Below are positions 1-64,000 of a DNA stretch of 64,000 bases, one piece after another; within the stretch, counting starts at the first letter, position 1, and each line of letters opens with the position of its first letter. The notes under the pieces were generated by a model. That model saw only the letters and a program-made list of their open reading frames with translations. It made no database searches and was not told the origin of the DNA. Source of the DNA: Levilactobacillus wangkuiensis. GTDB lineage: Bacteria; Bacillota; Bacilli; Lactobacillales; Lactobacillaceae. A program made the translations under genes and the position numbers. The stretch covers positions 62,001 through 126,000 of the forward strand of contig NZ_BOLM01000002.1 of NCBI RefSeq assembly GCF_016861605.1. The letters run 5' to 3'.

Positions 1-190
1 AGAGGCGGTTTCGCGGACGCAGCTGTGTCGGTGGTGTTAGACCGAGTGCTTTTCTCGGCCTTACACCACGGGACGACCTGGGAAACTCGCGCCCCTTGGC
101 GAGGTTTCTAGGCGAGACGGAGGACCGCATCTCAGGCCGCAGTCGTTCCCCACAGCAGCGGTAGCGAAGACCGCCGCCGGGAGCGGACCC
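1..190 (-). repeat. Dispersed structured element, copy 1 (5' end cut by window)
   Basis: This copy of the dispersed element begins outside the window. The outer stem AGGCGGTTTCGC near 3-14 pairs with GCGAAGACCGCC near 164-175. Stem C is 31-46 with 54-69, and hairpin B is about 78-92 with 101-114. Read on the minus strand it shares the GCTGTGGGG and CACCGACACAG motifs with the copies at 29.5-30.7 kb. Hairpin B has a wholly different sequence from the other copies but is still paired at nearly every position. It lies just downstream of the pdp terminator. No coding potential is evident. Family membership is clear from the sequence; function is unknown. Confidence 0.75.
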
Positions 191-197
191 CAACGAC

Positions 198-234
198 AAA
201 AAAGAGCCAGCCGGCAAGGAACGCCGACTGGCTC
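198..234 (-). terminator. Rho-independent terminator of the deo operon
   Basis: On the minus strand GAGCCAGTCGGC and GCCGGCTGGCTC form a 12-bp stem with one wobble pair and a 7-nt loop, followed by six T. It lies 25 bp after the pdp stop codon. Confidence 0.9.
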
Positions 235-258
235 GTAGGAGATGAAGCGCGGTTCTGA

Positions 259-1557
259 CTACCGAACCGTTTCGTGAATCAGCGTAATTGGTTCCGCTGA
301 ATCGCTAATTTCAATGTTCTTGTAAAGCATGTCCTTGATGTCATCAACATCTTCACGGTTACTGTAGATGGTCAAGAGCGTGTCACCAGTCTTAACGGCG
401 TCACCGATCTTCTTGTTCATCATGAGTCCAACCGCGTAGTCCAGCTTGTCGTCAGCCTTTTGCCGGCCACCACCGAGTAACATCCCGGCGATACCCATTT
501 CATCGGCTTCAACCTTGCTGACAACCCCGTCAGACTTGGCTGGCAAGTCAATCTTGTATTTGGCTTGTGGCATAATTTCTGGGTGTTCGATGACACTCCG
601 GTCGCCGCCTTGGGCTTCGATCATGTCGCCGAACTTCTTCAATGCGGAGCCGTCTTCAATGGTCTTTTCACACATGGCCCGGGCCGTCTTCAAGTCGTCA
701 GCCTTTCCAGACATGACAACCATGTGAGAGCCTAACGTCAAGACTAAGTCGGTAATGTCGGCTGGTGCTTGCCCCTTTAAGAGGTCGATGGATTCCTTGA
801 TTTCCAAGGCATTCCCAATGGCGTTCCCCAAAGGTTGATTCATATCGGAAATGATGGCCATGCAGTTCATGCCGACCCCTTTACCGATACCCACTAAGGC
901 TTTGGCCAATTCACGTGAGTCGTCCAAGGTCTTCATGAAGGCACCCGCACCGGTCTTAACGTCGATAACTAAGGCGTCGGTCCCAGAAGCAATCTTCTTG
1001 CTCATGATGGAACTAGCAATCAACGGAATGGAGTCAACCGTGTCGGTGACGTCCCGCAGTGCATAGATCTTCTTGTCAGCGGGGGCAATGTTTCCAGTAG
1101 CCCCAACGATGGCCAAGCCTTGATCCTTCACTTGCTTCTTAAATTCATCTTCACTGATTTCAACTTTGTATCCTGGAATCGCTTCCAATTTATCCAAAGT
1201 GCCACCCGTGTGACCCAGGCCACGGCCAGAGATCATGGGTACGGGAATGCCCAATGCGGCAACGATTGGGGCCAATGGAATACTGGTCTTGTCACCCACA
1301 CCACCGGTCGAGTGCTTGTCGACTTTAATGCCAGGGATGCTGGATAAGTCCAAATGGTCCCCAGACTTCATCATGGCCATGGTCAGCTCTGAGCGTTCAG
1401 CATCGGTCATGTCGTTGAAGTACGTTGCCATCAAGAAGGCACTGGTTTGGTAATCTGGAATTTCACCGGAAACTACCCCATCAACGAAGGTTTGGATTTC
1501 TTCCTTAGTTAATTCGCCACCGTTACGTTTCTTATCAATAATATCTACCATTCTCAT
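259..1557 (-). CDS. pdp: Pyrimidine-nucleoside phosphorylase
   Basis: This cytoplasmic enzyme phosphorolyses uridine, thymidine and deoxyuridine to the base and (deoxy)ribose-1-phosphate. At 432 aa it matches the family length. The thymidine/pyrimidine phosphorylase signature [12 protein letters not shown] is at residues 81-92 and is followed by the [15 protein letters not shown] segment of the glycosyltransferase-3-like fold. The start ATG has GGAGTGG seven bases upstream. It is the last gene of deoC-deoB-deoD-deoR-pdp, so the sugar phosphate it makes can pass to DeoB and DeoC. Assignment is confident. Confidence 0.95.
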
Positions 1558-1594
1558 GTTTCAGCCACTCCATTTCTAATTGGGATAAACGTCG

Positions 1595-2551
1595 TTACTG
1601 TTTCGGCGTGTCCTTAAGTAGTTGTGCTGCTGCGTGTTGATCAATAATGAGGCAATTCGGGTAACCGCCCAGTAAGGCTGCTTTCACGGCGGGAACTTTG
1701 GCATCCCCTGCCGCCACCAGAATTGAGTGTTCCTTTTGCTTTAAGCTTTCTAAATTAATGCCGATGGTCCGTTCATTCAGCTGTGGATTAACGATTTCAC
1801 CATTTTCATCAATGTAGCGCGAGAAGATATCCCCCACCGCATGGGCCTGTAAGGATTCCTTTTCAGGTTCCTGCAGGTACCCCAGCTGAAAGACCAACGC
1901 ATTGTTGCGGACCGTCCCGACAGAATAAATCGCGATATTGGCTTTCTCGCCCAACTCAAGCAGATACTGAATGTGCCGTTCCTTCTCCACCAATTCCTTA
2001 GTTTGTTGGTGGTCGAAGATGACGGGCAGTGGTAAGTACTGCGGCACCGCGTGAAAAGCATTGGCAAAGGCGTCGATGCTTTCGTAAGCGTAGGTGTGCT
2101 CAGTGGAGTAACTCACACTCCCCTTAAGTTGAATGACCTCTACCCCAGTCAGGGTATCGGGTTGTAAATTGGAGCCAATGGCGTAGATGGTCTTGCCCCA
2201 GCCAATCCCAATGACATCATGTTCTTGCACAATGTCTTCGAGATAGCGAGCGGCGTACGACCCGACCGCATTTAAAATGTCACCAGTTGCGGTCAACTGC
2301 GTGGGCACCACGTGAACCTCCACGTGATAGGCCGCACCTAACGCATCTTCCAGCGTCTGCACGTCCTGCACGGGGTCCACAATTTGAATCCGCACTAAGC
2401 CTTGTTCTCTAGCAAACTGAAGGAGCCGGGAAACCGTCGGCCGGGAAATCCCCAACTGTTGGGCAATCTGACTTTGACTCTGATCAGCTTGGTAATACAT
2501 CTTGGCAACGGTTAGTCCTTGGGCCAAGCGCTGTTCGGTCGTCTCTGCCAT
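1595..2551 (-). CDS. deoR: SorC/DeoR-family sugar-binding transcriptional regulator
   Basis: This 318-aa protein has an N-terminal helix-turn-helix (about residues 24-45, SQSQIAQQLGISRPTVSRL) and a C-terminal SorC-type sugar-phosphate-binding domain with GIGWGKTIYAIG and the late AGDAKVPAVKAALLGG segment. Bacillus DeoR has this architecture and represses the deo genes until deoxyribose-5-phosphate binds. Position between deoD and pdp supports the same role here. The start ATG follows GGGGAGG. It is preceded by a 420-bp gap holding the deoD terminator and a copy of the dispersed element, so its own promoter is expected there but was not identified. Confidence 0.88.
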   Translation of the reverse strand: MAETTEQRLAQGLTVAKMYYQADQSQSQIAQQLGISRPTVSRLLQFAREQGLVRIQIVDPVQDVQTLEDALGAAYHVEVHVVPTQLTATGDILNAVGSYAARYLEDIVQEHDVIGIGWGKTIYAIGSNLQPDTLTGVEVIQLKGSVSYSTEHTYAYESIDAFANAFHAVPQYLPLPVIFDHQQTKELVEKERHIQYLLELGEKANIAIYSVGTVRNNALVFQLGYLQEPEKESLQAHAVGDIFSRYIDENGEIVNPQLNERTIGINLESLKQKEHSILVAAGDAKVPAVKAALLGGYPNCLIIDQHAAAQLLKDTPKQ

Positions 2552-2584
2552 TCCCGTTTCCTCCCCATTATTGGTTATTTATTT

Positions 2585-2700
2585 TCTTTGGTGCGACGAA
2601 TAGTGAAAACACGACGATGTGGTCGTTCCCGCCGGTGGGTTCAAGGTGCCCCACCTCTGGTCACTAACAACGACGTTACCATTTTCACTTTCGTAGCCAA
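2585..2700 (+). repeat. Dispersed structured element, mini copy
   Basis: Only the shell of the element is present. Near 2626-2665 it keeps GTTCCCGCCGGTGGG and the facing CCCCACCTCTGGTCACT, matching the shell of the copies at 30.1-30.6 kb read on the reverse strand. The inner hairpins A, B and C are missing. Imperfect outer arms near 2588-2616 and 2668-2700 share TTGG, CGA and AGTGAAAA. It lies between deoD and deoR. Confidence 0.6.
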
Positions 2701-2928
2701 ATACCTACCGTCTAATTCACAGTCATGCCATAAGCCATTGGCTGTTGGCTGTCTGTGTACCAGGCGCTCTGTTCCTATCAGCCGCCGGTTCCAAGCGCCA
2801 CGGTCCCGGCACTGATACTTTTCGCTAACTATCCAAAGAGTGTTTCACCCTTGGCCTACTCAAACTATCTTCACCAGGGTAGTCCTAACAGTCACTTAGC
2901 TATTCACCCTCTGGTTCATTATCCGATA
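2701..2928. other. Non-coding gap between deoD and deoR
   Basis: No convincing gene. It has short self-complementary segments, such as GGCGCT near 2763 facing AGCGCC near 2795. No promoter with good boxes for deoR was recognised, although the deoD terminator implies that one may exist. Confidence 0.4.
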
Positions 2929-2964
2929 GAAAAGGCGGGTGCGTCTCTTTAGTCCGCACCCGCC
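2929..2964 (-). terminator. Terminator after deoD
   Basis: A perfect 10-bp stem (GGCGGGTGCG with CGCACCCGCC) followed on the minus strand by TTTTCT lies 6 bp after the deoD stop. It separates deoCBD from deoR-pdp, at least partly. Confidence 0.85.
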
Positions 2965-2970
2965 ACTTCA

Positions 2971-3678
2971 TTACGCTTTAACGGCTGTGTCTAAAGCAAC
3001 CTTGATCATATCGTTGAAGGACTTTTCCCGTTCTTCTGGCGTCGTTGATTCACCGGTAATCAAGTGGTTACTGATGGTCAAGACAGAAAGTGCGCGAACG
3101 TGGTACTTCGCAGCTAACAGGAAGAGCGCCGTTGATTCCATTTCAGTGGCAATCACACCGTAATCAATCAGCTTTTGCCGATCCATTTCGTCGTTGTAGA
3201 ACCGATCTTCGGCCAAGATGTTCCCCACCCGAACTGGGATCTTCAAGTCTTGGGCCACGTGGTAAGCGGTGTCCAACAGACCGAAATCACTGATTGGGGT
3301 GTAGTACATGCCTGGACCAAAGGTGTTTTGGATAATGGAAGAATCCGTTGAAGCGGATTGGGCCAAGACCACGTCGCGAACGTGAACGTCTGGGCTCATC
3401 CCACCGGAAGTCCCTACCCGGAACAACGTCTTTACGCCGTATTCACTAATCAGTTCGTTGGCGTAAATGGAGATTGAAGGAATCCCCATCCCAGTGCCTT
3501 GCACGGAGATGCGCTTGCCCTTGTAAGTCCCGGTGTAGCCGAAGCAGTTCCGGACCTTATTGTAGCAAACTGGGTTTTCTAAGAAGGTTTCAGCAATGTA
3601 CTTTGCCCGTAATGGGTCACCGGGAAGTAAAACAGTGTCAGCAATGTCGCCCTTTTTAGCTTCAATATGGTTACTCAT
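2971..3678 (-). CDS. deoD: Purine-nucleoside phosphorylase, DeoD type
   Basis: It phosphorolyses purine (deoxy)nucleosides to free base and (deoxy)ribose-1-phosphate. The 235-aa length is typical of the hexameric DeoD type. It has the phosphate-binding GDPLRAK at 20-26, the RVGTSGG loop and the nucleoside-binding ATEMEST segment. A strong AGGAGG lies before the ATG. It is the third gene of the deo operon, 31 bp after deoB. Its product ribose-1-phosphate is the substrate of DeoB. Confidence 0.95.
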
Positions 3679-3709
3679 GATTAGTTCCTCCTAAAATGGT
3701 TGTGGTTAC

Positions 3710-4897
3710 CTATTTCAAGTCTGCCAAGAAACTGTGGCCTTCATCGTTGCCAGCCACGCCAAAGTTATCCAAGACCGTTGCTCCAAAGTCAGAGAACGGT
3801 GAACGAACGCCTAAGCTCCCACCTTGCTTGATGCTTGGTGAGTAAACCAGCAATGGCACTTGTTCACGGGTGTGATCGGAGCCTGTAAAGGTTGGGTCGT
3901 TCCCGTGGTCAGCGGTGATCATCAGCAGGTCATCGTCATGCATGTTGTCTAAGACTGTGCCGAGGCGCTTGTCAAAGTCCATCAATGCTTGCCCATAACC
4001 TTCTGGGTTGCGCCGGTGGCCATACATGGCATCGAAATCAACTAAGTTAATGAAGCAGAAACCGGTAAAGTCTTCTGCCATGACGTGGTCGACGTGGTCC
4101 ATCCCGTCCATGTTGCTTTCGTTATGGTAGCCTTCGTCGATCCCATGACCGGAGAAGATATCGTTGGTCTTCCCAACGGCAACGACGTGGACACCCGCTT
4201 TTTGTAAGCGGTCCAGGTCAGTTTCGCCGGTTGGTTCCAACGTGAAGTCACGCCGGTTAGCGGTCCGGGTAAAGTGGTCCTTGTCAGGGCCAACGTATGG
4301 CCGAGCAATGATCCGGCCGACTAAGTATTCTGGGCCGTTGACCAATGAACGCGCGTACTCACAAATCTTGTAGAGTTCTGCCAAAGGAATGACATCTTCA
4401 TGCGCAGCAATTTGCAAAACGGAGTCGCCAGAGGTGTAGACGATCAGGTCGCCCTTCGCCATCTGTTGTTCCCCTAATTCAGCAATGATCTTGGTTCCGG
4501 ATTCTGGCCGGTTACCAATGACTTTACGGCCAGAGAACGCTTCCAATTTGTCGATGATGTCGGCTGGGAAGCCGTTAGGGAACGTGCTCAGTGCTTTACG
4601 AACTGGCAAGCCCATCATTTCCCAGTGACCATCCATGGAATCCTTACCGGCTGAGATTTCGCGCATCTTACCGTAGTAGGCCTTAGGATTATCCGCAACG
4701 GGAACCCCTTCGATTGGGGTGTCACGCAAGTTAGATAAACCAATCTTAGCCATGTTTGGTAGGGATAATTTACCGGCAAAATGCTGGCCGATGTGGCCCA
4801 GCGTATCTGCGCCTTCATCGCCATATTTAGCGGCATCGGGAGCGGCCCCGGCACCAACTGAGTCAATTACTAAGCCAAAAATACGTTTGTACTTCAT
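3710..4897 (-). CDS. deoB: Phosphopentomutase
   Basis: It interconverts (deoxy)ribose-1-phosphate and -5-phosphate, linking the phosphorylases to the aldolase DeoC. At 395 aa it has the alkaline-phosphatase superfamily metal-binding signatures: an N-terminal [13 protein letters not shown], a central [12 protein letters not shown], and C-terminal [18 protein letters not shown]. It lies 31 bp after deoC and 31 bp before deoD on the same strand, so co-transcription is expected. The ribosome-binding site is not strong (GGGTAAATAAGGT). Confidence 0.95.
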
Positions 4898-4928
4898 ACC
4901 TTATTTACCCGCTTTCACAAATTTAATT

Positions 4929-5615
4929 CTAGTAACCGGACTTTTCGGCTGGTGCACCAGTCAAGATAGCAACCGTGGCACTGACACCTAAACGGCTAGC
5001 ACCGGCATCGATCATTTCAACGGCTTCATCCCAGCTGTGAACACCACCAGAAGCCTTAACGCCTAGGCGGTCGCCAACAGTTTCACGCATCAATTTAACG
5101 TCTTCAACCTTGGCACCGGCAGTTGAGAAACCAGTTGAGGTCTTCACGAAGTCTGCGCCGGCCTTTTCGCTTAACTTGCAACCCAGAACGATTTCGTCTT
5201 TGGATAACAGGCAAGTTTCCAAGATAACTTTCAAAATCTTACCCTTGGCGTGAACAGCGTCGGCCAATGACTTGATGTCAGCTTCAACAACATCATTGTT
5301 ACCAGACTTTAATTCACCAATGTTGATCACCATGTCGATTTCTTCGGCGCCGTCATCGATAGCCTTTTGCGCTTCGAAGACTTCGCTATCAGTTGCCATG
5401 GCCCCGAGTGGGAAGCCAACAACGGCGATTGGGTTAACGTCGCTGTCCTTCAATTGCTCAGCAACGAACGGAATCCAGTAAGAGTTTACGCAGACGGAAG
5501 CCGTGTCAAATTTCTTTGCTTCGTCACAAGTTTCTTTGATGCTGTCTTTAGTTGCATCTGCCTTTAAGTTAGTGTGGTCAATGTATTTTGCTAATTGTGC
5601 TTTCGTTAATGTCAT
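4929..5615 (-). CDS. deoC: Deoxyribose-phosphate aldolase
   Basis: It cleaves 2-deoxyribose-5-phosphate to glyceraldehyde-3-phosphate and acetaldehyde, feeding nucleoside sugars into glycolysis. At 228 aa it has the class I aldolase features: Schiff-base Lys158 in DFVKTSTGF and the second lysine Lys187 in GVKASGG. It is the first gene of the operon. The ATG follows AAAGGGG by about ten bases. The promoter, operator and candidate cre site lie immediately upstream. Confidence 0.95.
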
Positions 5616-5645
5616 TATATGAAACCCCTTTCATTTATCACCAAT

Positions 5646-5674
5646 AGCATACCCAATTCCTGCACATTTGTAAA
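5646..5674 (-). promoter_or_regulatory. deo operon promoter
   Basis: On the minus strand TTTACA (5669-5674) and TATGCT (5646-5651) are spaced by 17 bp. The -10 box is about 30 bp before the deoC start codon. It is the best promoter in the deo upstream region. Confidence 0.75.
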
Positions 5675-5682
5675 CCCCTGAA

Positions 5683-5698
5683 TTGAACCGCTGTTCAA
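5683..5698. promoter_or_regulatory. Putative DeoR operator
   Basis: The perfect inverted repeat TTGAAC-CGCT-GTTCAA lies 8 bp upstream of the -35 box. A palindrome with TTGAA/TTCAA arms next to a deo promoter suits a SorC-type DeoR. A further TTCA half-site follows toward the -35. Binding by this DeoR is inferred. Confidence 0.6.
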
Positions 5699-5778
5699 AA
5701 GCGTGCACCTTTGTGCATAATCAGGCAAGAAAAGTTTCACTTTCCGGGTTTACCGTTTTACTTAATTGAAGCCCGTTC

Positions 5779-5792
5779 TGATAACGTTTTCA
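5779..5792. promoter_or_regulatory. Candidate cre (CcpA) site upstream of deoC
   Basis: TGATAACGTTTTCA matches the cre consensus TGNAANCGNWNNCA at all but one fixed position. It is about 105 bp upstream of the deo -35 box. Catabolite control of nucleoside use is common in lactic acid bacteria, but this site is only a motif match. Confidence 0.45.
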
Positions 5793-5864
5793 TTTTCGCT
5801 TGTGAAATTAATTAGTTCATGGGACGGACGTTAAAGCCCCTCATTTTGTTAGAAAAAATTTTTT

Positions 5865-5900
5865 CAAAAAAATCGGCTGGATTAAAAATCCAGTCGATTT
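5865..5900 (-). terminator. Terminator of the secreted-protein gene
   Basis: On the minus strand AAATCGACTGGAT and ATCCAGCCGATTT pair with one wobble over a short AT loop and are followed by a long T-rich tract. It lies about 85 bp after the stop codon of the gene ending at 5985. Confidence 0.85.
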
Positions 5901-5984
5901 CTGGGTGAATTTGGTCTTCAAGTACGAATTTGTTGTCAAGAGTTCCTAGCAGTCGTCAGCCAGTTTCTCTCAGGCAGCAGCGAA

Positions 5985-6836
5985 CTAGTCTGGCATGTTG
6001 TCCCGAATCTTCTGACCAACTTCTGTGTTGGTGGGGCAGAACAACGCATGCTTCTCACTAACATAGTAGGTATCCCACTTGTCCGTAATGGCCTTATAGG
6101 TTGCCGGCGTGAAGTCGCTCTTCATGATGCTGACCTGCATGGGCACTGAAAATAGACTTTGCGTGACGTAAGGAAAGCCGTCTTCATCGTAAGGTACATC
6201 ATCAACGTAATAGAACGTTAAACCGTTGACCTCGCCCTTTAGATCTGGCAGACTTAGCCAGTCATTCCAGGACACATGTTTGGTGTCTTTGATGTAGAGT
6301 TTAGCGTTGTTGGTGGCAGTCGGCATAGTCTTGTTTGCTTGCGTCTGACTACCCGTGGTCTTGGTGGTCGCGGTTGGTTTAGCTGTCTTGGCAGGTGTCG
6401 AGGTCGTTGACGTTGTGGTTGAAGACGTTGTTGGCGTCGTTAGCTGACTGTTGATTGTAGAACTACTCTTGGTTCGTTTCTTCGTTCGAAAACCAGTTAA
6501 GTATTTTTCATTGACCCAAACGCCCTTACCCTTATAGGTGACATAGTCGTACTCATACCGCAGACCACCTAGTGAAATAGCTTTAACCTGATGAACTACC
6601 TTGTTCTTCATGGTGCCTAAGCGATACGCCCGCTTCAAGCGGTAGCGGTTATGTTTAACTTTATGTAGGGTGTACGCGTAGTGCTTGTACCCCGACTTGC
6701 GAAAATGAAATGAGCTAGCCGCTCGCGCATGCATCCACAACATCGGATGACTCTTGGCAGCGTGCGCCGTCTGTGGCACCAGGCCACCCCCGATTAACCC
6801 GCCGAAAACTAACAATCCCACAATACTCTTCTTCAT
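5985..6836 (-). CDS. Secreted protein of unknown function with Thr-rich linker
   Basis: I do not recognise this protein. The start at 6836 (MKKSIVGLL) is preferred because AGGGG lies nine bases upstream; an in-frame ATG at 6845 abuts that motif. A signal peptide with cleavage after THA or AHA (about residue 26) leads to a basic aromatic domain of about 90 residues (RYRLKRAYRLG, NEKYLTGF). A roughly 55-residue Thr/Ser-rich linker follows, then an acidic C-terminal domain (YVDDVPYDEDGFPYVTQ). No LPXTG or transmembrane anchor is visible. The N-terminal domain resembles short cell-surface modules of lactobacilli only in general composition. It has its own promoter and terminator, so it is monocistronic. 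Confidence 0.8.
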   Translation of the reverse strand: MKKSIVGLLVFGGLIGGGLVPQTAHAAKSHPMLWMHARAASSFHFRKSGYKHYAYTLHKVKHNRYRLKRAYRLGTMKNKVVHQVKAISLGGLRYEYDYVTYKGKGVWVNEKYLTGFRTKKRTKSSSTINSQLTTPTTSSTTTSTTSTPAKTAKPTATTKTTGSQTQANKTMPTATNNAKLYIKDTKHVSWNDWLSLPDLKGEVNGLTFYYVDDVPYDEDGFPYVTQSLFSVPMQVSIMKSDFTPATYKAITDKWDTYYVSEKHALFCPTNTEVGQKIRDNMPD

Positions 6837-6926
6837 CTGTTCCATCCCCTACTGGCCACAACTGTAGCCAATTTGTGGGCGCTTTTCACCACATTCCAGC
6901 AAGTGGACAACGCACCTAACCTTCTC

Positions 6927-6955
6927 AGTCTAGCCACAGTATCACTGTTTGTCAA
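6927..6955 (-). promoter_or_regulatory. Promoter of the secreted-protein gene
   Basis: On the minus strand a consensus TTGACA (6950-6955) and TAGACT (6927-6932) are spaced by 17 bp, about 90 bp upstream of the start codon. Confidence 0.75.
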
Positions 6956-7207
6956 TAATCATTGGGATAAATGGTTCAGGGACGGCTAATTTTACGGCAC
7001 CTAAGCATTAAAGTAGCTTTCTCCGTATAAATCAGCTATCATCACATCAACACCAAGTTAATCAGTCACTCATTAGTTCCAGCATTAAGTTGGTGATCAC
7101 ATTGTTCATCCCTGTCAGCTACATACTCCTTAATCCTGGTGAAAGGAGGATAACCCTACGCAATAATATTTGGTCATCAATCATCAGCCACCAAAAAAGT
7201 TTACTAC
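6956..7207. other. Non-coding gap upstream of the secreted-protein gene
   Basis: No gene seen. An imperfect inverted repeat CACCAAGTTAA (7051-7061) / TTAAGTTGGTG (7085-7095) with one mismatch could be an operator or hairpin. An AAAGGAGGA near 7141-7149 looks like a ribosome-binding site but no start codon follows at a usable distance. Confidence 0.35.
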
Positions 7208-7209
7208 CG

Positions 7210-7239
7210 CAAAAAATCGCCAGGGTTACCCCTCGCGAT
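7210..7239 (-). terminator. Terminator after the XRE regulator
   Basis: On the minus strand ATCGCGAGGG and CCCTGGCGAT form a stem with one G.G mismatch and a four-base loop, followed by TTTTTT. It lies about 70 bp after the stop codon at 7308. Confidence 0.7.
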
Positions 7240-7307
7240 AATTAATTAAGCCTGTTTGATTGACCGGATCAGCCCGGTGACTCCCCCCTGAATAAATGAC
7301 CCTTAAC

Positions 7308-7553
7308 TTATCCTTTGGCCGCACGTTGTCGGATTGTTTGAATAAATTCAGCCTTCTTGCCAAAGAACAGATAGTTTTTGGGAATCTGGTAAAGTTGGGA
7401 CAAACGTTCAATGGTTTTAATTCCCAAGTTTGAGCTATCTCGTTCCCAAGCAGCCAACGTTTGGTAATGGATACCTAGACAGGCCGCCGCCTCTTTTTGT
7501 GAATATCCCGCATTGTGGCGTGCAGCCTCTAGTGTAATTTGCAGCTTATCCAT
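7308..7553 (-). CDS. Small XRE-family HTH regulator
   Basis: This 81-aa protein is essentially a single Cro/CI-type helix-turn-helix domain (SQKEAAACLGIHYQTLAAWERD, split as helices 2 and 3 around residues 19-40). A short basic tail follows (FFGKKAEFIQTIRQRAAKG). The start is taken as ATG 7553, eight bases after AAGGAGG; an in-frame GTG at 7556 is possible. It is divergent from the regulator at 7720, and a palindrome fills its promoter spacer, so autoregulation is likely. Target genes are unknown. Confidence 0.85.
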   Translation of the reverse strand: MDKLQITLEAARHNAGYSQKEAAACLGIHYQTLAAWERDSSNLGIKTIERLSQLYQIPKNYLFFGKKAEFIQTIRQRAAKG

Positions 7554-7582
7554 CACGGAATCCTCCTTACAATCACTTCCAC

Positions 7583-7611
7583 ATATTAAACGAGTTTATT
7601 CGTTTTGTCAA
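7583..7611 (-). promoter_or_regulatory. Promoter with operator in the spacer
   Basis: On the minus strand consensus TTGACA (7606-7611) and TAATAT (7583-7588) are spaced by 17 bp. The palindrome AAACGA-GTTTAT-TCGTTT (7588-7605) exactly fills the spacer. A bound repressor would block polymerase. Either flanking XRE protein could bind it. Confidence 0.7.
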
Positions 7612-7636
7612 TTATTGATTGATAGGAGTTTCTTGT

Positions 7637-7665
7637 TTGCTTGTCTAGTCACAATTCGTTATAAT
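7637..7665 (+). promoter_or_regulatory. Promoter of the second XRE regulator
   Basis: TTGCTT (7637-7642) and a perfect TATAAT (7660-7665) are spaced by 17 bp, about 55 bp before the start codon at 7720. Confidence 0.75.
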
Positions 7666-7719
7666 GACGATAATAAGTGAAATTTAACCTTAGTATTAAT
7701 TTTAAAAGGAGTGAACGTA

Positions 7720-8082
7720 GTGCCCCGCCATGAATTATCTCCATTTGAACGCAATATTCGGCGGATTATTGCCCAAAACCTCAAAGCAGCTAGTCGGGAC
7801 ATGACCCAGGCCGAACTGGCAGAAAAAACGGACATTCCGACCTCGACGCTTTCGGGCTACTTTGCCCAACGTTCTACCCCCAGCCCTGGCAACGTTCAGC
7901 GACTGGCAGATGCATTAGGCGTACATAAATCCGCAATTGATCCCCGTTATGGTGACGACCTGCTAGAGAACGATGTCTGTTTTGAAGCCATCTTCTCGCA
8001 GCTGTCCCCCGAACGTCAAAAAGCCGTCTTAACTTTCGCCCAGCAACAATTAAGGGCCCAATTGGACCACTCATCTAAGTAA
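7720..8082 (+). CDS. XRE-family transcriptional regulator
   Basis: This 120-aa protein has a Cro/CI-type HTH (MTQAELAEKTDIPTSTLSGY) in its first half and a C-terminal acidic/amphipathic segment ending in LDHSSK. The usual repressor catalytic or sensor domain is absent. GTG 7720 is chosen because AAGGAG (7706-7711) is eight bases upstream; an in-frame GTG at 7711 overlaps that ribosome-binding site. It resembles phage-type and Rgg-unrelated small XRE regulators of lactobacilli. It is divergent from the other XRE gene and ends at a bidirectional terminator. Confidence 0.85.
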   Translation: MPRHELSPFERNIRRIIAQNLKAASRDMTQAELAEKTDIPTSTLSGYFAQRSTPSPGNVQRLADALGVHKSAIDPRYGDDLLENDVCFEAIFSQLSPERQKAVLTFAQQQLRAQLDHSSK

Positions 8083-8092
8083 CGGTTTGGTT

Positions 8093-8131
8093 AAAACAGC
8101 CCCGGCAGATTACTCGCCAGGGCTGCTTTTT
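8093..8131. terminator. Bidirectional terminator
   Basis: CAGCCCCGGC and GCCAGGGCTG form a stem with one mismatch, with T5-6 on the plus side and A4 on the other. It serves the convergent XRE gene and nudC. Confidence 0.85.
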
Positions 8132-8146
8132 CGTTTCGACTAATGC

Positions 8147-8971
8147 TTACACGCGACCATCACGGAAGGCTTTGCGCATCTCCCAGGCCAAAATAAACTT
8201 GGCCCCATCGGTCGGCATCTCATCCCGACGGAACCACTGGGCCTGGGCCAACTCATCGCGCTCCAAGTCGATGGCCACATCTTCGTCAAGTTCGGCGAAG
8301 AAGACAACCAGTAGCGACTCGGAGAACGCCCACGGTTGACTGCCAAAGTAACGCAGATTGTGGACGTGCAATCCAACCTCCTCTTGAACCTCACGGCGAA
8401 CGGCGTCTTCTAGCGTCTCACCAATTTCAGCAAATCCCGAAATCAAGGTGTAGGGCGCATAGCCCGAAGCGTACTTGGTCAGTAGAATCTGATCCCCCTT
8501 GGTCACGCCCACGACCACCACTGGGGAGATCCGCGGAAAGACCTGGTAGCCACAGTGCCCACAGGTCAGCGCACGTTGCTGCTCGTCCGGTCGCATGGCA
8601 TGCCCACAACGCCCGCAGAACCGATTGGTTTCATACCACCAGGCTAGATGCGCCGCGGTCGCACCAGCGAAGCCCAGCCAAACCGGTTCAACCTTCTGAA
8701 ACCTATTGATTGGCTGATACTGATACTCAGCCGTTGTGACGACACGTTGCGTAACCAGGTAGAATCCCGTCTCATCGACGCTGAACAAATAAGTCATCTG
8801 CGTCGGTGAAAGCTGCCACTGGCGGACGGCCTCGCGGTAGTTTGGCAGCCGCTGCTCGTGGGCGAGGATAACTTGTCGATTGTCATAGATCACAACGTAA
8901 TCGCTATCCCGGGGCGCGCGCCGTTGCTCATAGTGATTGTCAAAAACCTTGGGACTAATATCTTGGAACAT
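8147..8971 (-). CDS. nudC: NAD(+) diphosphatase (NADH pyrophosphatase)
   Basis: It hydrolyses NAD(H) to NMN(H) and AMP, and in other bacteria NudC also removes NAD caps from RNA. The 274-aa protein has the family order: an N-terminal domain, a zinc ribbon with Cys119, Cys122, Cys137 and Cys140, a Nudix box at about 179-201 (GFAEIGETLEDAVRREVQEE), and the NudC-specific SQPWAF at 211-216. The ATG follows GGGGAA. It is transcribed alone after a 300-bp gap and ends at a bidirectional terminator. Confidence 0.93.
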   Translation of the reverse strand: MFQDISPKVFDNHYEQRRAPRDSDYVVIYDNRQVILAHEQRLPNYREAVRQWQLSPTQMTYLFSVDETGFYLVTQRVVTTAEYQYQPINRFQKVEPVWLGFAGATAAHLAWWYETNRFCGRCGHAMRPDEQQRALTCGHCGYQVFPRISPVVVVGVTKGDQILLTKYASGYAPYTLISGFAEIGETLEDAVRREVQEEVGLHVHNLRYFGSQPWAFSESLLVVFFAELDEDVAIDLERDELAQAQWFRRDEMPTDGAKFILAWEMRKAFRDGRV

Positions 8972-9275
8972 CTTTTCCCCAACTTTCTCATTGCCAAGTA
9001 CCTATCATCGATGTGTCTCAATCAGCATTTATTTTACGCGTCTGTTTCAATTTTACAATAGTCAAAAATAGTGAATTACATTTGTTCAAGAAGCCTGTTG
9101 ACTCCCCCGCAAAAAAACGCCAAAATAACGATTTTCCCTTTAATTGACCTAAGTCCCCAACCGAGCAAAAGACAGCCCCCAAAACGGTTAATAATCGTCT
9201 TAAAGGGCCATCTTGGGTCATTGGCTTCCAGAATCATTTAGCAAGCAAGCGATTTTCAATTAAATAAGTGCGCAC
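8972..9275. other. Non-coding region upstream of nudC
   Basis: No gene is supported. It has complementary pairs that cross each other: CCCTTTAA (9136-9143) with TTAAAGGG (9200-9207), and TGACCTAAG (9145-9153) with CTTGGGTCA (9212-9220). This arrangement would be a pseudoknot if both formed. No promoter with good spacing was identified for nudC. Confidence 0.35.
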
Positions 9276-9310
9276 AAAAAAACATCCGCCCCATAAAACA
9301 GGCGGATGTC
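9276..9310 (-). terminator. Terminator after rlmD
   Basis: A perfect 9-bp stem ACATCCGCC / GGCGGATGT is followed on the minus strand by TTTTTTT, 10 bp after the gene's stop codon. Confidence 0.92.
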
Positions 9311-9319
9311 AGTAGAAAA

Positions 9320-10687
9320 TTACTTCTTAACCAACACGGTCACAGATTCAACGTGTGGGGTTTGTGGGAATTGGTCAACGGGTTGAATTGGCCCGTCGAT
9401 TTCATAACCGAGTTCCTGGAACCGGGCCACGTCACGCACCAGTGTTGCTGGGTTGCAGCTGACGTAGACGACCTTCTTAGGACCCATCTTGGCAGTGGAA
9501 GCAATCAAGGTTTCGGCCAGACCTTTACGTGGGGGATCAACCACCACGACGTCGGGCTTGATGCCGGATGCTTGCCACTGGATCATTTGGTCTTCAGCCT
9601 TATCCACGAAGAAGTCCACGTTGGTCAAATGGTTCTTTTGCGCGTTGACCTTAGCGTCTTCAATGGCTTCGGGCACGATGTCGACCCCGTAGACTTGCTT
9701 AGCGTGCTTAGCCAATGCCAGGGAAATCGTCCCGATACCACAGTAAGCATCGATGACGGTTTCAGTCCCGGTCAGGCCAGCCTTGTCGATGGCCATTTGG
9801 TACAGCTTTTCAGTCTGCTGCGGGTTGACTTGGTAGAATGACCGCGCGGAAATGGCGAAGGTCAAGCCCATCAAGGTGTCCTCAATGGTTGGCTTGCCAT
9901 ACAACGTCCGGGTCACGTTCCCCATGATGACGTTGGTCTTCTTGGCGTTCACGTTCAAGACGATGCTGGTAACTTCAGGCAAGGCCTTGTGAATTTGGTC
10001 GACCAGTTGGTCCTGACTAGGCAATTTCTGTTGACGACTGATCAGTACGATCATCATCTCGTGACTGTAGTAACCACGACGAACCATGATGTTGCGGATA
10101 ACACCCTTGTCACTGATTTCGTTGTAAGCAGGAATTTCAAATTGACGCAGCAAATCGCGAACCTTCACGATGGCGTCGTCGATGGCGGGGTCTTGAATGT
10201 AGAAGTCCGTCAACGGAATCAATTCATGACTGTGTTGCCGGTAGAAACCGGTCTCCAATTGGCCCTTAATCATGCGAACAGGAACTTGCGCCTTGTTCCG
10301 GTACTGGGTGGGGTTAGCCATGCCCAGTGTTTCAGCGACGTCAACGTCTTGGTGGGCCTTACTGAAGAGTTCTTTGATTTGATGTTGCTTGAAGGCCAGT
10401 TGGGCTGGGTAAGCCAAGTGTTGTAACGGCGCGATACCGGTTTGCCGGTAGGTCTTGTCCACGTCCTTGACCCGGTCAGCGGATTCCGTTTGCCAAGAGA
10501 TAGCCCGGGCAAAGCCGTAATGGCTCTGAACCTTGGTCACTTGAATGGTAATCTCTTCGCCAGGTAAGGCGTTTTCGATGAACAATGGGAAGTCGTCGAC
10601 CTTAGCCACGCCCATCCCCTGGTAAGTCAGGTCGGCAATGGTCACGTCAAGTCGTTCGTTTTTACTTACTGGTGCTTTTGTTTTCAT
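9320..10687 (-). CDS. rlmD: 23S rRNA (uracil-5-)-methyltransferase, RlmD/RlmCD family
   Basis: It transfers a methyl group from SAM to C5 of uracil in 23S rRNA. The 455-aa protein has an N-terminal TRAM domain (about residues 10-65), then a Rossmann methyltransferase with DAYCGIGTISLALA. Catalytic motifs DPPRKG and VSCNPATLVRD are near the C-terminus. The iron-sulfur cysteines of the E. coli enzyme are absent, as is common in Firmicutes. In Bacillus one such enzyme (RlmCD) modifies both U747 and U1939, so target specificity is uncertain. The 3' terminator is strong. It follows dgkB after a hairpin. Confidence 0.88.
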   Translation of the reverse strand: MKTKAPVSKNERLDVTIADLTYQGMGVAKVDDFPLFIENALPGEEITIQVTKVQSHYGFARAISWQTESADRVKDVDKTYRQTGIAPLQHLAYPAQLAFKQHQIKELFSKAHQDVDVAETLGMANPTQYRNKAQVPVRMIKGQLETGFYRQHSHELIPLTDFYIQDPAIDDAIVKVRDLLRQFEIPAYNEISDKGVIRNIMVRRGYYSHEMMIVLISRQQKLPSQDQLVDQIHKALPEVTSIVLNVNAKKTNVIMGNVTRTLYGKPTIEDTLMGLTFAISARSFYQVNPQQTEKLYQMAIDKAGLTGTETVIDAYCGIGTISLALAKHAKQVYGVDIVPEAIEDAKVNAQKNHLTNVDFFVDKAEDQMIQWQASGIKPDVVVVDPPRKGLAETLIASTAKMGPKKVVYVSCNPATLVRDVARFQELGYEIDGPIQPVDQFPQTPHVESVTVLVKK

Positions 10688-10710
10688 ATTAACCTCAATT
10701 TCTTTAATGA

Positions 10711-10749
10711 GAAAGGGATTTTGCTGCTCATTCGTCGCGCAAAATCCCT
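10711..10749 (-). terminator. Terminator after dgkB
   Basis: A perfect 11-bp stem AGGGATTTTGC / GCAAAATCCCT is followed by TTTCTC on the minus strand. The short U tract suggests partial read-through into rlmD. Confidence 0.65.
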
Positions 10750-10761
10750 CCCAGTTACTCT

Positions 10762-11772
10762 CTAGACATCAGTGTCTTGGTCTTCCGGCAAACTCTCGAC
10801 TTGCTTGACGAAGTTTTGCTCCGCCGCTAACAATTCGGGAGATTCACTAGTGACCGCCGAATCCGGAATATCATCCAGATTGGCATACATTTCAATGTGT
10901 TGCCGCAGGTTGCGGAACTTCATCGGTGCATCCCCACCATACTCGCCGTCCAGGTTGATCATCATCCGGTCTTCAACGGGCCGGGCAATCACCTTACTGG
11001 TCTTCTCGTAAATGATGTGGGGATCGTTGATATGCTTACCCCCGTTTAAGACTAAGCCCATCAACCGCAAGATTTCCGGCATGCTGGCCGTCTTCACGAT
11101 GATCATGGTAAATTTACCATCATCCAACGCCGCGTCGGGCACAATCTGCTCGAACCCGCCAATGGAATTGGTCAGCGCAAGGAGAAACATGGATGCCTTC
11201 CCCCGGAAATGACCGCCATCATAGGTCAGATCCATTTCGATTGGCTTGATGCGGGGCAAGAGTTCTGCCCCCTTCATCAGGTAGGCCAGGTACCCGAAGA
11301 TAGACTTCAGGTTAGATGGCACGTCGTAGGTCAACTCGGTCAACAGACCCCCACCCGCAATGTTGATGAAGTAGGTGTCACTGGCCTGACCAATATCCAT
11401 CTTGATGGTTTGGTCCTTCAGCACGACCTTCGCCGCCGCCAACGGATCTTCCCGTGGGATGTGTAACGCCCGGGCATAATCATTCGTGGTACCGGCAGGA
11501 ATAATGGCCATCTTCGGACGATGAGGTAAGCCAGCCAAGCCGTTGACGACCTGGTTGATGGTCCCGTCGCCCCCGGCTGCCACGACGAGTTCGAACCCGG
11601 CTTTAGCTGCCCGGGTCGCCTCATCGCGTGCTGAATTTGGTGCGGGTGTCGTGGCGTAGGCACTGGTTTCATAGCCTGCCTGCTCAAACACCGCTAAAAT
11701 ATCGATTAGGTCTTTCTTCAACGCCTCGCGTCCTGAAGTCGGATTATAAATGACCCGTGCCCGTTTACGCAT
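10762..11772 (-). CDS. dgkB: Diacylglycerol kinase, DgkB/YegS family
   Basis: This soluble lipid kinase phosphorylates diacylglycerol released during lipoteichoic acid synthesis, returning it to phospholipid synthesis as phosphatidic acid. The 336-aa protein has the N-terminal NPTSGRE motif (about residues 10-16), the nucleotide-binding GGDGTINQVVNGL, and a metal-binding C-terminal domain ending in an acidic tail. It starts 18 bp after gatB with GGAGG before the ATG. The gatCAB-dgkB order is common in lactobacilli, so it probably belongs to the same transcript. Confidence 0.93.
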   Translation of the reverse strand: MRKRARVIYNPTSGREALKKDLIDILAVFEQAGYETSAYATTPAPNSARDEATRAAKAGFELVVAAGGDGTINQVVNGLAGLPHRPKMAIIPAGTTNDYARALHIPREDPLAAAKVVLKDQTIKMDIGQASDTYFINIAGGGLLTELTYDVPSNLKSIFGYLAYLMKGAELLPRIKPIEMDLTYDGGHFRGKASMFLLALTNSIGGFEQIVPDAALDDGKFTMIIVKTASMPEILRLMGLVLNGGKHINDPHIIYEKTSKVIARPVEDRMMINLDGEYGGDAPMKFRNLRQHIEMYANLDDIPDSAVTSESPELLAAEQNFVKQVESLPEDQDTDV

Positions 11773-11789
11773 GATGTGCCTCCAATGTT

Positions 11790-13211
11790 CTATTGCTGTA
11801 ATGCCGTCATCAACAATTTGTTAACAACTTGTGGGTTGGCTTGACCATGAGTTTGCTTCATGATTTGCCCAACTAAGAAACCAACGGCCCGTTTCTTCCC
11901 GTTGTTAAAGTCTTCGATGGATTGTGGATTAGCTGACAAGACATCATCAATGATGGGTTGTAACTTCGCTGGATCTGACAGTTGAACCAGACCGTGAGCT
12001 TCCACGTAAGCCTTAGGTTCTTCACCATCCGTGATGGCCTTGAAGACCTTCTTAGCCATCTTGCTGGAAATGGTGCCGTCAGAAATCAAGTTGATCATAC
12101 CGGCCAGGTTGGCTGGGGTCAGCTTAGTGGCTTGCAAGTCAACTTGCTTCTCGTTCAGGTAGGCGTTAACGTCCCCTTGCAGGTAGTTAGCGGCCATCTT
12201 GGGATCAGCCTTTAAGGCAACCGTGGCATCAAAGAAGTCAGACATTTCCTTGGTCTGGGTGATAACCATAGCGTCGTAGTCCGTCAAGCCTAACTCGTTG
12301 ACGTAACGTTCGCGCCGTTTCGTTGGCATTTCTGGCATGGCAGCGTCGAGTTCCTTGATCCAGTCATCACTGATGTTCAGTGCTGGTAAGTCTGGTTCTG
12401 GGAAGTAACGGTAATCATCTGAGCCGGCCTTGACCCGCATCAGAATGGTTTCGCCAGTCTTTTCGTCAAACCGCCGCGTTTCTTGTTGCACAGCGCCGCC
12501 GGACATCAAGACTTGTTGTTGCCGCTTTTCTTCGTATTCCAACCCACGTTGCACGTAGTTGAACGAGTTCAAGTTCTTCAATTCCGTCTTGGTCCCGAAC
12601 TTCTCCTGACCCACTGGCCGCACGGAAATGTTGACATCGACCCGCATGGACCCTTCTTCCATCTTCACATCGGAAATCCCGGTGAATTGGATGCGTTGGC
12701 GTAAGGCTTCCAGGTAAGCGTAGGCTTCGGCTGGAGAAGCGATGTCTGGCTTCGACACGATTTCAATCAGAGGCGTCCCTTGCCGGTTCAAATCGACGTA
12801 GGAGTGGTCCCGTTCATGGGTGTTCTTCCCGGCATCTTCTTCAATATGCATTTCAGAGATTCCGATTTTCTTCTTCACGCCATCAACGTCGACTTCCACC
12901 CAGCCATCATGGCCGATAGGCTTGTCGGATTGCGTGATTTGGTAAGCTTTCGGGTTATCTGGGTAGAAGTAGTTCTTCCGGTCAAAGTGGGTGTGTTGTT
13001 CCACCGTGGCGTGTAAGGCTAAGGCGGCAATGATACCGTCGGCAACGACGCCCTTGTTGGTGGTTGGCAGAACCCCTGGGTAACCCCAGTCGATGACGTT
13101 GGTGTTGGCGTTAGGGTCGGCCCCGTAGGCAACTGGTGATGGGCTAAAGATCTTTGAATGGGTCTTTAACTCAATGTGGACTTCCAGCCCAATCGTTGTT
13201 TCAAAGTTCAT
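11790..13211 (-). CDS. gatB: Asp/Glu-tRNA(Asn/Gln) amidotransferase subunit B
   Basis: GatB is the kinase and tRNA-binding subunit of the amidotransferase that converts misacylated Glu-tRNA(Gln) and Asp-tRNA(Asn) to the correct amides. The 473-aa protein shows the signature [19 protein letters not shown] at the N-terminus and [17 protein letters not shown], with a YqeY-like helical C-terminal tail. Its ATG overlaps the gatA stop codon by one base (TAATG), indicating translational coupling. Assignment is confident. Confidence 0.96.
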
Positions 13212-14680
13212 TAGTTTTGGCCTCCTAACGTGGGTACTTGTAAATGAAAGTCAGTGTTTTGTTCGAAGGCGTAACCCGCTTTGTAGAGCGTGCTTTCGTC
13301 AAATGGCCGACCGATGAGTTGCATACCGACTGGCAAGTTGTTGCTGAAGCCAGCGGGTAAGGACAGTCCTGGGAGCCCGGCTAAGTTCACGGGAATTGTC
13401 AAGACATCGTTCATGTACATCGTGATTGGATCTTTGATTTCATCACCGATACCGAAGGCCGTGGTTGGTGCAACGGGACCCATGATAAAGTCGTGGTCTT
13501 TCAAGACCGCTTTAAAGTCGTTGATAATGACCGTCCGGACCTTGGCCGCCTTGATAAAGTAGGCGTCATAGAATCCAGCGGATAAGGAGAACGTCCCTAA
13601 CATGATTCGACGCTTAACTTCTTCGCCAAATCCTTCGGAACGAGACTTCACGTAGACGTCTTCCAAGTTCTTCACGTCGTCAGCCCGGTAACCGTAACGA
13701 ATCCCATCGAACCGTTGCAGGTTAGAAGAGGCTTCGGAGGAAGCGATGATGTAGTAAGCCGCTACCCCATATTTGTTATGTGGTAAGGAAACTTCATCGA
13801 CCGTGGCGCCTAACTTACGGTACGTGTCAGCAGCAGCCAAGATGGCAGCCTTGACGTCCTCGTTGACCCCTTCGGCCAAGAATTCCTTTGGCAAACCAAT
13901 TCGCATGCCCTTAACGCTCGTGGCGTCATTCAGGTCGGCAGCGAAGTTAGGCACCGCCTGCGTTGAGCTGGTTAAATCGTGATTGTCATGACCCGCGATG
14001 GCACTCAGAACCGTGGCGTTATCCTTCACGCCCCGCGTCATTGGGCCAATTTGGTCCAGGCTAGACCCGAAGGCAATCAGACCCCAACGGGAAACGCGGC
14101 CGTACGTTGGCTTCATCCCGACAATCCCATTGAAGGCAGCGGGTTGACGAATAGAGCCACCGGTATCTGAACCTAGCGTAACGGGCACTTGGCCTGAGGC
14201 AACAGCGGCCGCAGAACCACCTGAAGAACCACCGGGAACCTTGGTTTGGTCCCAAGCGTTCTTGGTCGTCTTGAAGGCAGAGTTTTCGGTTGACCCACCC
14301 ATGGCAAATTCATCCAGGTTGGTCTTCCCCACGTTGATCATCTGTGCGTCGGCCAGCTTTTCAGCGACCGTGGCATCGTAGACGGGTTTGAAGTTGGCCA
14401 AAATCTTAGAAGCGGCCGTCGTGGTCAATCCCTTGGTCACGATATTATCCTTCAGTCCCATGGGAATCCCGGCCAATGGTTGGTCGGCGTTGATCCCTTG
14501 AGCATCAATTTTCGCTGCTTGATCTAAGGCAGCGTCTTCGTTTAAGTTTAAGAAAGCATCGATCTGTGGGTCGGTTGCCTTGATGTTGTCGAAGGTTGCT
14601 TGCGTTAATTCCTTAGCGCTAAGCTTCTTGGCAACCAGGTCGGCGTGTAGACTAGCGAGATCCTTGTCAAAATAATTCAT
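13211..14680 (-). CDS. gatA: Asp/Glu-tRNA(Asn/Gln) amidotransferase subunit A
   Basis: GatA is the amidase subunit that releases ammonia from glutamine. The 489-aa protein has the amidase signature with the Ser-cisSer-Lys triad: the lysine in GLKDNIV (about residue 77), and serines in [14 protein letters not shown] and [12 protein letters not shown] (about 150-178). The start ATG follows immediately after the gatC stop, with the ribosome-binding site inside gatC. It acts in the cytoplasm with GatB and GatC. Confidence 0.96.
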
Positions 14681-14992
14681 TTACGCGTTATCCTCGCTTT
14701 CATCGATGATGGCAGGTACCTTGATGAAGCCACGAGCTGCGTCTGGTGCGTTGTGCAGCAGGTCTTCACTTTGTCCCCAGTTATCGGCGACGTCCTCACG
14801 CATGACGTTGATTTGGTCGGAAACGTTGCTGGTCACGTCAACACCATCGGTATCAACTTCGCTCAGCGTTTCAAACATACCGATAATGTCGTCCAGTTGA
14901 GGCGTAAACGCGTCCAACTCGGCATCCGTAAATTCAAGCTTTGCCAAGCCGGCAACGTGTTGAACTTGTTCTCGATTAATTCGATTAGCCAT
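14681..14992 (-). CDS. gatC: Asp/Glu-tRNA(Asn/Gln) amidotransferase subunit C
   Basis: GatC is the small stabilising subunit that wraps GatA and GatB. The 103-aa length is typical. It has QVQHVAGLAKLEFTDAEL at the N-terminus and DNIMREDVADNWGQ-like acidic and C-terminal contact segments. ATG 14992 is chosen over an in-frame TTG at 14995 because AGAGGG sits at a good distance. It is the first gene of the gatCAB-dgkB operon. Confidence 0.94.
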   Translation of the reverse strand: MANRINREQVQHVAGLAKLEFTDAELDAFTPQLDDIIGMFETLSEVDTDGVDVTSNVSDQINVMREDVADNWGQSEDLLHNAPDAARGFIKVPAIIDESEDNA

Positions 14993-15067
14993 CAATTATC
15001 CCTCTTTCTAATTTATCCGCAATTCACCGTTCACTCCGGACTACTCCCAGGGTAAACATACATTAAC

Positions 15068-15095
15068 ATTCTACCATATATCCGTGGGACGCCAA
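15068..15095 (-). promoter_or_regulatory. Promoter of the gatCAB operon
   Basis: On the minus strand TTGGCG (15090-15095) and TAGAAT (15068-15073) are spaced by 16 bp, about 75 bp upstream of gatC. Confidence 0.6.
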
Positions 15096-15167
15096 AGATT
15101 ATGACAAGAAAACTTCCATGGAAACGCCACCAGTTTCAGGTAGTCGGTCGCAAACACGTTAAATTTC

Positions 15168-15225
15168 AAAAAAAGGACCGTTATCCCCTCACCTCGTCAT
15201 GTGGTGAGCAGGACAACGACCCCTA
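15168..15225 (-). terminator. Terminator after camS
   Basis: On the minus strand a long imperfect stem, including GTCGTTGTCC and CTCACC with GGTGAGGGGATAACGG, is followed by TTTTTTT. It separates the pcrA-ligA-camS transcript from gatCAB. Confidence 0.75.
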
Positions 15226-15229
15226 TTTT

Positions 15230-16375
15230 TTAATAACTGTTAAAGACGTGACTCGTGAACTTCTTCGAGCCGGTGGTCCGGTTCAAGAAGCTTTGCACGC
15301 CGTCCGTCGATGACACCGTAATGTCAATCGGCACCCCGGATGGCAGGTACTTTTGCGCGGCCGTCTGGAGATACTGTGTGAAGCTGATGATTTCCGTTTG
15401 ACTGTAGAACTGCGTCTGGATGTTAACGTGCATCCCCGTCAGCGATTTCCCATTGTAATGAGCCTGTGCGGTGACCCCGCTCAAGTTCGGGAAGAAGTTT
15501 TGCACTTCTGTTTTGAAGTTTGAGAAGGAACTTTCATCGTTGCTGTTCGGGCTGCTCTCGCCACTCTCAACGGGGAAGACGTAATTCTTCTCACCTAACG
15601 CCGTCCAACTGGAGACGCTCGTGGCGCCGGCCTTGTTGTTCGAGTAGGCAATGAAGTCGCCCCCGACCAAGCTATCGTTTGAGGCTTGCCGGTAGATGGC
15701 AATGACGATTGGTACGTTCTTCAGCGCTGACTTCTTCCGCAACCGCTTGAGGACGGTATTGGCCGCCTTCTTAGCGTACGCTTCACCAGCCGCCTTGCTG
15801 ATCTTGGTTTCAAACGTGGCCCCGTACTGGGTCTTCTTGTAGTAATCCACGGAGTTGACCGCGATTCCAATCGTGACCCCGCCCAGACTCAGCTTGTTGT
15901 TCTTCTGGGTCATGTAATCTTGTTCTTCTAAGGCCTGAATGTAGATGGGGTTCCGGCCAGTAGACGACGTTGAGCCGTTACTGGTGGGGTTTAATCCCGT
16001 GGCATTCGACTTAGATTTCCGGTCCAACCAGTTCTGAACGGTGGATGCCGTCAGATGCTGGCCTTCTTGGAAAACATACTTCTTGGTGGAGAAGACTTTC
16101 TTCGAGACGTTCAGCATCCCGTTTTCAAAGCTCTTCAGGTTGTACGTGTTCCCAGAGTCTTGACTGTTGGTCACCCCACGCGATTTACTCGTTTGGTAGT
16201 GGCCACTCTTAATGACCCCTTCGTAATCACCATCGCTGCTTTGTCCCGTTAATTGGGTTCCCCCGGACTTACTGTTGCCGGAAGTTCCGGACATACTGGA
16301 ACTACTTAAATTGCCACACGCGGCCAAAAATAACGGCACCGCGGCCAACGCAATAAAGGTTCGTAACCGTTTCAC
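15230..16375 (-). CDS. camS: CamS-family lipoprotein
   Basis: CamS is a membrane-anchored lipoprotein; in Enterococcus the processed signal peptide of this family yields the sex pheromone cAM373. The 381-aa protein has a lipobox LAAC with the lipidated Cys at about residue 20, then a Ser/Gly-rich spacer and the CamS domain (DYEGVIKSGHYQTSKSRG). The GTG start follows TAGGAGG. It is downstream of ligA in the conserved pcrA-ligA-camS order, ending at a terminator. Its physiological role here is unknown. Confidence 0.92.
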   Translation of the reverse strand: MKRLRTFIALAAVPLFLAACGNLSSSSMSGTSGNSKSGGTQLTGQSSDGDYEGVIKSGHYQTSKSRGVTNSQDSGNTYNLKSFENGMLNVSKKVFSTKKYVFQEGQHLTASTVQNWLDRKSKSNATGLNPTSNGSTSSTGRNPIYIQALEEQDYMTQKNNKLSLGGVTIGIAVNSVDYYKKTQYGATFETKISKAAGEAYAKKAANTVLKRLRKKSALKNVPIVIAIYRQASNDSLVGGDFIAYSNNKAGATSVSSWTALGEKNYVFPVESGESSPNSNDESSFSNFKTEVQNFFPNLSGVTAQAHYNGKSLTGMHVNIQTQFYSQTEIISFTQYLQTAAQKYLPSGVPIDITVSSTDGVQSFLNRTTGSKKFTSHVFNSY

Positions 16376-16397
16376 GACTTGTTTCCTCCTAAAGTCA

Positions 16398-18446
<2,049 letters not shown>

Positions 18447-18452
18447 TCACAC

Positions 18453-20723
18453 TTATTTTTCGACTCGCTTAATTGGGGCGAAGGCGGCTAACAACCGCTT
18501 CACACCCTGTTCTGGAAAGGCAATGTCCAATTCGGCATCTTCACCGGTCCCGTTGACCTTGACCACGGTCCCGATGCCCCACTTCTTGTGGCTGGCCTTA
18601 TCGCCAACGCCCCAGCTAACTTCACCGGCACCCGTGCCAGTTGACTCGATGACCCGGCCGGTCTTGCCGGCATATGGCTTGGCAACCGCACTGGCCGTCC
18701 GCCGAGCAAATGGCACGTCACGCCGACTTGGGGTCAAGCCGGATTGCGTTTCGCTGTAGTCTAAGTGCAGCAACTCTGGATCAATTTCGGTCACGAAGCG
18801 GGACTGCGGGTTGGTTTGACGCCGACCGTACAGCATCCGCGAGTAGGCGTTGGTCAGATATAGCTTGGTTTGGGCCCGGGTAATCCCCACGTAGGCCAAC
18901 CGCCGCTCTTCTTCCAACTCGTCGTCTTCCAGCATGGCCCGAGAGAGTGGGAAAATCCCTTCTTCTAGTCCCATCAGGAAGATGACGGGAAATTCTAGCC
19001 CCTTAGCCGCGTGCAGCGTCATCAGGGTTACCTCAGCGGGTTCCTCTTCAACATCATCTTGCGCGGAAACTAAGGCCAAATCGGCCAGAAATTCAACCAG
19101 TCGTTCTTCCGTTTCATCATGATCGGCGTTATCCCAATCATCATCAAACTTCTGCGTCACGGATAGGAATTCTTGGATGTTTTCGATCCGGGTCTCCGCC
19201 TCTAGGTTCTTGGCCGCAACGGCCTTCAAGGCGGCCATGTAGCCGGTCTGATCCAACAATTCATTGGTGATTTCGGAGACGCTCATAGTGGCGGCCTTGT
19301 CTTGCACGGCCCTCAGCGTCATTCCAAATTTCTCCATGGCATTGCGAATCCGCGCACCCAGGTTCGTAGCCAGCGCAATGTTTTGCGTAGCTTCTAACTC
19401 GGTCCAGTCATGCATTTCCGCAAAATCACGGAGCTTTTCGACACTCGTTGCGCCAATGCCCCGCTTAGGTTCATTGATGATCCGTTCCAGGCTCATGGAG
19501 TCGGCTGGATTGGCCACCAACGTCAGGTAGGCCAGGACGTCACGAATTTCCTTGCGGTCGTAGAACTTGTGCCCCCCGACCATGGTGTACGGAATGTTGG
19601 TCTTGACCAGCGTTTCTTCAATCACCCGGGATTGGGCGTTGGTCCGGTACAAGATGGCAAAATCGCCGTAACCGCGGTTGTGTTGCTCGCGTTCTTCTTG
19701 AATCTTAGCGACCACGTAATGGGCCTCATCATTTTCATTTTGACCCCGGTAATACGAGATCTTTTCCCCTTCCGGATTGTCCGTCCAGAGATCCTTTTTC
19801 TTCCGGTTAACGTTGCGTTGAATCACGTCGTTGGCGGCCTTCAAGATGGTCTTGGTCGACCGGTAATTCTGCTCCAGCAGCGTGACGTGAGCAGCGGGGT
19901 AATCATGTTCAAAGTTTAAAATATTTTCCATGTTGGCACCCCGCCAACCGTAGATACTTTGGTCCCCATCCCCAACGACACAGAGGTTGCCGTACTTCTT
20001 AGCCAACAGGTTGACCAGCGTGTACTGGGCATCGTTGGTATCTTGGTATTCATCAACGTGAATGTACTTGAATTTTTCTTGGTAGTAACCCAGGACTTCT
20101 TTATCTTGATTGAAAAGTTTGATAGTCAACATGATCAGGTCGTCAAAGTCCATCGCTTGGTTGGCCTGCAGCTCGCGTTGGTAACTCTCGTAGACCGTCG
20201 CCACCGTCGTTTCAAAGGGATTCCCAGCGGCTTCACGCATCATCGCTGGTGTTTGTAAGGCGTTCTTGGCGTTTGAAATGGCCCCTAACACGGACCGGGG
20301 ATCAAACTTCTTGACGTCTAAGTTTTGTTGCCGCAAGACCCGCTTGATCAGCGTCCGTTGTTCTCCGGGGTCTGCAATCGTAAAGGCTCGGTTATAGCCG
20401 AGCTTATCGGCATCCCGCCGTAAGATCCGCACACACAGGGCATGGAACGTGGAGACCCAGACGTCGTTGCCATCTGGTCCCAATAATTTGATGACCCGTT
20501 CGCGCATTTCCTTGGCGGCCTTGTTCGTAAAGGTAATCGCCAAGATGCGCCACGGCATCACGTTGTTGTGCTCAATCAGGTAGGCGACCCGGTGCGTTAA
20601 CACCCGGGTCTTCCCACTACCGGCACCCGCCAATACTAACAGCGGTCCCTCCGTCTGAAGGACGGCCTCCGTTTGCTTATCGTTCATGCCAGTTAACAAT
20701 TCTTCTCCTGCCACCGTGAACAC
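18453..20723 (-). CDS. pcrA: ATP-dependent DNA helicase PcrA
   Basis: This UvrD/Rep-type 3'-5' helicase acts in repair, replication restart and RecA displacement. The protein is about 756 aa. It has Walker A GAGSGKT, motif II DEYQDTN, motif III GDGDQSIYGWRGA, motif V TLHAAKGLEFP and a C-terminal Tudor-like domain. The start is uncertain. GTG 20723 (VFTVAGEELL) follows GAGAGG closely, and GTG 20714 is possible. The longest frame, from TTG 20759, begins inside a TATACT promoter-like sequence and is unlikely. Two copies of the dispersed element lie upstream. Confidence 0.93.
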   Translation of the reverse strand: MFTVAGEELLTGMNDKQTEAVLQTEGPLLVLAGAGSGKTRVLTHRVAYLIEHNNVMPWRILAITFTNKAAKEMRERVIKLLGPDGNDVWVSTFHALCVRILRRDADKLGYNRAFTIADPGEQRTLIKRVLRQQNLDVKKFDPRSVLGAISNAKNALQTPAMMREAAGNPFETTVATVYESYQRELQANQAMDFDDLIMLTIKLFNQDKEVLGYYQEKFKYIHVDEYQDTNDAQYTLVNLLAKKYGNLCVVGDGDQSIYGWRGANMENILNFEHDYPAAHVTLLEQNYRSTKTILKAANDVIQRNVNRKKKDLWTDNPEGEKISYYRGQNENDEAHYVVAKIQEEREQHNRGYGDFAILYRTNAQSRVIEETLVKTNIPYTMVGGHKFYDRKEIRDVLAYLTLVANPADSMSLERIINEPKRGIGATSVEKLRDFAEMHDWTELEATQNIALATNLGARIRNAMEKFGMTLRAVQDKAATMSVSEITNELLDQTGYMAALKAVAAKNLEAETRIENIQEFLSVTQKFDDDWDNADHDETEERLVEFLADLALVSAQDDVEEEPAEVTLMTLHAAKGLEFPVIFLMGLEEGIFPLSRAMLEDDELEEERRLAYVGITRAQTKLYLTNAYSRMLYGRRQTNPQSRFVTEIDPELLHLDYSETQSGLTPSRRDVPFARRTASAVAKPYAGKTGRVIESTGTGAGEVSWGVGDKASHKKWGIGTVVKVNGTGEDAELDIAFPEQGVKRLLAAFAPIKRVEK

Positions 20724-20933
20724 AGTCCTCTCTGTAATTAGTCTTGAATAGTATACCAAAAAAACATACGTTCTGCTGGAAGTGTCCCCGACATTTCAAA
20801 AGAAATTTTGGAGACCGCTGCCATAATTTTAGCGGTTAAAAAGCCGTGCACACCAATAAACGCACCCAATCAGCCAGCCGGGTGATCAGATGCGCAATGT
20901 CACTGTTTTTATTTGTCGTTGTTGGCGCCTTAC

Positions 20934-21102
20934 CGGTCGGCGAAAATAAACCGGAACGCTGTGGGCGGACACCTGAAGCCAAAGTGCGGTCTTCAGGCTC
21001 GCTTTGAGCCTCAAAAGACGAGTCTCAAAGTCGCCAATTCTCTAAACGGTCAGGATCAACCGTTAAGAGAATTCCCACGGCTGAGTTCATTTTCGCCGAC
21101 CT
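20934..21102 (+). repeat. Dispersed structured element, copy in forward orientation (B1)
   Basis: This is a complete copy. The closing stem GGTCGGCGAAAAT faces ATTTTCGCCGACC. Inside are CGCTGTGGGCG, hairpin A (CCTGAAG/CTTCAGG with a GCCAAAGTGCGGT loop), hairpin B (CTTTGAG/CTCAAAG), stem C at 21036-21050 with 21059-21073, and CCCACGGCT. Stem C has one A.A mismatch. It lies between the ATP-grasp gene and pcrA, facing the next copy. Confidence 0.85.
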
Positions 21103-21196
21103 CACGGCTGACAGCGGATTAAAAACGCGACATGTCCGCTGCCCTCTCCTCAATCCAGTAATGGCCACTGCCAAACAAACTTACCGGCCGTCACTG

Positions 21197-21409
21197 GGTT
21201 AACGGGATATGAGCCGCAGGGAGAGTGAGAATGGGCTTAGCCGTGGGAATGTTCTTAGCGGCGGTCTGTGCCGGTTAGAACATTGATATCTTTGAGACAC
21301 CTGGGTGGCTCAAAGTAAGCCTGGAGACCGCTCTTTGGCTCCGGGCGTTCGCCCACAGCGTTCCGGTCCCATTCTCACTCTCCCGGAGGCACCAGTCCCC
21401 TGTTAACCC
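21197..21409 (-). repeat. Dispersed structured element, reverse copy (B2)
   Basis: Arms of 17 bp pair perfectly (21219-21235 with 21368-21384). An outer GGGTTAAC/GTTAACCC pair encloses them. On the minus strand it reads with the same order as B1: CGCTGTGGGCG, hairpin A with a GCCAAAGAGCGGT loop, hairpin B, stem C (AATGTTCTAACCGG / CCGCTAAGAACATT) and CCCACGGCT. It ends at the stop codon of the ATP-grasp gene, so it could also stop that transcript. Confidence 0.88.
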
Positions 21410-22557
21410 TAGTCGACAGCTGGGTCGGTTGGGGTGGACCAGATTGCGGTGTCGTCTAGCTGGTCAAGCAAAGGTTTAACCGCTGTCCCCTGCACGGAAA
21501 TGTGCCCCACCACGTCATCATCGGCGGGTTTGCGCAAATGGTAGAAGGTGAAGTGCCAGTTGGCCTTGATCTGCCACTGGGTTTGGATAGCCGTCAGCTG
21601 ACTGGTCGTAAAGTTGGCCGTGACTGCCGGCGTCAGGATCGTTGGTTGGGCCAACGGTAACCCACAAACGGCGCGCATGTGTTGTTCAAATTCGTCGACC
21701 GTGGCGGCATCCCCGAAGACGTACCCCGTCTCGCTAGGTGCGGCCACAATCTTTTTCACGTAAATTGCGCCACTGCTGGTGAGATAGAAGGAAACTTCAA
21801 AGACCCCTACATAGTTAACGTTTTTGCCGACTTCACTCGCAATCCGGTGAATTTCACTAGCCACGTCGTCATCGAGTTGTGCGGGAACCCAAGTCTTCTG
21901 AGCGCGGTCATTGACCGACTGCACTTCCGTGATTGGAAAAGCTTGTTGGTTCCCCTCTTGATCACGGGCAACGATGATTGAGAATTCTCGATCATAAGCA
22001 ATTTGGGATTCCAAGATGTAGGTTCCCCAATCGAGTAACCCCGCCGCCTTGGCAATATCCGTTTGCGTCTTGATGACTAACTCACGGCCGTGGGACCATT
22101 CTTTTTGAATGGGTTTTAAGACACAGGGATAGCCAATGGAATTGACGGATTGGTACACGTCATCCAAGTTGATGATCGTTGCGTACGGGGCCACGTTCAC
22201 ATTTAATTGATCAAAGAAGGCCCGTTCTAACAACCGATCCTGCATCATTTCCAGCATGTCTGCGCCCTGTGGAATCCGGGTGAACTGCGCTAAAAATTTG
22301 ATGACGTCCGTGTCCACACGGTCCGAATCGTACACGATGGCCGCACAACTCTCAGCAAAATGCTGAAGTTTGTCGCGATCCTTCGCGGTGCCAACTGCCT
22401 TGAAGTCGGCTAATTGTAGCGCCTCACTCGTTTCGTCAGCGCCATACGCCCCAACACGCAACCCCATTTTCCGGGCCGTCGTTACCAACATTGCCGCGTT
22501 AGCGCTGTTACCAATCACCCCAACAGTATCTCCAGGATATAAGACCGTGTTCGCCAA
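21409..22557 (-). CDS. PurK-like ATP-grasp protein, catalytically degenerate
   Basis: This 382-aa protein follows the plan of N5-carboxyaminoimidazole ribonucleotide synthase: an N-terminal GxxGNS region (GVIGNSANAAML), an ATP-grasp with YPCVLKP and REFSIIVARDQEG, and a C-terminal cap with FEQHMRAVCGLPL. The PurK signature NE-APRPHNSGH is replaced by VKKIVAAPSETGYVF, and the EN of the P-x-x-EN segment is TEVQS. The normal carboxylation reaction is therefore doubtful. No other purine biosynthesis gene is in the window; xpt is next to it. The start is TTG with GGGAG upstream. Function unknown; a purine-related or regulatory role is possible. Confidence 0.75.
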   Translation of the reverse strand: MANTVLYPGDTVGVIGNSANAAMLVTTARKMGLRVGAYGADETSEALQLADFKAVGTAKDRDKLQHFAESCAAIVYDSDRVDTDVIKFLAQFTRIPQGADMLEMMQDRLLERAFFDQLNVNVAPYATIINLDDVYQSVNSIGYPCVLKPIQKEWSHGRELVIKTQTDIAKAAGLLDWGTYILESQIAYDREFSIIVARDQEGNQQAFPITEVQSVNDRAQKTWVPAQLDDDVASEIHRIASEVGKNVNYVGVFEVSFYLTSSGAIYVKKIVAAPSETGYVFGDAATVDEFEQHMRAVCGLPLAQPTILTPAVTANFTTSQLTAIQTQWQIKANWHFTFYHLRKPADDDVVGHISVQGTAVKPLLDQLDDTAIWSTPTDPAVD

Positions 22558-22626
22558 TTTACTCCCTACTTTCTACCTAAAATTAATTTTTTCGTCAGTG
22601 TTAAAGATTGAAACCATTCACTTTTT

Positions 22627-22655
22627 ATTCTAAAGTTTCCCAAGTGATTAAACAA
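22627..22655 (-). promoter_or_regulatory. Promoter of the PurK-like gene
   Basis: On the minus strand TTGTTT (22650-22655) and TAGAAT (22627-22632) are spaced by 17 bp, about 70 bp before the TTG start. The gene is therefore probably expressed apart from xpt. Confidence 0.6.
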
Positions 22656-22666
22656 GTTAGATGCGC

Positions 22667-23242
22667 CTAATCCTGGGCAAAAATGACCTGACCATCCGCA
22701 AAGGAAGCGATGCTGGCCAATGCCACCAGTGGCACCCCGGCGTCAACGACCATTTTGTGGCCCTTCTGGAAACGTTTCTCGATGACAACACCGACCCCAG
22801 CGACCGTGATACCCGCCGTTTCAGCGATATCAAACAGTCCCTGAACGGCTTGTCCATTTGCGAGGAAATCATCCACAATCAGCACCCGATCCTCGGGCGA
22901 TAGAAAGCGACGGTCAATGGAAATATCGTTGTTGACCTGCTTGGTGTACGAATAGACCTTGGCCGTGTACAGATTATCCTGTAGCGTCAGGCTCTTGTGC
23001 TTGCGGGCAAAAATAACGGGAACCTGTAAATGTAACCCAGCCATGACGGCGGGCGCAATCCCAGAAGATTCGACCGTTAACACCTTCGTGATGCCGGCAT
23101 CTTTGAAATGGCGGGCAAATTCAGCCCCCATCTGGTCCATCAATTGGGGATCAATTTGGTGGTTCAAAAAGTTATCAACCTTCAGCACGTTACCCGGTAA
23201 AACCGTCCCGTCCTGTCGAATGCGATCTTCTAAAATTTTCAT
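22667..23242 (-). CDS. xpt: Xanthine phosphoribosyltransferase
   Basis: It salvages xanthine to XMP using PRPP. At 191 aa it has the family length and the PRPP-binding motif [13 protein letters not shown] at 120-132. The Xpt-type ARKHKSLTL segment is near residues 79-87. GGAGG lies upstream of the ATG. Only 85 bp separate it from menA, too little for a full purine riboswitch plus terminator, and no purine aptamer core was seen. Read-through from menA is possible. Confidence 0.94.
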
Positions 23243-23327
23243 CGTCTTTGACCTCCAAAAAGTGTTTCTTTTATTCTACCCGATTGCCGCTTAAAAAACA
23301 GCAACCTGACCAGACATTTAGGAATGC

Positions 23328-24236
23328 TTAACCCAACCACAGACCGAGTAATTCCGAGATAACCGTCACCAGCGCTAAGATTCCCAGACTTCGTACGGCC
23401 AGAATAAAGGTTTCCTTCTTCACCTGAACGCGGAATAGGCCGCGAACGTTGCGGACGATCAGGGGCACGCTGATCAGCGCCAGCAACGACCATTTGGGCA
23501 GGTCGCCCAGCATCACGCTGACAATCAGAGACAGATACCCGATGACGTAGAAGCTGGCAAACAGCCATAAGGCCCCCTGTTTGCCCAAGTAGTAGACAAT
23601 CGTCTTGCGGTTCAGGCTCAGGTCCTCGGCGGCGTCACAGATGTTATTAGCCAGCAATAACGCGGCAATGGCCATCACGGCGATTCCCGATGCCAATAAA
23701 ACCCGACCCATGAGCGGCCCAGTAAAGGCGGACGTTTGATAAAGGTTTAAATAAACCGTAATTAGCATAATCATATAACCCATGGTAAATCCGGCAAAGA
23801 ACTCCCCCGTGGGCGTGCCAGACAACGGCCGTGGCCCCCCAGCGTACAGGTAGCCGACGAGAAAACAAAAGACGCCCATAACCAGTAGCGGCCAGCCGGT
23901 CACCCAGACGAGAGTCAGGCCAATGATTCCCGCTACGACCGCCATGCTCGCCATCAGAGCAAAGATTCGGTTAACGGCCAGGTGGTGGGCCCCGATGATG
24001 TTGGTATGCTTCTTCCACTCGGCAGCCTGATTGCCCGCCTTGGTATAATCCTGATAATTATCATTGATATCCACGGCCATGTTAAAGAGCAACATCGCCA
24101 CAAAAAATAACGCGGTAACACCCCAATTCACATGCTGATAGTTAGCTTGGACAAAAATAACGCCCAATAAGAACGGCCAAACAGAGGCAATTTTGGCTTT
24201 AATTTCAACGAGTTCGAGAAAGGTACTGACGGTCAT
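23328..24236 (-). CDS. menA: 1,4-dihydroxy-2-naphthoate polyprenyltransferase
   Basis: This UbiA-family membrane enzyme attaches a polyprenyl chain to 1,4-dihydroxy-2-naphthoate, giving demethylmenaquinone. The 302-aa protein has about nine membrane helices. Its two aspartate-rich motifs are DINDNYQDY (first third) and NNICDAAEDLSLNRKT (about residues 195-210). Its prenyl donor is probably made by the synthase at 24898. Both serve the quinone needed by cytochrome bd at 31-33 kb. No other men gene is in the window, so the naphthoate may be made elsewhere in the genome or taken up. Confidence 0.93.
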   Translation of the reverse strand: MTVSTFLELVEIKAKIASVWPFLLGVIFVQANYQHVNWGVTALFFVAMLLFNMAVDINDNYQDYTKAGNQAAEWKKHTNIIGAHHLAVNRIFALMASMAVVAGIIGLTLVWVTGWPLLVMGVFCFLVGYLYAGGPRPLSGTPTGEFFAGFTMGYMIMLITVYLNLYQTSAFTGPLMGRVLLASGIAVMAIAALLLANNICDAAEDLSLNRKTIVYYLGKQGALWLFASFYVIGYLSLIVSVMLGDLPKWSLLALISVPLIVRNVRGLFRVQVKKETFILAVRSLGILALVTVISELLGLWLG

Positions 24237-24463
24237 ACGGATTCCTCCTGAATTTTTATAAGTTTAATATTATTGATTTGGTCTCCGACTTAGTGCTGAC
24301 ATGAAACTGCCAAATAAGCCGAGAAGTATGTATGCTAAATATTTTGTTACGCGATAACTTGCCACAGAAAATGATTGCGTGCGTCCAGAGGGACTAAGGT
24401 ATCCGAACGGACGTGCCACGGCCTTCACCCTAGATGCCACGCAAATTGGCGGTAATTCTCGCG
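24237..24463. other. Non-coding region upstream of menA
   Basis: No gene seen. It holds the menA ribosome-binding site CAGGAGG and an AT-rich stretch. Near 24379-24414 GTGCGTCC faces GGACGTGC, which may be a decayed fragment of the dispersed element. Confidence 0.3.
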
Positions 24464-24607
24464 GGCTAAACCAGTGTCAGCCTCCGGGCTGGTGAAAATG
24501 GGCTCAAAGTAAGTCCGAAGACCGCCCCCCAGGCTTCGGACGTGCGCCCACAGCGTCACGGCCCATTTTCACCAGCCCGGAGGCGCAATCAAACACCTAG
24601 TTTAGCC
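24464..24607 (-). repeat. Dispersed structured element, internally deleted copy
   Basis: The closing arms are a perfect 24-bp inverted repeat (24480-24503 with 24561-24584), and an outer GGCTAAAC/GTTTAGCC pair encloses them. On the minus strand it keeps CGCTGTGGGCG and hairpin A (GTCCGAAG / CTTCGGAC, loop with GCGGT) but lacks hairpin B and stem C. Compared with the copy at 21197 the deletion joins at a GGCT present on both sides. It lies between divergent menA and the prenyl synthase. Confidence 0.85.
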
Positions 24608-24834
24608 ACAATTTGATAATAGCCCATACCTGCGGTGAGTTCAACCGCCACAGATATGGGTTAGCCCGTTCACTCAGTCTCCCCAAAATTAGTTTTTACC
24701 AATAACGATTACACCAGCGTTACGTCGCTCACCGTCCAGTCTGATAATCCTTGATATCACACCACTTCTCGCCGATTTGGTCTGACTAGTCCACCCAACG
24801 TCCTAACAAATTCGAACAACAGAGTAACCTTTAT

Positions 24835-24863
24835 TTGACAACGTTTCCACATGCCGGTAAGAT
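24835..24863 (+). promoter_or_regulatory. Promoter of the prenyl synthase with overlapping cre-like site
   Basis: Consensus TTGACA (24835-24840) and TAAGAT (24858-24863) are spaced by 17 bp. TGACAACGTTTCCA (24836-24849) matches the cre consensus at all but one fixed position and overlaps the -35 box, so CcpA binding would repress. The cre call is a motif match only. Confidence 0.65.
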
Positions 24864-24897
24864 AAATTTTAACGTAACATACATAGCGAGGTGCAAA

Positions 24898-25875
24898 ATG
24901 GATCGACAACTTTGGCGGCAATTTCCACAAGTAGAACCGCAATTGGATGCGCTACAGGACTACCTTTTCCGGGCGGTTCAGCTGGATAACCAACCCATCC
25001 ACAGCAAAATATTAGCGTTGTTAAAATCTGGCGGCAAGCTGTTGCGTCCGGGATACTTTTACCTATTCTCTAAATTTGGGAACCAGGGCACACCGGCGGA
25101 ATTACAGGCCGGCGCGGCGGCACTAGAAATTCTGCACGTCGGCACCCTGATTCACGACGACGTCATCGACGAGTCCCCGACCCGGCGTGGCGTCCGCACG
25201 ATTCAGATGAAATATGGCCAACGGAACGCCATTTATGCCGGCGATTTCATGTTCACGGTCTACTTCAACCAGGTCTTGAAGGCCACGGCCGACCGGCACA
25301 TGGTGCAGGAACACATCGACGCCATGCACCGCATCCTGCAGGGCGAACTCCACCAAATGGACCTCAACTACCGTGAGGACATTACGGTTGACGCTTACCT
25401 CAACGAAGTCGCCGGCAAGACCGCCGAGCTGTTTGCGCTGAGTTGCTATACCGGTGCCAAACTTTCCGGCGCACCGGCCAGCGTGGTGGCCATCACCCGT
25501 GAGATTGGGATTGCCATTGGCTGTGCCTACCAGATGCTCGACGACATCTTAGACTACGCGGGCGACCCGGCCAAAACCCAGAAGCCCGTCCTGGAAGACT
25601 TGCGCTCTGGCGTCTACTCCCTGCCATTGATTCTGGCGATTCCCCAGGCTAAACGCGACTTCCACCACCTGTTGCGTAAGAAAAAGGACATGACGGTGGC
25701 CGACATTCAGGCCGTTCAATCGTTGGTCGCCCAGTACCATGGCGTTGCGGCCGCTCGACAACTGGCGCTGGCCCACACGGAAAAGGCGTTAGAGCTGATT
25801 CAACAGCTACCTGCTGGCGAGGCACAAGCCGACCTCGAAAAGCTCACGACCATGCTCCTGCGACGTGATCACTAA
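24898..25875 (+). CDS. Polyprenyl (heptaprenyl-type) diphosphate synthase
   Basis: It elongates farnesyl or geranyl diphosphate with isopentenyl units to the side chain of menaquinone. The 325-aa protein has the two Asp-rich motifs of trans-prenyltransferases: HDDVIDESPTRRG (DDVID at 87-91) and QMLDDILDYAGD (about 215). ATG 24898 is chosen because GAGGTG is five bases upstream; the longer frame begins inside the promoter. It faces menA, separated by an element copy. Chain length cannot be read from the sequence with certainty. Confidence 0.9.
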   Translation: MDRQLWRQFPQVEPQLDALQDYLFRAVQLDNQPIHSKILALLKSGGKLLRPGYFYLFSKFGNQGTPAELQAGAAALEILHVGTLIHDDVIDESPTRRGVRTIQMKYGQRNAIYAGDFMFTVYFNQVLKATADRHMVQEHIDAMHRILQGELHQMDLNYREDITVDAYLNEVAGKTAELFALSCYTGAKLSGAPASVVAITREIGIAIGCAYQMLDDILDYAGDPAKTQKPVLEDLRSGVYSLPLILAIPQAKRDFHHLLRKKKDMTVADIQAVQSLVAQYHGVAAARQLALAHTEKALELIQQLPAGEAQADLEKLTTMLLRRDH

Positions 25876-25889
25876 TTGATTAAACTAGT

Positions 25890-25923
25890 AAAGGGTCATC
25901 CCACGTGAGGATGACCCTTTTTG
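25890..25923. terminator. Terminator between the prenyl synthase and cydC
   Basis: AAGGGTCATCC and GGATGACCCTT form a perfect 11-bp stem followed by T5 on the plus strand. It is strong for the prenyl synthase and weaker for the convergent cydC. Confidence 0.88.
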
Positions 25924-25932
25924 TGTACAAAT

Positions 25933-27669
25933 TTACTTTCCGCGATCCAAGTCGTACAACGCTCTAAATCGGGCATTGTCCCGGTACAGTTCGGCTGGCG
26001 TCCCCTGCATGTCGAAGCGGCCGTTTTCAATGAAGCGGACCTGATCGACGTGGTTGATGCCTGCCAAATGGTGCGTGACCCAGATAATCGTCTTGTCGTG
26101 GAGCACGCTAAAGACCGTGTCCAGCAAGTGTTGTTCGGTAATCGGGTCCAGGCTCACTGTTGGCTCATCCAAGATGATGATGGGCGCGTCCTGCAAGAGA
26201 ATCCGCGCCAAGGATAGCCGTTGGCGTTCTCCGCCAGAGAACCGACTCCCGGCCTCCTGGACTTCCGTGTCATAGCCCTGAGGCAGCCGCCCAATCAGGT
26301 CATCCAGTTCAACGGCTTTGACGGCCGCGTGAACGTCCGCATCGGTCGCGTTTAAATTCCCCAAGCGCACGTTGTTCATCACGGTCGTGTCGAACAGGTA
26401 CGGCTGCTGATCCAGCACGCCAAAGAGTTGTGCCCGCTGCTGTTGTAACTGAGCAATCGGTACCCCGTTGAGCGTCACCTGTCCACTCGCCGGCGTTTCA
26501 TCCCCCAAAATTAACTTCAGGAGCGTACTCTTCCCCGTCCCACTGGGACCCAGCAAGGCTAATTTCTCACCCGGATGGAGCTCTAAGGACAGATCATCAA
26601 TGACTTGGCGCTCGGCCCCCGGATACGTGAAGGCCACATGGTCCAGCTGTAACGTCGGCGCCCCGTTAATCGTGGTTTGTGGCGCCTGTTCCGGTTCATT
26701 TTCATCCAAGCGGTTGACCCGTTCGATGGAATCCTTGTAGACCGGCCACTCGCTGACCCCTTGGCTCATGCTTGAGAACGGTTCGACGGTTGGGAAAAGT
26801 GCCAGCCCAAAGGCGGCGACCCAGTTGGCTTCGGCCTGATTGTGCGTGAACGTCAATCCGGCCCACCAAACGATCAGCACGACCGCTGCCCCGAAGACGA
26901 CCTGAATGGCAAAGTTGCGCCACCACTGAAAATGGTGGTCGGCCCGCCGCAGCGTGGCAATCTCATCGATGGGTTGGTCCTGTTGTGCCAGGAAGGCCGT
27001 CCGCCGACCAGAAATCAGCCAATCGCCCAAGCCCAGCACGGAATCGGTCAGTTTGGTATAAAAGTTCCGCTGCACCTGGCGTGCTTGGAACTCGCGGCGA
27101 CCGTTTACCGTCACGGACAACAGCGGCATGAAGATGACAATCACACCCAGCAGTAGCAGCATCAACAGGCCAAACGCCCAGTTGAAGTAGCCGATACCAA
27201 TGACCACGAATAGATATAGCAGCCAACCAATCACTAGGGGAAAGACCGTCCGCAGATAAAGGTTTTCAATGTGGTCGATGTCTTCGGCTAAGATACTAAG
27301 GACATCCCCCGTCTGGTGTGTTTGGCGAATGGCAACCGCTTGCTTTTCCACGGCCTGATACAGCCGCTTCCGAAAGTCCGAAACGATTCGCAACACCCAG
27401 TTGTGACTGGTCAGCCGTTCCGCGTAACGAAAGGCTGGCCGGCCAATCCCAAAGGCCCGGGCGAGCACGATGGGTACGTAAATCATCAAGATGTTGTACG
27501 GATGGGTGGCGGCCCGACTAATCAGGTAGCCGGAGTTAAACATCAGCGCGCCCCCGCAGAAGAAAGTCATGAAGCCCAGAAATAGAACCAGCGCCAACAG
27601 TTTTCGGTAGCGTCGCAGGTACGGCATGACCCAGTGATCGTGCTTAAATGTCGCAAAAAATCCCTTCAT
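25933..27669 (-). CDS. cydC: Thiol reductant ABC exporter subunit CydC
   Basis: CydC pairs with CydD in a heterodimeric ABC transporter needed to assemble cytochrome bd. The 578-aa protein has six N-terminal membrane helices, Walker A GPSGTGKST, signature FSGGERQRLSLAR, Walker B IIILDEP and the H-loop THHLAG typical of CydC. Its start overlaps the cydD stop by four bases, indicating translational coupling. Bacillus naming may swap the letters; the second gene is called CydC here by its C-terminal H-loop region. Confidence 0.9.
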   Translation of the reverse strand: MKGFFATFKHDHWVMPYLRRYRKLLALVLFLGFMTFFCGGALMFNSGYLISRAATHPYNILMIYVPIVLARAFGIGRPAFRYAERLTSHNWVLRIVSDFRKRLYQAVEKQAVAIRQTHQTGDVLSILAEDIDHIENLYLRTVFPLVIGWLLYLFVVIGIGYFNWAFGLLMLLLLGVIVIFMPLLSVTVNGRREFQARQVQRNFYTKLTDSVLGLGDWLISGRRTAFLAQQDQPIDEIATLRRADHHFQWWRNFAIQVVFGAAVVLIVWWAGLTFTHNQAEANWVAAFGLALFPTVEPFSSMSQGVSEWPVYKDSIERVNRLDENEPEQAPQTTINGAPTLQLDHVAFTYPGAERQVIDDLSLELHPGEKLALLGPSGTGKSTLLKLILGDETPASGQVTLNGVPIAQLQQQRAQLFGVLDQQPYLFDTTVMNNVRLGNLNATDADVHAAVKAVELDDLIGRLPQGYDTEVQEAGSRFSGGERQRLSLARILLQDAPIIILDEPTVSLDPITEQHLLDTVFSVLHDKTIIWVTHHLAGINHVDQVRFIENGRFDMQGTPAELYRDNARFRALYDLDRGK

Positions 27670-29399
27670 CGTGTCGTCGCTCCTTCCATTTCAGACCGCA
27701 ACCGAACGTAGGCGCCGTTTCGCTCCTGAAGCTCGGCAGGGGTCCCCTGCTCCACGATTTCGCCGTGGTCCATCACTAAAATATAATCCATTTCATTCAT
27801 CCAATGGAGCCGGTGCGTCGCGAAGAACACCAAATGGTTCGCAAAGACCGGCATCATGGTTTGTTTCAATTCCACTTCGGTTTCAATATCCAAGTGCGCC
27901 GTGGGTTCGTCGAATAGCAGGATTCGCCGCGAATCGTCCAGGAAGGCGCGAGCCAACGCAATCCGTTGGGCCTGGCCACCGCTGACGCCTCGCGCGCCTT
28001 CACCAATCTGAGTGTCCAAGCCGGCCGGCAAGGAGGCAATCCAGTCGGTCAATCCGGCTTTGGCGGCAGCAGCATTGACGGCCGCTTCGCTCGCATCCGG
28101 CGCATAGAAGGCCAGGTTGTCCCGCAAGCTGGCATGAAACAGGTATGGCGCCTGCGGAATATAAACGAAGCTGCGTTGCCAGGCCTTCTGGTCGAGGTGT
28201 GGCACCTGGGTTCCCCGAACGTGAATCTGTCCATCTTGGGGGCTCAGAAAGCCGCCCAACGTGTTGATCAGGGTCGACTTCCCGGAACCAGAGGCCCCAA
28301 TGATGCCGACCTTTTGAAAGCCATGGACGTCAAACGTGATATCCTTTAGCGTCGCCGCATCCTCGCCATAGGCCACATTCACGTGATCAAAGCGCACGTC
28401 GTCGTCAGCCGTCCACACGGGCTCGCGGGCCGGTAAGAGCTCCCGGTCGCTCGGCGTTTCGCGTTGTAAAATATCCAGCACGGCTGTCAACGCATTCTTC
28501 CCGTTCAGGGTCGCGTGATAGTCGTTAGCAAAGTTTCGAATTGGGGCAAAATAATCTGGTGCCAGGGTCAAAATGACCAATGCTGGCAGGAGTTGAATCG
28601 AATTATTCATCAAGCCAAAGCCCAAGAAAACGGCAATAATGGCGATCGACAGCGTCGTGAAAAAGTCCAACGCAAACGTTGACGTCATGGCAATCGTCAG
28701 GGTCGCCATGGTCTTCTTACGATAATCCTCACTGACTTGATAGACGTTGTCCGCATACTTTTCGTTCAAGCCCAACTGCTTCAGGGTTGGCAGACCCCGC
28801 AGCGTATCCACAAAGTGATTGGATAGTCGTTGGTAGCCGGCATATTGCCGGTCGGCCTTGGCCTGGGCCGCGAGCCCCAAGATAATCATAAAGATAATAA
28901 TCAACGGGTAGATAGCCAATAGGAACAGTGCCTCTTTCCACTGGATGAAGGCAATGTAAATCAGCACCAGCCAGGGCGTGATCGACAGGTCCAGCACCTT
29001 CCCGATGATCATCATCAGGTAGGTCTGAATCTTGTCGATACCCTCCAGGCCCATGGTGACCACGTTTCCAGTCCCCTTTTCGGCCACCACGCTGGGACCC
29101 AGGTCAAACAGCTTGGCCATAAAGTCCTTCCGCAATTTCTTAGTCGTTCGTTCGACAAACGGATACATTAGCCAATCCTTTAAGAGTGTCAACAAATGAC
29201 GCGCCAGGAAGGCGACCGCAAACACCGCCAACGGCTCGACAATCGTGTCAATCGGCTGTTGTTTCCAGAGCTGAACAATTGCGGCCGACAAGTACTGCGC
29301 CTGAATAATAATCATAATGGCTTGAATCACCGTCAGTACCGCCTCAATCGCCGCGGCCGGTTTCACACCCGGAAATTTAAAAACTCGTGAATCAATCAA
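27666..29399 (-). CDS. cydD: Thiol reductant ABC exporter subunit CydD
   Basis: This is the partner half-transporter of CydC. The 577-aa protein has an N-terminal six-helix domain, Walker A GASGSGKST, signature VSGGQAQRIALAR and Walker B ILLFDEPTAHLD. The start is TTG with GAGGGGG seven bases upstream. In related bacteria cydABDC is usually compact; here 1.3 kb of element copies and a terminator separate cydD from cydB. A clear promoter before cydD was not found. Confidence 0.9.
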   Translation of the reverse strand: MIDSRVFKFPGVKPAAAIEAVLTVIQAIMIIIQAQYLSAAIVQLWKQQPIDTIVEPLAVFAVAFLARHLLTLLKDWLMYPFVERTTKKLRKDFMAKLFDLGPSVVAEKGTGNVVTMGLEGIDKIQTYLMMIIGKVLDLSITPWLVLIYIAFIQWKEALFLLAIYPLIIIFMIILGLAAQAKADRQYAGYQRLSNHFVDTLRGLPTLKQLGLNEKYADNVYQVSEDYRKKTMATLTIAMTSTFALDFFTTLSIAIIAVFLGFGLMNNSIQLLPALVILTLAPDYFAPIRNFANDYHATLNGKNALTAVLDILQRETPSDRELLPAREPVWTADDDVRFDHVNVAYGEDAATLKDITFDVHGFQKVGIIGASGSGKSTLINTLGGFLSPQDGQIHVRGTQVPHLDQKAWQRSFVYIPQAPYLFHASLRDNLAFYAPDASEAAVNAAAAKAGLTDWIASLPAGLDTQIGEGARGVSGGQAQRIALARAFLDDSRRILLFDEPTAHLDIETEVELKQTMMPVFANHLVFFATHRLHWMNEMDYILVMDHGEIVEQGTPAELQERNGAYVRLRSEMEGATTR

Positions 29400-29559
29400 A
29401 ATAAAGCCCCCTCACAACAAGTGATAACTCATACTGCCATGATAGCATTTTTTAGGTATCTAAGCGCTACCAATCGCCGCTTCCCAACATCTTTTTGGCA
29501 ATTTAGTTGGTTACAATTGGTTGAGCTTTGGTGAGTTGTGCGTTGGCGTTCTCGCCTGC

Positions 29560-29729
29560 GGCAGCTAGATACGCCCCGCCTATGGGGCCCGGCTGAAGCC
29601 ATAGTGCGGTCTTCACCCTCGTTTGGAAGCTTCACTAAGCCCGTGAATCTTCCAAGCGGCCCGTGCTCTAAGTCCGGCAACCCCAGCCGAACTAAGAGCA
29701 CCGACACAGGCGTGCGCATCTAGCTGCCT
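29560..29729 (+). repeat. Dispersed structured element, forward copy (D1)
   Basis: The closing stem is GGCAGCTAGAT facing ATCTAGCTGCC, extended by ACGCC/GGCGT. Inside are CTATGGGG, hairpin A (GCTGAAGCC-loop-GCGGTCTTCA), hairpin B (TTGGAAG/CTTCCAA), and stem C (GTGCTCTAAGTCCGG / CCGAACTAAGAGCAC) with one A.A mismatch and one C.A mismatch. The motif CACCGACACAG follows. It lies just upstream of cydD. Confidence 0.85.
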
Positions 29730-29859
29730 CCGGCTTCACTTGACGTCAACCGCCAAGCCAACCGGTTGTGGCAACAATTGTCCTCAGTATCTACTTCGCT
29801 TACTCAGAATCGGTCTTCAATATGTATCGATTTTCCTCTTGAAGAGGCACAACCACCAC

Positions 29860-30045
29860 CGGGTTAAACCAGTGTCAGCCGCAGAGCCGGTGAAAACTGG
29901 ACCAGCAAAGTCCATGGGACAACCTTTGAGACCGCTCCTCAGGCTCAAAGTTGAGGTGAAAGCCCGCTCTTCGGCTGGAACCGGCCCATAGCCAGGCAGG
30001 TTGAATCCACCGTTGGGAACGAACCACAACACGGATCCGTGCTGC
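29860..30045 (-). repeat. Dispersed structured element, deleted tandem copy (D2)
   Basis: It begins with GGGTTAAACCAGTGTCAGCC and GAGCCGGTGAAAACTGG. It keeps hairpins A and B but lacks stem C; the missing part is bounded by an AGTCC direct repeat when compared with the copy at 30338. It is the first of three tandem reverse-orientation copies. Confidence 0.8.
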
Positions 30046-30051
30046 TCCCCA

Positions 30052-30337
30052 AGAAGCACACCCACACACCACGCTAAGTTAAATCACTGTCAACCGCACA
30101 GCTGGTGAAAACTGGGCCGGCCGTGGGAGTGACCAGAGGCGGATCAAAGTGCCCCGCTGTGTCGGTGGTCTTGGCTGAGGTCCTTTCTCAGCCTAGCCCA
30201 CGGGACAACCTTTGAGACCGCCTTTTGTCTCAAAGTTGAGGTGGAAGCCCGCCCTTCGGCTGGAACCGGCCCCATAGCGGGGTAGGTTGAATCCGCCGTC
30301 GAGAACGAACCACAACACAATCCAGGCCACTCCTCAC
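30052..30337 (-). repeat. Dispersed structured element, tandem copy (D3)
   Basis: This is one 286-bp unit of a tandem duplication with the next copy; both start with a CACACNCACACAC tract and CAGCTGGTGAAAACTGGGCC or a close variant. A shell GTGACCAGAGGCGG/CCGCCG encloses stem C (30165-30179 with 30187-30201), hairpin B (CTTTGAG/CTCAAAG) and hairpin A. Confidence 0.85.
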
Positions 30338-30675
30338 GAAACACACTCACACACTATGCTAGGTTAAGTCACTGCCAACCACAGGGCTGGTGAAAACTGG
30401 GCCAGCCAAGTCCGCGTCAGTGACCAGAGGCGGATCAAAGTGCCCCGCTGTGTCGATGGTCTTAGCCGAGGTTTCTCACTCGGCTTAGTCCATGGGACAA
30501 CCTTTGAGACCGCCTTTTGGCTCAAAGTTGAGGTGAAAGCCCGCCCTTCGGCTGAAACCGGCCCCATAGCCGGGCACTTTGAATCCGCCGTCGGGAACGA
30601 ACTATAACACAACACGACCCAGGCCCAGGCCCAGTTTTCACCAGCTCGGCCCCGCTGGCAAAGACTGGTTTAACC
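30338..30675 (-). repeat. Dispersed structured element, tandem copy with closing arm (D4)
   Basis: It has the same order as D3, with stem C at 30456-30470 and 30479-30493. Unlike D2 and D3 it has the far closing arm GGCCCAGTTTTCACCAGC (about 30627-30644) and the terminal CTGGTTTAACC. That end pairs with the GGTTAAACCAG at the start of D2, so the whole triple array is bounded by one inverted repeat. Confidence 0.85.
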
Positions 30676-30707
30676 AAAAATCCCCACGGCTGGAAAAGTC
30701 GTGAGGA
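30676..30707 (-). terminator. Putative terminator after cydB
   Basis: On the minus strand TCCTCACGAC and the facing CCGTGGGGA form a stem with one mismatch, followed by TTTTTGG. It lies 33 bp after the cydB stop and would limit read-through into cydDC. Confidence 0.6.
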
Positions 30708-30739
30708 CCCGAGCACCAAACAGGTGCATTTAACTTAAA

Positions 30740-31750
30740 TTAAGCGTTTTGCTTAGGTGAGGCCAACCGCTTGTAGAAGACCCAGTAGCTCCAGATGAAG
30801 TAGACCAAGACGATTGGAAGGATGCTAAACGCCAAGATGGTCATCAGGTGCAGCGTGTAAGGTGAACTAGAAGAGTTCTTGATCAGCAGCGAGTACGCTG
30901 GATTGTTGGCAACCATGACCCGTGGGAATAACCCATTGAAGATCAAGACAACCACACTGACCAGTGACAAACCACTGCCGATAAAGGACAGCCACTCGTG
31001 GTTCCCCAACACACCCCAGTAAGCCAAGCAGGTGAAGATGACCAAGGCAACCACAATCGCCGTGGTCGTCAGTGGCTTCTTGGCAAAGAAGTCGGTTGAG
31101 AAGTACAGCAGAATGGCAAACAGAACTTCACCCGCAAATAAGACGGGGTACAGAATCTTATTCCAGGCCAAGGCCCGTTCCCGTAATTCACCGGACGTCT
31201 TCAACCGAATGAAGTTTAACCCGTGAACCAGGGATAAGACGGTGACCGCTACCCCACCAACGATGGAGAACAGGTTGACGTAGTCGAAGAAGTGCGCGGT
31301 CATGTCCCCATTTTTATCGATAGGCATCCCGGCAATCATCGCGGTGAACAGCATCCCAAACAGGAAGGCTGCGCAGAAGCTCCCAATCGTGGAAGCCCAC
31401 TCCCAGAAGTTTCGCCAGGTTGCCGTCTGCATGTTTGCCCGGAATTCAAACGAGACTCCCCGGAAGATCAGGGCGGCCAGAATTAAGAACAGCACCAGGT
31501 AGAAGCCAGAGAACAGGGTCGCATACCACATTGGAAATGAGGCGAACATGGCACCACCAGCGGTGATCAGCCAAACTTCGTTCCCATCCCAGTGCGGTCC
31601 GATTGAGCGAATCACAACATCACGTTCGGCTTCGGTCTTGGCGAAACTCTTAACGAGCATCCCCACACCAAAGTCAAACCCTTCTAGGAAGAAGAACCCA
31701 CTAAACAGCACGCCGATTAAAATAAACCAGATCAGTTGATAGCTAGTCAT
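30740..31750 (-). CDS. cydB: Cytochrome bd ubiquinol oxidase subunit II
   Basis: CydB is the second integral membrane subunit of the bd-type quinol oxidase that reduces oxygen to water. The 336-aa protein has about eight to nine membrane helices and the N-terminal FSGFFFLEGFDFGVGML. The start is ATG 31750 (MTSYQLIW) with a GGGGG tract eight bases upstream; it overlaps the cydA end by eight bases. A longer frame to 31807 reads back into cydA and is rejected. Confidence 0.95.
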   Translation of the reverse strand: MTSYQLIWFILIGVLFSGFFFLEGFDFGVGMLVKSFAKTEAERDVVIRSIGPHWDGNEVWLITAGGAMFASFPMWYATLFSGFYLVLFLILAALIFRGVSFEFRANMQTATWRNFWEWASTIGSFCAAFLFGMLFTAMIAGMPIDKNGDMTAHFFDYVNLFSIVGGVAVTVLSLVHGLNFIRLKTSGELRERALAWNKILYPVLFAGEVLFAILLYFSTDFFAKKPLTTTAIVVALVIFTCLAYWGVLGNHEWLSFIGSGLSLVSVVVLIFNGLFPRVMVANNPAYSLLIKNSSSSPYTLHLMTILAFSILPIVLVYFIWSYWVFYKRLASPKQNA

Positions 31751-33194
31751 GGTTGAACGCCCCCTTTGAGTACGGATCAAGGTCAGTATCGCCCGCCGCA
31801 TACCCATCGGTATTTTCAGTATCAGGACCAGCCTTCAACGTCCGGTGACACAGAACGATCATGACCAGGCCCATGCCGGCAAACATCAGGAAGTAAACAA
31901 TGTTTGATGTCAGCAGCGAGGCAACGGATACATTTGGCGAAACCGCGTCGGCAATGGTCAGTAAGCCATAGACGACCCAAGGGTAACGCCCAAATTCAGT
32001 GATGAACCAACCAGCCGTGTTGACCACAAATGGGAGCCATAGGCACAGGCCCATGATGTAGAGGAACCAGCGTTGATTCATAATCAGCTGCGACTTCTTG
32101 CGGTTAAAGAACAACCCGACAATCGCGAGCAAGGCAAACAGTGCCCCCGCCCCTGACATGATCCGGAAGCTCCAGAACAAGGTCTTGGTTGGAACGTAGT
32201 AGTTAATGTCATTACCATATTTCTTATCGTACTTGGCATGTAACTCTTTGTTAATCGTGTTCATCCCTTTGATGGTCCCGGTTGTCTTGTGGTAACTCAA
32301 CAAATTCAAGACATACGGCACATCAACGGACCAAGTCGTCTTGTGTTGCTTGTTGTCGAATCCAGCAACCATTGACCATTCACCTTTATTGGTCGAGTCC
32401 TTGTAGAGCCCTTCCATAGCGGCAAATTTCATCGGTTGGTTGTTGATTAAGTAACGACTTTGAATATCCCCACTGGCAATGGACCCCAGGGAGAAGATTA
32501 AGCCAATGACCAGCGCCACGTTCAAAGACTTGCGGTAGAACGTCACGTGATCCTTCTTCAGCAGACGCCATGCGGCACAGCCGGCAATGACGAAGGAAGC
32601 GGTAACAAAAGCGCCGAAGATAACGTGCGGAAATTCACTCCACAGCTGGGGGTTACTCAAAACAGCCCCAAAACTGACCATTTGAACGTGGCCCGTTTGT
32701 TGGTTGATGATGTAGCCCAATGGATTCTGCATGAAACTGTTGGCAGCCAGAATCCATAATGCGGAAAGTGAAGACCCGAACATAACTAACCAAATAAAGA
32801 GCGTGTGGACCCACTTATTGAAGCGGTCCCAGGTAAACATCCACATCCCGATGAACGTGGATTCCATGAAGAAGGCTGCTAGCGCTTCGATGGCTAATGG
32901 TGCCCCGAAGATGTCCCCCATAAACCGAGAGTATTCAGACCAGTTCATCCCAAATTGGAATTCCTGAATAATACCAGTAACCACCCCAACGGCGAAGCTG
33001 TACAGGAACATTTTGCCCCAGAACTGCGCCATCTTCTTGTAATCCTCATCACCCTTAATCGCATACATGGTTTCCATGACGGCGACGACAAAGGCCAAGC
33101 CGATTGAAAATGGAACGAAGAAGAAGTGAAAGACAGTGGTCATTCCAAATTGGAATCGCGCTAGGCCCAGGATATCCAGACCAAGATTTAACAT
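31743..33194 (-). CDS. cydA: Cytochrome bd ubiquinol oxidase subunit I
   Basis: CydA carries the three hemes and the quinol site. The 483-aa protein has the N-terminal RFQFGMTTVFHFFFVP with the heme-ligand candidate His23, and the conserved GRYPW at 402-406. The quinol loop is of the shorter Firmicutes type. Nine or so membrane helices are visible. It starts the cydAB transcript with GGGGAGG before the ATG. Lactobacilli generally need external heme for this enzyme, so oxygen respiration is likely conditional. Confidence 0.96.
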   Translation of the reverse strand: MLNLGLDILGLARFQFGMTTVFHFFFVPFSIGLAFVVAVMETMYAIKGDEDYKKMAQFWGKMFLYSFAVGVVTGIIQEFQFGMNWSEYSRFMGDIFGAPLAIEALAAFFMESTFIGMWMFTWDRFNKWVHTLFIWLVMFGSSLSALWILAANSFMQNPLGYIINQQTGHVQMVSFGAVLSNPQLWSEFPHVIFGAFVTASFVIAGCAAWRLLKKDHVTFYRKSLNVALVIGLIFSLGSIASGDIQSRYLINNQPMKFAAMEGLYKDSTNKGEWSMVAGFDNKQHKTTWSVDVPYVLNLLSYHKTTGTIKGMNTINKELHAKYDKKYGNDINYYVPTKTLFWSFRIMSGAGALFALLAIVGLFFNRKKSQLIMNQRWFLYIMGLCLWLPFVVNTAGWFITEFGRYPWVVYGLLTIADAVSPNVSVASLLTSNIVYFLMFAGMGLVMIVLCHRTLKAGPDTENTDGYAAGDTDLDPYSKGAFNHD

Positions 33195-33250
33195 TTTTCT
33201 AACCTCCCCAAACGTTATTAGTGTAAATAAATAATTGCTGTCTTGGCTCT

Positions 33251-33279
33251 ATTATATCGAGTGATAAGTCAATAAGCAA
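33251..33279 (-). promoter_or_regulatory. Promoter of cydAB
   Basis: On the minus strand TTGCTT (33274-33279) and a perfect TATAAT (33251-33256) are spaced by 17 bp. They lie about 60 bp upstream of cydA. Confidence 0.75.
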
Positions 33280-33381
33280 TGGTTGGGCGCTAATCTACCC
33301 AAAGTTAATGGATTACATTCGAAATTTGTGTGCAATTAAGTTGTTAGTCTTCGTGACACTTTAGTCAATGTGTGTTATTTA

Positions 33382-33395
33382 TGTAAGCGTTCTCC
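33382..33395. promoter_or_regulatory. Candidate cre site between cydA and the dehydrogenase gene
   Basis: TGTAAGCGTTCTCC matches the cre consensus except at the last fixed base. It sits between divergent cydA and the gene at 33469, so it could act on either. Confidence 0.45.
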
Positions 33396-33468
33396 CTGCT
33401 TTAGCGGGATTTCTGGCAAACTCGTGCTAAAATGGAGGGGACGGCAAACGTCGAAGGAGGTTTTTTAC

Positions 33469-34413
33469 ATGACAGAACGATTATTAACCTTTCCAACCTT
33501 AAATCAAACGCAAATCACTGCCCTAACATCCCTGGGTGTCGACGTGGTTCCCGCTAGCGAGTGGGAAACCGCCACGGATATTGATATCATCTTTGGCTGG
33601 GGGCAACACGGTCCAGCCGTTCTGCAGAACCCGCAGAATCACGTGCGCTGGATTCAAACCATTAGCGCGGGTGTCGATTACCTGCCCCTCGATTGGATTA
33701 ACGCCCACAATATTCAAGTCACCAACGCAAGTGGCGCCTACTCTGCGGCTATCGCGGAGTCGACGATTGGTTATTTACTTTACTTTCTGCGTGACTTTAA
33801 CGACGCGGTCAAGAACCAGGCCGGCCATTTCTGGCAGGTGCCCGCACGGTCTGACCTGGCAACATTGGCCAATCAGAAGGTCGTCATCTATGGTACCGGC
33901 AGCATCGGCCAACACATCGCCGAGCTGCTGAACGGCTTTGGCAATTACCCATTTGGCGTCAACCGTTCTGGCCATGGTGTCTCTGGCTTCCAGGGCACGG
34001 TGAGTCTGGAAGATGACGCTGCGCTGGTCAAGGACGCCGACGTCATTATCAATGCCATGCCCGCGACACCGGCGACCGTTCATTACTTTAATACCGCTTA
34101 CTTTGAAAAATTAAATGGCGTGCGAATTTTTGTCAACGTCGGCCGTGGAAAGTCCGTCGACGAACAGGCTCTCATGCACGCACTGCTTTACCAAAACGTG
34201 TTGAATGCCGCTTTGGATGTCTTCGAGACGGAACCCCTTCCCCGCGAATCCAAGCTGTGGGATTACCCGAACGTCCTGATCACGCCACATCAAACTGGCT
34301 TCGATGTCGATAACATCCGGCCAATCTTCGGTTACCTCAGTGATAACCTGAAGAGCTGGGAAGCCGATGGTCAACTGACTGTCAACCGTGTCGACGTCAG
34401 CCGCGGTTACTAA
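33469..34413 (+). CDS. D-isomer-specific 2-hydroxyacid dehydrogenase
   Basis: This NAD-dependent oxidoreductase of the phosphoglycerate/lactate dehydrogenase superfamily has 314 aa. It shows the Rossmann motif GTGSIGQHIAELL (about residues 143-155). The catalytic trio is Arg in NVGRGKS, Glu in DVFETEPLP and His in TPHQTG. The start ATG follows AAGGAGG; an upstream in-frame extension has no ribosome-binding site. It is transcribed alone, divergent from cydA. The substrate cannot be told; a 2-ketoacid reductase or glyoxylate-type role is possible. Confidence 0.9.
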   Translation: MTERLLTFPTLNQTQITALTSLGVDVVPASEWETATDIDIIFGWGQHGPAVLQNPQNHVRWIQTISAGVDYLPLDWINAHNIQVTNASGAYSAAIAESTIGYLLYFLRDFNDAVKNQAGHFWQVPARSDLATLANQKVVIYGTGSIGQHIAELLNGFGNYPFGVNRSGHGVSGFQGTVSLEDDAALVKDADVIINAMPATPATVHYFNTAYFEKLNGVRIFVNVGRGKSVDEQALMHALLYQNVLNAALDVFETEPLPRESKLWDYPNVLITPHQTGFDVDNIRPIFGYLSDNLKSWEADGQLTVNRVDVSRGY

Positions 34414-34430
34414 CGTTTAGTAGGCTAACG

Positions 34431-34475
34431 CAAAATACGTCTCTACCCTTTTGTTGGGCGGAGACGTATTTTTTA
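34431..34475 (+). terminator. Terminator after the dehydrogenase gene
   Basis: AAATACGTCTC and GAGACGTATTT form a perfect stem with a T-rich tail, 18 bp after the stop codon. The A run on the other side may let it also serve the convergent rmlB. Confidence 0.88.
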
Positions 34476-34499
34476 ATGGGTTTAATGATCTAGCTATTT

Positions 34500-35585
<1,086 letters not shown>

Positions 35586-35599
35586 TAATTCATTTATCC

Positions 35600-36676
35600 T
35601 TAGTAGCCGTTACCAGGTCCACCATTACCGGAATCCCCCGTGCCACCATTGTCAGAGCTGGTCGTTGTCGTGCTCCCAGTCGTGCCAGACGTGGCGTCCA
35701 TCTGGGCAATGGTTCCCGTGGACTTGTGGGCCAAACTCAGGGCATTCCGAATGTAATTCGTCACGCGCTGAAGCTCGGTCTTTGAGGCCACTTCCATACT
35801 TTGGCCGTTAATCGTTTCGCTCGTCCCTTGCAGGTGAGTCGTCTTGACGCTAGAGATTGCCTTACGATAATTCGTCGCCAGAGCCGTCAAATCGTTAAAG
35901 GTCAGATCCGTCTGTGTTTGTTTGGATAACGAACTGATAAAGCTTTGATTTAACAGCGATGTAATTGAGTTCGACTTGCCAAGTAAGGCCATGATGACCT
36001 TCCGTTGCCGCGTTTGCCGCCCGTAATCGCCGAGCGGATCATCGTCACGCATCCGGGAGTAGGCCAAGGCCTTTTTCCCATTCATGTGGGTCTGAACACC
36101 CTTCTTAAACGAGTAACCCCCGTAGCTAAAGCTCAGGGTTGGCTTTAGCGTCACCCCGCCAACTTCATCAATGATTTTTTCCATCCCACCCATGTTGATG
36201 ATGGCATAGAAGTCAATTGGGACGTTCAACATGTCCTGCACGGTCGTAATCGCCGTCTTGGATTTCCCGTAGGCATAGGCCGCGTTGATCTTGGAAATCC
36301 CGTAATCCTCGTAACCAGGGATGTTGACCGCCGTATCCCGTGCCAGACTGGTAATCGTGGTCTTATTCGTGGTCGGATTGATGGTGACCACCATCATACT
36401 ATCCGTCCGCCCGGCAAATGTCCGACCGAGGGCCCCGGTATCCGTCCCCATCAGGAGAATCGACACGGGTTCCTTATCCTTTAAGACCTGGTTCACGTTC
36501 CGGAGTTTCTTAACCCCGGAGGCTTTGTAGGTCTGGTCGACGCTGTCCTTGATGCCTTGGTACTTTTTCATCCCGTAGGCCACGCCACCCCCGATTAAAG
36601 CAATGATCAAGATGATGATAATATTACGAATTGGATGTCTCTTACGACGCGGCCGTTGCCGCTTTTCCATTTCCAT
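35600..36676 (-). CDS. LytR-CpsA-Psr (LCP) family cell wall polymer transferase
   Basis: LCP enzymes attach teichoic acids or capsule to peptidoglycan on the outer side of the membrane. The 358-aa protein has a basic N-terminus, one membrane helix (about residues 17-36), and the LCP domain with SILLMGTD, AGRTDSMMVV and SLARDT, which hold the conserved Arg and Asp residues. The C-terminal tail is low-complexity Ser/Thr/Gly/Asn. It lies next to rmlB on the same strand, but a terminator separates them. The specific polymer is not known. Confidence 0.92.
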   Translation of the reverse strand: MEMEKRQRPRRKRHPIRNIIIILIIALIGGGVAYGMKKYQGIKDSVDQTYKASGVKKLRNVNQVLKDKEPVSILLMGTDTGALGRTFAGRTDSMMVVTINPTTNKTTITSLARDTAVNIPGYEDYGISKINAAYAYGKSKTAITTVQDMLNVPIDFYAIINMGGMEKIIDEVGGVTLKPTLSFSYGGYSFKKGVQTHMNGKKALAYSRMRDDDPLGDYGRQTRQRKVIMALLGKSNSITSLLNQSFISSLSKQTQTDLTFNDLTALATNYRKAISSVKTTHLQGTSETINGQSMEVASKTELQRVTNYIRNALSLAHKSTGTIAQMDATSGTTGSTTTTSSDNGGTGDSGNGGPGNGY

Positions 36677-36796
36677 GGTTTGGTACCCACCCTTTCAGCC
36701 CAGCCGGAATTGTCACGGCTGGCGGATTCTATTTATAATCGACTTGACCATTATAGGGGTTAAGTCTTAACGTGACCTAAGTTCTGCGGAACCTTA

Positions 36797-36836
36797 AGAA
36801 AAAAGCAAAGCGCTACCGTCGCAACAGTAACGCTTC
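36797..36836 (-). terminator. Terminator after lplA
   Basis: On the minus strand GAAGCGTTAC and GTAGCGCTTTGC pair with wobble, followed by TTTTTTCTT, 16 bp after the stop codon. Confidence 0.8.
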
Positions 36837-36851
36837 GATGACGTCTTTCAC

Positions 36852-37871
36852 TTAAGCCTGAGGCTGCTTGGCCAAGAGATCGACCAGGTCAGTGGCCGGA
36901 ATCTTGCCAAAGTAACTAGCCACATCCAACTGATCAAAGACCGCCTGAATCGCAGTCGGCGTGTACGGAATCCCGGTCAACTGTTGGGTAACCTCTTCAA
37001 TTGGCAATTGGCCAAAGAAGTCCCCATGAATCTGGATGGCTTTGATTTTCCCCTGGTCCACATCGAGGTCAAACTCAACGGTGCCGGCTGGGAAATGCTG
37101 GCGACGGGTCAACGAATAGGCCGGATCATTCCCGTAGATCCAATCCCAATTGTTAAAGTACTGGTCGGCTAAGGCCTTCACCCCAGCCTTATCGGTCGCC
37201 GTCAGCTCGTATTGCTGGGCCTGACTTAAATCGCTGACACCCAGAATCTCTTTGGCCAGGGTGTCCCGGAACTCTTCGATGGTTAAATGTTGGTACTCGG
37301 GCGCACAGTAAGGTTTCAAATTGGTAACCCGACTCCGCACGGACTTGATACCCTTAGTCGCCAACTTGTCGGCTGGGACCTGTAGGGCGTGGGCAATTTG
37401 TGACTGGTCCACGTCATACATCAAGGTGCCATGAGAAAACATGCGGCCATTCTCGACGTGCATGGCGTTGCCGGAGAACTTCTTACCGTCAATCGTCAGG
37501 TCATTGCGCCCCGTCATGGCAGCACCGGTTGCGCCCATTTGATGAAGGGCCTTAATCACGGGATCCGTGAATCGCTTGAAGTTGCCCACGGCATCCCCGT
37601 CATCCTTGGTAATGAAGCTAAAGCTGACGTTCCCCAGGTCGTCGTACACGGCGCCCCCACCGGACGTCCGCCGGGTCAAGATAATGTTGTGGTCCTTCAC
37701 ATATTGTTGGTTGATTTCTGCCAGGACGTTTTGATAACGCCCGACAATGATGCACGGTGAATTCACATAGAAGTACAGGATGGGTTCCGTCAAATCGGCG
37801 TGCTCCATCAGGTACGTTTCAATCGCTAAATTTTGGCGAATATCTAAACTTGGGCTTGCTAGGTAACGCAT
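36852..37871 (-). CDS. lplA: Lipoate--protein ligase A
   Basis: It activates lipoate with ATP and attaches it to E2 or GcvH lipoyl domains. The 339-aa protein has the BPL/LplA catalytic fold with PCIIVGRYQN, RRTSGGGAVYDD and the DLTIDGKKFSGNA segment holding the lysine of the active site. A C-terminal accessory domain completes the long LplA form. ATG 37871 is chosen over an upstream TTG; AGAGGG is eight bases before it. It is transcribed alone. Confidence 0.93.
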   Translation of the reverse strand: MRYLASPSLDIRQNLAIETYLMEHADLTEPILYFYVNSPCIIVGRYQNVLAEINQQYVKDHNIILTRRTSGGGAVYDDLGNVSFSFITKDDGDAVGNFKRFTDPVIKALHQMGATGAAMTGRNDLTIDGKKFSGNAMHVENGRMFSHGTLMYDVDQSQIAHALQVPADKLATKGIKSVRSRVTNLKPYCAPEYQHLTIEEFRDTLAKEILGVSDLSQAQQYELTATDKAGVKALADQYFNNWDWIYGNDPAYSLTRRQHFPAGTVEFDLDVDQGKIKAIQIHGDFFGQLPIEEVTQQLTGIPYTPTAIQAVFDQLDVASYFGKIPATDLVDLLAKQPQA

Positions 37872-37925
37872 CAAGTCATCCCTCTCGATAAGTCTATAAC
37901 TATTCTACCACGAAAAATGAAAGCG

Positions 37926-39341
37926 TTACCCAGCTTGTGAAATTTCTCGAACGCGGCTGTGGTGATACCCATAAGACACGTAGACAATCAGGCCGATGAC
38001 GACCCAGACGCCAAAGGCTTCCCAGGTAAAGGCCTGCAGCTGCGTCATCAGGTAGACACACGCCAGGAATGAGGCAATTGGCAGGTACGGATACAGGGGC
38101 ACCTTAAACGAGGTGTCCAGATTCTTAAACCGTTCATCATGGCGCAGGAAGACGATTCCCAATGAAACCATGGCAAACGCCGACAACGTCCCAATGTTGA
38201 CCAATTCCGCAATCTTATCGATGGGAATCACGGCCGCAAAGACACTGGCAATGGCCCCAAAAATCCAGGTGTTGGCCACGGGCACGTGCGTCTTCGGATT
38301 TAATTTCTTCAGTGAAGCTGGCAACAGGCCGTCACGGCTGATAGCAAACAATAGCCGGGTGCCTCCGTAGGACATCACGATCAACACGGTCGTCATCCCC
38401 ACGATAGCCCCAAAGGAAATCACGCCCGATGCCCAGTTCTGATGGATCAACGTCAACGCTAAGGCCACGGGATCGGCCACGTTCAGCTTGGTGTAGTGCA
38501 CCACGCCAACCAAGACGGCCGACAGACTCACATACAGAACGGCGGCCACCAAGAGCGAGCTGATAATCCCAATCGGCATGTTGCGCTTGGGATTCTTGAC
38601 TTCTTCACTAGCGGTCGACACGGCATCAAACCCGATGTAGGCGTAGAATGCCACGGCCGCCCCCTTGAAGATACCGCTCGTTCCAAAGGGTAAGAACGGA
38701 TTGTAGTTCGCTGGTTTAACGTAAAAAATAGCAATTCCGATAAATAATAAAATAACCAAGATTTTAACGATCACCATGATGTTGTTGATCTTGGCCGACT
38801 CCCGAATGCCCTTCGAGAGCAACCAGGCCACCAACATGGTAATGACTAAGGCCACGACGTCGATGCCGCCGCCCTTAACCCCAGCGGTCCCGGCCGCAGC
38901 CTGCAGGAACGGTGGGAGTTTTAAACCAAAACCGGCTAAGAGGTTCTGGAAATAAGAGGACCAGCTCACAGCCACCGAGGACACCGCAAATAGGTATTCA
39001 GAAATAAGCGCCCACCCGAGAATCCAGGCCGCAAACTCACCAAAGACCGCGTAAACATAGGTATACGCACTCCCGGCAAGCGGGATGGTAGAAGAGAACT
39101 CGGAGTAACACAGGGCAGCCATTGCACAAACGACAACGGCAATCAGGTAGGACAACATGACCCCGGGTCCGGTATAGTTGGCGGCAATCAGGCCGGGCGT
39201 GATAAAGATTCCGGACCCCACGATGGCCCCAATTCCCATGGTGGTCAGACTAAACGCCGTCAGCGTCTTTTCCAGACCCGTTTTCTTGTATAAATCCGTC
39301 TGCACCTGTTTCTTAATAAAGAGTTGCTTTGGTCGTCCCAA
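37926..39341 (-). CDS. APC-family amino acid permease
   Basis: This 471-aa membrane protein has about 12-13 helices and the APC hallmark GIGAIVGSGIFITPG near the N-terminus. FYAYIGFDAVSTASEEVKNP in the middle is typical of the cationic amino acid transporter (YfnA/CAT-like) subgroup. The start is TTG 39341 with GGAAGGAGGGG just upstream; a longer frame from 39407 starts before the -10 box and is rejected. The substrate is unknown. Confidence 0.88.
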   Translation of the reverse strand: MGRPKQLFIKKQVQTDLYKKTGLEKTLTAFSLTTMGIGAIVGSGIFITPGLIAANYTGPGVMLSYLIAVVVCAMAALCYSEFSSTIPLAGSAYTYVYAVFGEFAAWILGWALISEYLFAVSSVAVSWSSYFQNLLAGFGLKLPPFLQAAAGTAGVKGGGIDVVALVITMLVAWLLSKGIRESAKINNIMVIVKILVILLFIGIAIFYVKPANYNPFLPFGTSGIFKGAAVAFYAYIGFDAVSTASEEVKNPKRNMPIGIISSLLVAAVLYVSLSAVLVGVVHYTKLNVADPVALALTLIHQNWASGVISFGAIVGMTTVLIVMSYGGTRLLFAISRDGLLPASLKKLNPKTHVPVANTWIFGAIASVFAAVIPIDKIAELVNIGTLSAFAMVSLGIVFLRHDERFKNLDTSFKVPLYPYLPIASFLACVYLMTQLQAFTWEAFGVWVVIGLIVYVSYGYHHSRVREISQAG

Positions 39342-39394
39342 GTCGACCCCTCCTTCCAAATGATTAATGAGAATTTGATTAAACCAATTATCAT

Positions 39395-39423
39395 AGTCTA
39401 ATTTCATTTGGTCGCAATGTCAA
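39395..39423 (-). promoter_or_regulatory. Promoter of the APC permease gene
   Basis: On the minus strand consensus TTGACA (39418-39423) and TAGACT (39395-39400) are spaced by 17 bp, about 54 bp before the TTG start. Confidence 0.75.
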
Positions 39424-39526
39424 GTGAAAAATCGCCTGAAAGCGGATAACTGTGGGCTTAATTGCTGATTTTGTCCCTAAAGCTCGTGCGGGATGGTTGA
39501 CGCCATTAATCTCTCAGAAAGCGGTA

Positions 39527-40000
39527 CTAAATCCGCGGCCGTTCCCGGCGGCCCCCACCAACCGGTGCCATATCTAGAAAAGTGCTGAGCTTATTCTCAA
39601 AGGCTGCTTCCTTGTGGGGGAGCTGGGGATGCCGTTGGGCCAGTTGCACCAGTCGCTGATAATTCCGCGGCCCCAACGCCTGTACCTTGTGATCCCGGTC
39701 AGCAATCACCTTGGTCACGACCGTTGCCGCATTGTTCGCACCGTATTCCACACACCGTGTTGCCGCAGAATATTTGCGATGACGGTCCCGGTCAATCAGG
39801 ATGTCATACCCCACCCGGTGCTTGGACTTTTGCCCCATGTGATGATCACTGATGCGAATCTCTTTCAACACATCATGGTCCAGGTGTAAATACAGGCTGG
39901 GGGTCCGATGACTAGTGACGCGCACGTGAACACCGGCGGCCCGTAGCTGAACAATAATCGTGCGAATCAGGACCTTCAACTGGTCATCGGTCATTTTCAT
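39527..40000 (-). CDS. Conserved-looking hypothetical protein, 157 aa
   Basis: I do not recognise this protein. It is basic and soluble with no signal or membrane segment. A region around SLYLHLDHDVLKEIRISDHH is followed by KSKHRVGYDILIDRD, a style seen in small accessory or phage-type proteins; this resemblance is an impression, not a match. The tail ends in GGGRRERPRI. The ATG follows CAGGAGG. The 44-aa frame just upstream overlaps its start by 17 bp, so translation of the two is probably coupled. Confidence 0.7.
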   Translation of the reverse strand: MKMTDDQLKVLIRTIIVQLRAAGVHVRVTSHRTPSLYLHLDHDVLKEIRISDHHMGQKSKHRVGYDILIDRDRHRKYSAATRCVEYGANNAATVVTKVIADRDHKVQALGPRNYQRLVQLAQRHPQLPHKEAAFENKLSTFLDMAPVGGGRRERPRI

Positions 40001-40118
40001 GGGAAACCTCCTGTTGGTGAATCCGCTCAGTCATGGTACTGCCAAATTCCAACGCCTTGGCCGCGCCATTCAACTGGCCGGCCATGATGAATAAGTCCTC
40101 AACGTGCATGCTGGTCAT
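39984..40118 (-). CDS. Small protein, 44 aa, overlapping the next gene
   Basis: A short frame starting with MTSMHVEDLFIM, preceded by GGGAG at six bases. It includes GQLNGAAKALEFGS and ends in ENDR. It stops 17 bp inside the downstream 157-aa gene, whose ribosome-binding site lies within it. The size and overlap suggest a coupled leader gene or partner protein. A chance frame is possible because it is short. Confidence 0.5.
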   Translation of the reverse strand: MTSMHVEDLFIMAGQLNGAAKALEFGSTMTERIHQQEVSHENDR

Positions 40119-40362
40119 CCCCTACTCCCTTAAATTATTCCCAGCATACCCTGCCAACTAACGATGGGTCTAGACCCTTTCACCCGCCTACAGGGAATCT
40201 TAAACTCTGATAATTTTAATTATCAAAACACCCATTTTAGCCCCATTGCGGCACCGTTCTCAAAAAAAATAACATTTTTTGGCCGATCATTTTCTTCTAC
40301 TAGTGCCGTTTATTTGATGAGGGACCAACCAGAAAAAATCTCGCTAAATTCTAATTTAGGCA
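40119..40362. other. AT-rich region with a palindrome
   Basis: Non-coding. It contains the perfect inverted repeat TGATAATT-TT-AATTATCA (40208-40225), a candidate operator, and runs of A and T. It lies between the divergent small-protein unit and the asnA promoter. Confidence 0.4.
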
Positions 40363-40390
40363 TTTACAATTTTCAAAATGGTGCTAGTAT
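40363..40390 (+). promoter_or_regulatory. Promoter of the asnA T-box transcript
   Basis: TTTACA (40363-40368) and TAGTAT (40385-40390) are spaced by 16 bp. The leader begins about 20 bp later. Confidence 0.65.
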
Positions 40391-40410
40391 TAATGCCACA
40401 AGATAAAAAA

Positions 40411-40688
40411 CGCAGGAAAGAGGAGTAAGTTTAATCAGCCTGTCAGTGAGTTGGGACTTAGTGCAAACCCAATCAGTGCTTGATTTTTCCGAAAAACACT
40501 TTCTTAGTTGCTTCCTGAAATGACGCTGTCACGCTAGGGTAAGCCGTTAACCGGTACGTTACCATCGGTGGAGTATGTTTGTACTCTGATTGAGCTGGCC
40601 GATCATTTGGATCGACAACTTGGGTGGTACCGCGAAAAGGTTTTTCGTCCCTTGATTTTACACAAGGGATGGAAAACCTTTTTGTTTT
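40411..40688 (+). ncRNA. T-box leader of asnA
   Basis: The leader starts with AGGAAAGAGGAGTAAG, as in T-box Stem I. It contains the near-universal T-box sequence GGGTGGTACCGCG at 40622-40634. A long terminator hairpin follows (AAAGGTTTT and TCCCTTG pairing with CAAGGGA and GGAAAACCTTT) with a T-rich end by 40688. Uncharged tRNA(Asn) would favour antitermination. An AAC triplet near 40550 is a plausible Asn specifier, but the Stem I fold was not solved. Confidence 0.9.
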
Positions 40689-40723
40689 ATCTTAAATCAG
40701 GCCCCAAGAAGGAGAAAAAGCTT

Positions 40724-41734
40724 ATGCATTTAATTATTCCAAAATCATACGATCCAAAGTTATCCGTTCGGGAAACGCAGACTGCCATTCGTTACATTCG
40801 GGAAACTTTCCAAGAAGAATTCGGTAAGCAACTGAACCTGTCTCGCCTGTCCGCCCCCATGTTTGTGGAAAAAGCCACTGGGTTAAACGACAACCTGAAC
40901 GGCATCGAAAAGCCCGTGTCCTTCACCATGGCCGACATGGGCGCCGACGACACGATTGAAATCGTCCACTCCCTGGCAAAATGGAAGCGGGTCGCTCTTA
41001 AGCGTTACGGCTTTAACCTGCATGAAGGCCTGTACACCAACATGAACGCCATCCGTAAAGACGAAGACCTCGACAACTTCCACTCCGCTTACGTGGACCA
41101 ATGGGACTGGGAAAAGGTCATCACCAAGGAAGAACGGACCGAAGCCACGTTGAAGCAAACGGTGCGGACCATCTTCAAGGTGATCAAGCACATGGAACAC
41201 GAAGTTTGGTACAAGTTCCCCGAGGCCGTACACCACTTGCCAGACGAGATTCACTTCATCACAACGCAAGAATTGGAAGACATGTACCCAACCATGACGC
41301 CGCGGGAACGCGAGAATGCCATTAGCAAGAAACTCGGTTGCGTCTTCCTGATGAAGATTGGGGACGCCCTAAAGAGTGGCAAACGTCACGACGGCCGCGC
41401 ACCCGACTACGATGACTGGCAATTAAACGGGGACATCATGTTCTGGTACGAACCGTTACAACAAGCCATCGAAATCTCCAGCATGGGTATCCGGGTCGAC
41501 GCTGCTTCCATGAAGCGTCAACTGAAGCTGGCTCACGCCGAAGACCGCCTCAGCCTCCCTTATCACCAAATGGTCTTGAACGAAGAGGTTCCTTACACCA
41601 TTGGTGGTGGGATCGGTCAATCCCGTCTCTGCATGTTATTGCTGGGTAAGGCCCACGTCGGTGAAGTTCAAGCTGCCCTGTGGCCTCAAGAAATGATCGA
41701 TAAATGTGAAGCCAACGGGATTCATTTACTTTAA
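40724..41734 (+). CDS. asnA: Aspartate--ammonia ligase (asparagine synthetase A)
   Basis: It makes asparagine from aspartate, ammonia and ATP. The 336-aa protein has the class II aminoacyl-tRNA synthetase-like fold of AsnA, with [18 protein letters not shown] near residue 75 and the C-terminal [15 protein letters not shown]. The start is ATG 40724 with AAGGAG upstream; the open frame extends back into the T-box and that part is not coding. The T-box makes expression respond to Asn-tRNA charging. Confidence 0.95.
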
Positions 41735-41741
41735 TCCTAAC

Positions 41742-41795
41742 TAAAAAGTCACGTTTCAGATAGCCGCTAACCGGTTATTTGAAACGTGACTTTTC
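41742..41795. terminator. Bidirectional terminator between asnA and ktrA
   Basis: AAAAGTCACGTTTCA and TGAAACGTGACTTTT form a perfect 15-bp stem around a 21-nt loop, with T runs on both strands. Confidence 0.88.
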
Positions 41796-41807
41796 TATTG
41801 TAGAAAT

Positions 41808-42473
41808 TTATTTTTTTAACGTCTCATCCAGCTTCTCAACGTTGGCAATGGGTCCGACCACCGTGAGTACGTCATGCAGCTGCACGATGTCCGTGGGTTG
41901 CGGGGAGATGTTGATGGCGTGGCCGTGTTGAATCGCAATCACGGTCAAATCAAAGCGTTGCCGCAGGTTTAATTTGACCAGGTCCTGATTCACAAAGTTC
42001 GGGTCGGTGATGACGACTTCGGCCAGCGTGTACTCATCGCTGAGATCAATGAAGTTCAAGATGTGATTCGACAGGAGCTTACGCACGATGCTGTGCCCCA
42101 TGTCGCGTTCGGGGAAGATCACTTGATCCGCCCCCACACGCTTCAATACGCGGCCGTGGTCGCTGGTTTCGGCCTTGGCAATCACCTTCTGGGCGCCGAG
42201 TTCCTTGGTCAACATGGTCGTCAAAATGCTGGCTTCCATGTTATTGCCGATGCCAACAATGACGTAATCAAAGGTGTCGATGTTCAGACCGCGCAAGACG
42301 TCCTCATCGCGGGTATCCGCAATCAACGTCTGCGTGGCGATGTCCATCATTTCGTTGACCGGTTCCTCGCGAACGTCCACTGCAAGCACGTCTTGATGCG
42401 CCTCCACGAGCGTTTGCACGACGCTCTGACCGAAGCGGCCGAGCCCCAGGACCGCAAAACTTTTCTTTGTCAT
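41808..42473 (-). CDS. ktrA: Potassium uptake regulatory subunit KtrA/KtrC
   Basis: This peripheral RCK protein gates the KtrB channel in response to ATP/ADP and cyclic di-AMP in other Firmicutes. The 221-aa protein has a Rossmann-type RCK_N domain (LGLGRFGQS, about 9-17) and a C-terminal RCK_C domain (about 140-221). It is the second gene after ktrB, 12 bp apart. Confidence 0.92.
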   Translation of the reverse strand: MTKKSFAVLGLGRFGQSVVQTLVEAHQDVLAVDVREEPVNEMMDIATQTLIADTRDEDVLRGLNIDTFDYVIVGIGNNMEASILTTMLTKELGAQKVIAKAETSDHGRVLKRVGADQVIFPERDMGHSIVRKLLSNHILNFIDLSDEYTLAEVVITDPNFVNQDLVKLNLRQRFDLTVIAIQHGHAINISPQPTDIVQLHDVLTVVGPIANVEKLDETLKK

Positions 42474-42485
42474 GGTAAAACCTTC

Positions 42486-43838
42486 CTAACCAATTAAAAT
42501 GTTTTCTTCTGGATAACGAATCAGGTTGACCTTGGTCTGCCGCTTAGACAGCGAGTACAGCGACGTGAAAATACCGACCCGACCGACAAACATCAGCATC
42601 ATGATCACTAATTTACCGATCACCGTTAGATGTGGGGTCAACCCCAGGCTCAGCCCCACGGTCCCAAACGCCGACAGCACTTCAAACACGATGTACTCGA
42701 GCCCAAAGCCCTTCGGAATCTTTTCCGTCTGTGTCAAGATCAGCGTGGCCACGACAATCACAACACTGGCCAGGAACACCAGTAACAACGCCCGACTAAT
42801 GTTAGTTTGACTAAAGCGCCGGCGACTGAATTCAACGTCCTTCTTGCCCCGTAATTGGGCAATACTTTGGAGCATCAAGACCCCAAACGTCGTGGTCTTG
42901 ATCCCCCCGGCAGTCGATCCGGGCGTCCCACCAACAAACATCAGAATCATAATCAAAAAGATACTCCCGGACTGTAGGTCATTCGTCGGCAAGGTAATCA
43001 GCCCCGCGGTTCGTGGTGTGACACTGAGGAACAGCGTATTGACGGTCCGGTTGAACCAGGACGTGTTCTTCGGCAACAACGAGAGGTCCCGCTCCGTGAT
43101 CAGCAATAGGACAAACCCAACGACGAACAGCGTGCCGGTCGTGACCAACGTCAACTTCGAGTTCAGGCTCAGGCGTTTGCGCTCATGATACAGCAGGAGG
43201 TCCCGCCAAACCAGGAAGCCCAGTCCCCCACCAATAATCAGAATAATCGTGACAATCAGGAGGTACGAGTCATCGCGAAAGCCCATCAGGCTGTTTCCAA
43301 AAATATCGAACCCGGCGTTACAAAATGACATCACCGCGTGGTAGACCGACGCATACAGGCCCCGTTTCCACCCGTAACGCGGAATAAAGTCAAACGTGAG
43401 TAAACACGCACCCCCAAGTTGGAAGAGCGCAGAGAGGCCGACAACGTATCTCATGACGCTCTTGGTGTCGCTCAAATTTTCCAAATTCAGGGATTCCTTC
43501 ACCATCAGCTGCGTCGACAGGTCGAGGTTGCGCCGAATGATGTTAAAGAGGAGCACGGCGAAGGTCATGTATCCCAAGGCCCCAATTTCGGACAAGCCCA
43601 AAATAACCACCTGACCAAAAAAAGACCAGTGTTCGGCCGTGTTGACGACCGTGAGCCCGGTGATACAGGTGGCCGAGGTCGCCGTAAATAAGGTATTAAT
43701 AAAGGCGGTGCCGCGCATCCCGTTGGTGGCGATAGGCAGACTCAGTAGCACTGTGCCAATCGTAATCAGGAAGATGAACCCCCACACCATCTTTTTGGAC
43801 AATGTATCAAATAATCTTGAATGCGTAATTTTTTCCAT
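42486..43838 (-). CDS. ktrB: Potassium uptake channel subunit KtrB
   Basis: This membrane subunit takes up K+ (with Na+ in some species). The 450-aa protein has the four M1-P-M2 repeats of the Trk/Ktr/HKT superfamily, with selectivity-filter segments such as ATSATCITGL and the later GGTPGSTAGGIKTT. It is followed directly by ktrA. The promoter could be the TTGTTT/TAAGCT pair about 45 bp upstream, but it is weak. Confidence 0.93.
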   Translation of the reverse strand: MEKITHSRLFDTLSKKMVWGFIFLITIGTVLLSLPIATNGMRGTAFINTLFTATSATCITGLTVVNTAEHWSFFGQVVILGLSEIGALGYMTFAVLLFNIIRRNLDLSTQLMVKESLNLENLSDTKSVMRYVVGLSALFQLGGACLLTFDFIPRYGWKRGLYASVYHAVMSFCNAGFDIFGNSLMGFRDDSYLLIVTIILIIGGGLGFLVWRDLLLYHERKRLSLNSKLTLVTTGTLFVVGFVLLLITERDLSLLPKNTSWFNRTVNTLFLSVTPRTAGLITLPTNDLQSGSIFLIMILMFVGGTPGSTAGGIKTTTFGVLMLQSIAQLRGKKDVEFSRRRFSQTNISRALLLVFLASVVIVVATLILTQTEKIPKGFGLEYIVFEVLSAFGTVGLSLGLTPHLTVIGKLVIMMLMFVGRVGIFTSLYSLSKRQTKVNLIRYPEENILIG

Positions 43839-43950
43839 AATTTCCCATTCCTATTCGCTATTCTCTTCAGCTTAAGACAATCACGCGGGGAAAACAATAC
43901 CCATTTCCAGTCAGGCCACTGACCTCCCAAACGGTTGACTGCATCGCACA

Positions 43951-43983
43951 AAAAAATCCCCACCAACTGAATGGTGAGGATTT
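43951..43983 (-). terminator. Terminator after rpsI
   Basis: On the minus strand AAATCCTCACC and GGTGGGGATTT pair with a wobble, followed by a T tract, about 22 bp after the rpsI stop. Confidence 0.88.
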
Positions 43984-44005
43984 CCAAATCGAAAATATCG
44001 AAATA

Positions 44006-44398
44006 TTAACGCTTTGAGAATTGTGAAGCCTTACGTGCCTTCTTCAGACCTGGCTTCTTCCGTTCCTTCATACGAGCGTCACGAGTCAAGAGACCCGCAC
44101 GCTTCAATGGGCCACGGAAATCTGGGTCAACTTCGAGCAATGCCCGAGCAATCCCATGACGAGTTGCGCCGGCTTGACCGGAGAACCCACCACCGCGAAC
44201 AGTAACTAATGCATCATAGTTACCGAGCGTTTCCGTAACGTTGAATGGTTGTAAAACAACTTCACGGATACTTGCGAATGGAATGTAATCTTCGATTGCC
44301 TTGTTGTTCATAACAATTTTGCCTGAGCCGGGTACTAAACGTACACGAGCAGAGGAGTTTTTACGACGGCCAGTGCCGCGATATTGAACTTGTGCCAA
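44006..44398 (-). CDS. rpsI: 30S ribosomal protein S9
   Basis: The 130-aa S9 has the N-terminal [14 protein letters not shown] and the C-terminal [12 protein letters not shown] that reaches the P-site tRNA. It is 14 bp downstream of rplM, the standard pair, and ends at a terminator. Confidence 0.97.
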
Positions 44399-44412
44399 TT
44401 TGGTTTTCCTCC

Positions 44413-44856
44413 TTAGATAAGGTTAGTAATGTCTAATACTTCTGGCTTTTGTGCTTCGTGCTTGTGGTCTTCACCAGCATACACGTGAAGCTTCAATGCC
44501 ATTTGGTGACCTAAGGAGTTCTTAGGAAGCATGCCTTGTACAGAAGTTTCGATCAACTTTTCTGGGTTTTCGGCCCGGAAGTTACCGGCAGTCCGTGACT
44601 TTAAGCCACCAGGAAAACCAGTGTGGTGATAGTAAATCTTGTCGGTAGCCTTACGACCAGTTAAAGCGACTTTGCTAGCGTTGATGATGATTACGTTATC
44701 ACCAGTGTCCACGTTAGGGGTGAACGTTGGCTTGTTCTTACCACGTAATACAGATGCAACGACTGAAGCAAGCCGACCTAAACTAACGTCGGTTGCGTCG
44801 ACAATGTACCATTTGCGATCAATGTCGCTAGGTTTTGCAATATAAGTTGTACGCAC
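44413..44856 (-). CDS. rplM: 50S ribosomal protein L13
   Basis: The 147-aa L13 has the signatures [17 protein letters not shown] and GMLPKNSLG. The start is GTG 44856 (VRTTYIAKP) because GGAGG lies eight bases upstream and this gives the usual length. A longer frame to 44961 runs into the leader and is rejected. It is co-transcribed with rpsI and preceded by an L13-type leader. Confidence 0.96.
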
Positions 44857-44940
44857 GTTAAATTCCTCCATAAATCTGTGTTTGTCTGACACCAAGTAAA
44901 CTTTCCGGGGCTTATCGTGGGGCAAACAATACCAACAACC
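44857..44940 (-). ncRNA. Probable L13 autoregulatory leader
   Basis: About 80 bases of non-coding leader separate the promoter from rplM. It contains GTTTGCCCCACG and CCCCGG segments and a closing GTTTG/CAAAC pairing near the ribosome-binding site. Firmicutes have an L13 leader of this size in this place. The match is by position and general shape, not by a covariance search. Confidence 0.55.
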
Positions 44941-44969
44941 ATAATACAAAGTTTTACCCATAAAGTCAA
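44941..44969 (-). promoter_or_regulatory. Promoter of rplM-rpsI
   Basis: On the minus strand TTGACT (44964-44969) and TATTAT (44941-44946) are spaced by 17 bp, just after truA. Confidence 0.75.
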
Positions 44970-44994
44970 TGATTGTTTGTCCCCCGAACGAAAT

Positions 44995-45792
44995 TTACCG
45001 CTGATGTTGGGGTAATTTCGTCGGATGCGCCGGGTCCTCTCCTTGATAATACACGTGTTTCAAATATAGTCCAGCCGCTGGCACCGTTCGCCGAGCCTGC
45101 TTGCGGTCCTTGACTTTGTACAAACGTAAAATATCATGCACGGGCCGCGTCCCGGAGCCAATTTCGACTAGGACGCCGACCATGATCCGCACTTGATTGT
45201 ACATAAAGCCATTGCCATAAAATTCAAAGACCAATTCATTGTTGGCCTGATCGATGTGGCAAGTAGCCTCGTAAATGGTCCGGACAAAGGTTCGTGTCTG
45301 CGCTCCAGAGGCCACAAAGCTGGTAAAATCATGTTCCCCAATTAAGTCCGCCAAGGCAAGCTTAATTTTTTCCAAATCAACGGGAAATTTCCACTGGCCA
45401 GTATAATTTCGTTTGAAAGGGTTGCGGAACTCCCCCATGTCCATCCGGTAAAGGTACCGCTTGCCTGACACGTTGTAGCGCGCATGAAAGTCTGGTGCGG
45501 CCAACTCGACCTTGGTGACCTCCATATCCATCGGTAACATGCTGTTTAAGCCCTTGCGCATGTTCTCCGCGGGGATGTCAAAGGGAAAGTCGAAATGGGC
45601 CACCTGCGCCAAGGCATGGACCCCAGCGTCGGTCCGCCCTGATCCGTAGATGACGATGGCGGGCGTTGGATTCTTGGCCATTTTGTTGATGACCTTCGTC
45701 AAAACGCTCTCCACCGTGCGTTTGTGCGGCTGCCGCTGGAAACCAGCGAAGTCAGTCCCATCATACATAAAAGTTACTTTATAACGTTGCAT
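44995..45792 (-). CDS. truA: tRNA pseudouridine(38-40) synthase
   Basis: It isomerises uridines 38-40 in the anticodon arm. The 265-aa protein has the catalytic Asp55 in GSGRTDAGVHA and the YDGTDFAGFQRQ motif at the N-terminus. It follows ecfT by 9 bp in the conserved ecfA1-ecfA2-ecfT-truA order. Confidence 0.95.
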   Translation of the reverse strand: MQRYKVTFMYDGTDFAGFQRQPHKRTVESVLTKVINKMAKNPTPAIVIYGSGRTDAGVHALAQVAHFDFPFDIPAENMRKGLNSMLPMDMEVTKVELAAPDFHARYNVSGKRYLYRMDMGEFRNPFKRNYTGQWKFPVDLEKIKLALADLIGEHDFTSFVASGAQTRTFVRTIYEATCHIDQANNELVFEFYGNGFMYNQVRIMVGVLVEIGSGTRPVHDILRLYKVKDRKQARRTVPAAGLYLKHVYYQGEDPAHPTKLPQHQR

Positions 45793-45801
45793 CAGATCCT
45801 C

Positions 45802-46602
45802 CTACCAACGACGACAAGCGAGAATCGCCGCAAATCCAAGTAAAAATAATAACCACGTAATCGTGTCTCGCTTCTGCCACGTTAAAATACGATACTGCGT
45901 GCGGTGCTCGCTGTCCTGATACCCCCGCGCTTCCATCGCCGTCGAGAGGTCTTCGGCCCGGTTAAAGGCACTCATAAACAGGGGCACCATCAACGGAATC
46001 AGAGACTTGGCCTGTTTAAATAGACCACCTTCGCCAAAGTCCACCCCTCGGGCCCGCTGCGCATTCATAATCTTCTCAGCTTCATCCATCAACGTCGGCA
46101 CGAACCGCAGCGCAATCGACAGCATCATGGCCAGCGTATCCACGGGCACCCGAACCCACCGCAAGGGTTTCATCAAAGAAGCCAGGCCGGTCGCAATGTC
46201 CAGGGGCTGCGTCGACAGCGTCAGCAAGGTTGACATCATAATAATGAGCAAAAAACGAATGAAAATATAGCCCGCATTGATCAGGCCAAACTGGGTCACA
46301 TTAATAAAGGCCCAGTGAAAGTACGCATGCCCGCCAACCGGGCTGAACAATAGCTGTAAAATCACGGTAAAGACGATCAACCACAGTAGCGGCCGAATCC
46401 CCCGCAGGAAAAAGCCCAAACTAATTTTAGACGCGAGAATCGACCCAATCGTCAGCGCAATCAGAATCGCATAACTCAAGGGATTGTTCGCGAGAAAGAC
46501 TAAAATAATATAGCAGAAACTCAACATCAGTTTTGCCCGGGGGTCCAGTCGATGAACGACCGAATTCAACGGCAAATACCGCCCAAAGATAAATTTAGAC
46601 AT
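45802..46602 (-). CDS. ecfT: ECF transporter transmembrane subunit EcfT
   Basis: EcfT is the shared membrane scaffold of group II energy-coupling factor transporters for vitamins. The 266-aa protein has about six helices and the two Ala-Arg-Gly coupling motifs, AQRARG and AMEARG. It overlaps ecfA2 by eight bases. Separate S components elsewhere supply substrate specificity. Confidence 0.93.
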
Positions 46603-47467
46603 GGTCGGCCCCCTTTGCTGGCCACCGTGCCGTAATCTGATCAGCTAGCTGTTCAGCCGTCAGCGGTAAGGGGTCCCAAGTCAATCCGCGCTGAGCCAAC
46701 CGCTGCGCAAACTGAGCCGCTCGAGGAACATCCAGCTGATTGGCTCGTAACCAATCGGGGTCCGCAAAGACCTCCTGTGGCTGGCCATACTTCACGAGCT
46801 TGCCCTCACGCATCACGGCGACCTGCTCGGCATACTGGGCGACGTCTTCCATCTGATGAGTGACCAACACAATCGTTAGCCCCTGCTCCCGGTGAAGCCG
46901 CTCAAACAACGCCATCATCGCTTGTCGCCCCTGGGGATCGAGTCCCGCGGTCGGCTCGTCTAACACCAACACCTGCGGCCGCATCGCCAAAACACCGGCA
47001 ATGGCGACCCGACGCATCTGCCCGCCAGAAAGCTCGAACGGTGACCGCTCAGCATAACTCGCATCAAGCCCCACTGTGGTTAACATTTCGTCGGCCAACG
47101 CATTGGCGTCTGTCTCACTCATGCCAAAATTTTGGGGCCCGAAGGCAATATCCTTGCGAATGGTCTCCTCAAATAACTGGCTTTCGGGGAACTGAAACAC
47201 CATGCCCACGTGTTGCCGCAACGGCTTGAGATCCGCATTGGTCGTACTCGGCGTCACGGTAAAGTCATCCACGTGAATCTCCCCGGCAGTGGGTTTGAAC
47301 AACGCATTCAGCTGCTGAATCAGCGTCGATTTGCCACTCCCAGTATGCCCAATGATGGCTAGGTAGCCGTGATCGGGCACCGAAAAGGAAACGTCTTCGA
47401 TGGCGGTGTGAGCCATGGGTGTGCCAGCCTGGTACGTATAGGTTACGTGTTCGAAAGAGATTGCCAC
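46595..47467 (-). CDS. ecfA2: ECF transporter ATPase EcfA2
   Basis: This is one of two ATPases powering the ECF module. It has 290 aa with Walker [10 protein letters not shown], signature [13 protein letters not shown] and Walker [17 protein letters not shown] 47467 is chosen because GGAGG is seven bases upstream; ATG 47473 abuts that motif. It overlaps ecfA1 by 25 bp. Confidence 0.92.
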
Positions 47468-48279
47468 AACCATTCCTCCATTTCCGCCGTCGTTTGGTAC
47501 CCCGCTGGGGGGGTGATGCCGCGCTGTTGCAAGGCCTGTTTTAATTTTGCTGTAAACGGTAGATCAAGTCCCATCTCAATGAGACCTGCCCCCCGCGCAA
47601 AAATTGTCGCCGGCTGCGCTTCTTCAATCAGCTGCCCATCGTCAATGACTAAAATGCGGTCAGCTCCAGCGGCCTCGTCAATGTCATGCGTGATAGAAAT
47701 CACCGTTAGATGTTGCCGTTCCCGTAGCTGACGAACCAGCGCCAACATATCACTTCGTCCCTGGGGATCCAACATGCTGGTTGCCTCATCCAGGATCAGA
47801 ATTTCTGGTGCAATAGCTACAATCCCAGCCAACGCGACCCGCTGCTTTTGCCCGCCAGACAGTGAGCTGGGTTCACGTTGCGCAAAGTCAGCCATACCAA
47901 CTTCAGCCAGTGCCGCCTTAACACGGGGCAACATTGTGGTCCGTGGCACTTGGCGATTCTCCAGTCCAAAGGCAACATCATCCTCAACGGTCGCACCGAC
48001 GAATTGATTGTCAGGATTCTGGAAAATCATGCCAATCTTACTGCGAACGTCCCAAACGGTTTCCGGCGTTAATTTGACGCCATCCACGGTGATGGTGCCT
48101 TCAGTGAACGGCAATAAGCCGTCTAGGGACTTCGCTAAGGTCGATTTACCACTCCCGTTGTGTCCGACAATGGCTAACCACTCACCGGCGTGTACGTCGA
48201 AACTAACGTCCTTTAACGCCGGCCGTTGTTCTTCGCCATATTTATATGAAAGATGCTTCACTTCAATGATATTTGCCAT
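47443..48279 (-). CDS. ecfA1: ECF transporter ATPase EcfA1
   Basis: This is the first ATPase of the module. It has 278 aa from MANIIEV with Walker [10 protein letters not shown], signature [13 protein letters not shown] and Walker [14 protein letters not shown]. The start is uncertain; AGGAG lies 14 bases upstream of this ATG, longer than usual. A frame to 48312 has no better site. Confidence 0.9.
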
Positions 48280-48602
48280 CCGCGTTATTAATTCTCCTAG
48301 TGAAAAAGTCACCGCTAATTATATCAAAGTTTTGGACAATACCGAAGTGTTCCGCCAGTTTTGTTACCAGATTGTGAAAGCCTCCGTCATCACGCGCCAA
48401 AAAATCCTGAGAACGCAAAAAATCGGCACAAAAAAAATCACTAACAAACCAGCGGCGCTGAGGCATATGCCCCCATTCAAGCTAGACTCGGAAAGAATTC
48501 CCCATCATCGTAGCGCTCTATACCACATGGTTCTAGTGATTAATTTGTAACCGATTCACCACGTTTAAGGACGTGATCACTCCTTGAACCGTCTAACTAA
48601 AA
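48280..48602. other. Non-coding region between rplQ and ecfA1
   Basis: No gene is supported. On the minus strand a perfect TATAAT (48318-48323) lies about 40 bp before ecfA1, but the -35 is poor (TTCGGT). A TAGTGATT/AATCACTA pair (48534-48541 with about 48436-48443) spans about 90 bases and precedes a run of T, and may be a branched terminator for rplQ. Confidence 0.4.
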
Positions 48603-48986
48603 TTAGTCAACGAATTCCAAGATGGCCATAGCAGCGCCATCACCGCGACGAGGCATCGTCTTTAAGATACGCGTGTAACCACCGTTACGATCAGCGTACT
48701 TAGGTGCCAATTCGCTAAATACCTTTTGTAAAGCACTAGTGACAACGACATCGTCGCCATCTTCTTTAACATCTGCAACAACGTTACGGATGAAAGCAGC
48801 GGCTTGACGACGAGCGTGTAAGTCGCCTTGCTTACCCAAGGTAATCATTTGGTCAGCCGTCTTGCGAACTTCCTTAGCGCGTGCTTCGGTCGTTTCAATG
48901 CGGCCGTTCAAGATTAAACTAGTGGTCAAATCGCGTAATAAGGCACGACGTTGAGAACTAGTCCGTTGTAATTTACGGTAACTCAT
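48603..48986 (-). CDS. rplQ: 50S ribosomal protein L17
   Basis: The 127-aa L17 has the N-terminal [20 protein letters not shown] signature and a C-terminal EFVD end. It follows rpoA by 30 bp, the conserved end of the alpha operon. Confidence 0.97.
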
Positions 48987-49016
48987 AACCAGAAACCCTC
49001 CTTTGAGTGTCTAAAA

Positions 49017-49967
49017 TTAGTCTTCCTTCCGAAGTGACAAACCTAAGTCAGCTAACTTAGCCTTAACTTCTTCAAGGGACTTGCGACCCAAGTTACGAAC
49101 CTTCATCATGTCTGCTTCAGTCTTGTTGTTCAATTCTTGGACCGTGTTGATACCAGCACGCTTCAAGCAGTTGTAAGAACGAACGGACAAGTCGAGCTCT
49201 TCGATGGTCATCTCAAGCATCTTTTCCTTGTGAGTTTCTTCCTTTTCAACCATGATTTCCGCATTCTTAGCTTCGTCAGTCAGGTCGACAAACATAGCCA
49301 AATGTTCGGTCAAGATCTTTGCAGCCAGAGCAATGGCTTCGCTTGGATTAATTGAACCATTCGTCCAAACATCCAGGGTCAATTTATCGTAGTCAGCCCG
49401 TTGGCCAACCCGTGCATTCTCTACTTGGTAGTTAACCCGTTCGATTGGGGTGTAAATGGAATCCACAGCTAAGACACCAATTGGCATATCAGTGTTACGA
49501 GTTTTGTTCTCGTCAGCAGAGACATATCCCCGGCCCTTATCTGCAGTCATTCGCATGTGGAACGTTGCCCCATCTGCAACTGTAGCAATGTACAGATCTG
49601 GGTTCAAAACGTCAACGTCGGCACCAGCAACAATATCACCAGCGGTGATTTGAGCAGGTCCCTTAACGTTGATCTCCATCGTTTCTTCTTGATCGTCGGC
49701 ACCGTTCAACTTCAGCGCAATCTTCTTAACGTTCAAGATGATTTGCGTGACGTCTTCTACGACTCCTTCGACAGTCGAAAACTCATGCAGAACCCCGTCG
49801 ATTTGAATGCTGGTAACAGCTGCACCAGGTAATGATGAAAGCAGAATCCGACGTAAGGAATTGCCAAGCGTTGTCCCGTAACCACGTTCCAACGGTTCAA
49901 CAACAAACTTACCGTAGTTGCTACTTTCGTCAATTTTATGAATGTTAGGCTTTTCAAATTCAATCAT
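49017..49967 (-). CDS. rpoA: RNA polymerase alpha subunit
   Basis: The 316-aa protein has an N-terminal dimerisation domain ([18 protein letters not shown]) and a C-terminal DNA-binding domain with the helix-hairpin-helix region around [14 protein letters not shown] and [11 protein letters not shown]. It scaffolds polymerase assembly and contacts UP elements. It is in the standard place after rpsK. Confidence 0.97.
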
Positions 49968-50054
49968 TCTTATCGTTTACCCCTTTCAAACCGCGTTGAG
50001 CTCCTATAAGTCAATCCCATCATGAAGGTTGCCCTCATTAATGAAACGCTCACG

Positions 50055-50444
50055 TTAAACCCGACGGCGCTTTGGAGGACGAGTACCATTATGAGGCACT
50101 GGCGTAACGTCACGAATAGCCGTAACTTCGATACCAGCAGCTTGGATTGCCCGGATAGCAGCTTCACGTCCTGAACCAGGACCCTTGACAGCAACTTCAA
50201 CGGACTTAACACCGTGTTCTTGTGATGCTTTAGCAGCGGCTTCAGCGGCCATTTGTGCAGCAAATGGCGTTGACTTCCGACTACCCTTGAACCCTAAGGC
50301 ACCAGCTGATGACCAAGCAATAGCGTTCCCTTGAACGTCAGTGATCATAACTAATGTGTTGTTAAACGTAGCATGGATGTGTGCAACACCGGATTCAATA
50401 TTCTTCTTGACCCGACGCTTGCGACTAGTTTTTCTAGTAGCCAT
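50055..50444 (-). CDS. rpsK: 30S ribosomal protein S11
   Basis: The 129-aa S11 has [15 protein letters not shown] near the N-terminus and the C-terminal [15 protein letters not shown]. It is 18 bp after rpsM. Confidence 0.97.
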
Positions 50445-50461
50445 AAAGTGATAACCCTCCT

Positions 50462-50827
50462 TTACTTCTTCTTACCTGCAACGGAAACGGCTTTACCCTT
50501 CCGAGTGCGGGCATTGTTTTTGGTGTGTTGGCCGCGAACAGGCAAACCGCGACGGTGACGCATTCCACGATAAGAACCGATTTCTTGCAAGTTCTTGATG
50601 TTCAGGCTAACTTCACGACGTAAGTCACCTTCGACCTTGTACTTGTCAACTTCGGCACGAATCTTGTCTTCTTGATCAGGTGTCATATCGCGAACCCGAA
50701 CGTCTTCTGATACTCCAGCATCCGCAACAATCTTGTGCGCGGTGTTGATACCAATACCAAAAATGTAAGTTAAACCGTAAGCGATTTTCTTATCACGTGG
50801 TAAATCCACTCCAGCAATACGTGGCAT
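50462..50827 (-). CDS. rpsM: 30S ribosomal protein S13
   Basis: The 121-aa S13 has the N-terminal [14 protein letters not shown] and the C-terminal [19 protein letters not shown]. It lies 26 bp after rpmJ. Confidence 0.97.
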
Positions 50828-50853
50828 TTAAGTGCACCTCCTATAAATTGAAA

Positions 50854-50973
50854 TTACTTACCCTGGCGTTGTTTATGCTTAGGGTTGGCTGAGCAAATAA
50901 CCATTACTCGACCCTTACGCTTGATAACCTTGCAGTGTTCGCACATTGGCTTAACTGATGGTCTTACTTTCAT
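50854..50973 (-). CDS. rpmJ: 50S ribosomal protein L36
   Basis: This 39-aa protein begins [20 protein letters not shown]. It carries the Cys/Cys/Cys/His zinc pattern of L36 (Cys11, Cys14, Cys27 and a later His), so it is the zinc-binding type. It lies between infA and rpsM, its usual place. GGAGG precedes the ATG. Confidence 0.97.
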
Positions 50974-51002
50974 GAATATCCCTCCTACATCTGTCCAGGC
51001 GG

Positions 51003-51221
51003 TTACTTAAACCGATAAGTAATCCGGCCTTTAGACAAGTCATACGGTGACATTTCAACAGTTACTCGGTCACCAGGCAGAATCCGGATGTAGTGCATCC
51101 GAATCTTACCGGAAACGTGAGCGAGAATCTCATGACCGTTTTCTAATTCGACCCGAAACATTGCGTTAGGCAATGTTTCGGTAACTTTACCTTCGACTTC
51201 GATGACATCGCTTTTCGCCAC
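51003..51221 (-). CDS. infA: Translation initiation factor IF-1
   Basis: The 72-aa IF-1 is a single OB fold, with [21 protein letters not shown] and the C-terminal ITYRFK. It occupies the A site during initiation. It lies between adk and rpmJ, the normal Firmicutes order. Confidence 0.97.
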
Positions 51222-51385
51222 GAAAGTACCTCCCTTTTAATTGCGTGTAAAGTACACGTAAAAGCGGTAGAGACAACAACTTGCCCCCACCTAGCACCTG
51301 TGAATTGCGACAGCGCGCCATTTACAGGCTAAACCTGAATAAGCTTACCATAATTCTCACGAAGACGCAAGAACTATGACACTTC

Positions 51386-52045
51386 CTACAGGTTCTTCAG
51401 GATCTTTTCGATGTCGACGTACACGTCATCGATGTCACGGTCACCATCAACAGTGAACAATAAGTCCTTCTTGGTGTAGTACTCAATCAGCGGCGTATTT
51501 GCTTTCAAATTCACTGCCAAACGATTCTTCACCGTTTCAGGCTTATCGTCTTCCCGTTGATAGAAGTCATGACTACCACAGACATCACAAGTGCCTTCAA
51601 CTTTAGGCTGTTTGTACAGCTTATGGTAGGTTGCCCCACAGTTGCGGCAGATATAACGACCAGAAAGGCGTTCAACCAAGACATCTGGCTCAACGTGAAT
51701 ATTGATCACGGCGTTGATGGTCCGATCCAGTTCAGGGCCAAACGTGTTTAACGCTTCGGCTTGAACAATGGAACGGGGGAACCCATCCAACATGAACCCG
51801 TCTTTGGTATCATCCTGAGCTAACCGGTCACGAACAATGCCGTTCGTCACTTCGTCCGGTACCAGTTCACCTTTATCGATGAACTTCTTAGCAGCCAAGC
51901 CCATTTCAGTTTCGTTCTTCATCGCTTCACGGAAGATGTCTCCCGTAGAAATATGCGGTAAGTGGAACTCCTTGATAATCTTTTCGGCTTGAGTACCTTT
52001 ACCGGCACCTGGTAAACCCATGAGGATCAAATTCATTGCTGTCAT
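51386..52045 (-). CDS. adk: Adenylate kinase
   Basis: It interconverts ATP and AMP with two ADP. The 219-aa protein has the P-loop GLPGAGKGT at 10-18 and a long LID with four zinc-binding cysteines (CRNC and CDVC). ATG 52045 is supported by AAGGAG seven bases upstream; an internal ATG three codons later is possible. It follows secY after about 80 bp. Confidence 0.96.
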
Positions 52046-52126
52046 GTTCGTTCTCCTTATTCGAAAATTTGCCCGAAAAACACAAGCAGGTGTGCTAAAT
52101 AGATCAACACACCCGCTGGAAACTCA

Positions 52127-53437
52127 TTAAGCTGGTTCTGGATCTTGGATAAAGCCAACGTATTCGCGCTTCATCATTAATCCGTCAACTTGCCGCATGG
52201 TTTCGATAGCAACACCAACGACGATTAAGAGGCTGGTACCACCTAAACCAATTGACTCATCTAAGTCCCAAAGGTTTTGGGCTAATAACGGAATCAAGGA
52301 AATGAATCCAAGGAAGAGTGCCCCAACAGTGCTGAGACGCATCAATAGGTTGGAAACATATGATTGTGTTTCGTGACCAGGCCAAACACCAGGAATGTAG
52401 CTCCCCTGCTTTTGCAGGTTCTCAGCTAACTTTTCTGGGTTAACTTGTACGAACGCATAGAAGAACGTGAACACAATGATCAGAACAGTGTACAAAATGG
52501 CACCATCGAACGTTTGCATGTTGAAGACATCCGTTAAGGTTTGGTACCAAGCATCTTGAGAGTGGGTGTTTTGGAACGCCATCAGAATAGTCTGTGGCGT
52601 GGCAATAAACGAACTCGCGAAGATGACGGGGATAACCCCGGCAACATTGACCTTTAATGGAAGGTAGCTACTATCCGGCGAACCAGATACGCGACGTGTG
52701 TATTGCATAGGGACACGCCGTTCGGCTTGCTGAACCCAGGTGGTAAAGGTCACAATGACCAAAACCAAGACGATTAAAGCTAAGACGAAGATAACACTCT
52801 TCCATAAGGTTCCCTTATCGGCATCGACAAAGTAAGTTTGGTAAAGCTTGTAAACAGAAGTTGGCGTCCGAGCAATGATACCCGCAAAGATAATCATTGA
52901 AATCCCGTTCCCTAACCCACGATCTGTAATCATATCACCCATCCAAGTAGTTAACATCGTCCCACCAGTTAGGATTAACCCAATTGATAAGTACGTTGCA
53001 ACGCTTGGATTTTGAACCAATTTCAGTGAACTTAAGGCACTGAAACCAGCCGTGATACCGATGGATTGAACGAATGCTAATGCAATCGCTAAGTATCGTG
53101 TGGCTTGATTCAATTTCCGTCGACCAGTATCCCCTTGCTTGCTCCATTCAACGAAGCGCGGAACGATGTCCATTTGTAGCAATTGAATAACGATTTGTGC
53201 AGTGATGTATGGTGAAACCCCCATCGCAAAGATGGAATAGTTTGTTAACCCACCACCACTGAAGGTATCTAAAATACTAACCAATCCAGAAGACGCAACG
53301 CTTTGAAGTGCCTTTGCGTTAATGCCGGGGACGGTAATATAAGTACCCAACCGAAAGACAATCAAAACCAATAGAGTAAAGAGAATTTTTTTACGAATGT
53401 CTTTAATCTTAAAGGCGTTTTTCAAGCTTGATAGCAT
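52127..53437 (-). CDS. secY: Preprotein translocase subunit SecY
   Basis: SecY is the channel of the Sec translocon. The 436-aa protein has ten membrane helices and the conserved GTYITVPGIN segment near helix 1 and GMGDMITDRGLGNGISMIIFAGI-type cytoplasmic motifs (seen in parts as DRGLGNG). Its start overlaps the rplO stop by one base, so translation is coupled. Confidence 0.97.
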   Translation of the reverse strand: MLSSLKNAFKIKDIRKKILFTLLVLIVFRLGTYITVPGINAKALQSVASSGLVSILDTFSGGGLTNYSIFAMGVSPYITAQIVIQLLQMDIVPRFVEWSKQGDTGRRKLNQATRYLAIALAFVQSIGITAGFSALSSLKLVQNPSVATYLSIGLILTGGTMLTTWMGDMITDRGLGNGISMIIFAGIIARTPTSVYKLYQTYFVDADKGTLWKSVIFVLALIVLVLVIVTFTTWVQQAERRVPMQYTRRVSGSPDSSYLPLKVNVAGVIPVIFASSFIATPQTILMAFQNTHSQDAWYQTLTDVFNMQTFDGAILYTVLIIVFTFFYAFVQVNPEKLAENLQKQGSYIPGVWPGHETQSYVSNLLMRLSTVGALFLGFISLIPLLAQNLWDLDESIGLGGTSLLIVVGVAIETMRQVDGLMMKREYVGFIQDPEPA

Positions 53438-53871
53438 TAAATCACCTCAGTTTTACCACCAGCAGCCTCGATAGCTTGGGCGGCTGACTTGGAGAACTTA
53501 GCGGCTTTCACCGTCAACTTCTTCGTTAACTCACCGTTACCCAAGATCTTAACACCGGACTTTTCGTTTTTAACGATACCGGCTTCAACCAGGGCAGCTG
53601 GAGTCACTTCAGCACCATCATCAAAGACGTTCAAAGCAGCTAAGTTTACGACAGCAAATTCCTTACGGTTAATGTTGGTAAACCCACGCTTTGGGATCCG
53701 ACGGTACAATGGCATTTGGCCACCTTCAAAACCCAAACGAGTCTTGCTACGAGCCTTTTGACCCTTTTGGCCACGACCAGAGGTCTTACCATTACCAGAT
53801 GAATCACCACGGCCAACCCGGTTACGAACCTTCCGTGAGCCTTCAGCAGGTTTTAATTCATTCAACTTCAT
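53437..53871 (-). CDS. rplO: 50S ribosomal protein L15
   Basis: The 144-aa L15 starts [14 protein letters not shown] and has [22 protein letters not shown] 53871 is chosen; a GTG twelve bases upstream lies within the ribosome-binding site AGGAGGTG. Confidence 0.96.
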
Positions 53872-53906
53872 GCTATTGCGCACCTCCTTATTTAATGATA
53901 TGAAAA

Positions 53907-54089
53907 CTATTTAACTTCTTCAACCTTAATTAAATGTGCAACTTGGAAAAGCGCACCGCGGGTAGCTTCATTGTCTGGTTGTAAAACCGTGCTGTTAACA
54001 CGGTGTAAACCTAAAGCTTCCACAATCTTCCGCTGTTTAGGGAGGCGGTGAGCAACACTATGAATTAAAGTAACTTTTAATTGAGCCAT
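53907..54089 (-). CDS. rpmD: 50S ribosomal protein L30
   Basis: The 60-aa L30 begins [20 protein letters not shown], with the LHRVNSTV segment in the middle. It lies 14 bp after rpsE. Confidence 0.96.
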
Positions 54090-54103
54090 TTTAATACCCC
54101 TCC

Positions 54104-54607
54104 TTATTCAGCTAAGTGTTGAAGAGAGACACCACGGAGAGCGGCAACTTCTTCAGCACGCTTCAACTGAGCCAAACCATCAAAGGTGGCCCGGACAGCG
54201 TTGACTGGCGTGTTAGAACCTAAACGCTTAGAAGTAACGTCAGCGACACCAGCTAATTCCATGACGGAACGAACTGAGCCACCAGCAGTAACCCCGGAAC
54301 CTTCAGCGGCAGGCTTGAGCATAATCTTGCCCCCACCGTATGAACCGAGAACTTCGTGAGGAATGGTCGTTCCCACGATAGGTACTTCGATCAGGTTCTT
54401 ACGAGCGGCTTCAACGGCTTTACGGATAGCTTCTGGAACTTCTTGAGCTTTACCAGTACCAAAGCCAACGTGACCGTTCTTATCGCCGACGATGACAAGA
54501 GCAGAGAACCGGAGACGACGGCCACCCTTTACAACCTTAGTGATACGGTTGATAGCAACGACGTTGTCTTCAAGCTCTAACTTGTCAGGATCAATAAATT
54601 TTGCCAT
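54104..54607 (-). CDS. rpsE: 30S ribosomal protein S5
   Basis: The 167-aa S5 has the double-stranded RNA-binding-like N-domain ([20 protein letters not shown]) and a C-domain with [18 protein letters not shown]. It acts in decoding accuracy. It follows rplR by about 22 bp. Confidence 0.97.
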
Positions 54608-54629
54608 GTGTGGTTATTCCTCCTTACTG

Positions 54630-54986
54630 TTAAAATTTCAGCCCATTTTCGCGAGCAGCTTCTGCCAATGCTTGAACACGGCCATGGTACAAGTACCCAC
54701 CACGATCAAACACAACATTGCTAATTTTCTTTTCGACAGCGCGCTTAGCAACTAAAACACCAACAGCCTTAGCTTGGTCGGTCTTGTTGTCACCATTCAC
54801 ATCACTATCTAACGTCGAGGCACTAACAAGCGTGACACCCGCTACGTCATCAATGACTTGAGCGTAGATGTTTTTGTTAGAGCGGAAAACGTTTAAGCGT
54901 GGGCGTTCTGCAGTTCCAGAAATTTTGTTCCGGACACGCATATGACGCTTTTGACGTGTCTTATTCTTATCTGGTTTCGTAATCAA
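54630..54986 (-). CDS. rplR: 50S ribosomal protein L18
   Basis: L18 binds 5S rRNA. It has 118 aa from TTG 54986, beginning [22 protein letters not shown] is preferred because GAGGTGA lies a few bases upstream and this gives the usual length. A GTG at 54995 is part of that site. Confidence 0.9.
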
Positions 54987-55032
54987 AATAGTCACCTCTT
55001 TGTAGAATTATCAGCATTAAGCTGCGTTAATG

Positions 55033-55569
55033 TTACTTACCAGTTTTACCTTCGCGGATACGAACGTATTCGTTTTCGTAACGGATACCCTTACCCTTGT
55101 AAGGTTCTGGTGAACGAACGGCACGGATTTCAGCAGCGAAGTCACCGACTTCTTGCTTACTAATACCGGAAATGTTGATAGTGGTGTTATCCGGAACCTT
55201 AACTTCCAAGGTTTCTGGGATAGCCATTTCAACTGGGTTGGAATAACCAACGCTCAATACCAAGGTCTTACCCTTAGCTTGAACACGGTAACCAACACCG
55301 ACCAGCTTCAAGGTCTTAGCAAAGCCATTGACAACACCTTCAACCATGTTGTTCAAGTTAGCCCGCTGAGTCCCATGAAGGGCCCGCGTCTTGTTGTTGT
55401 TATCTGGACGATCAAAGTCAACTGCACCGTCGCTGATCTTCATCGTAATGAAGTCAGAGAAAGTCCGAGTTAAGGAACCCTTAGGACCCTTAACCGTTAC
55501 TTGATCACCATCGCGTTTAACTTCAACGCCGGCTGGGACGTTGACAGTTTTATAACCAATACGACTCAC
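55033..55569 (-). CDS. rplF: 50S ribosomal protein L6
   Basis: The 178-aa L6 has [17 protein letters not shown] and the C-terminal [16 protein letters not shown] signature. It is 30 bp downstream of rpsH. Confidence 0.97.
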
Positions 55570-55599
55570 TGTAAGGCACCTCCTATCTTCTTAAAAGTT

Positions 55600-55998
55600 T
55601 TACCAAACGTAGGCGAGAACTTCGCCACCGATTTTCTTGGCGCGCGCTTCTTTATCAGTAATTACACCTTCAGAGGTGGAGATAATAGCGATACCCAAAC
55701 CGTTTAATACCTTTGGTACAGCGTCGGCTTTAACGTATGAACGTAAGCCGGGCTTTGAAATACGCTTTAAACCACTGATGACACGTTGGTTATCCTTACC
55801 GTACTTGAGGAATACGCGGATGATGCCTTGCTTGTCATCATCGATGTATTCAACGTTGCGGATGAAACCTTCGCGCTTCAGGATTTCAGCGATGTCGCGT
55901 TTAATTGTTGATGCAGGTACTTCGAGTGATTCGTGGCGAACCATGTTCGCGTTACGAATCCGCGTCAAGAAGTCTGCAATAGGATCAGTCATGGACAT
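55600..55998 (-). CDS. rpsH: 30S ribosomal protein S8
   Basis: The 132-aa S8 has [20 protein letters not shown] and the C-terminal [19 protein letters not shown] signature. GGGAGG lies ten bases before ATG 55998; an ATG six bases further in is possible. Confidence 0.97.
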
Positions 55999-56032
55999 TA
56001 ACGTTTACCCTCCCTTTGTTTAAAATTCCGTT

Positions 56033-56218
56033 TTACCAACTAGCCTTCTTCATGCCAGGAATTTGACCCTTGTGGGCTAATTCCCGCATGCAGATACGGC
56101 AAAGATGGAACTTTTGATAAACAGAGTGTGGACGTCCACAACGTTCGCAACGAGTATAATTCTGAGTAGAGAACTTCGCAGGACGCTTGTTCTTAGCAAT
56201 TTGAGATTTCTTAGCCAA
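56033..56218 (-). CDS. rpsN: 30S ribosomal protein S14, type Z
   Basis: The 61-aa S14 has two CxxC pairs (CERC and CRIC), so it is the zinc-containing form. The C-terminal end is [12 protein letters not shown] zinc-free paralogue may exist elsewhere. It lies between rplE and rpsH. Confidence 0.97.
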
Positions 56219-56238
56219 TTTGTGTGAACCTCCTTTTA

Positions 56239-56781
56239 TTAGTGTGCAAACGGCATACCGAATTGAGTCAGTAATTCACGTGACTCTTCATCAGTGTTAG
56301 CCGTCGTAACGATAACGATGTCCAAACCACGAACACGGTTAACGTTATCAAAGTTAATTTCTGGGAAAATCAATTGTTCCTTAACACCCAGAGTGTAGTT
56401 CCCACGACCATCAAAGGCCCGGGTACTTACACCACGGAAGTCACGAACACGTGGCAATGACACGTTGATTAATTTGTCCAGGAATTCGTACATCCGGTCA
56501 CCGCGGAGGGTAACCTTAGCACCGATTGACATACCTTCACGAAGACGGAAAGTGGCGATTGACTTCTTGGCCTTAGTAACCAATGGCTTTTGACCAGAAA
56601 TCAAGCCCAACTCTTCAACGGCTTCGTCCAGGTTCTTAGCGTTGGAAACAGCATCACCAACACCCATGTTCAAAACGATCTTTTCGATCTTCGGCGTTTG
56701 CATAACAGAACTGTAACTGAACTTTTCCACCAATGATGGGGTAATTTCATTTACGAATTTTTCTTTTAAACGAGCTGACAT
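56239..56781 (-). CDS. rplE: 50S ribosomal protein L5
   Basis: The 180-aa L5 binds 5S rRNA and P-site tRNA. It has [15 protein letters not shown] and [15 protein letters not shown]. It is 25 bp downstream of rplX. Confidence 0.97.
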
Positions 56782-56806
56782 GAAATTATGTTCCTCCTTT
56801 CAAAGA

Positions 56807-57118
56807 TTATTTGTCGATGGTTTCGCCGGACTTCTTAGCGAAACGGACTTTGTGACCATCTTCTACTCGAACGCCAAGCCGGGTTGGTTCGTTGTTCGAA
56901 GGATCGATGAGCATAACGTTGGATGCGTGAATTGGCGCTTCGATATCAATGATCCCGCCTTGGGGGTTTGATTGAGTAGCTTTTTGGTGCTTCTTAATCA
57001 TGTTGATACCTTTAACGATCACGCGGTTCTTAGCATTCAGGACCTTAGATACAGTTCCTTCTTTGCCTTTATCTTTGCCAGCGATCACGCGGACCTTGTC
57101 ACCAGTTTTAATAAGCAT
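56807..57118 (-). CDS. rplX: 50S ribosomal protein L24
   Basis: The 103-aa L24 has the KOW motif [23 protein letters not shown] 57118 is chosen with AAGGAGGTG about nine bases upstream; a GTG at 57130 is part of that site. Confidence 0.96.
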
Positions 57119-57152
57119 TCCTGTGGGCACCTCCTTGTTAAACGTTTCTTAA

Positions 57153-57521
57153 TTACAGTACTTCGGGTGCTAATGAGATAATCTTCATGAAATCGTTGTC
57201 ACGTAATTCACGTGCAACTGGTCCGAAGATCCGAGTCCCTTGTGGGCTCTTATCGTCTTTGATCAGCACTGCAGCATTTTCATCAAAGCTGATGTATGAA
57301 CCGTCGTTACGACGTACACGAGACTTCGTACGTACGACAACGGCCTTCACAACGTCACCTTTTTTGACAACGCCACCTGGTGTTGCTTGTTTGATAGTAG
57401 CGACAATGACATCACCGATTCCAGCGTAGCGACGCTTGGAGCCACCCAGAACCTTAATGGTCAAAATTTCGCGGGCGCCAGAGTTATCAGCTACCTTTAA
57501 GCGACTTTCTTGTTGGATCAC
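57153..57521 (-). CDS. rplN: 50S ribosomal protein L14
   Basis: The 122-aa L14 has [20 protein letters not shown] and [17 protein letters not shown]. It follows rpsQ by about 50 bp. Confidence 0.97.
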
Positions 57522-57570
57522 TGTAAGTGTCCTCCCTTCAGTTCTAATTCAGAATACGATAAAACGACAC

Positions 57571-57837
57571 CTAAATGATTACTGCTTTTTCAACAATGTC
57601 GACTAAGCGGAACCGCTTGGTAGCAGACAGAGGACGAGTTTCCATGATTTCAACAATATCGCCTGTGTGGGCTTCGTTGTTTTCGTCATGTGCCTTGTAC
57701 TTCTTGGAGTACTTGACACGCTTGCCATATCGTGCATCAGTCTTCGTCGTTTCTACAACGACAGTGATCGTCTTTTCCATTTTGTCGGAAACGACACGAC
57801 CACGGTAAACCTTGCGGTTATTACGTGCATCACTCAT
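57571..57837 (-). CDS. rpsQ: 30S ribosomal protein S17
   Basis: The 88-aa S17 is an OB-fold protein with [18 protein letters not shown] and [18 protein letters not shown]. It is 28 bp after rpmC. Confidence 0.97.
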
Positions 57838-57865
57838 GTATTAGTGACCTCCTTCTTATCGTATT

Positions 57866-58060
57866 CTACTTGTTCAGTTCTTGTTGGCGAAGAGCGGTCT
57901 TAATCCGCGCAATGTTCTTCCGAACTTGCTTCAACCGTGCAGTGTTTTCCAATTGACCAGTAGCTAATTGGAAACGCAGGTTAAATAATTCGTCCTTGTA
58001 GCTCTTTTCTTTATCGAGCATTTCAGCAGTGGTTAATTCGTTGATTTCTTTAATTTTCAT
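57866..58060 (-). CDS. rpmC: 50S ribosomal protein L29
   Basis: The 64-aa L29 begins [20 protein letters not shown] and has the [16 protein letters not shown] helix. ATG 58060 overlaps the end of rplP by 11 bp with AGGTGG upstream, indicating coupling. A GTG at 58072 is possible but in poor context. Confidence 0.94.
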
Positions 58061-58484
58061 TTGATTCGCCACCTACTTCCTCTCGTGCTAAAACTTTCGT
58101 ACGAACGGGAAGTTTCATGGCAGCCAGGCGTAATGCTTCGCGGGCAGTTTCTTCAGAAACGCCACCCACTTCAAACATAATCTTACCGCGCTTAACTGGG
58201 GCTACCCAGCCATCAGGCGTACCTTTACCATTACCCATCCGAACCCCAACACCTTTAGCAGTGTAGGATTTGTGAGGGAAAATTTTAATCCAAACTTTCC
58301 CACCACGCTTCATGTAACGTGTAATTGCCACACGGGCAGCTTCGATTTGACGGTTGGTGATCCACTTGGAATCCAACGCTTGCAAACCGTAATCGCCGAA
58401 GGCAACGCTCTTACCACCCTTGGCTTCGCCGCGAAGCTTACCACGGTGGACACGACGGAACTTTACTCGCTTAGGTACCAGCAT
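58050..58484 (-). CDS. rplP: 50S ribosomal protein L16
   Basis: The 144-aa L16 has [18 protein letters not shown] and the A-site-facing [19 protein letters not shown]. It begins two bases after the rpsC stop. Confidence 0.97.
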
Positions 58485-58486
58485 GT

Positions 58487-59146
58487 TTATTTCCCTCCTT
58501 GTCCGTTAGATTGTTTCTTTTCGGGAAGAATTTCACCACGGTAGATCCAGGTTTTAACACCTAAAGAACCATAAGTAGTGTGCGCTTCAACCCAAGCGTA
58601 ATCAATGTCAGCACGCAACGTGTGCAGAGGAACCGTACCTTCAGCATAGCTTTCGACACGGGACATGTCAGCACCGTTTAAACGACCAGCAACTTGCGTC
58701 TTAACACCCTTGGCGCCAGAACGCATAGTCCGTTGCATCGTTCCACGCATAGCGCGACGGAATGCAACACGGCCTTCCAATTGACGAGCAATGTTTTCGC
58801 CGACCAACTTGGCATCCAAGTCTGGCTTTTTGATTTCCACGATGTTGATGTGGACACGTTTGCCAGTCAAGTCGTTCAATTCCTTACGGAGATTTTCGAC
58901 TTCGGAACCACCCTTACCAATAACCATCCCTGGCTTGGCAGTGTGGATTGAGATGTTGACGCGGTTTGCAGCCCGTTCAATCTCAACAGTTGATACAGAT
59001 GCCTCAACGAGACGCTTTTCGATAAATTTACGGATTTGAAGGTCTTCCTTCAGGTAAGCAGCGAAATCCTTTTCAGCATACCACTTTGCTTCCCAGTCGC
59101 GAATGATACCGACCCGTAATCCAGTTGGATTTACTTTTTGACCCAC
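58487..59146 (-). CDS. rpsC: 30S ribosomal protein S3
   Basis: The 219-aa S3 has the N-terminal [14 protein letters not shown], a KH domain with [15 protein letters not shown], and the C-domain [19 protein letters not shown]. It lies at the mRNA entry site and is three bases after rplV. Confidence 0.97.
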
Positions 59147-59149
59147 GCG

Positions 59150-59506
59150 TTATCCCTCCTCTTTTTCAGATACAACAACCGTAATGTGACTCGTACGTTT
59201 GTTGATTGGTGAAGCAGAGCCTTTGGCACGAGGACGGAACCGCTTGAGGGTTGGTCCTTCGTTCACATAGGCTTCGCTAACGATTAGATCTTGACGATCT
59301 AAATCAAAATTGTTTTCTGCGTTAGCAATAGCAGAGTTTAAAACTTTTTCCACAACCGGTGAAGTACCACGGGGTGTGAACTTTAAAATTGCAATTGCTT
59401 CAGCGACGCTCTTGCCGCGGATAAGATCGATGACAAGGCGAATTTTGCGAGCTGCAATACGAACTGTTTTAGCAGTTGCTTGCGCTGATGTAACTTGTTC
59501 AGCCAT
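59150..59506 (-). CDS. rplV: 50S ribosomal protein L22
   Basis: The 118-aa L22 lines the exit tunnel. It has [19 protein letters not shown] and the beta-hairpin [19 protein letters not shown]. It lies 17 bp after rpsS. Confidence 0.97.
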
Positions 59507-59523
59507 TTGTTAAATCCTCCTTA

Positions 59524-59799
59524 TCAACGAGTTTTCTTGTCGTCGCCACCATGACCACGGAATGTCCGGGTTGGTACGAATTCGCCAAGCTTGTGGCCTA
59601 CCATATCTTCTTGAACGTAAACTGGTACGTGCTTCCGTCCATCATATACAGCAATAGTTAAACCAACAAAGCTAGGGAAAATAGTAGACCGACGGGACCA
59701 GGTCTTGATGACAGCCTTTTTGTCTTGATCCTTTTGCGCATCAACCTTTTTCAGTAAGTGCGCATCGGCGAAAGGTCCTTTTTTCAAACTACGACCCAT
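59524..59799 (-). CDS. rpsS: 30S ribosomal protein S19
   Basis: The 91-aa S19 has [19 protein letters not shown] and [18 protein letters not shown]. It follows rplB by 81 bp. Confidence 0.97.
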
Positions 59800-59880
59800 T
59801 ATGAAACCTCCTCTACTTGTGGCGCATCGGTTAAGCCGATGACAACCAGGTCTCTGTACATCCGAAGTATCGGATGTTGA

Positions 59881-60729
59881 TTACATCTTAGAACCTTTAC
59901 GGTGACGAACAATGAACTTCTCAGTCTTGTTCTTCTTAGAACGTGTCTTCTTACCAACAGTCTTCTTACCCCATGGAGAAAGAGGAGATGGTAAACCAAC
60001 AGGTGCTTTACCTTCACCACCACCATGTGGGTGATCGTTAGGGTTCATAACAGAACCACGAACGTGAGGACGTTGACCAGCCCAACGGTTACGGCCGGCT
60101 TTACCAACGTTAACTAATTCATGTTCTTCGTTACCTACGGCACCGATAGTTGCACGGTTAACGTTCAAGATCATCCGAACTTCACCGGAAGATAAACGAA
60201 CTAACACGTACTTTTCGTCGTTAGCTTTACCTAACAATTGAGCTGAAGTACCAGCAGAACGGACCAATTGGCCACCCTTACCAGGCTTCAATTCGATGTT
60301 GTGAATGACAGTCCCAAAAGGAATGTTCTTCAATGGTAAAGTGTTACCGACCTTGATATCAGCTTCTGGACCAGATTGAACTTGTGCGCCAACCTTTAAG
60401 CCCTTAGGTGCGATGATGTATGACTTAACACCATCAGCGTAAACTAATAATGCAATGTTAGCAGTCCGGTTAGGATCATATTCGATAGCCTTAACCGTTG
60501 CTGGAACATCATCCTTAATCCGCTTGAAATCGATGATCCGGTATTGACGCTTGTTACCACCGCCACGATGACGGACAGTCATCTTACCAGCGTTGTTACG
60601 GCCAGCAGAGTGACTTTGTGAATCAAGCAATGACTTTTCAGGAGTCGTCTTAGTGATGACGTCTTTGTAAACCAAGCTCGTCATGTTACGACGACCATTG
60701 CTTGTTGGTTTGTATTTCTTAATCGCCAC
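59881..60729 (-). CDS. rplB: 50S ribosomal protein L2
   Basis: The 282-aa L2 is near the peptidyl transferase centre. It has [15 protein letters not shown] and the [19 protein letters not shown] loop with the conserved His. It lies 26 bp after rplW. Confidence 0.97.
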
Positions 60730-60755
60730 GTTATTTCCCTCCTATATCTGAGATT

Positions 60756-61043
60756 TTATTCTTCGTTGAATAACTTGATTTCTTTTGAGTCGGCAGATAA
60801 GCTGACAATGGCCTTACGACGCTTCTTAGTGTAGCCTTCGTAACGTCCTTGACGCTTCTTCTTACCTTTCAAATTCATGATGTTAACCTTAACAACCTTG
60901 ACGTCAAAGATGTCTTCTACGGCATGCTTGACTTGAGTCTTGGTTGCTCGTACGTCAACGTCAAAGGTGTAACGCTTGTCGTCCATAGTTGCCATCGTAG
61001 CTTCGGTAACAACTGGGCGTAAGATAATGTCACGTGATTCCAT
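60756..61043 (-). CDS. rplW: 50S ribosomal protein L23
   Basis: The 95-aa L23 at the tunnel exit has [20 protein letters not shown] and [19 protein letters not shown]. Its start overlaps the end of rplD by one base. Confidence 0.97.
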
Positions 61044-61666
61044 TATGCGAGCACCTCCTCTACTTGAGAAAGAGCTGGTTGGGTAATCACTAACTTGTCC
61101 GCATCAGCGATATCAAGGACATTCAAGCTCTTGGCTGGAATAACCTTAACGTTTGCTAAGTTACGGGCTGCTAAAGCAGCAGTTACGTTGTCGTCTTCAA
61201 GGACAACCAACGTCTTAGTAGTGACATTCAAACCAGCCAACACTGCAGCAAATTCTTTCGTCTTAGGTGCGTCGAATGCTAAGCCATCAAGAACGACTAA
61301 GCTTTCGTCAAGAACCTTTTGTGAAAGAACTGACTTCAATGCTAAACGACCAACCTTCTTAGGAAGGCGGTAACTGTATGAACGAGGGGTTGGTCCAAAG
61401 ACCACACCACCACCGACCCATTGTGGGGAACGGATGGAACCTTGACGGGCACGACCAGTACCCTTTTGACGCCATGGCTTCTTACCACCACCACGAACGG
61501 CACTCCGGTTTTTAACGGCGTGGGTTCCTTGGCGCATGGAAGCTCGTTGCATCAAAATCGTGTCGAATACGACGTTGTCGTTAGGTTCGATGCCGAAGAT
61601 ATCAGCGTTCAAATCAACGTTGCCGTTTTGGCTACCATCTTGTTTGTATAATGCTACGCTTGTCAT
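61043..61666 (-). CDS. rplD: 50S ribosomal protein L4
   Basis: The 207-aa L4 has [20 protein letters not shown] and [20 protein letters not shown], its extended tunnel loop. In some bacteria L4 represses the S10 operon; whether it does here is unknown. Confidence 0.97.
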
Positions 61667-61687
61667 TTAATTATCCTCCCTTCCTAT

Positions 61688-62338
61688 TTAATTTTCAGAA
61701 TGCTTTGGACGTGGCGGGCGAACAGCACTCTTAACAGTAACGAGTGACTTGTTAGCACCAGGCACATTGCCCTTGATCAACAGAACGTTGTTATCAACGT
61801 CAGCTTTAACAATCACAAGGTTTTGGATAGTAACTTGCTTGTTACCCATCCGACCTGGAAGCTTCATACCAGGGAATACCCGGTTAATGATGGCACCCAG
61901 AGAACCTGGACGACGGTGGTAACGAGAACCATGGGCCATAGGGCCACGGCTTTGACCGTCTTTATGAATGTTACCTTGGTATCCATGACCTTTAGTGATA
62001 CCAGTGACATCAACGATGTCTCCTGCTTGGAAGGTATCAACTTTAACTTCGTCTGCTACCTTGTAATCTCCCAGCTCAACATCTCTGAATTCACGAATGA
62101 AGCGCTTAGGAGTCGTGTTTGCTTTTGCTACATGACCTTGTTCGGGCTTGTTGCTGAGTACTTCACGCTTGTCTTGGTAACCAAGTTGAATGGCTTCGTA
62201 ACCGTCGTTTTCCATCGTCTTAACTTGTAACACAACGTTTGGCGTTGCTTCGACAACAGTAACGGGGATTAATTCGCCAGCATCAGTGAAGACTTGCGTC
62301 ATCCCGACCTTTTTCCCTAAGATTCCTTTAGTGGTCAT
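61688..62338 (-). CDS. rplC: 50S ribosomal protein L3
   Basis: The 216-aa L3 has [20 protein letters not shown] and the central [20 protein letters not shown] loop. It is 45 bp after rpsJ. Confidence 0.97.
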
Positions 62339-62383
62339 GAGTACACCTCCGATTATATTGTATTAATTTACTTGCTTTGGAAA

Positions 62384-62692
62384 TTATAACTTGATTTCGA
62401 TATCAACACCGCTAGGCAGGTCAAGCTTCATTAATGAGTCGACCGTCTTTGGCGTTGGGTTAACGATATCAATCAGACGCTTGTGCGTCCGCATTTCGAA
62501 TTGTTCACGTGAGTCCTTAAACTTATGTGGTGAACGTAATACGGTGTAGATCGTCCGTTCAGTTGGTAAAGGAATTGGACCTGAGATGCCGGCACCAGTT
62601 CTCTTTGCTGTTTCAACAATCTTGTCCGCTGATTGGTCAAGGATGCGATGTTCGTATGCCTTCAACCGAATCCGAATTTTTTGTTTTGCCAT
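62384..62692 (-). CDS. rpsJ: 30S ribosomal protein S10
   Basis: The 102-aa S10 has [20 protein letters not shown] and [20 protein letters not shown]; it is also NusE. It is the first gene of the S10 operon with a GAAGGAGGG ribosome-binding site. Confidence 0.97.
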
Positions 62693-62855
62693 TGTGTTCC
62701 CTCCTTCGTCTATTTTAAAAATAAGACTAACTCCGTGGAAATTCCCGCCACGCCCTCATGGCAAAGCGGCCGGGCGTGTCGCAATCTCCCACATCATCGC
62801 TTAAGCTTTTGAACCGAACCCCCAGGCCATAAAAATGCTCGGGGAAATACAGCAC
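62693..62855 (-). promoter_or_regulatory. Leader of the S10 operon
   Basis: A leader of about 160 bases precedes rpsJ. It contains the hairpin CACGCCC / GGGCGTG (near 62749 and 62772) with further G/C-rich pairing around it. Such a leader could bind a ribosomal protein or act in attenuation; no known class was recognised. Confidence 0.5.
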
Positions 62856-62861
62856 TTGACT

Positions 62862-62890
62862 ATCATACTAAATAAAACGCCGACTGACAA
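62862..62890 (-). promoter_or_regulatory. Promoter of the S10-spc-alpha transcript
   Basis: On the minus strand TTGTCA (62885-62890) and TATGAT (62862-62867) are spaced by 17 bp, with an AT-rich stretch upstream that could be an UP element. Confidence 0.8.
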
Positions 62891-62987
62891 GGGTTTTAAC
62901 AGAATTTCTCAAATCTTTTTGTAAAAAACATTGACAGCTTGATCCAAATCAATTTCAAAGTTAGGGGTCAGTTCGGTTGATTTGGAG

Positions 62988-64000
62988 TCAAACACGGTTT
63001 CTTCTATTAAATAGGTGTCTTGCTAGTCCCCACCCGATTGCGCAGGTAAGAACGTCAGCAATTGGCTGTGCCCAGATGACGCCATGGTACCCAGCGATGT
63101 GCGCGCCAATGACAATGGCCAGGTAGAACACGACTCCCTGCCGTGCAATCGACATGATAAAGGCCCCACTCGCCTTTCCCGTGCTTTGGAACACTGTCGT
63201 ATATACCAAGATTGCCCCAACAAACGGCGTCGTGAGCAAGAACGCACGTAACATATACGTCCCCGCAGTAATCACCGCAGTATTATGAAGGAACAGACCA
63301 ATAATTTGTGGCGCGAAGACCATTAAGATGATGGCCAGTACTAGGGCATAGACAACCTCGACCATGAGATCAAAGTGTAAGATTTTTTTGAACCGTTCCA
63401 TGTTCTTAGCACCGAACGTATAACCAATCAATGGTTGCGCCCCAAAGGCAAAACCGACCATCACCAACATCACGATCATATACACCTTAAGTACAATCCC
63501 CATCGCGGCCACGCGTGTTGGTCCGTAGTCCACCAGGTACCGATTTAAAACGGTCGTCCCAAATGCCTGCATGAGGTTCGTGATTGATCCTGGGATGCCG
63601 ATAAACAAGACTTGACGAATCAGCGCCGCGTTAATCCGACTCTGCTTCACATCAATTGAGATGACCTGACAATAGTGTTTTGTCAGACCAACCAGGACGA
63701 CGGCGGATATCGTGTAGCCGATAACTGTCGCCAGTGCTGCCCCCGCTGCGCCCATTCCCAGCGGAAAAATCAGAATTGGATCCAATATAATTGTAATAAC
63801 TGTGCCGACCATCGTTCCAATCATGGACTGTGTCGCGAAGCCTTCCGTTCGAATCAGATTACCTGGGACGATGGAAACAATGATGGGCATCGCACCAATC
63901 GCCATGATGCGATAAAATTGTTTGGCGTACGCGTACGTTGCCGGAGTCGCCCCCAGCAATCGTAAAATGGGTCGCATAAAAATCAACAAGAGCACTGTCG
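62988..64000 (-). CDS. MATE-family efflux transporter (5' part outside window)
   Basis: This multidrug/toxin antiporter is cut at the right edge. 337 codons are present, and the frame stays open to the last base, so roughly the first 115 residues of a usual 450-aa protein are missing. It has about nine membrane helices, with the second-half MATE motif VGFAFGAQPLIGYTFGAKN. ATG- or GTG-like codons near 63995 are internal. It is upstream of the S10 promoter and is not part of that operon. Confidence 0.85.
   Translation of the reverse strand, partial: TVLLLIFMRPILRLLGATPATYAYAKQFYRIMAIGAMPIIVSIVPGNLIRTEGFATQSMIGTMVGTVITIILDPILIFPLGMGAAGAALATVIGYTISAVVLVGLTKHYCQVISIDVKQSRINAALIRQVLFIGIPGSITNLMQAFGTTVLNRYLVDYGPTRVAAMGIVLKVYMIVMLVMVGFAFGAQPLIGYTFGAKNMERFKKILHFDLMVEVVYALVLAIILMVFAPQIIGLFLHNTAVITAGTYMLRAFLLTTPFVGAILVYTTVFQSTGKASGAFIMSIARQGVVFYLAIVIGAHIAGYHGVIWAQPIADVLTCAIGWGLARHLFNRRNRV

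Follow-up and report, generated by a model that had tools for sequence, protein, structure and literature searches.

Intergenic cloverleaf elements of Levilactobacillus as a probable mobile DNA family without a protein of its own

Introduction

The window, the 64-kb stretch of Levilactobacillus DNA analyzed here, raises the question of what its dispersed, foldable intergenic sequences are. A preliminary description, made from the sequence, counted nine such elements in both orientations and proposed either a structured RNA or a folded mobile element. That observation is confirmed and its interpretation is partly supported: the elements are probably a non-autonomous, protein-less mobile DNA family whose mode of operation is that of a REPIN or MITE on a much larger scale.

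Results

Copies in the window

A covariance model (R1) built from six window copies matched the window eight times at E ≤ 0.001, with one further remnant at 2590-2720 and no match past 30.6 kb. The copies are as follows (coordinates, strand, description).

E1, 22-156, minus: class I core (R1 E 5.6e-26; fold), outer arms at about 1-190
E2, 2590-2720, plus: remnant consisting of outer arms, with the core and part of one arm lost
E3+E4, 20924-21394, both strands: paired unit (plus cloverleaf, spacer, minus cloverleaf) with GGCGCC-like ends
E3, 20958-21081, plus: class II core (R1 E 1.9e-26)
E4, 21240-21359, minus: class II core (R1 E 1e-24; inverted repeat I8), 32-nt outer arms at 21204-21235 and 21368-21399
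E5, 24446-24605, minus: partial copy (R1 E 7.3e-8 for 24488-24554; inverted repeat I10) with long perfect arms at 24480-24503 and 24561-24584 and hairpin A, without a full hairpin B or stem C
E6, 29554-29734, plus: variant core GCCTATGGGG at 29579-29710 plus outer arms (R1 E 9.5e-25; I21)
E7, 29850-30050, minus: partial copy in which stem C is missing (matched by R1 at 29886-29992, E 4.6e-10)
E8, 30156-30278, minus: class I core (R1 E 6.4e-28)
E9, 30395-30668, minus: class I core at 30447-30570 within class II-like outer arms (R1 E 3e-29)

The two 3' motifs, the GCTRTGGG joint and the GCC...GCGG loop occur as originally described, although the core at 29579-29710 has the variant given above and arms are missing from the 24.5-kb and 29.9-kb copies. 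Single motifs by themselves are weak evidence, with 8 occurrences versus 3.5 expected in one search and, when up to two mismatches are allowed, 17 versus 17.7 in another.

Comparison with two relatives, G020 and G026, shows that copies undergo deletion, tandem duplication and, in one case, inversion. The E2 remnant has a full core at the syntenic site in G026 and the same short form in G020, while the E5 site in G020 holds a fuller copy with 70 nt more. E7, E8 and E9 form a tandem repeat of 286-292 nt (direct repeat D1), about 292 nt of which is missing in G020, and an alignment of the window with both relatives shows the E3+E4 block inverted as a whole in G026.

Abundance and distribution

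The nine window elements are the tip of a far larger set: R1 matched 137 times in 464 kb of the window's genome (G000), which extrapolates to ~900 copies per genome, and the cores alone make up 3.6% of the 466 kb examined. As initially claimed, placement is intergenic, with 135 of the 137 copies overlapping a predicted gene by at most 30 nt. R1 was positive in 102 of 397 Lactobacillaceae genomes, which belong to 9 of 40 genera, with weak matches in two of these, and gave no match in 3 of the 35 genomes of the window's genus. Same-order genomes outside Lactobacillaceae yielded four single weak matches (E 9.9e-6 to 9.1e-5) plus one at 9.1e-4, on E-values that are rough for this model.

The earlier impression that no named family fits was borne out by Rfam, which gave no match by gathering score or by E-value. 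A blastn search of plasmids and phages with E9 as the single query found no match. A pattern search of IMG/VR gave 22 hits; none has an R1 match and they are therefore attributed to chance. Most of the genome-contig pattern matches listed are from unrelated phyla and likewise attributed to chance; only the Levilactobacillus rows among them were used, for assigning the genus.

Fold and covariation

Each module is a four-way-junction cloverleaf with a core of ~125 nt, comprising P1, hairpins A and B and stem C, beyond which outer arms add a median of 18-20 pairs (G000 and G365, a genome of another genus). Hairpins A and B carry a conserved C.T mismatch and stem C a conserved A.A mismatch; hairpin A of class I has a 3x3 internal loop, and fixed mismatches recur from class to class.

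The stem sequence changes between copies while the four-armed fold stays, as the preliminary description had recognized. In an R1-fitted alignment of 136 distinct rows, 25 of 26 modelled pairs have changed on both sides, and the covariation score is 0.418 versus 0.134 in shuffles. Structure is far above chance, and the stems covary strongly also when structure plays no part in the alignment: when 129 cores were aligned with MAFFT, blind to structure, the top ten column pairs by APC G-test were all helix pairs, with class-specific non-pair columns also present from rank 11 onward. Within one copy, 18 (G000) or 20 (G365) arm pairs are complementary, versus 0 and 7 when arms from different copies are combined.

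The covariation once taken as a sign of selection on the fold is strong, but it is not proof of such selection because the two arms of a palindrome can also stay complementary through DNA template switching, as described in PMC8794818. It is possible, if rather doubtful, that the covariation is mainly mutational, with quasipalindrome correction maintaining old arms while the fold itself is not selected, a process compatible with mobility. The near absence of wobble intermediates (see below), the privacy of arms to each copy and the described mechanism are consistent with this explanation, whereas arm correction should erase the C.T mismatches of A and B, the A.A mismatch of C and the class I 3x3 loop, all of which persist, and elements of this architecture are also present in other genera. 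Part of the covariation could derive from template switching.

Paired units

Neighboring copies less than 700 nt apart are strongly ordered, with 30 plus-minus, 0 minus-plus, 12 minus-minus and 3 plus-plus arrangements in G000 and 26 plus-minus, 0 minus-plus and 2 plus-plus in G365. The unit, an arrangement new here, is a cloverleaf, an AT-rich ORF-less spacer and an inverted cloverleaf. Its consensus was derived from 25 G365 pairs, with the modules as inverted ends; 24 G365 spacers have a GC fraction of 0.267 (versus 0.364 in the G365 stretches examined) and contain no 40-aa ORF, and blocks there measure about 470-720 bp between aligned flanks.

Base pairing and strand

Outside a few fixed mismatched positions the stems are nearly strictly Watson-Crick, and G.U is no commoner than A.C, unlike in tRNAs. 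Stems A and C of G000 contain 15 G.U and 46 A.C in 2251 cells (leaving out P1 and the three internal-loop pairs of hairpin A), compared with 15 and 2 in 292 cells of 13 tRNAs; the internal-loop pairs themselves have 0 G.U and 6 A.C in 381 cells. Outer arms in a strict alignment have 48 G.U and 75 A.C in 2826 cells of G000, and 32 and 44 in 2431 cells of G365. This strict version, with its between-copy control, replaced a permissive arm alignment (374 G.U, 211 A.C; RNA-favoring on the originally modelled strand) that had extended into unrelated flanks. Besides that permissive count, those of P1 (37 G.U, 26 A.C in 650 cells) and of stem C of G365 (77 and 20) run against a DNA reading; for stem C of G365, most of the G.U is one fixed T.G pair (71/119).

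When folded as RNA, the opposite of the originally modelled strand has the lower predicted energy, by 5-8 kcal/mol on average (class I 6.5, n = 82; class II 5.2, n = 35; others 7.8, n = 13) and by 1.5 kcal/mol in another genus, and it is still lower when G.U is forbidden (n = 130). If either strand is special, these predictions suggest that it is more likely the opposite one.

A family of structured RNAs, either non-coding or acting in cis, with copies acting on neighboring transcripts and most likely encoded on that opposite strand, would account for the strong covariation and the lower folding energy even with G.U forbidden; read on that strand, the fixed mismatches are purine-purine (G.A type) and T.T, and G.U outnumbers A.C 46:15 in stems A and C. 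Nevertheless, we consider such an RNA family unlikely. Opposite-strand G.U still occupies only ~2% of cells versus 5% in tRNAs, with 75 (G000) and 44 (G365) G.U in the outer arms versus 48 and 32 A.C. Covariation is present, but a G.U excess is absent save at single fixed positions; orientation to genes is random (47:42 in G000), placement tracks intergenic length, paired copies point in opposite directions, and Rfam offers no match. On pairing and orientation, the RNA half of the initial proposal is not supported.

Presence, absence and rearrangement

The other half, a folded mobile element, gained support from another genus: between the same neighboring genes, sister species lack seven units and one single module that G365 has.

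Site S1: 548 nt in G365 versus gaps of -3 to 22 nt in 6/7 sisters; 125 in the seventh
Site S2: gap of 69 in the one sister compared
Site S3: 472 nt in G365 versus gaps of -5 to 45 in 5/5 sisters
Site A: gaps of 26-68 in 4/4 sisters
Site B: gaps of 22-23 in 3/4 sisters; a decayed piece in the fourth
Site C: gaps of 89-109 in three sisters; fourth without alignment
Site D (single module): gaps of 89-99 in three sisters; fourth aligned on one side only
Site E: gap of 98 in one sister

Because what differs at these junctions is the block as a whole, the elements there were gained or lost as blocks, and we infer that the events were probably insertions in G365 rather than repeated losses in its sisters. 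No target-site duplication of constant length was found at these junctions; S3 alone suggests one by eye (TGTTAA). Within G000, four pairs of similar copies have 180-241 nt in common at 94%, with mostly unrelated flanks. Copies are common to 39/41 and 40/41 syntenic intervals in the window's own clade, which therefore gives no sign of recent movement. At C2:52048, it at first appeared likely that insertion had duplicated the target in inverted orientation, but the same flank motif recurs at E3/E4 and therefore belongs to the element; the copy absent there in G026 looks like a deletion.

Retention of copies for a host function at the DNA level (chromosome topology, nucleoid protein binding or bidirectional termination) is unlikely: 89 of 162 intergenic regions of at least 200 nt hold a copy and positions are stable between close relatives, but three genomes of the genus have no R1 match, sister species lack whole blocks, at the same junctions, and there is no clear preference for convergent gaps, which hold 19 of 134 copies and account for 12% of intergenic length.

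Candidate mobilizing enzymes

Neither of two candidate enzyme types tracks the elements. The Y1 (RAYT) transposase domain PF01797 has no match in G000 (a draft assembly of 56 contigs) and occurs in 23 of the 35 genomes of the genus, among them the element-free G021 and G031; the reverse transcriptase domain RVT_1 occurs in 10 of 35 and is missing in the copy-rich G026. A comparison of 95 ORFs lying between plus and minus copies gave, other than orthologues, just one distant match of two large ORFs and a single 44-aa match, with no gene family in common, and the ten scanned of 14 listed between-copy ORFs in G365 are all ordinary host genes. No autonomous parent with matching ends was found in the stretches examined.

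Discussion

The block that is present or absent is usually two modules inverted around the spacer. If the elements are mobile DNA, an enzyme encoded elsewhere may recognize the folded strand or cruciform and move it, and single modules would mostly be leftovers of pairs. Such a family resembles REP/BIME/REPIN systems, as presented in excerpts of PMC3116915, in its hundreds of intergenic palindromic copies, its replicating unit of two inverted modules and a spacer, its singlets as remnants, its tandem clusters and its compensatory changes. It differs from them in having a four-way cloverleaf of ~125-190 nt rather than a 20-60 nt palindrome and an AT-rich spacer of up to several hundred nt, and, unlike REP/REPINs with RAYT, in lacking a Y1 transposase in G000.

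Like the MITEs ERIC, YPAL/RU-2 and Correia/NEMIS, as covered in excerpts of PMC2229807 and PMC10969869, the elements are short, non-coding, intergenic and probably mobile, with inverted-repeat ends and a stable fold, and the eight G365 junctions add presence and absence at the same site. In contrast to those MITEs, there are ~900 modules per genome (extrapolated), the inverted repeats are themselves cloverleaves, the fold is conserved more than the sequence, and no parent transposon was found. The string 'lactobacill' has no occurrence in the searched text of either paper. The stem-loop families of Cozzuto et al. (PMC2267715) are likewise genome-wide, folding intergenic repeats; in the excerpts of that work the single Lactobacillus is L. 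johnsonii and no Levilactobacillus appears.

We tentatively raise the possibility of a new bacterial class of mobile DNA, defined by its architecture: paired inverted cloverleaves recognized as folded DNA by a non-Y1 enzyme, with sequence nearly free to drift, in several Lactobacillaceae genera and with copy numbers that reach the hundreds in a genome. If the mobile reading is right, a mobile family absent from Rfam and from the literature searched would make up several percent of the genome in common food bacteria, its four-way fold kept by Watson-Crick covariation at the DNA level, a case in which covariation alone would not be proof of RNA. The family would also offer a natural test of selection versus template switching as the keeper of folds, and could lead to a new mobilizing enzyme.

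Eukaryotic foldback transposons have long structured inverted ends flanking a spacer, and by description the unit resembles them in both features.

Fold and copy number

The nine stretches of the preliminary description comprise, read directly, six full and three partial copies of a repeated element. R1, a covariance model built from the six full copies with P1, hairpin A and stem C set as paired and hairpin B as unpaired, matched eight of the nine at E<=0.001 (the last ending at 30570); the ninth is a remnant whose full version is kept in G026, a close relative. The proposed scan of the genome and of Lactobacillaceae with such a model revealed many further copies. The source of the window is a draft genome of 3.14 Mb, G000, which yielded at least 150 matches (weakest among the matches listed, E 1.5e-19). 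The window and 20 further stretches, each 20 kb long (464 kb in all), held 137 at E<=0.001, partial copies counted, which extrapolates to ~900 copies in G000; cores make up 3.6% of 466 kb examined.

Parts of the core
P1: GCTRTG paired with CACRGC
Hairpin A: 8 pairs, loop CC...GCGGK
Hairpin B: CTTTGAG...CTCAAAG or longer
Stem C: outer helix, CTAAG/CTAAG with A.A mismatch, inner helix

Motifs read by eye include a C.T mismatch (GAGCC/GTCTC) common to hairpins A and B and, in class I, an additional pyrimidine 3x3 internal loop in hairpin A. Class is set by the 3' end: CACCGACACAGC in class I, TTCCCACGGC in class II, and others in the remainder.

The stems were said to vary yet stay paired, and they do: counting each copy as one sequence rather than one independent event, both sides changed in 25 of 26 pairs in G000, with a covariation score of 0.418 versus 0.134 shuffled and at most 0.084 slid. 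In a structure-blind alignment of 129 cores, ranks 1 to 10 were all helix pairs. In G365, a genome of another Lactobacillaceae genus, 121 copies show two-sided changes at 20 of 26 pairs (score 0.368 versus 0.109). This covariation may stem either from recognition of the fold or from template switching (PMC8794818); the persistence of fixed mismatches favors recognition of the fold.

Pairing at the DNA or RNA level

With the internal loop of A excluded, G000 stems A and C contain 15 G.U and 46 A.C among 2251 cells, versus 15 and 2 among 292 cells in 13 distinct tRNAs from this and related genomes (Fisher p 2.9e-6, with copies not independent). Strictly aligned outer arms give G.U 48 and A.C 75 of 2826 in G000, and 32 and 44 of 2431 in G365. 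Arms within a copy form a median of 18 (G000) and 20 (G365) pairs, versus 0 and 7 when arms of different copies are combined. Three comparisons run the other way: P1 (G.U 37, A.C 26 of 650 cells in G000), where the excess arises because one T.G pair is common in class II; stem C of G365 (G.U 77, A.C 20), where 71 are one T.G pair; and a permissive arm alignment (G.U 374, A.C 211). We take the single T.G positions to be fixed mismatches like the rest, and the pairing overall to be at the DNA level.

In G000 the strand opposite the one first described has the lower RNA folding energy, and likewise in G365 (by 1.5 kcal/mol, n=117, p 0.02), an advantage that holds with G.U forbidden. Any RNA would therefore more likely lie on that opposite strand. 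At gathering score, Rfam recognizes a single feature in the window, a ribosomal protein L13 leader (44875-44933, -).

Genomic context and distribution

The elements are intergenic, as had been claimed: gene overlap is at most 30 nt for 135 of the 137 copies, with genes predicted by a simple ORF-based caller (coding fraction 0.70-0.76). Of the 134 copies with both neighbors, 89 lie in co-directional, 26 in divergent and 19 in convergent gaps (66, 19 and 14%), for comparison with intergenic length shares of 67, 21 and 12%. Among the 89 in co-directional gaps, orientation is split 47 versus 42, with a median distance of 394 from the downstream start and 206 from the upstream end. Copies occupy 89 of the 162 gaps of at least 200 nt.

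R1 matched 32 of 35 genomes of the genus at E<=0.01, with no match at that threshold in G015, G021 or G031. Family-wide, 397 genomes were sampled and 102 matched at E<=0.001, spread over 9 of 40 genera including its own; re-searching ten of the 102 listed 137, 149, at least 150, 5, 124, 138, 12, 18, 26 and 4 matches. Genera g38 and g22 are weak (best E 1.3e-7 and 2.0e-6 on re-search). Two genomes of genus g4, which belongs to a different family of the order, each gave a single 111-nt match (G430, E 1.1e-5; G638, E 9.1e-5); these may reflect chance or a far relative.

Paired units and probable mobility

Neighbors less than 700 nt apart are mostly inverted pairs: +- 30, -+ 0, -- 12 and ++ 3 in G000, and 26, 0, 0 and 2 in G365 stretches picked around known matches. 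The G365 unit (25 pairs), with its outer ends near TGCCGCCTCC and GGAGGCGGCA, is a cloverleaf followed by an AT-rich spacer and an inverted cloverleaf. In the window, the third and fourth copies (E3, E4) form such a pair, and their block (20924-21394) is reversed as a whole in G026. At each outer end the breakpoint is close to GGCGCC and falls beyond the arms of the modules themselves.

In G000, similar copies forming four pairs agree at ~94% over 180-241 nt, and their flanking sequences are mostly unrelated. At eight G365 junctions, blocks absent from sister species comprise seven pairs and one single module.

G365 junctions and gaps in sister species (nt)
S1: 548 in G365; seven sisters -3, 7, 6, 5, 15, 22, 125
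S2: one sister 69
S3: 472 in G365; five sisters 45, 30, 14, -5, 34
A: 26, 33, 68, 67
B: 22, 23, 23, plus 139 with a decayed piece
C: 89, 89, 109; one further sister not alignable
D: 95, 89, 99; one further sister aligned on one side only
E: one sister 98

The simplest reading of this comparison, short of proof, is that the blocks were gained in G365; no target duplication of constant length was seen at these junctions. Within the window's own clade (92-98% identity), 39 of 41 syntenic intervals carry a copy in G026 and 40 of 41 in G020, counting neighbors inside one interval, and changes among copies are deletion, tandem duplication and inversion. Among genomes at ~80% identity, G003 and G033 have no copy at the E3/E4 junction, and G030 has a single class II copy there.

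Relation to known elements

In being non-coding, bounded by inverted repeats and present or absent at given sites, the elements agree with MITEs. Their plan is an enlarged version of that of REPINs (PMC3116915): a palindromic module paired with its inverted partner, single modules as remnants, clustering in tandem and compensatory changes. Membership fails, however, because the module is far too long and no Y1 transposase (RAYT; PF01797) was found in the draft G000. Titles and abstract openings of the papers searched, with subscription journals thinly covered, describe no such family for Lactobacillaceae. As a separate observation, G000 contains two reverse-transcriptase domain (RVT_1) matches, at C22:3911-4459 and C11:69116-69691.
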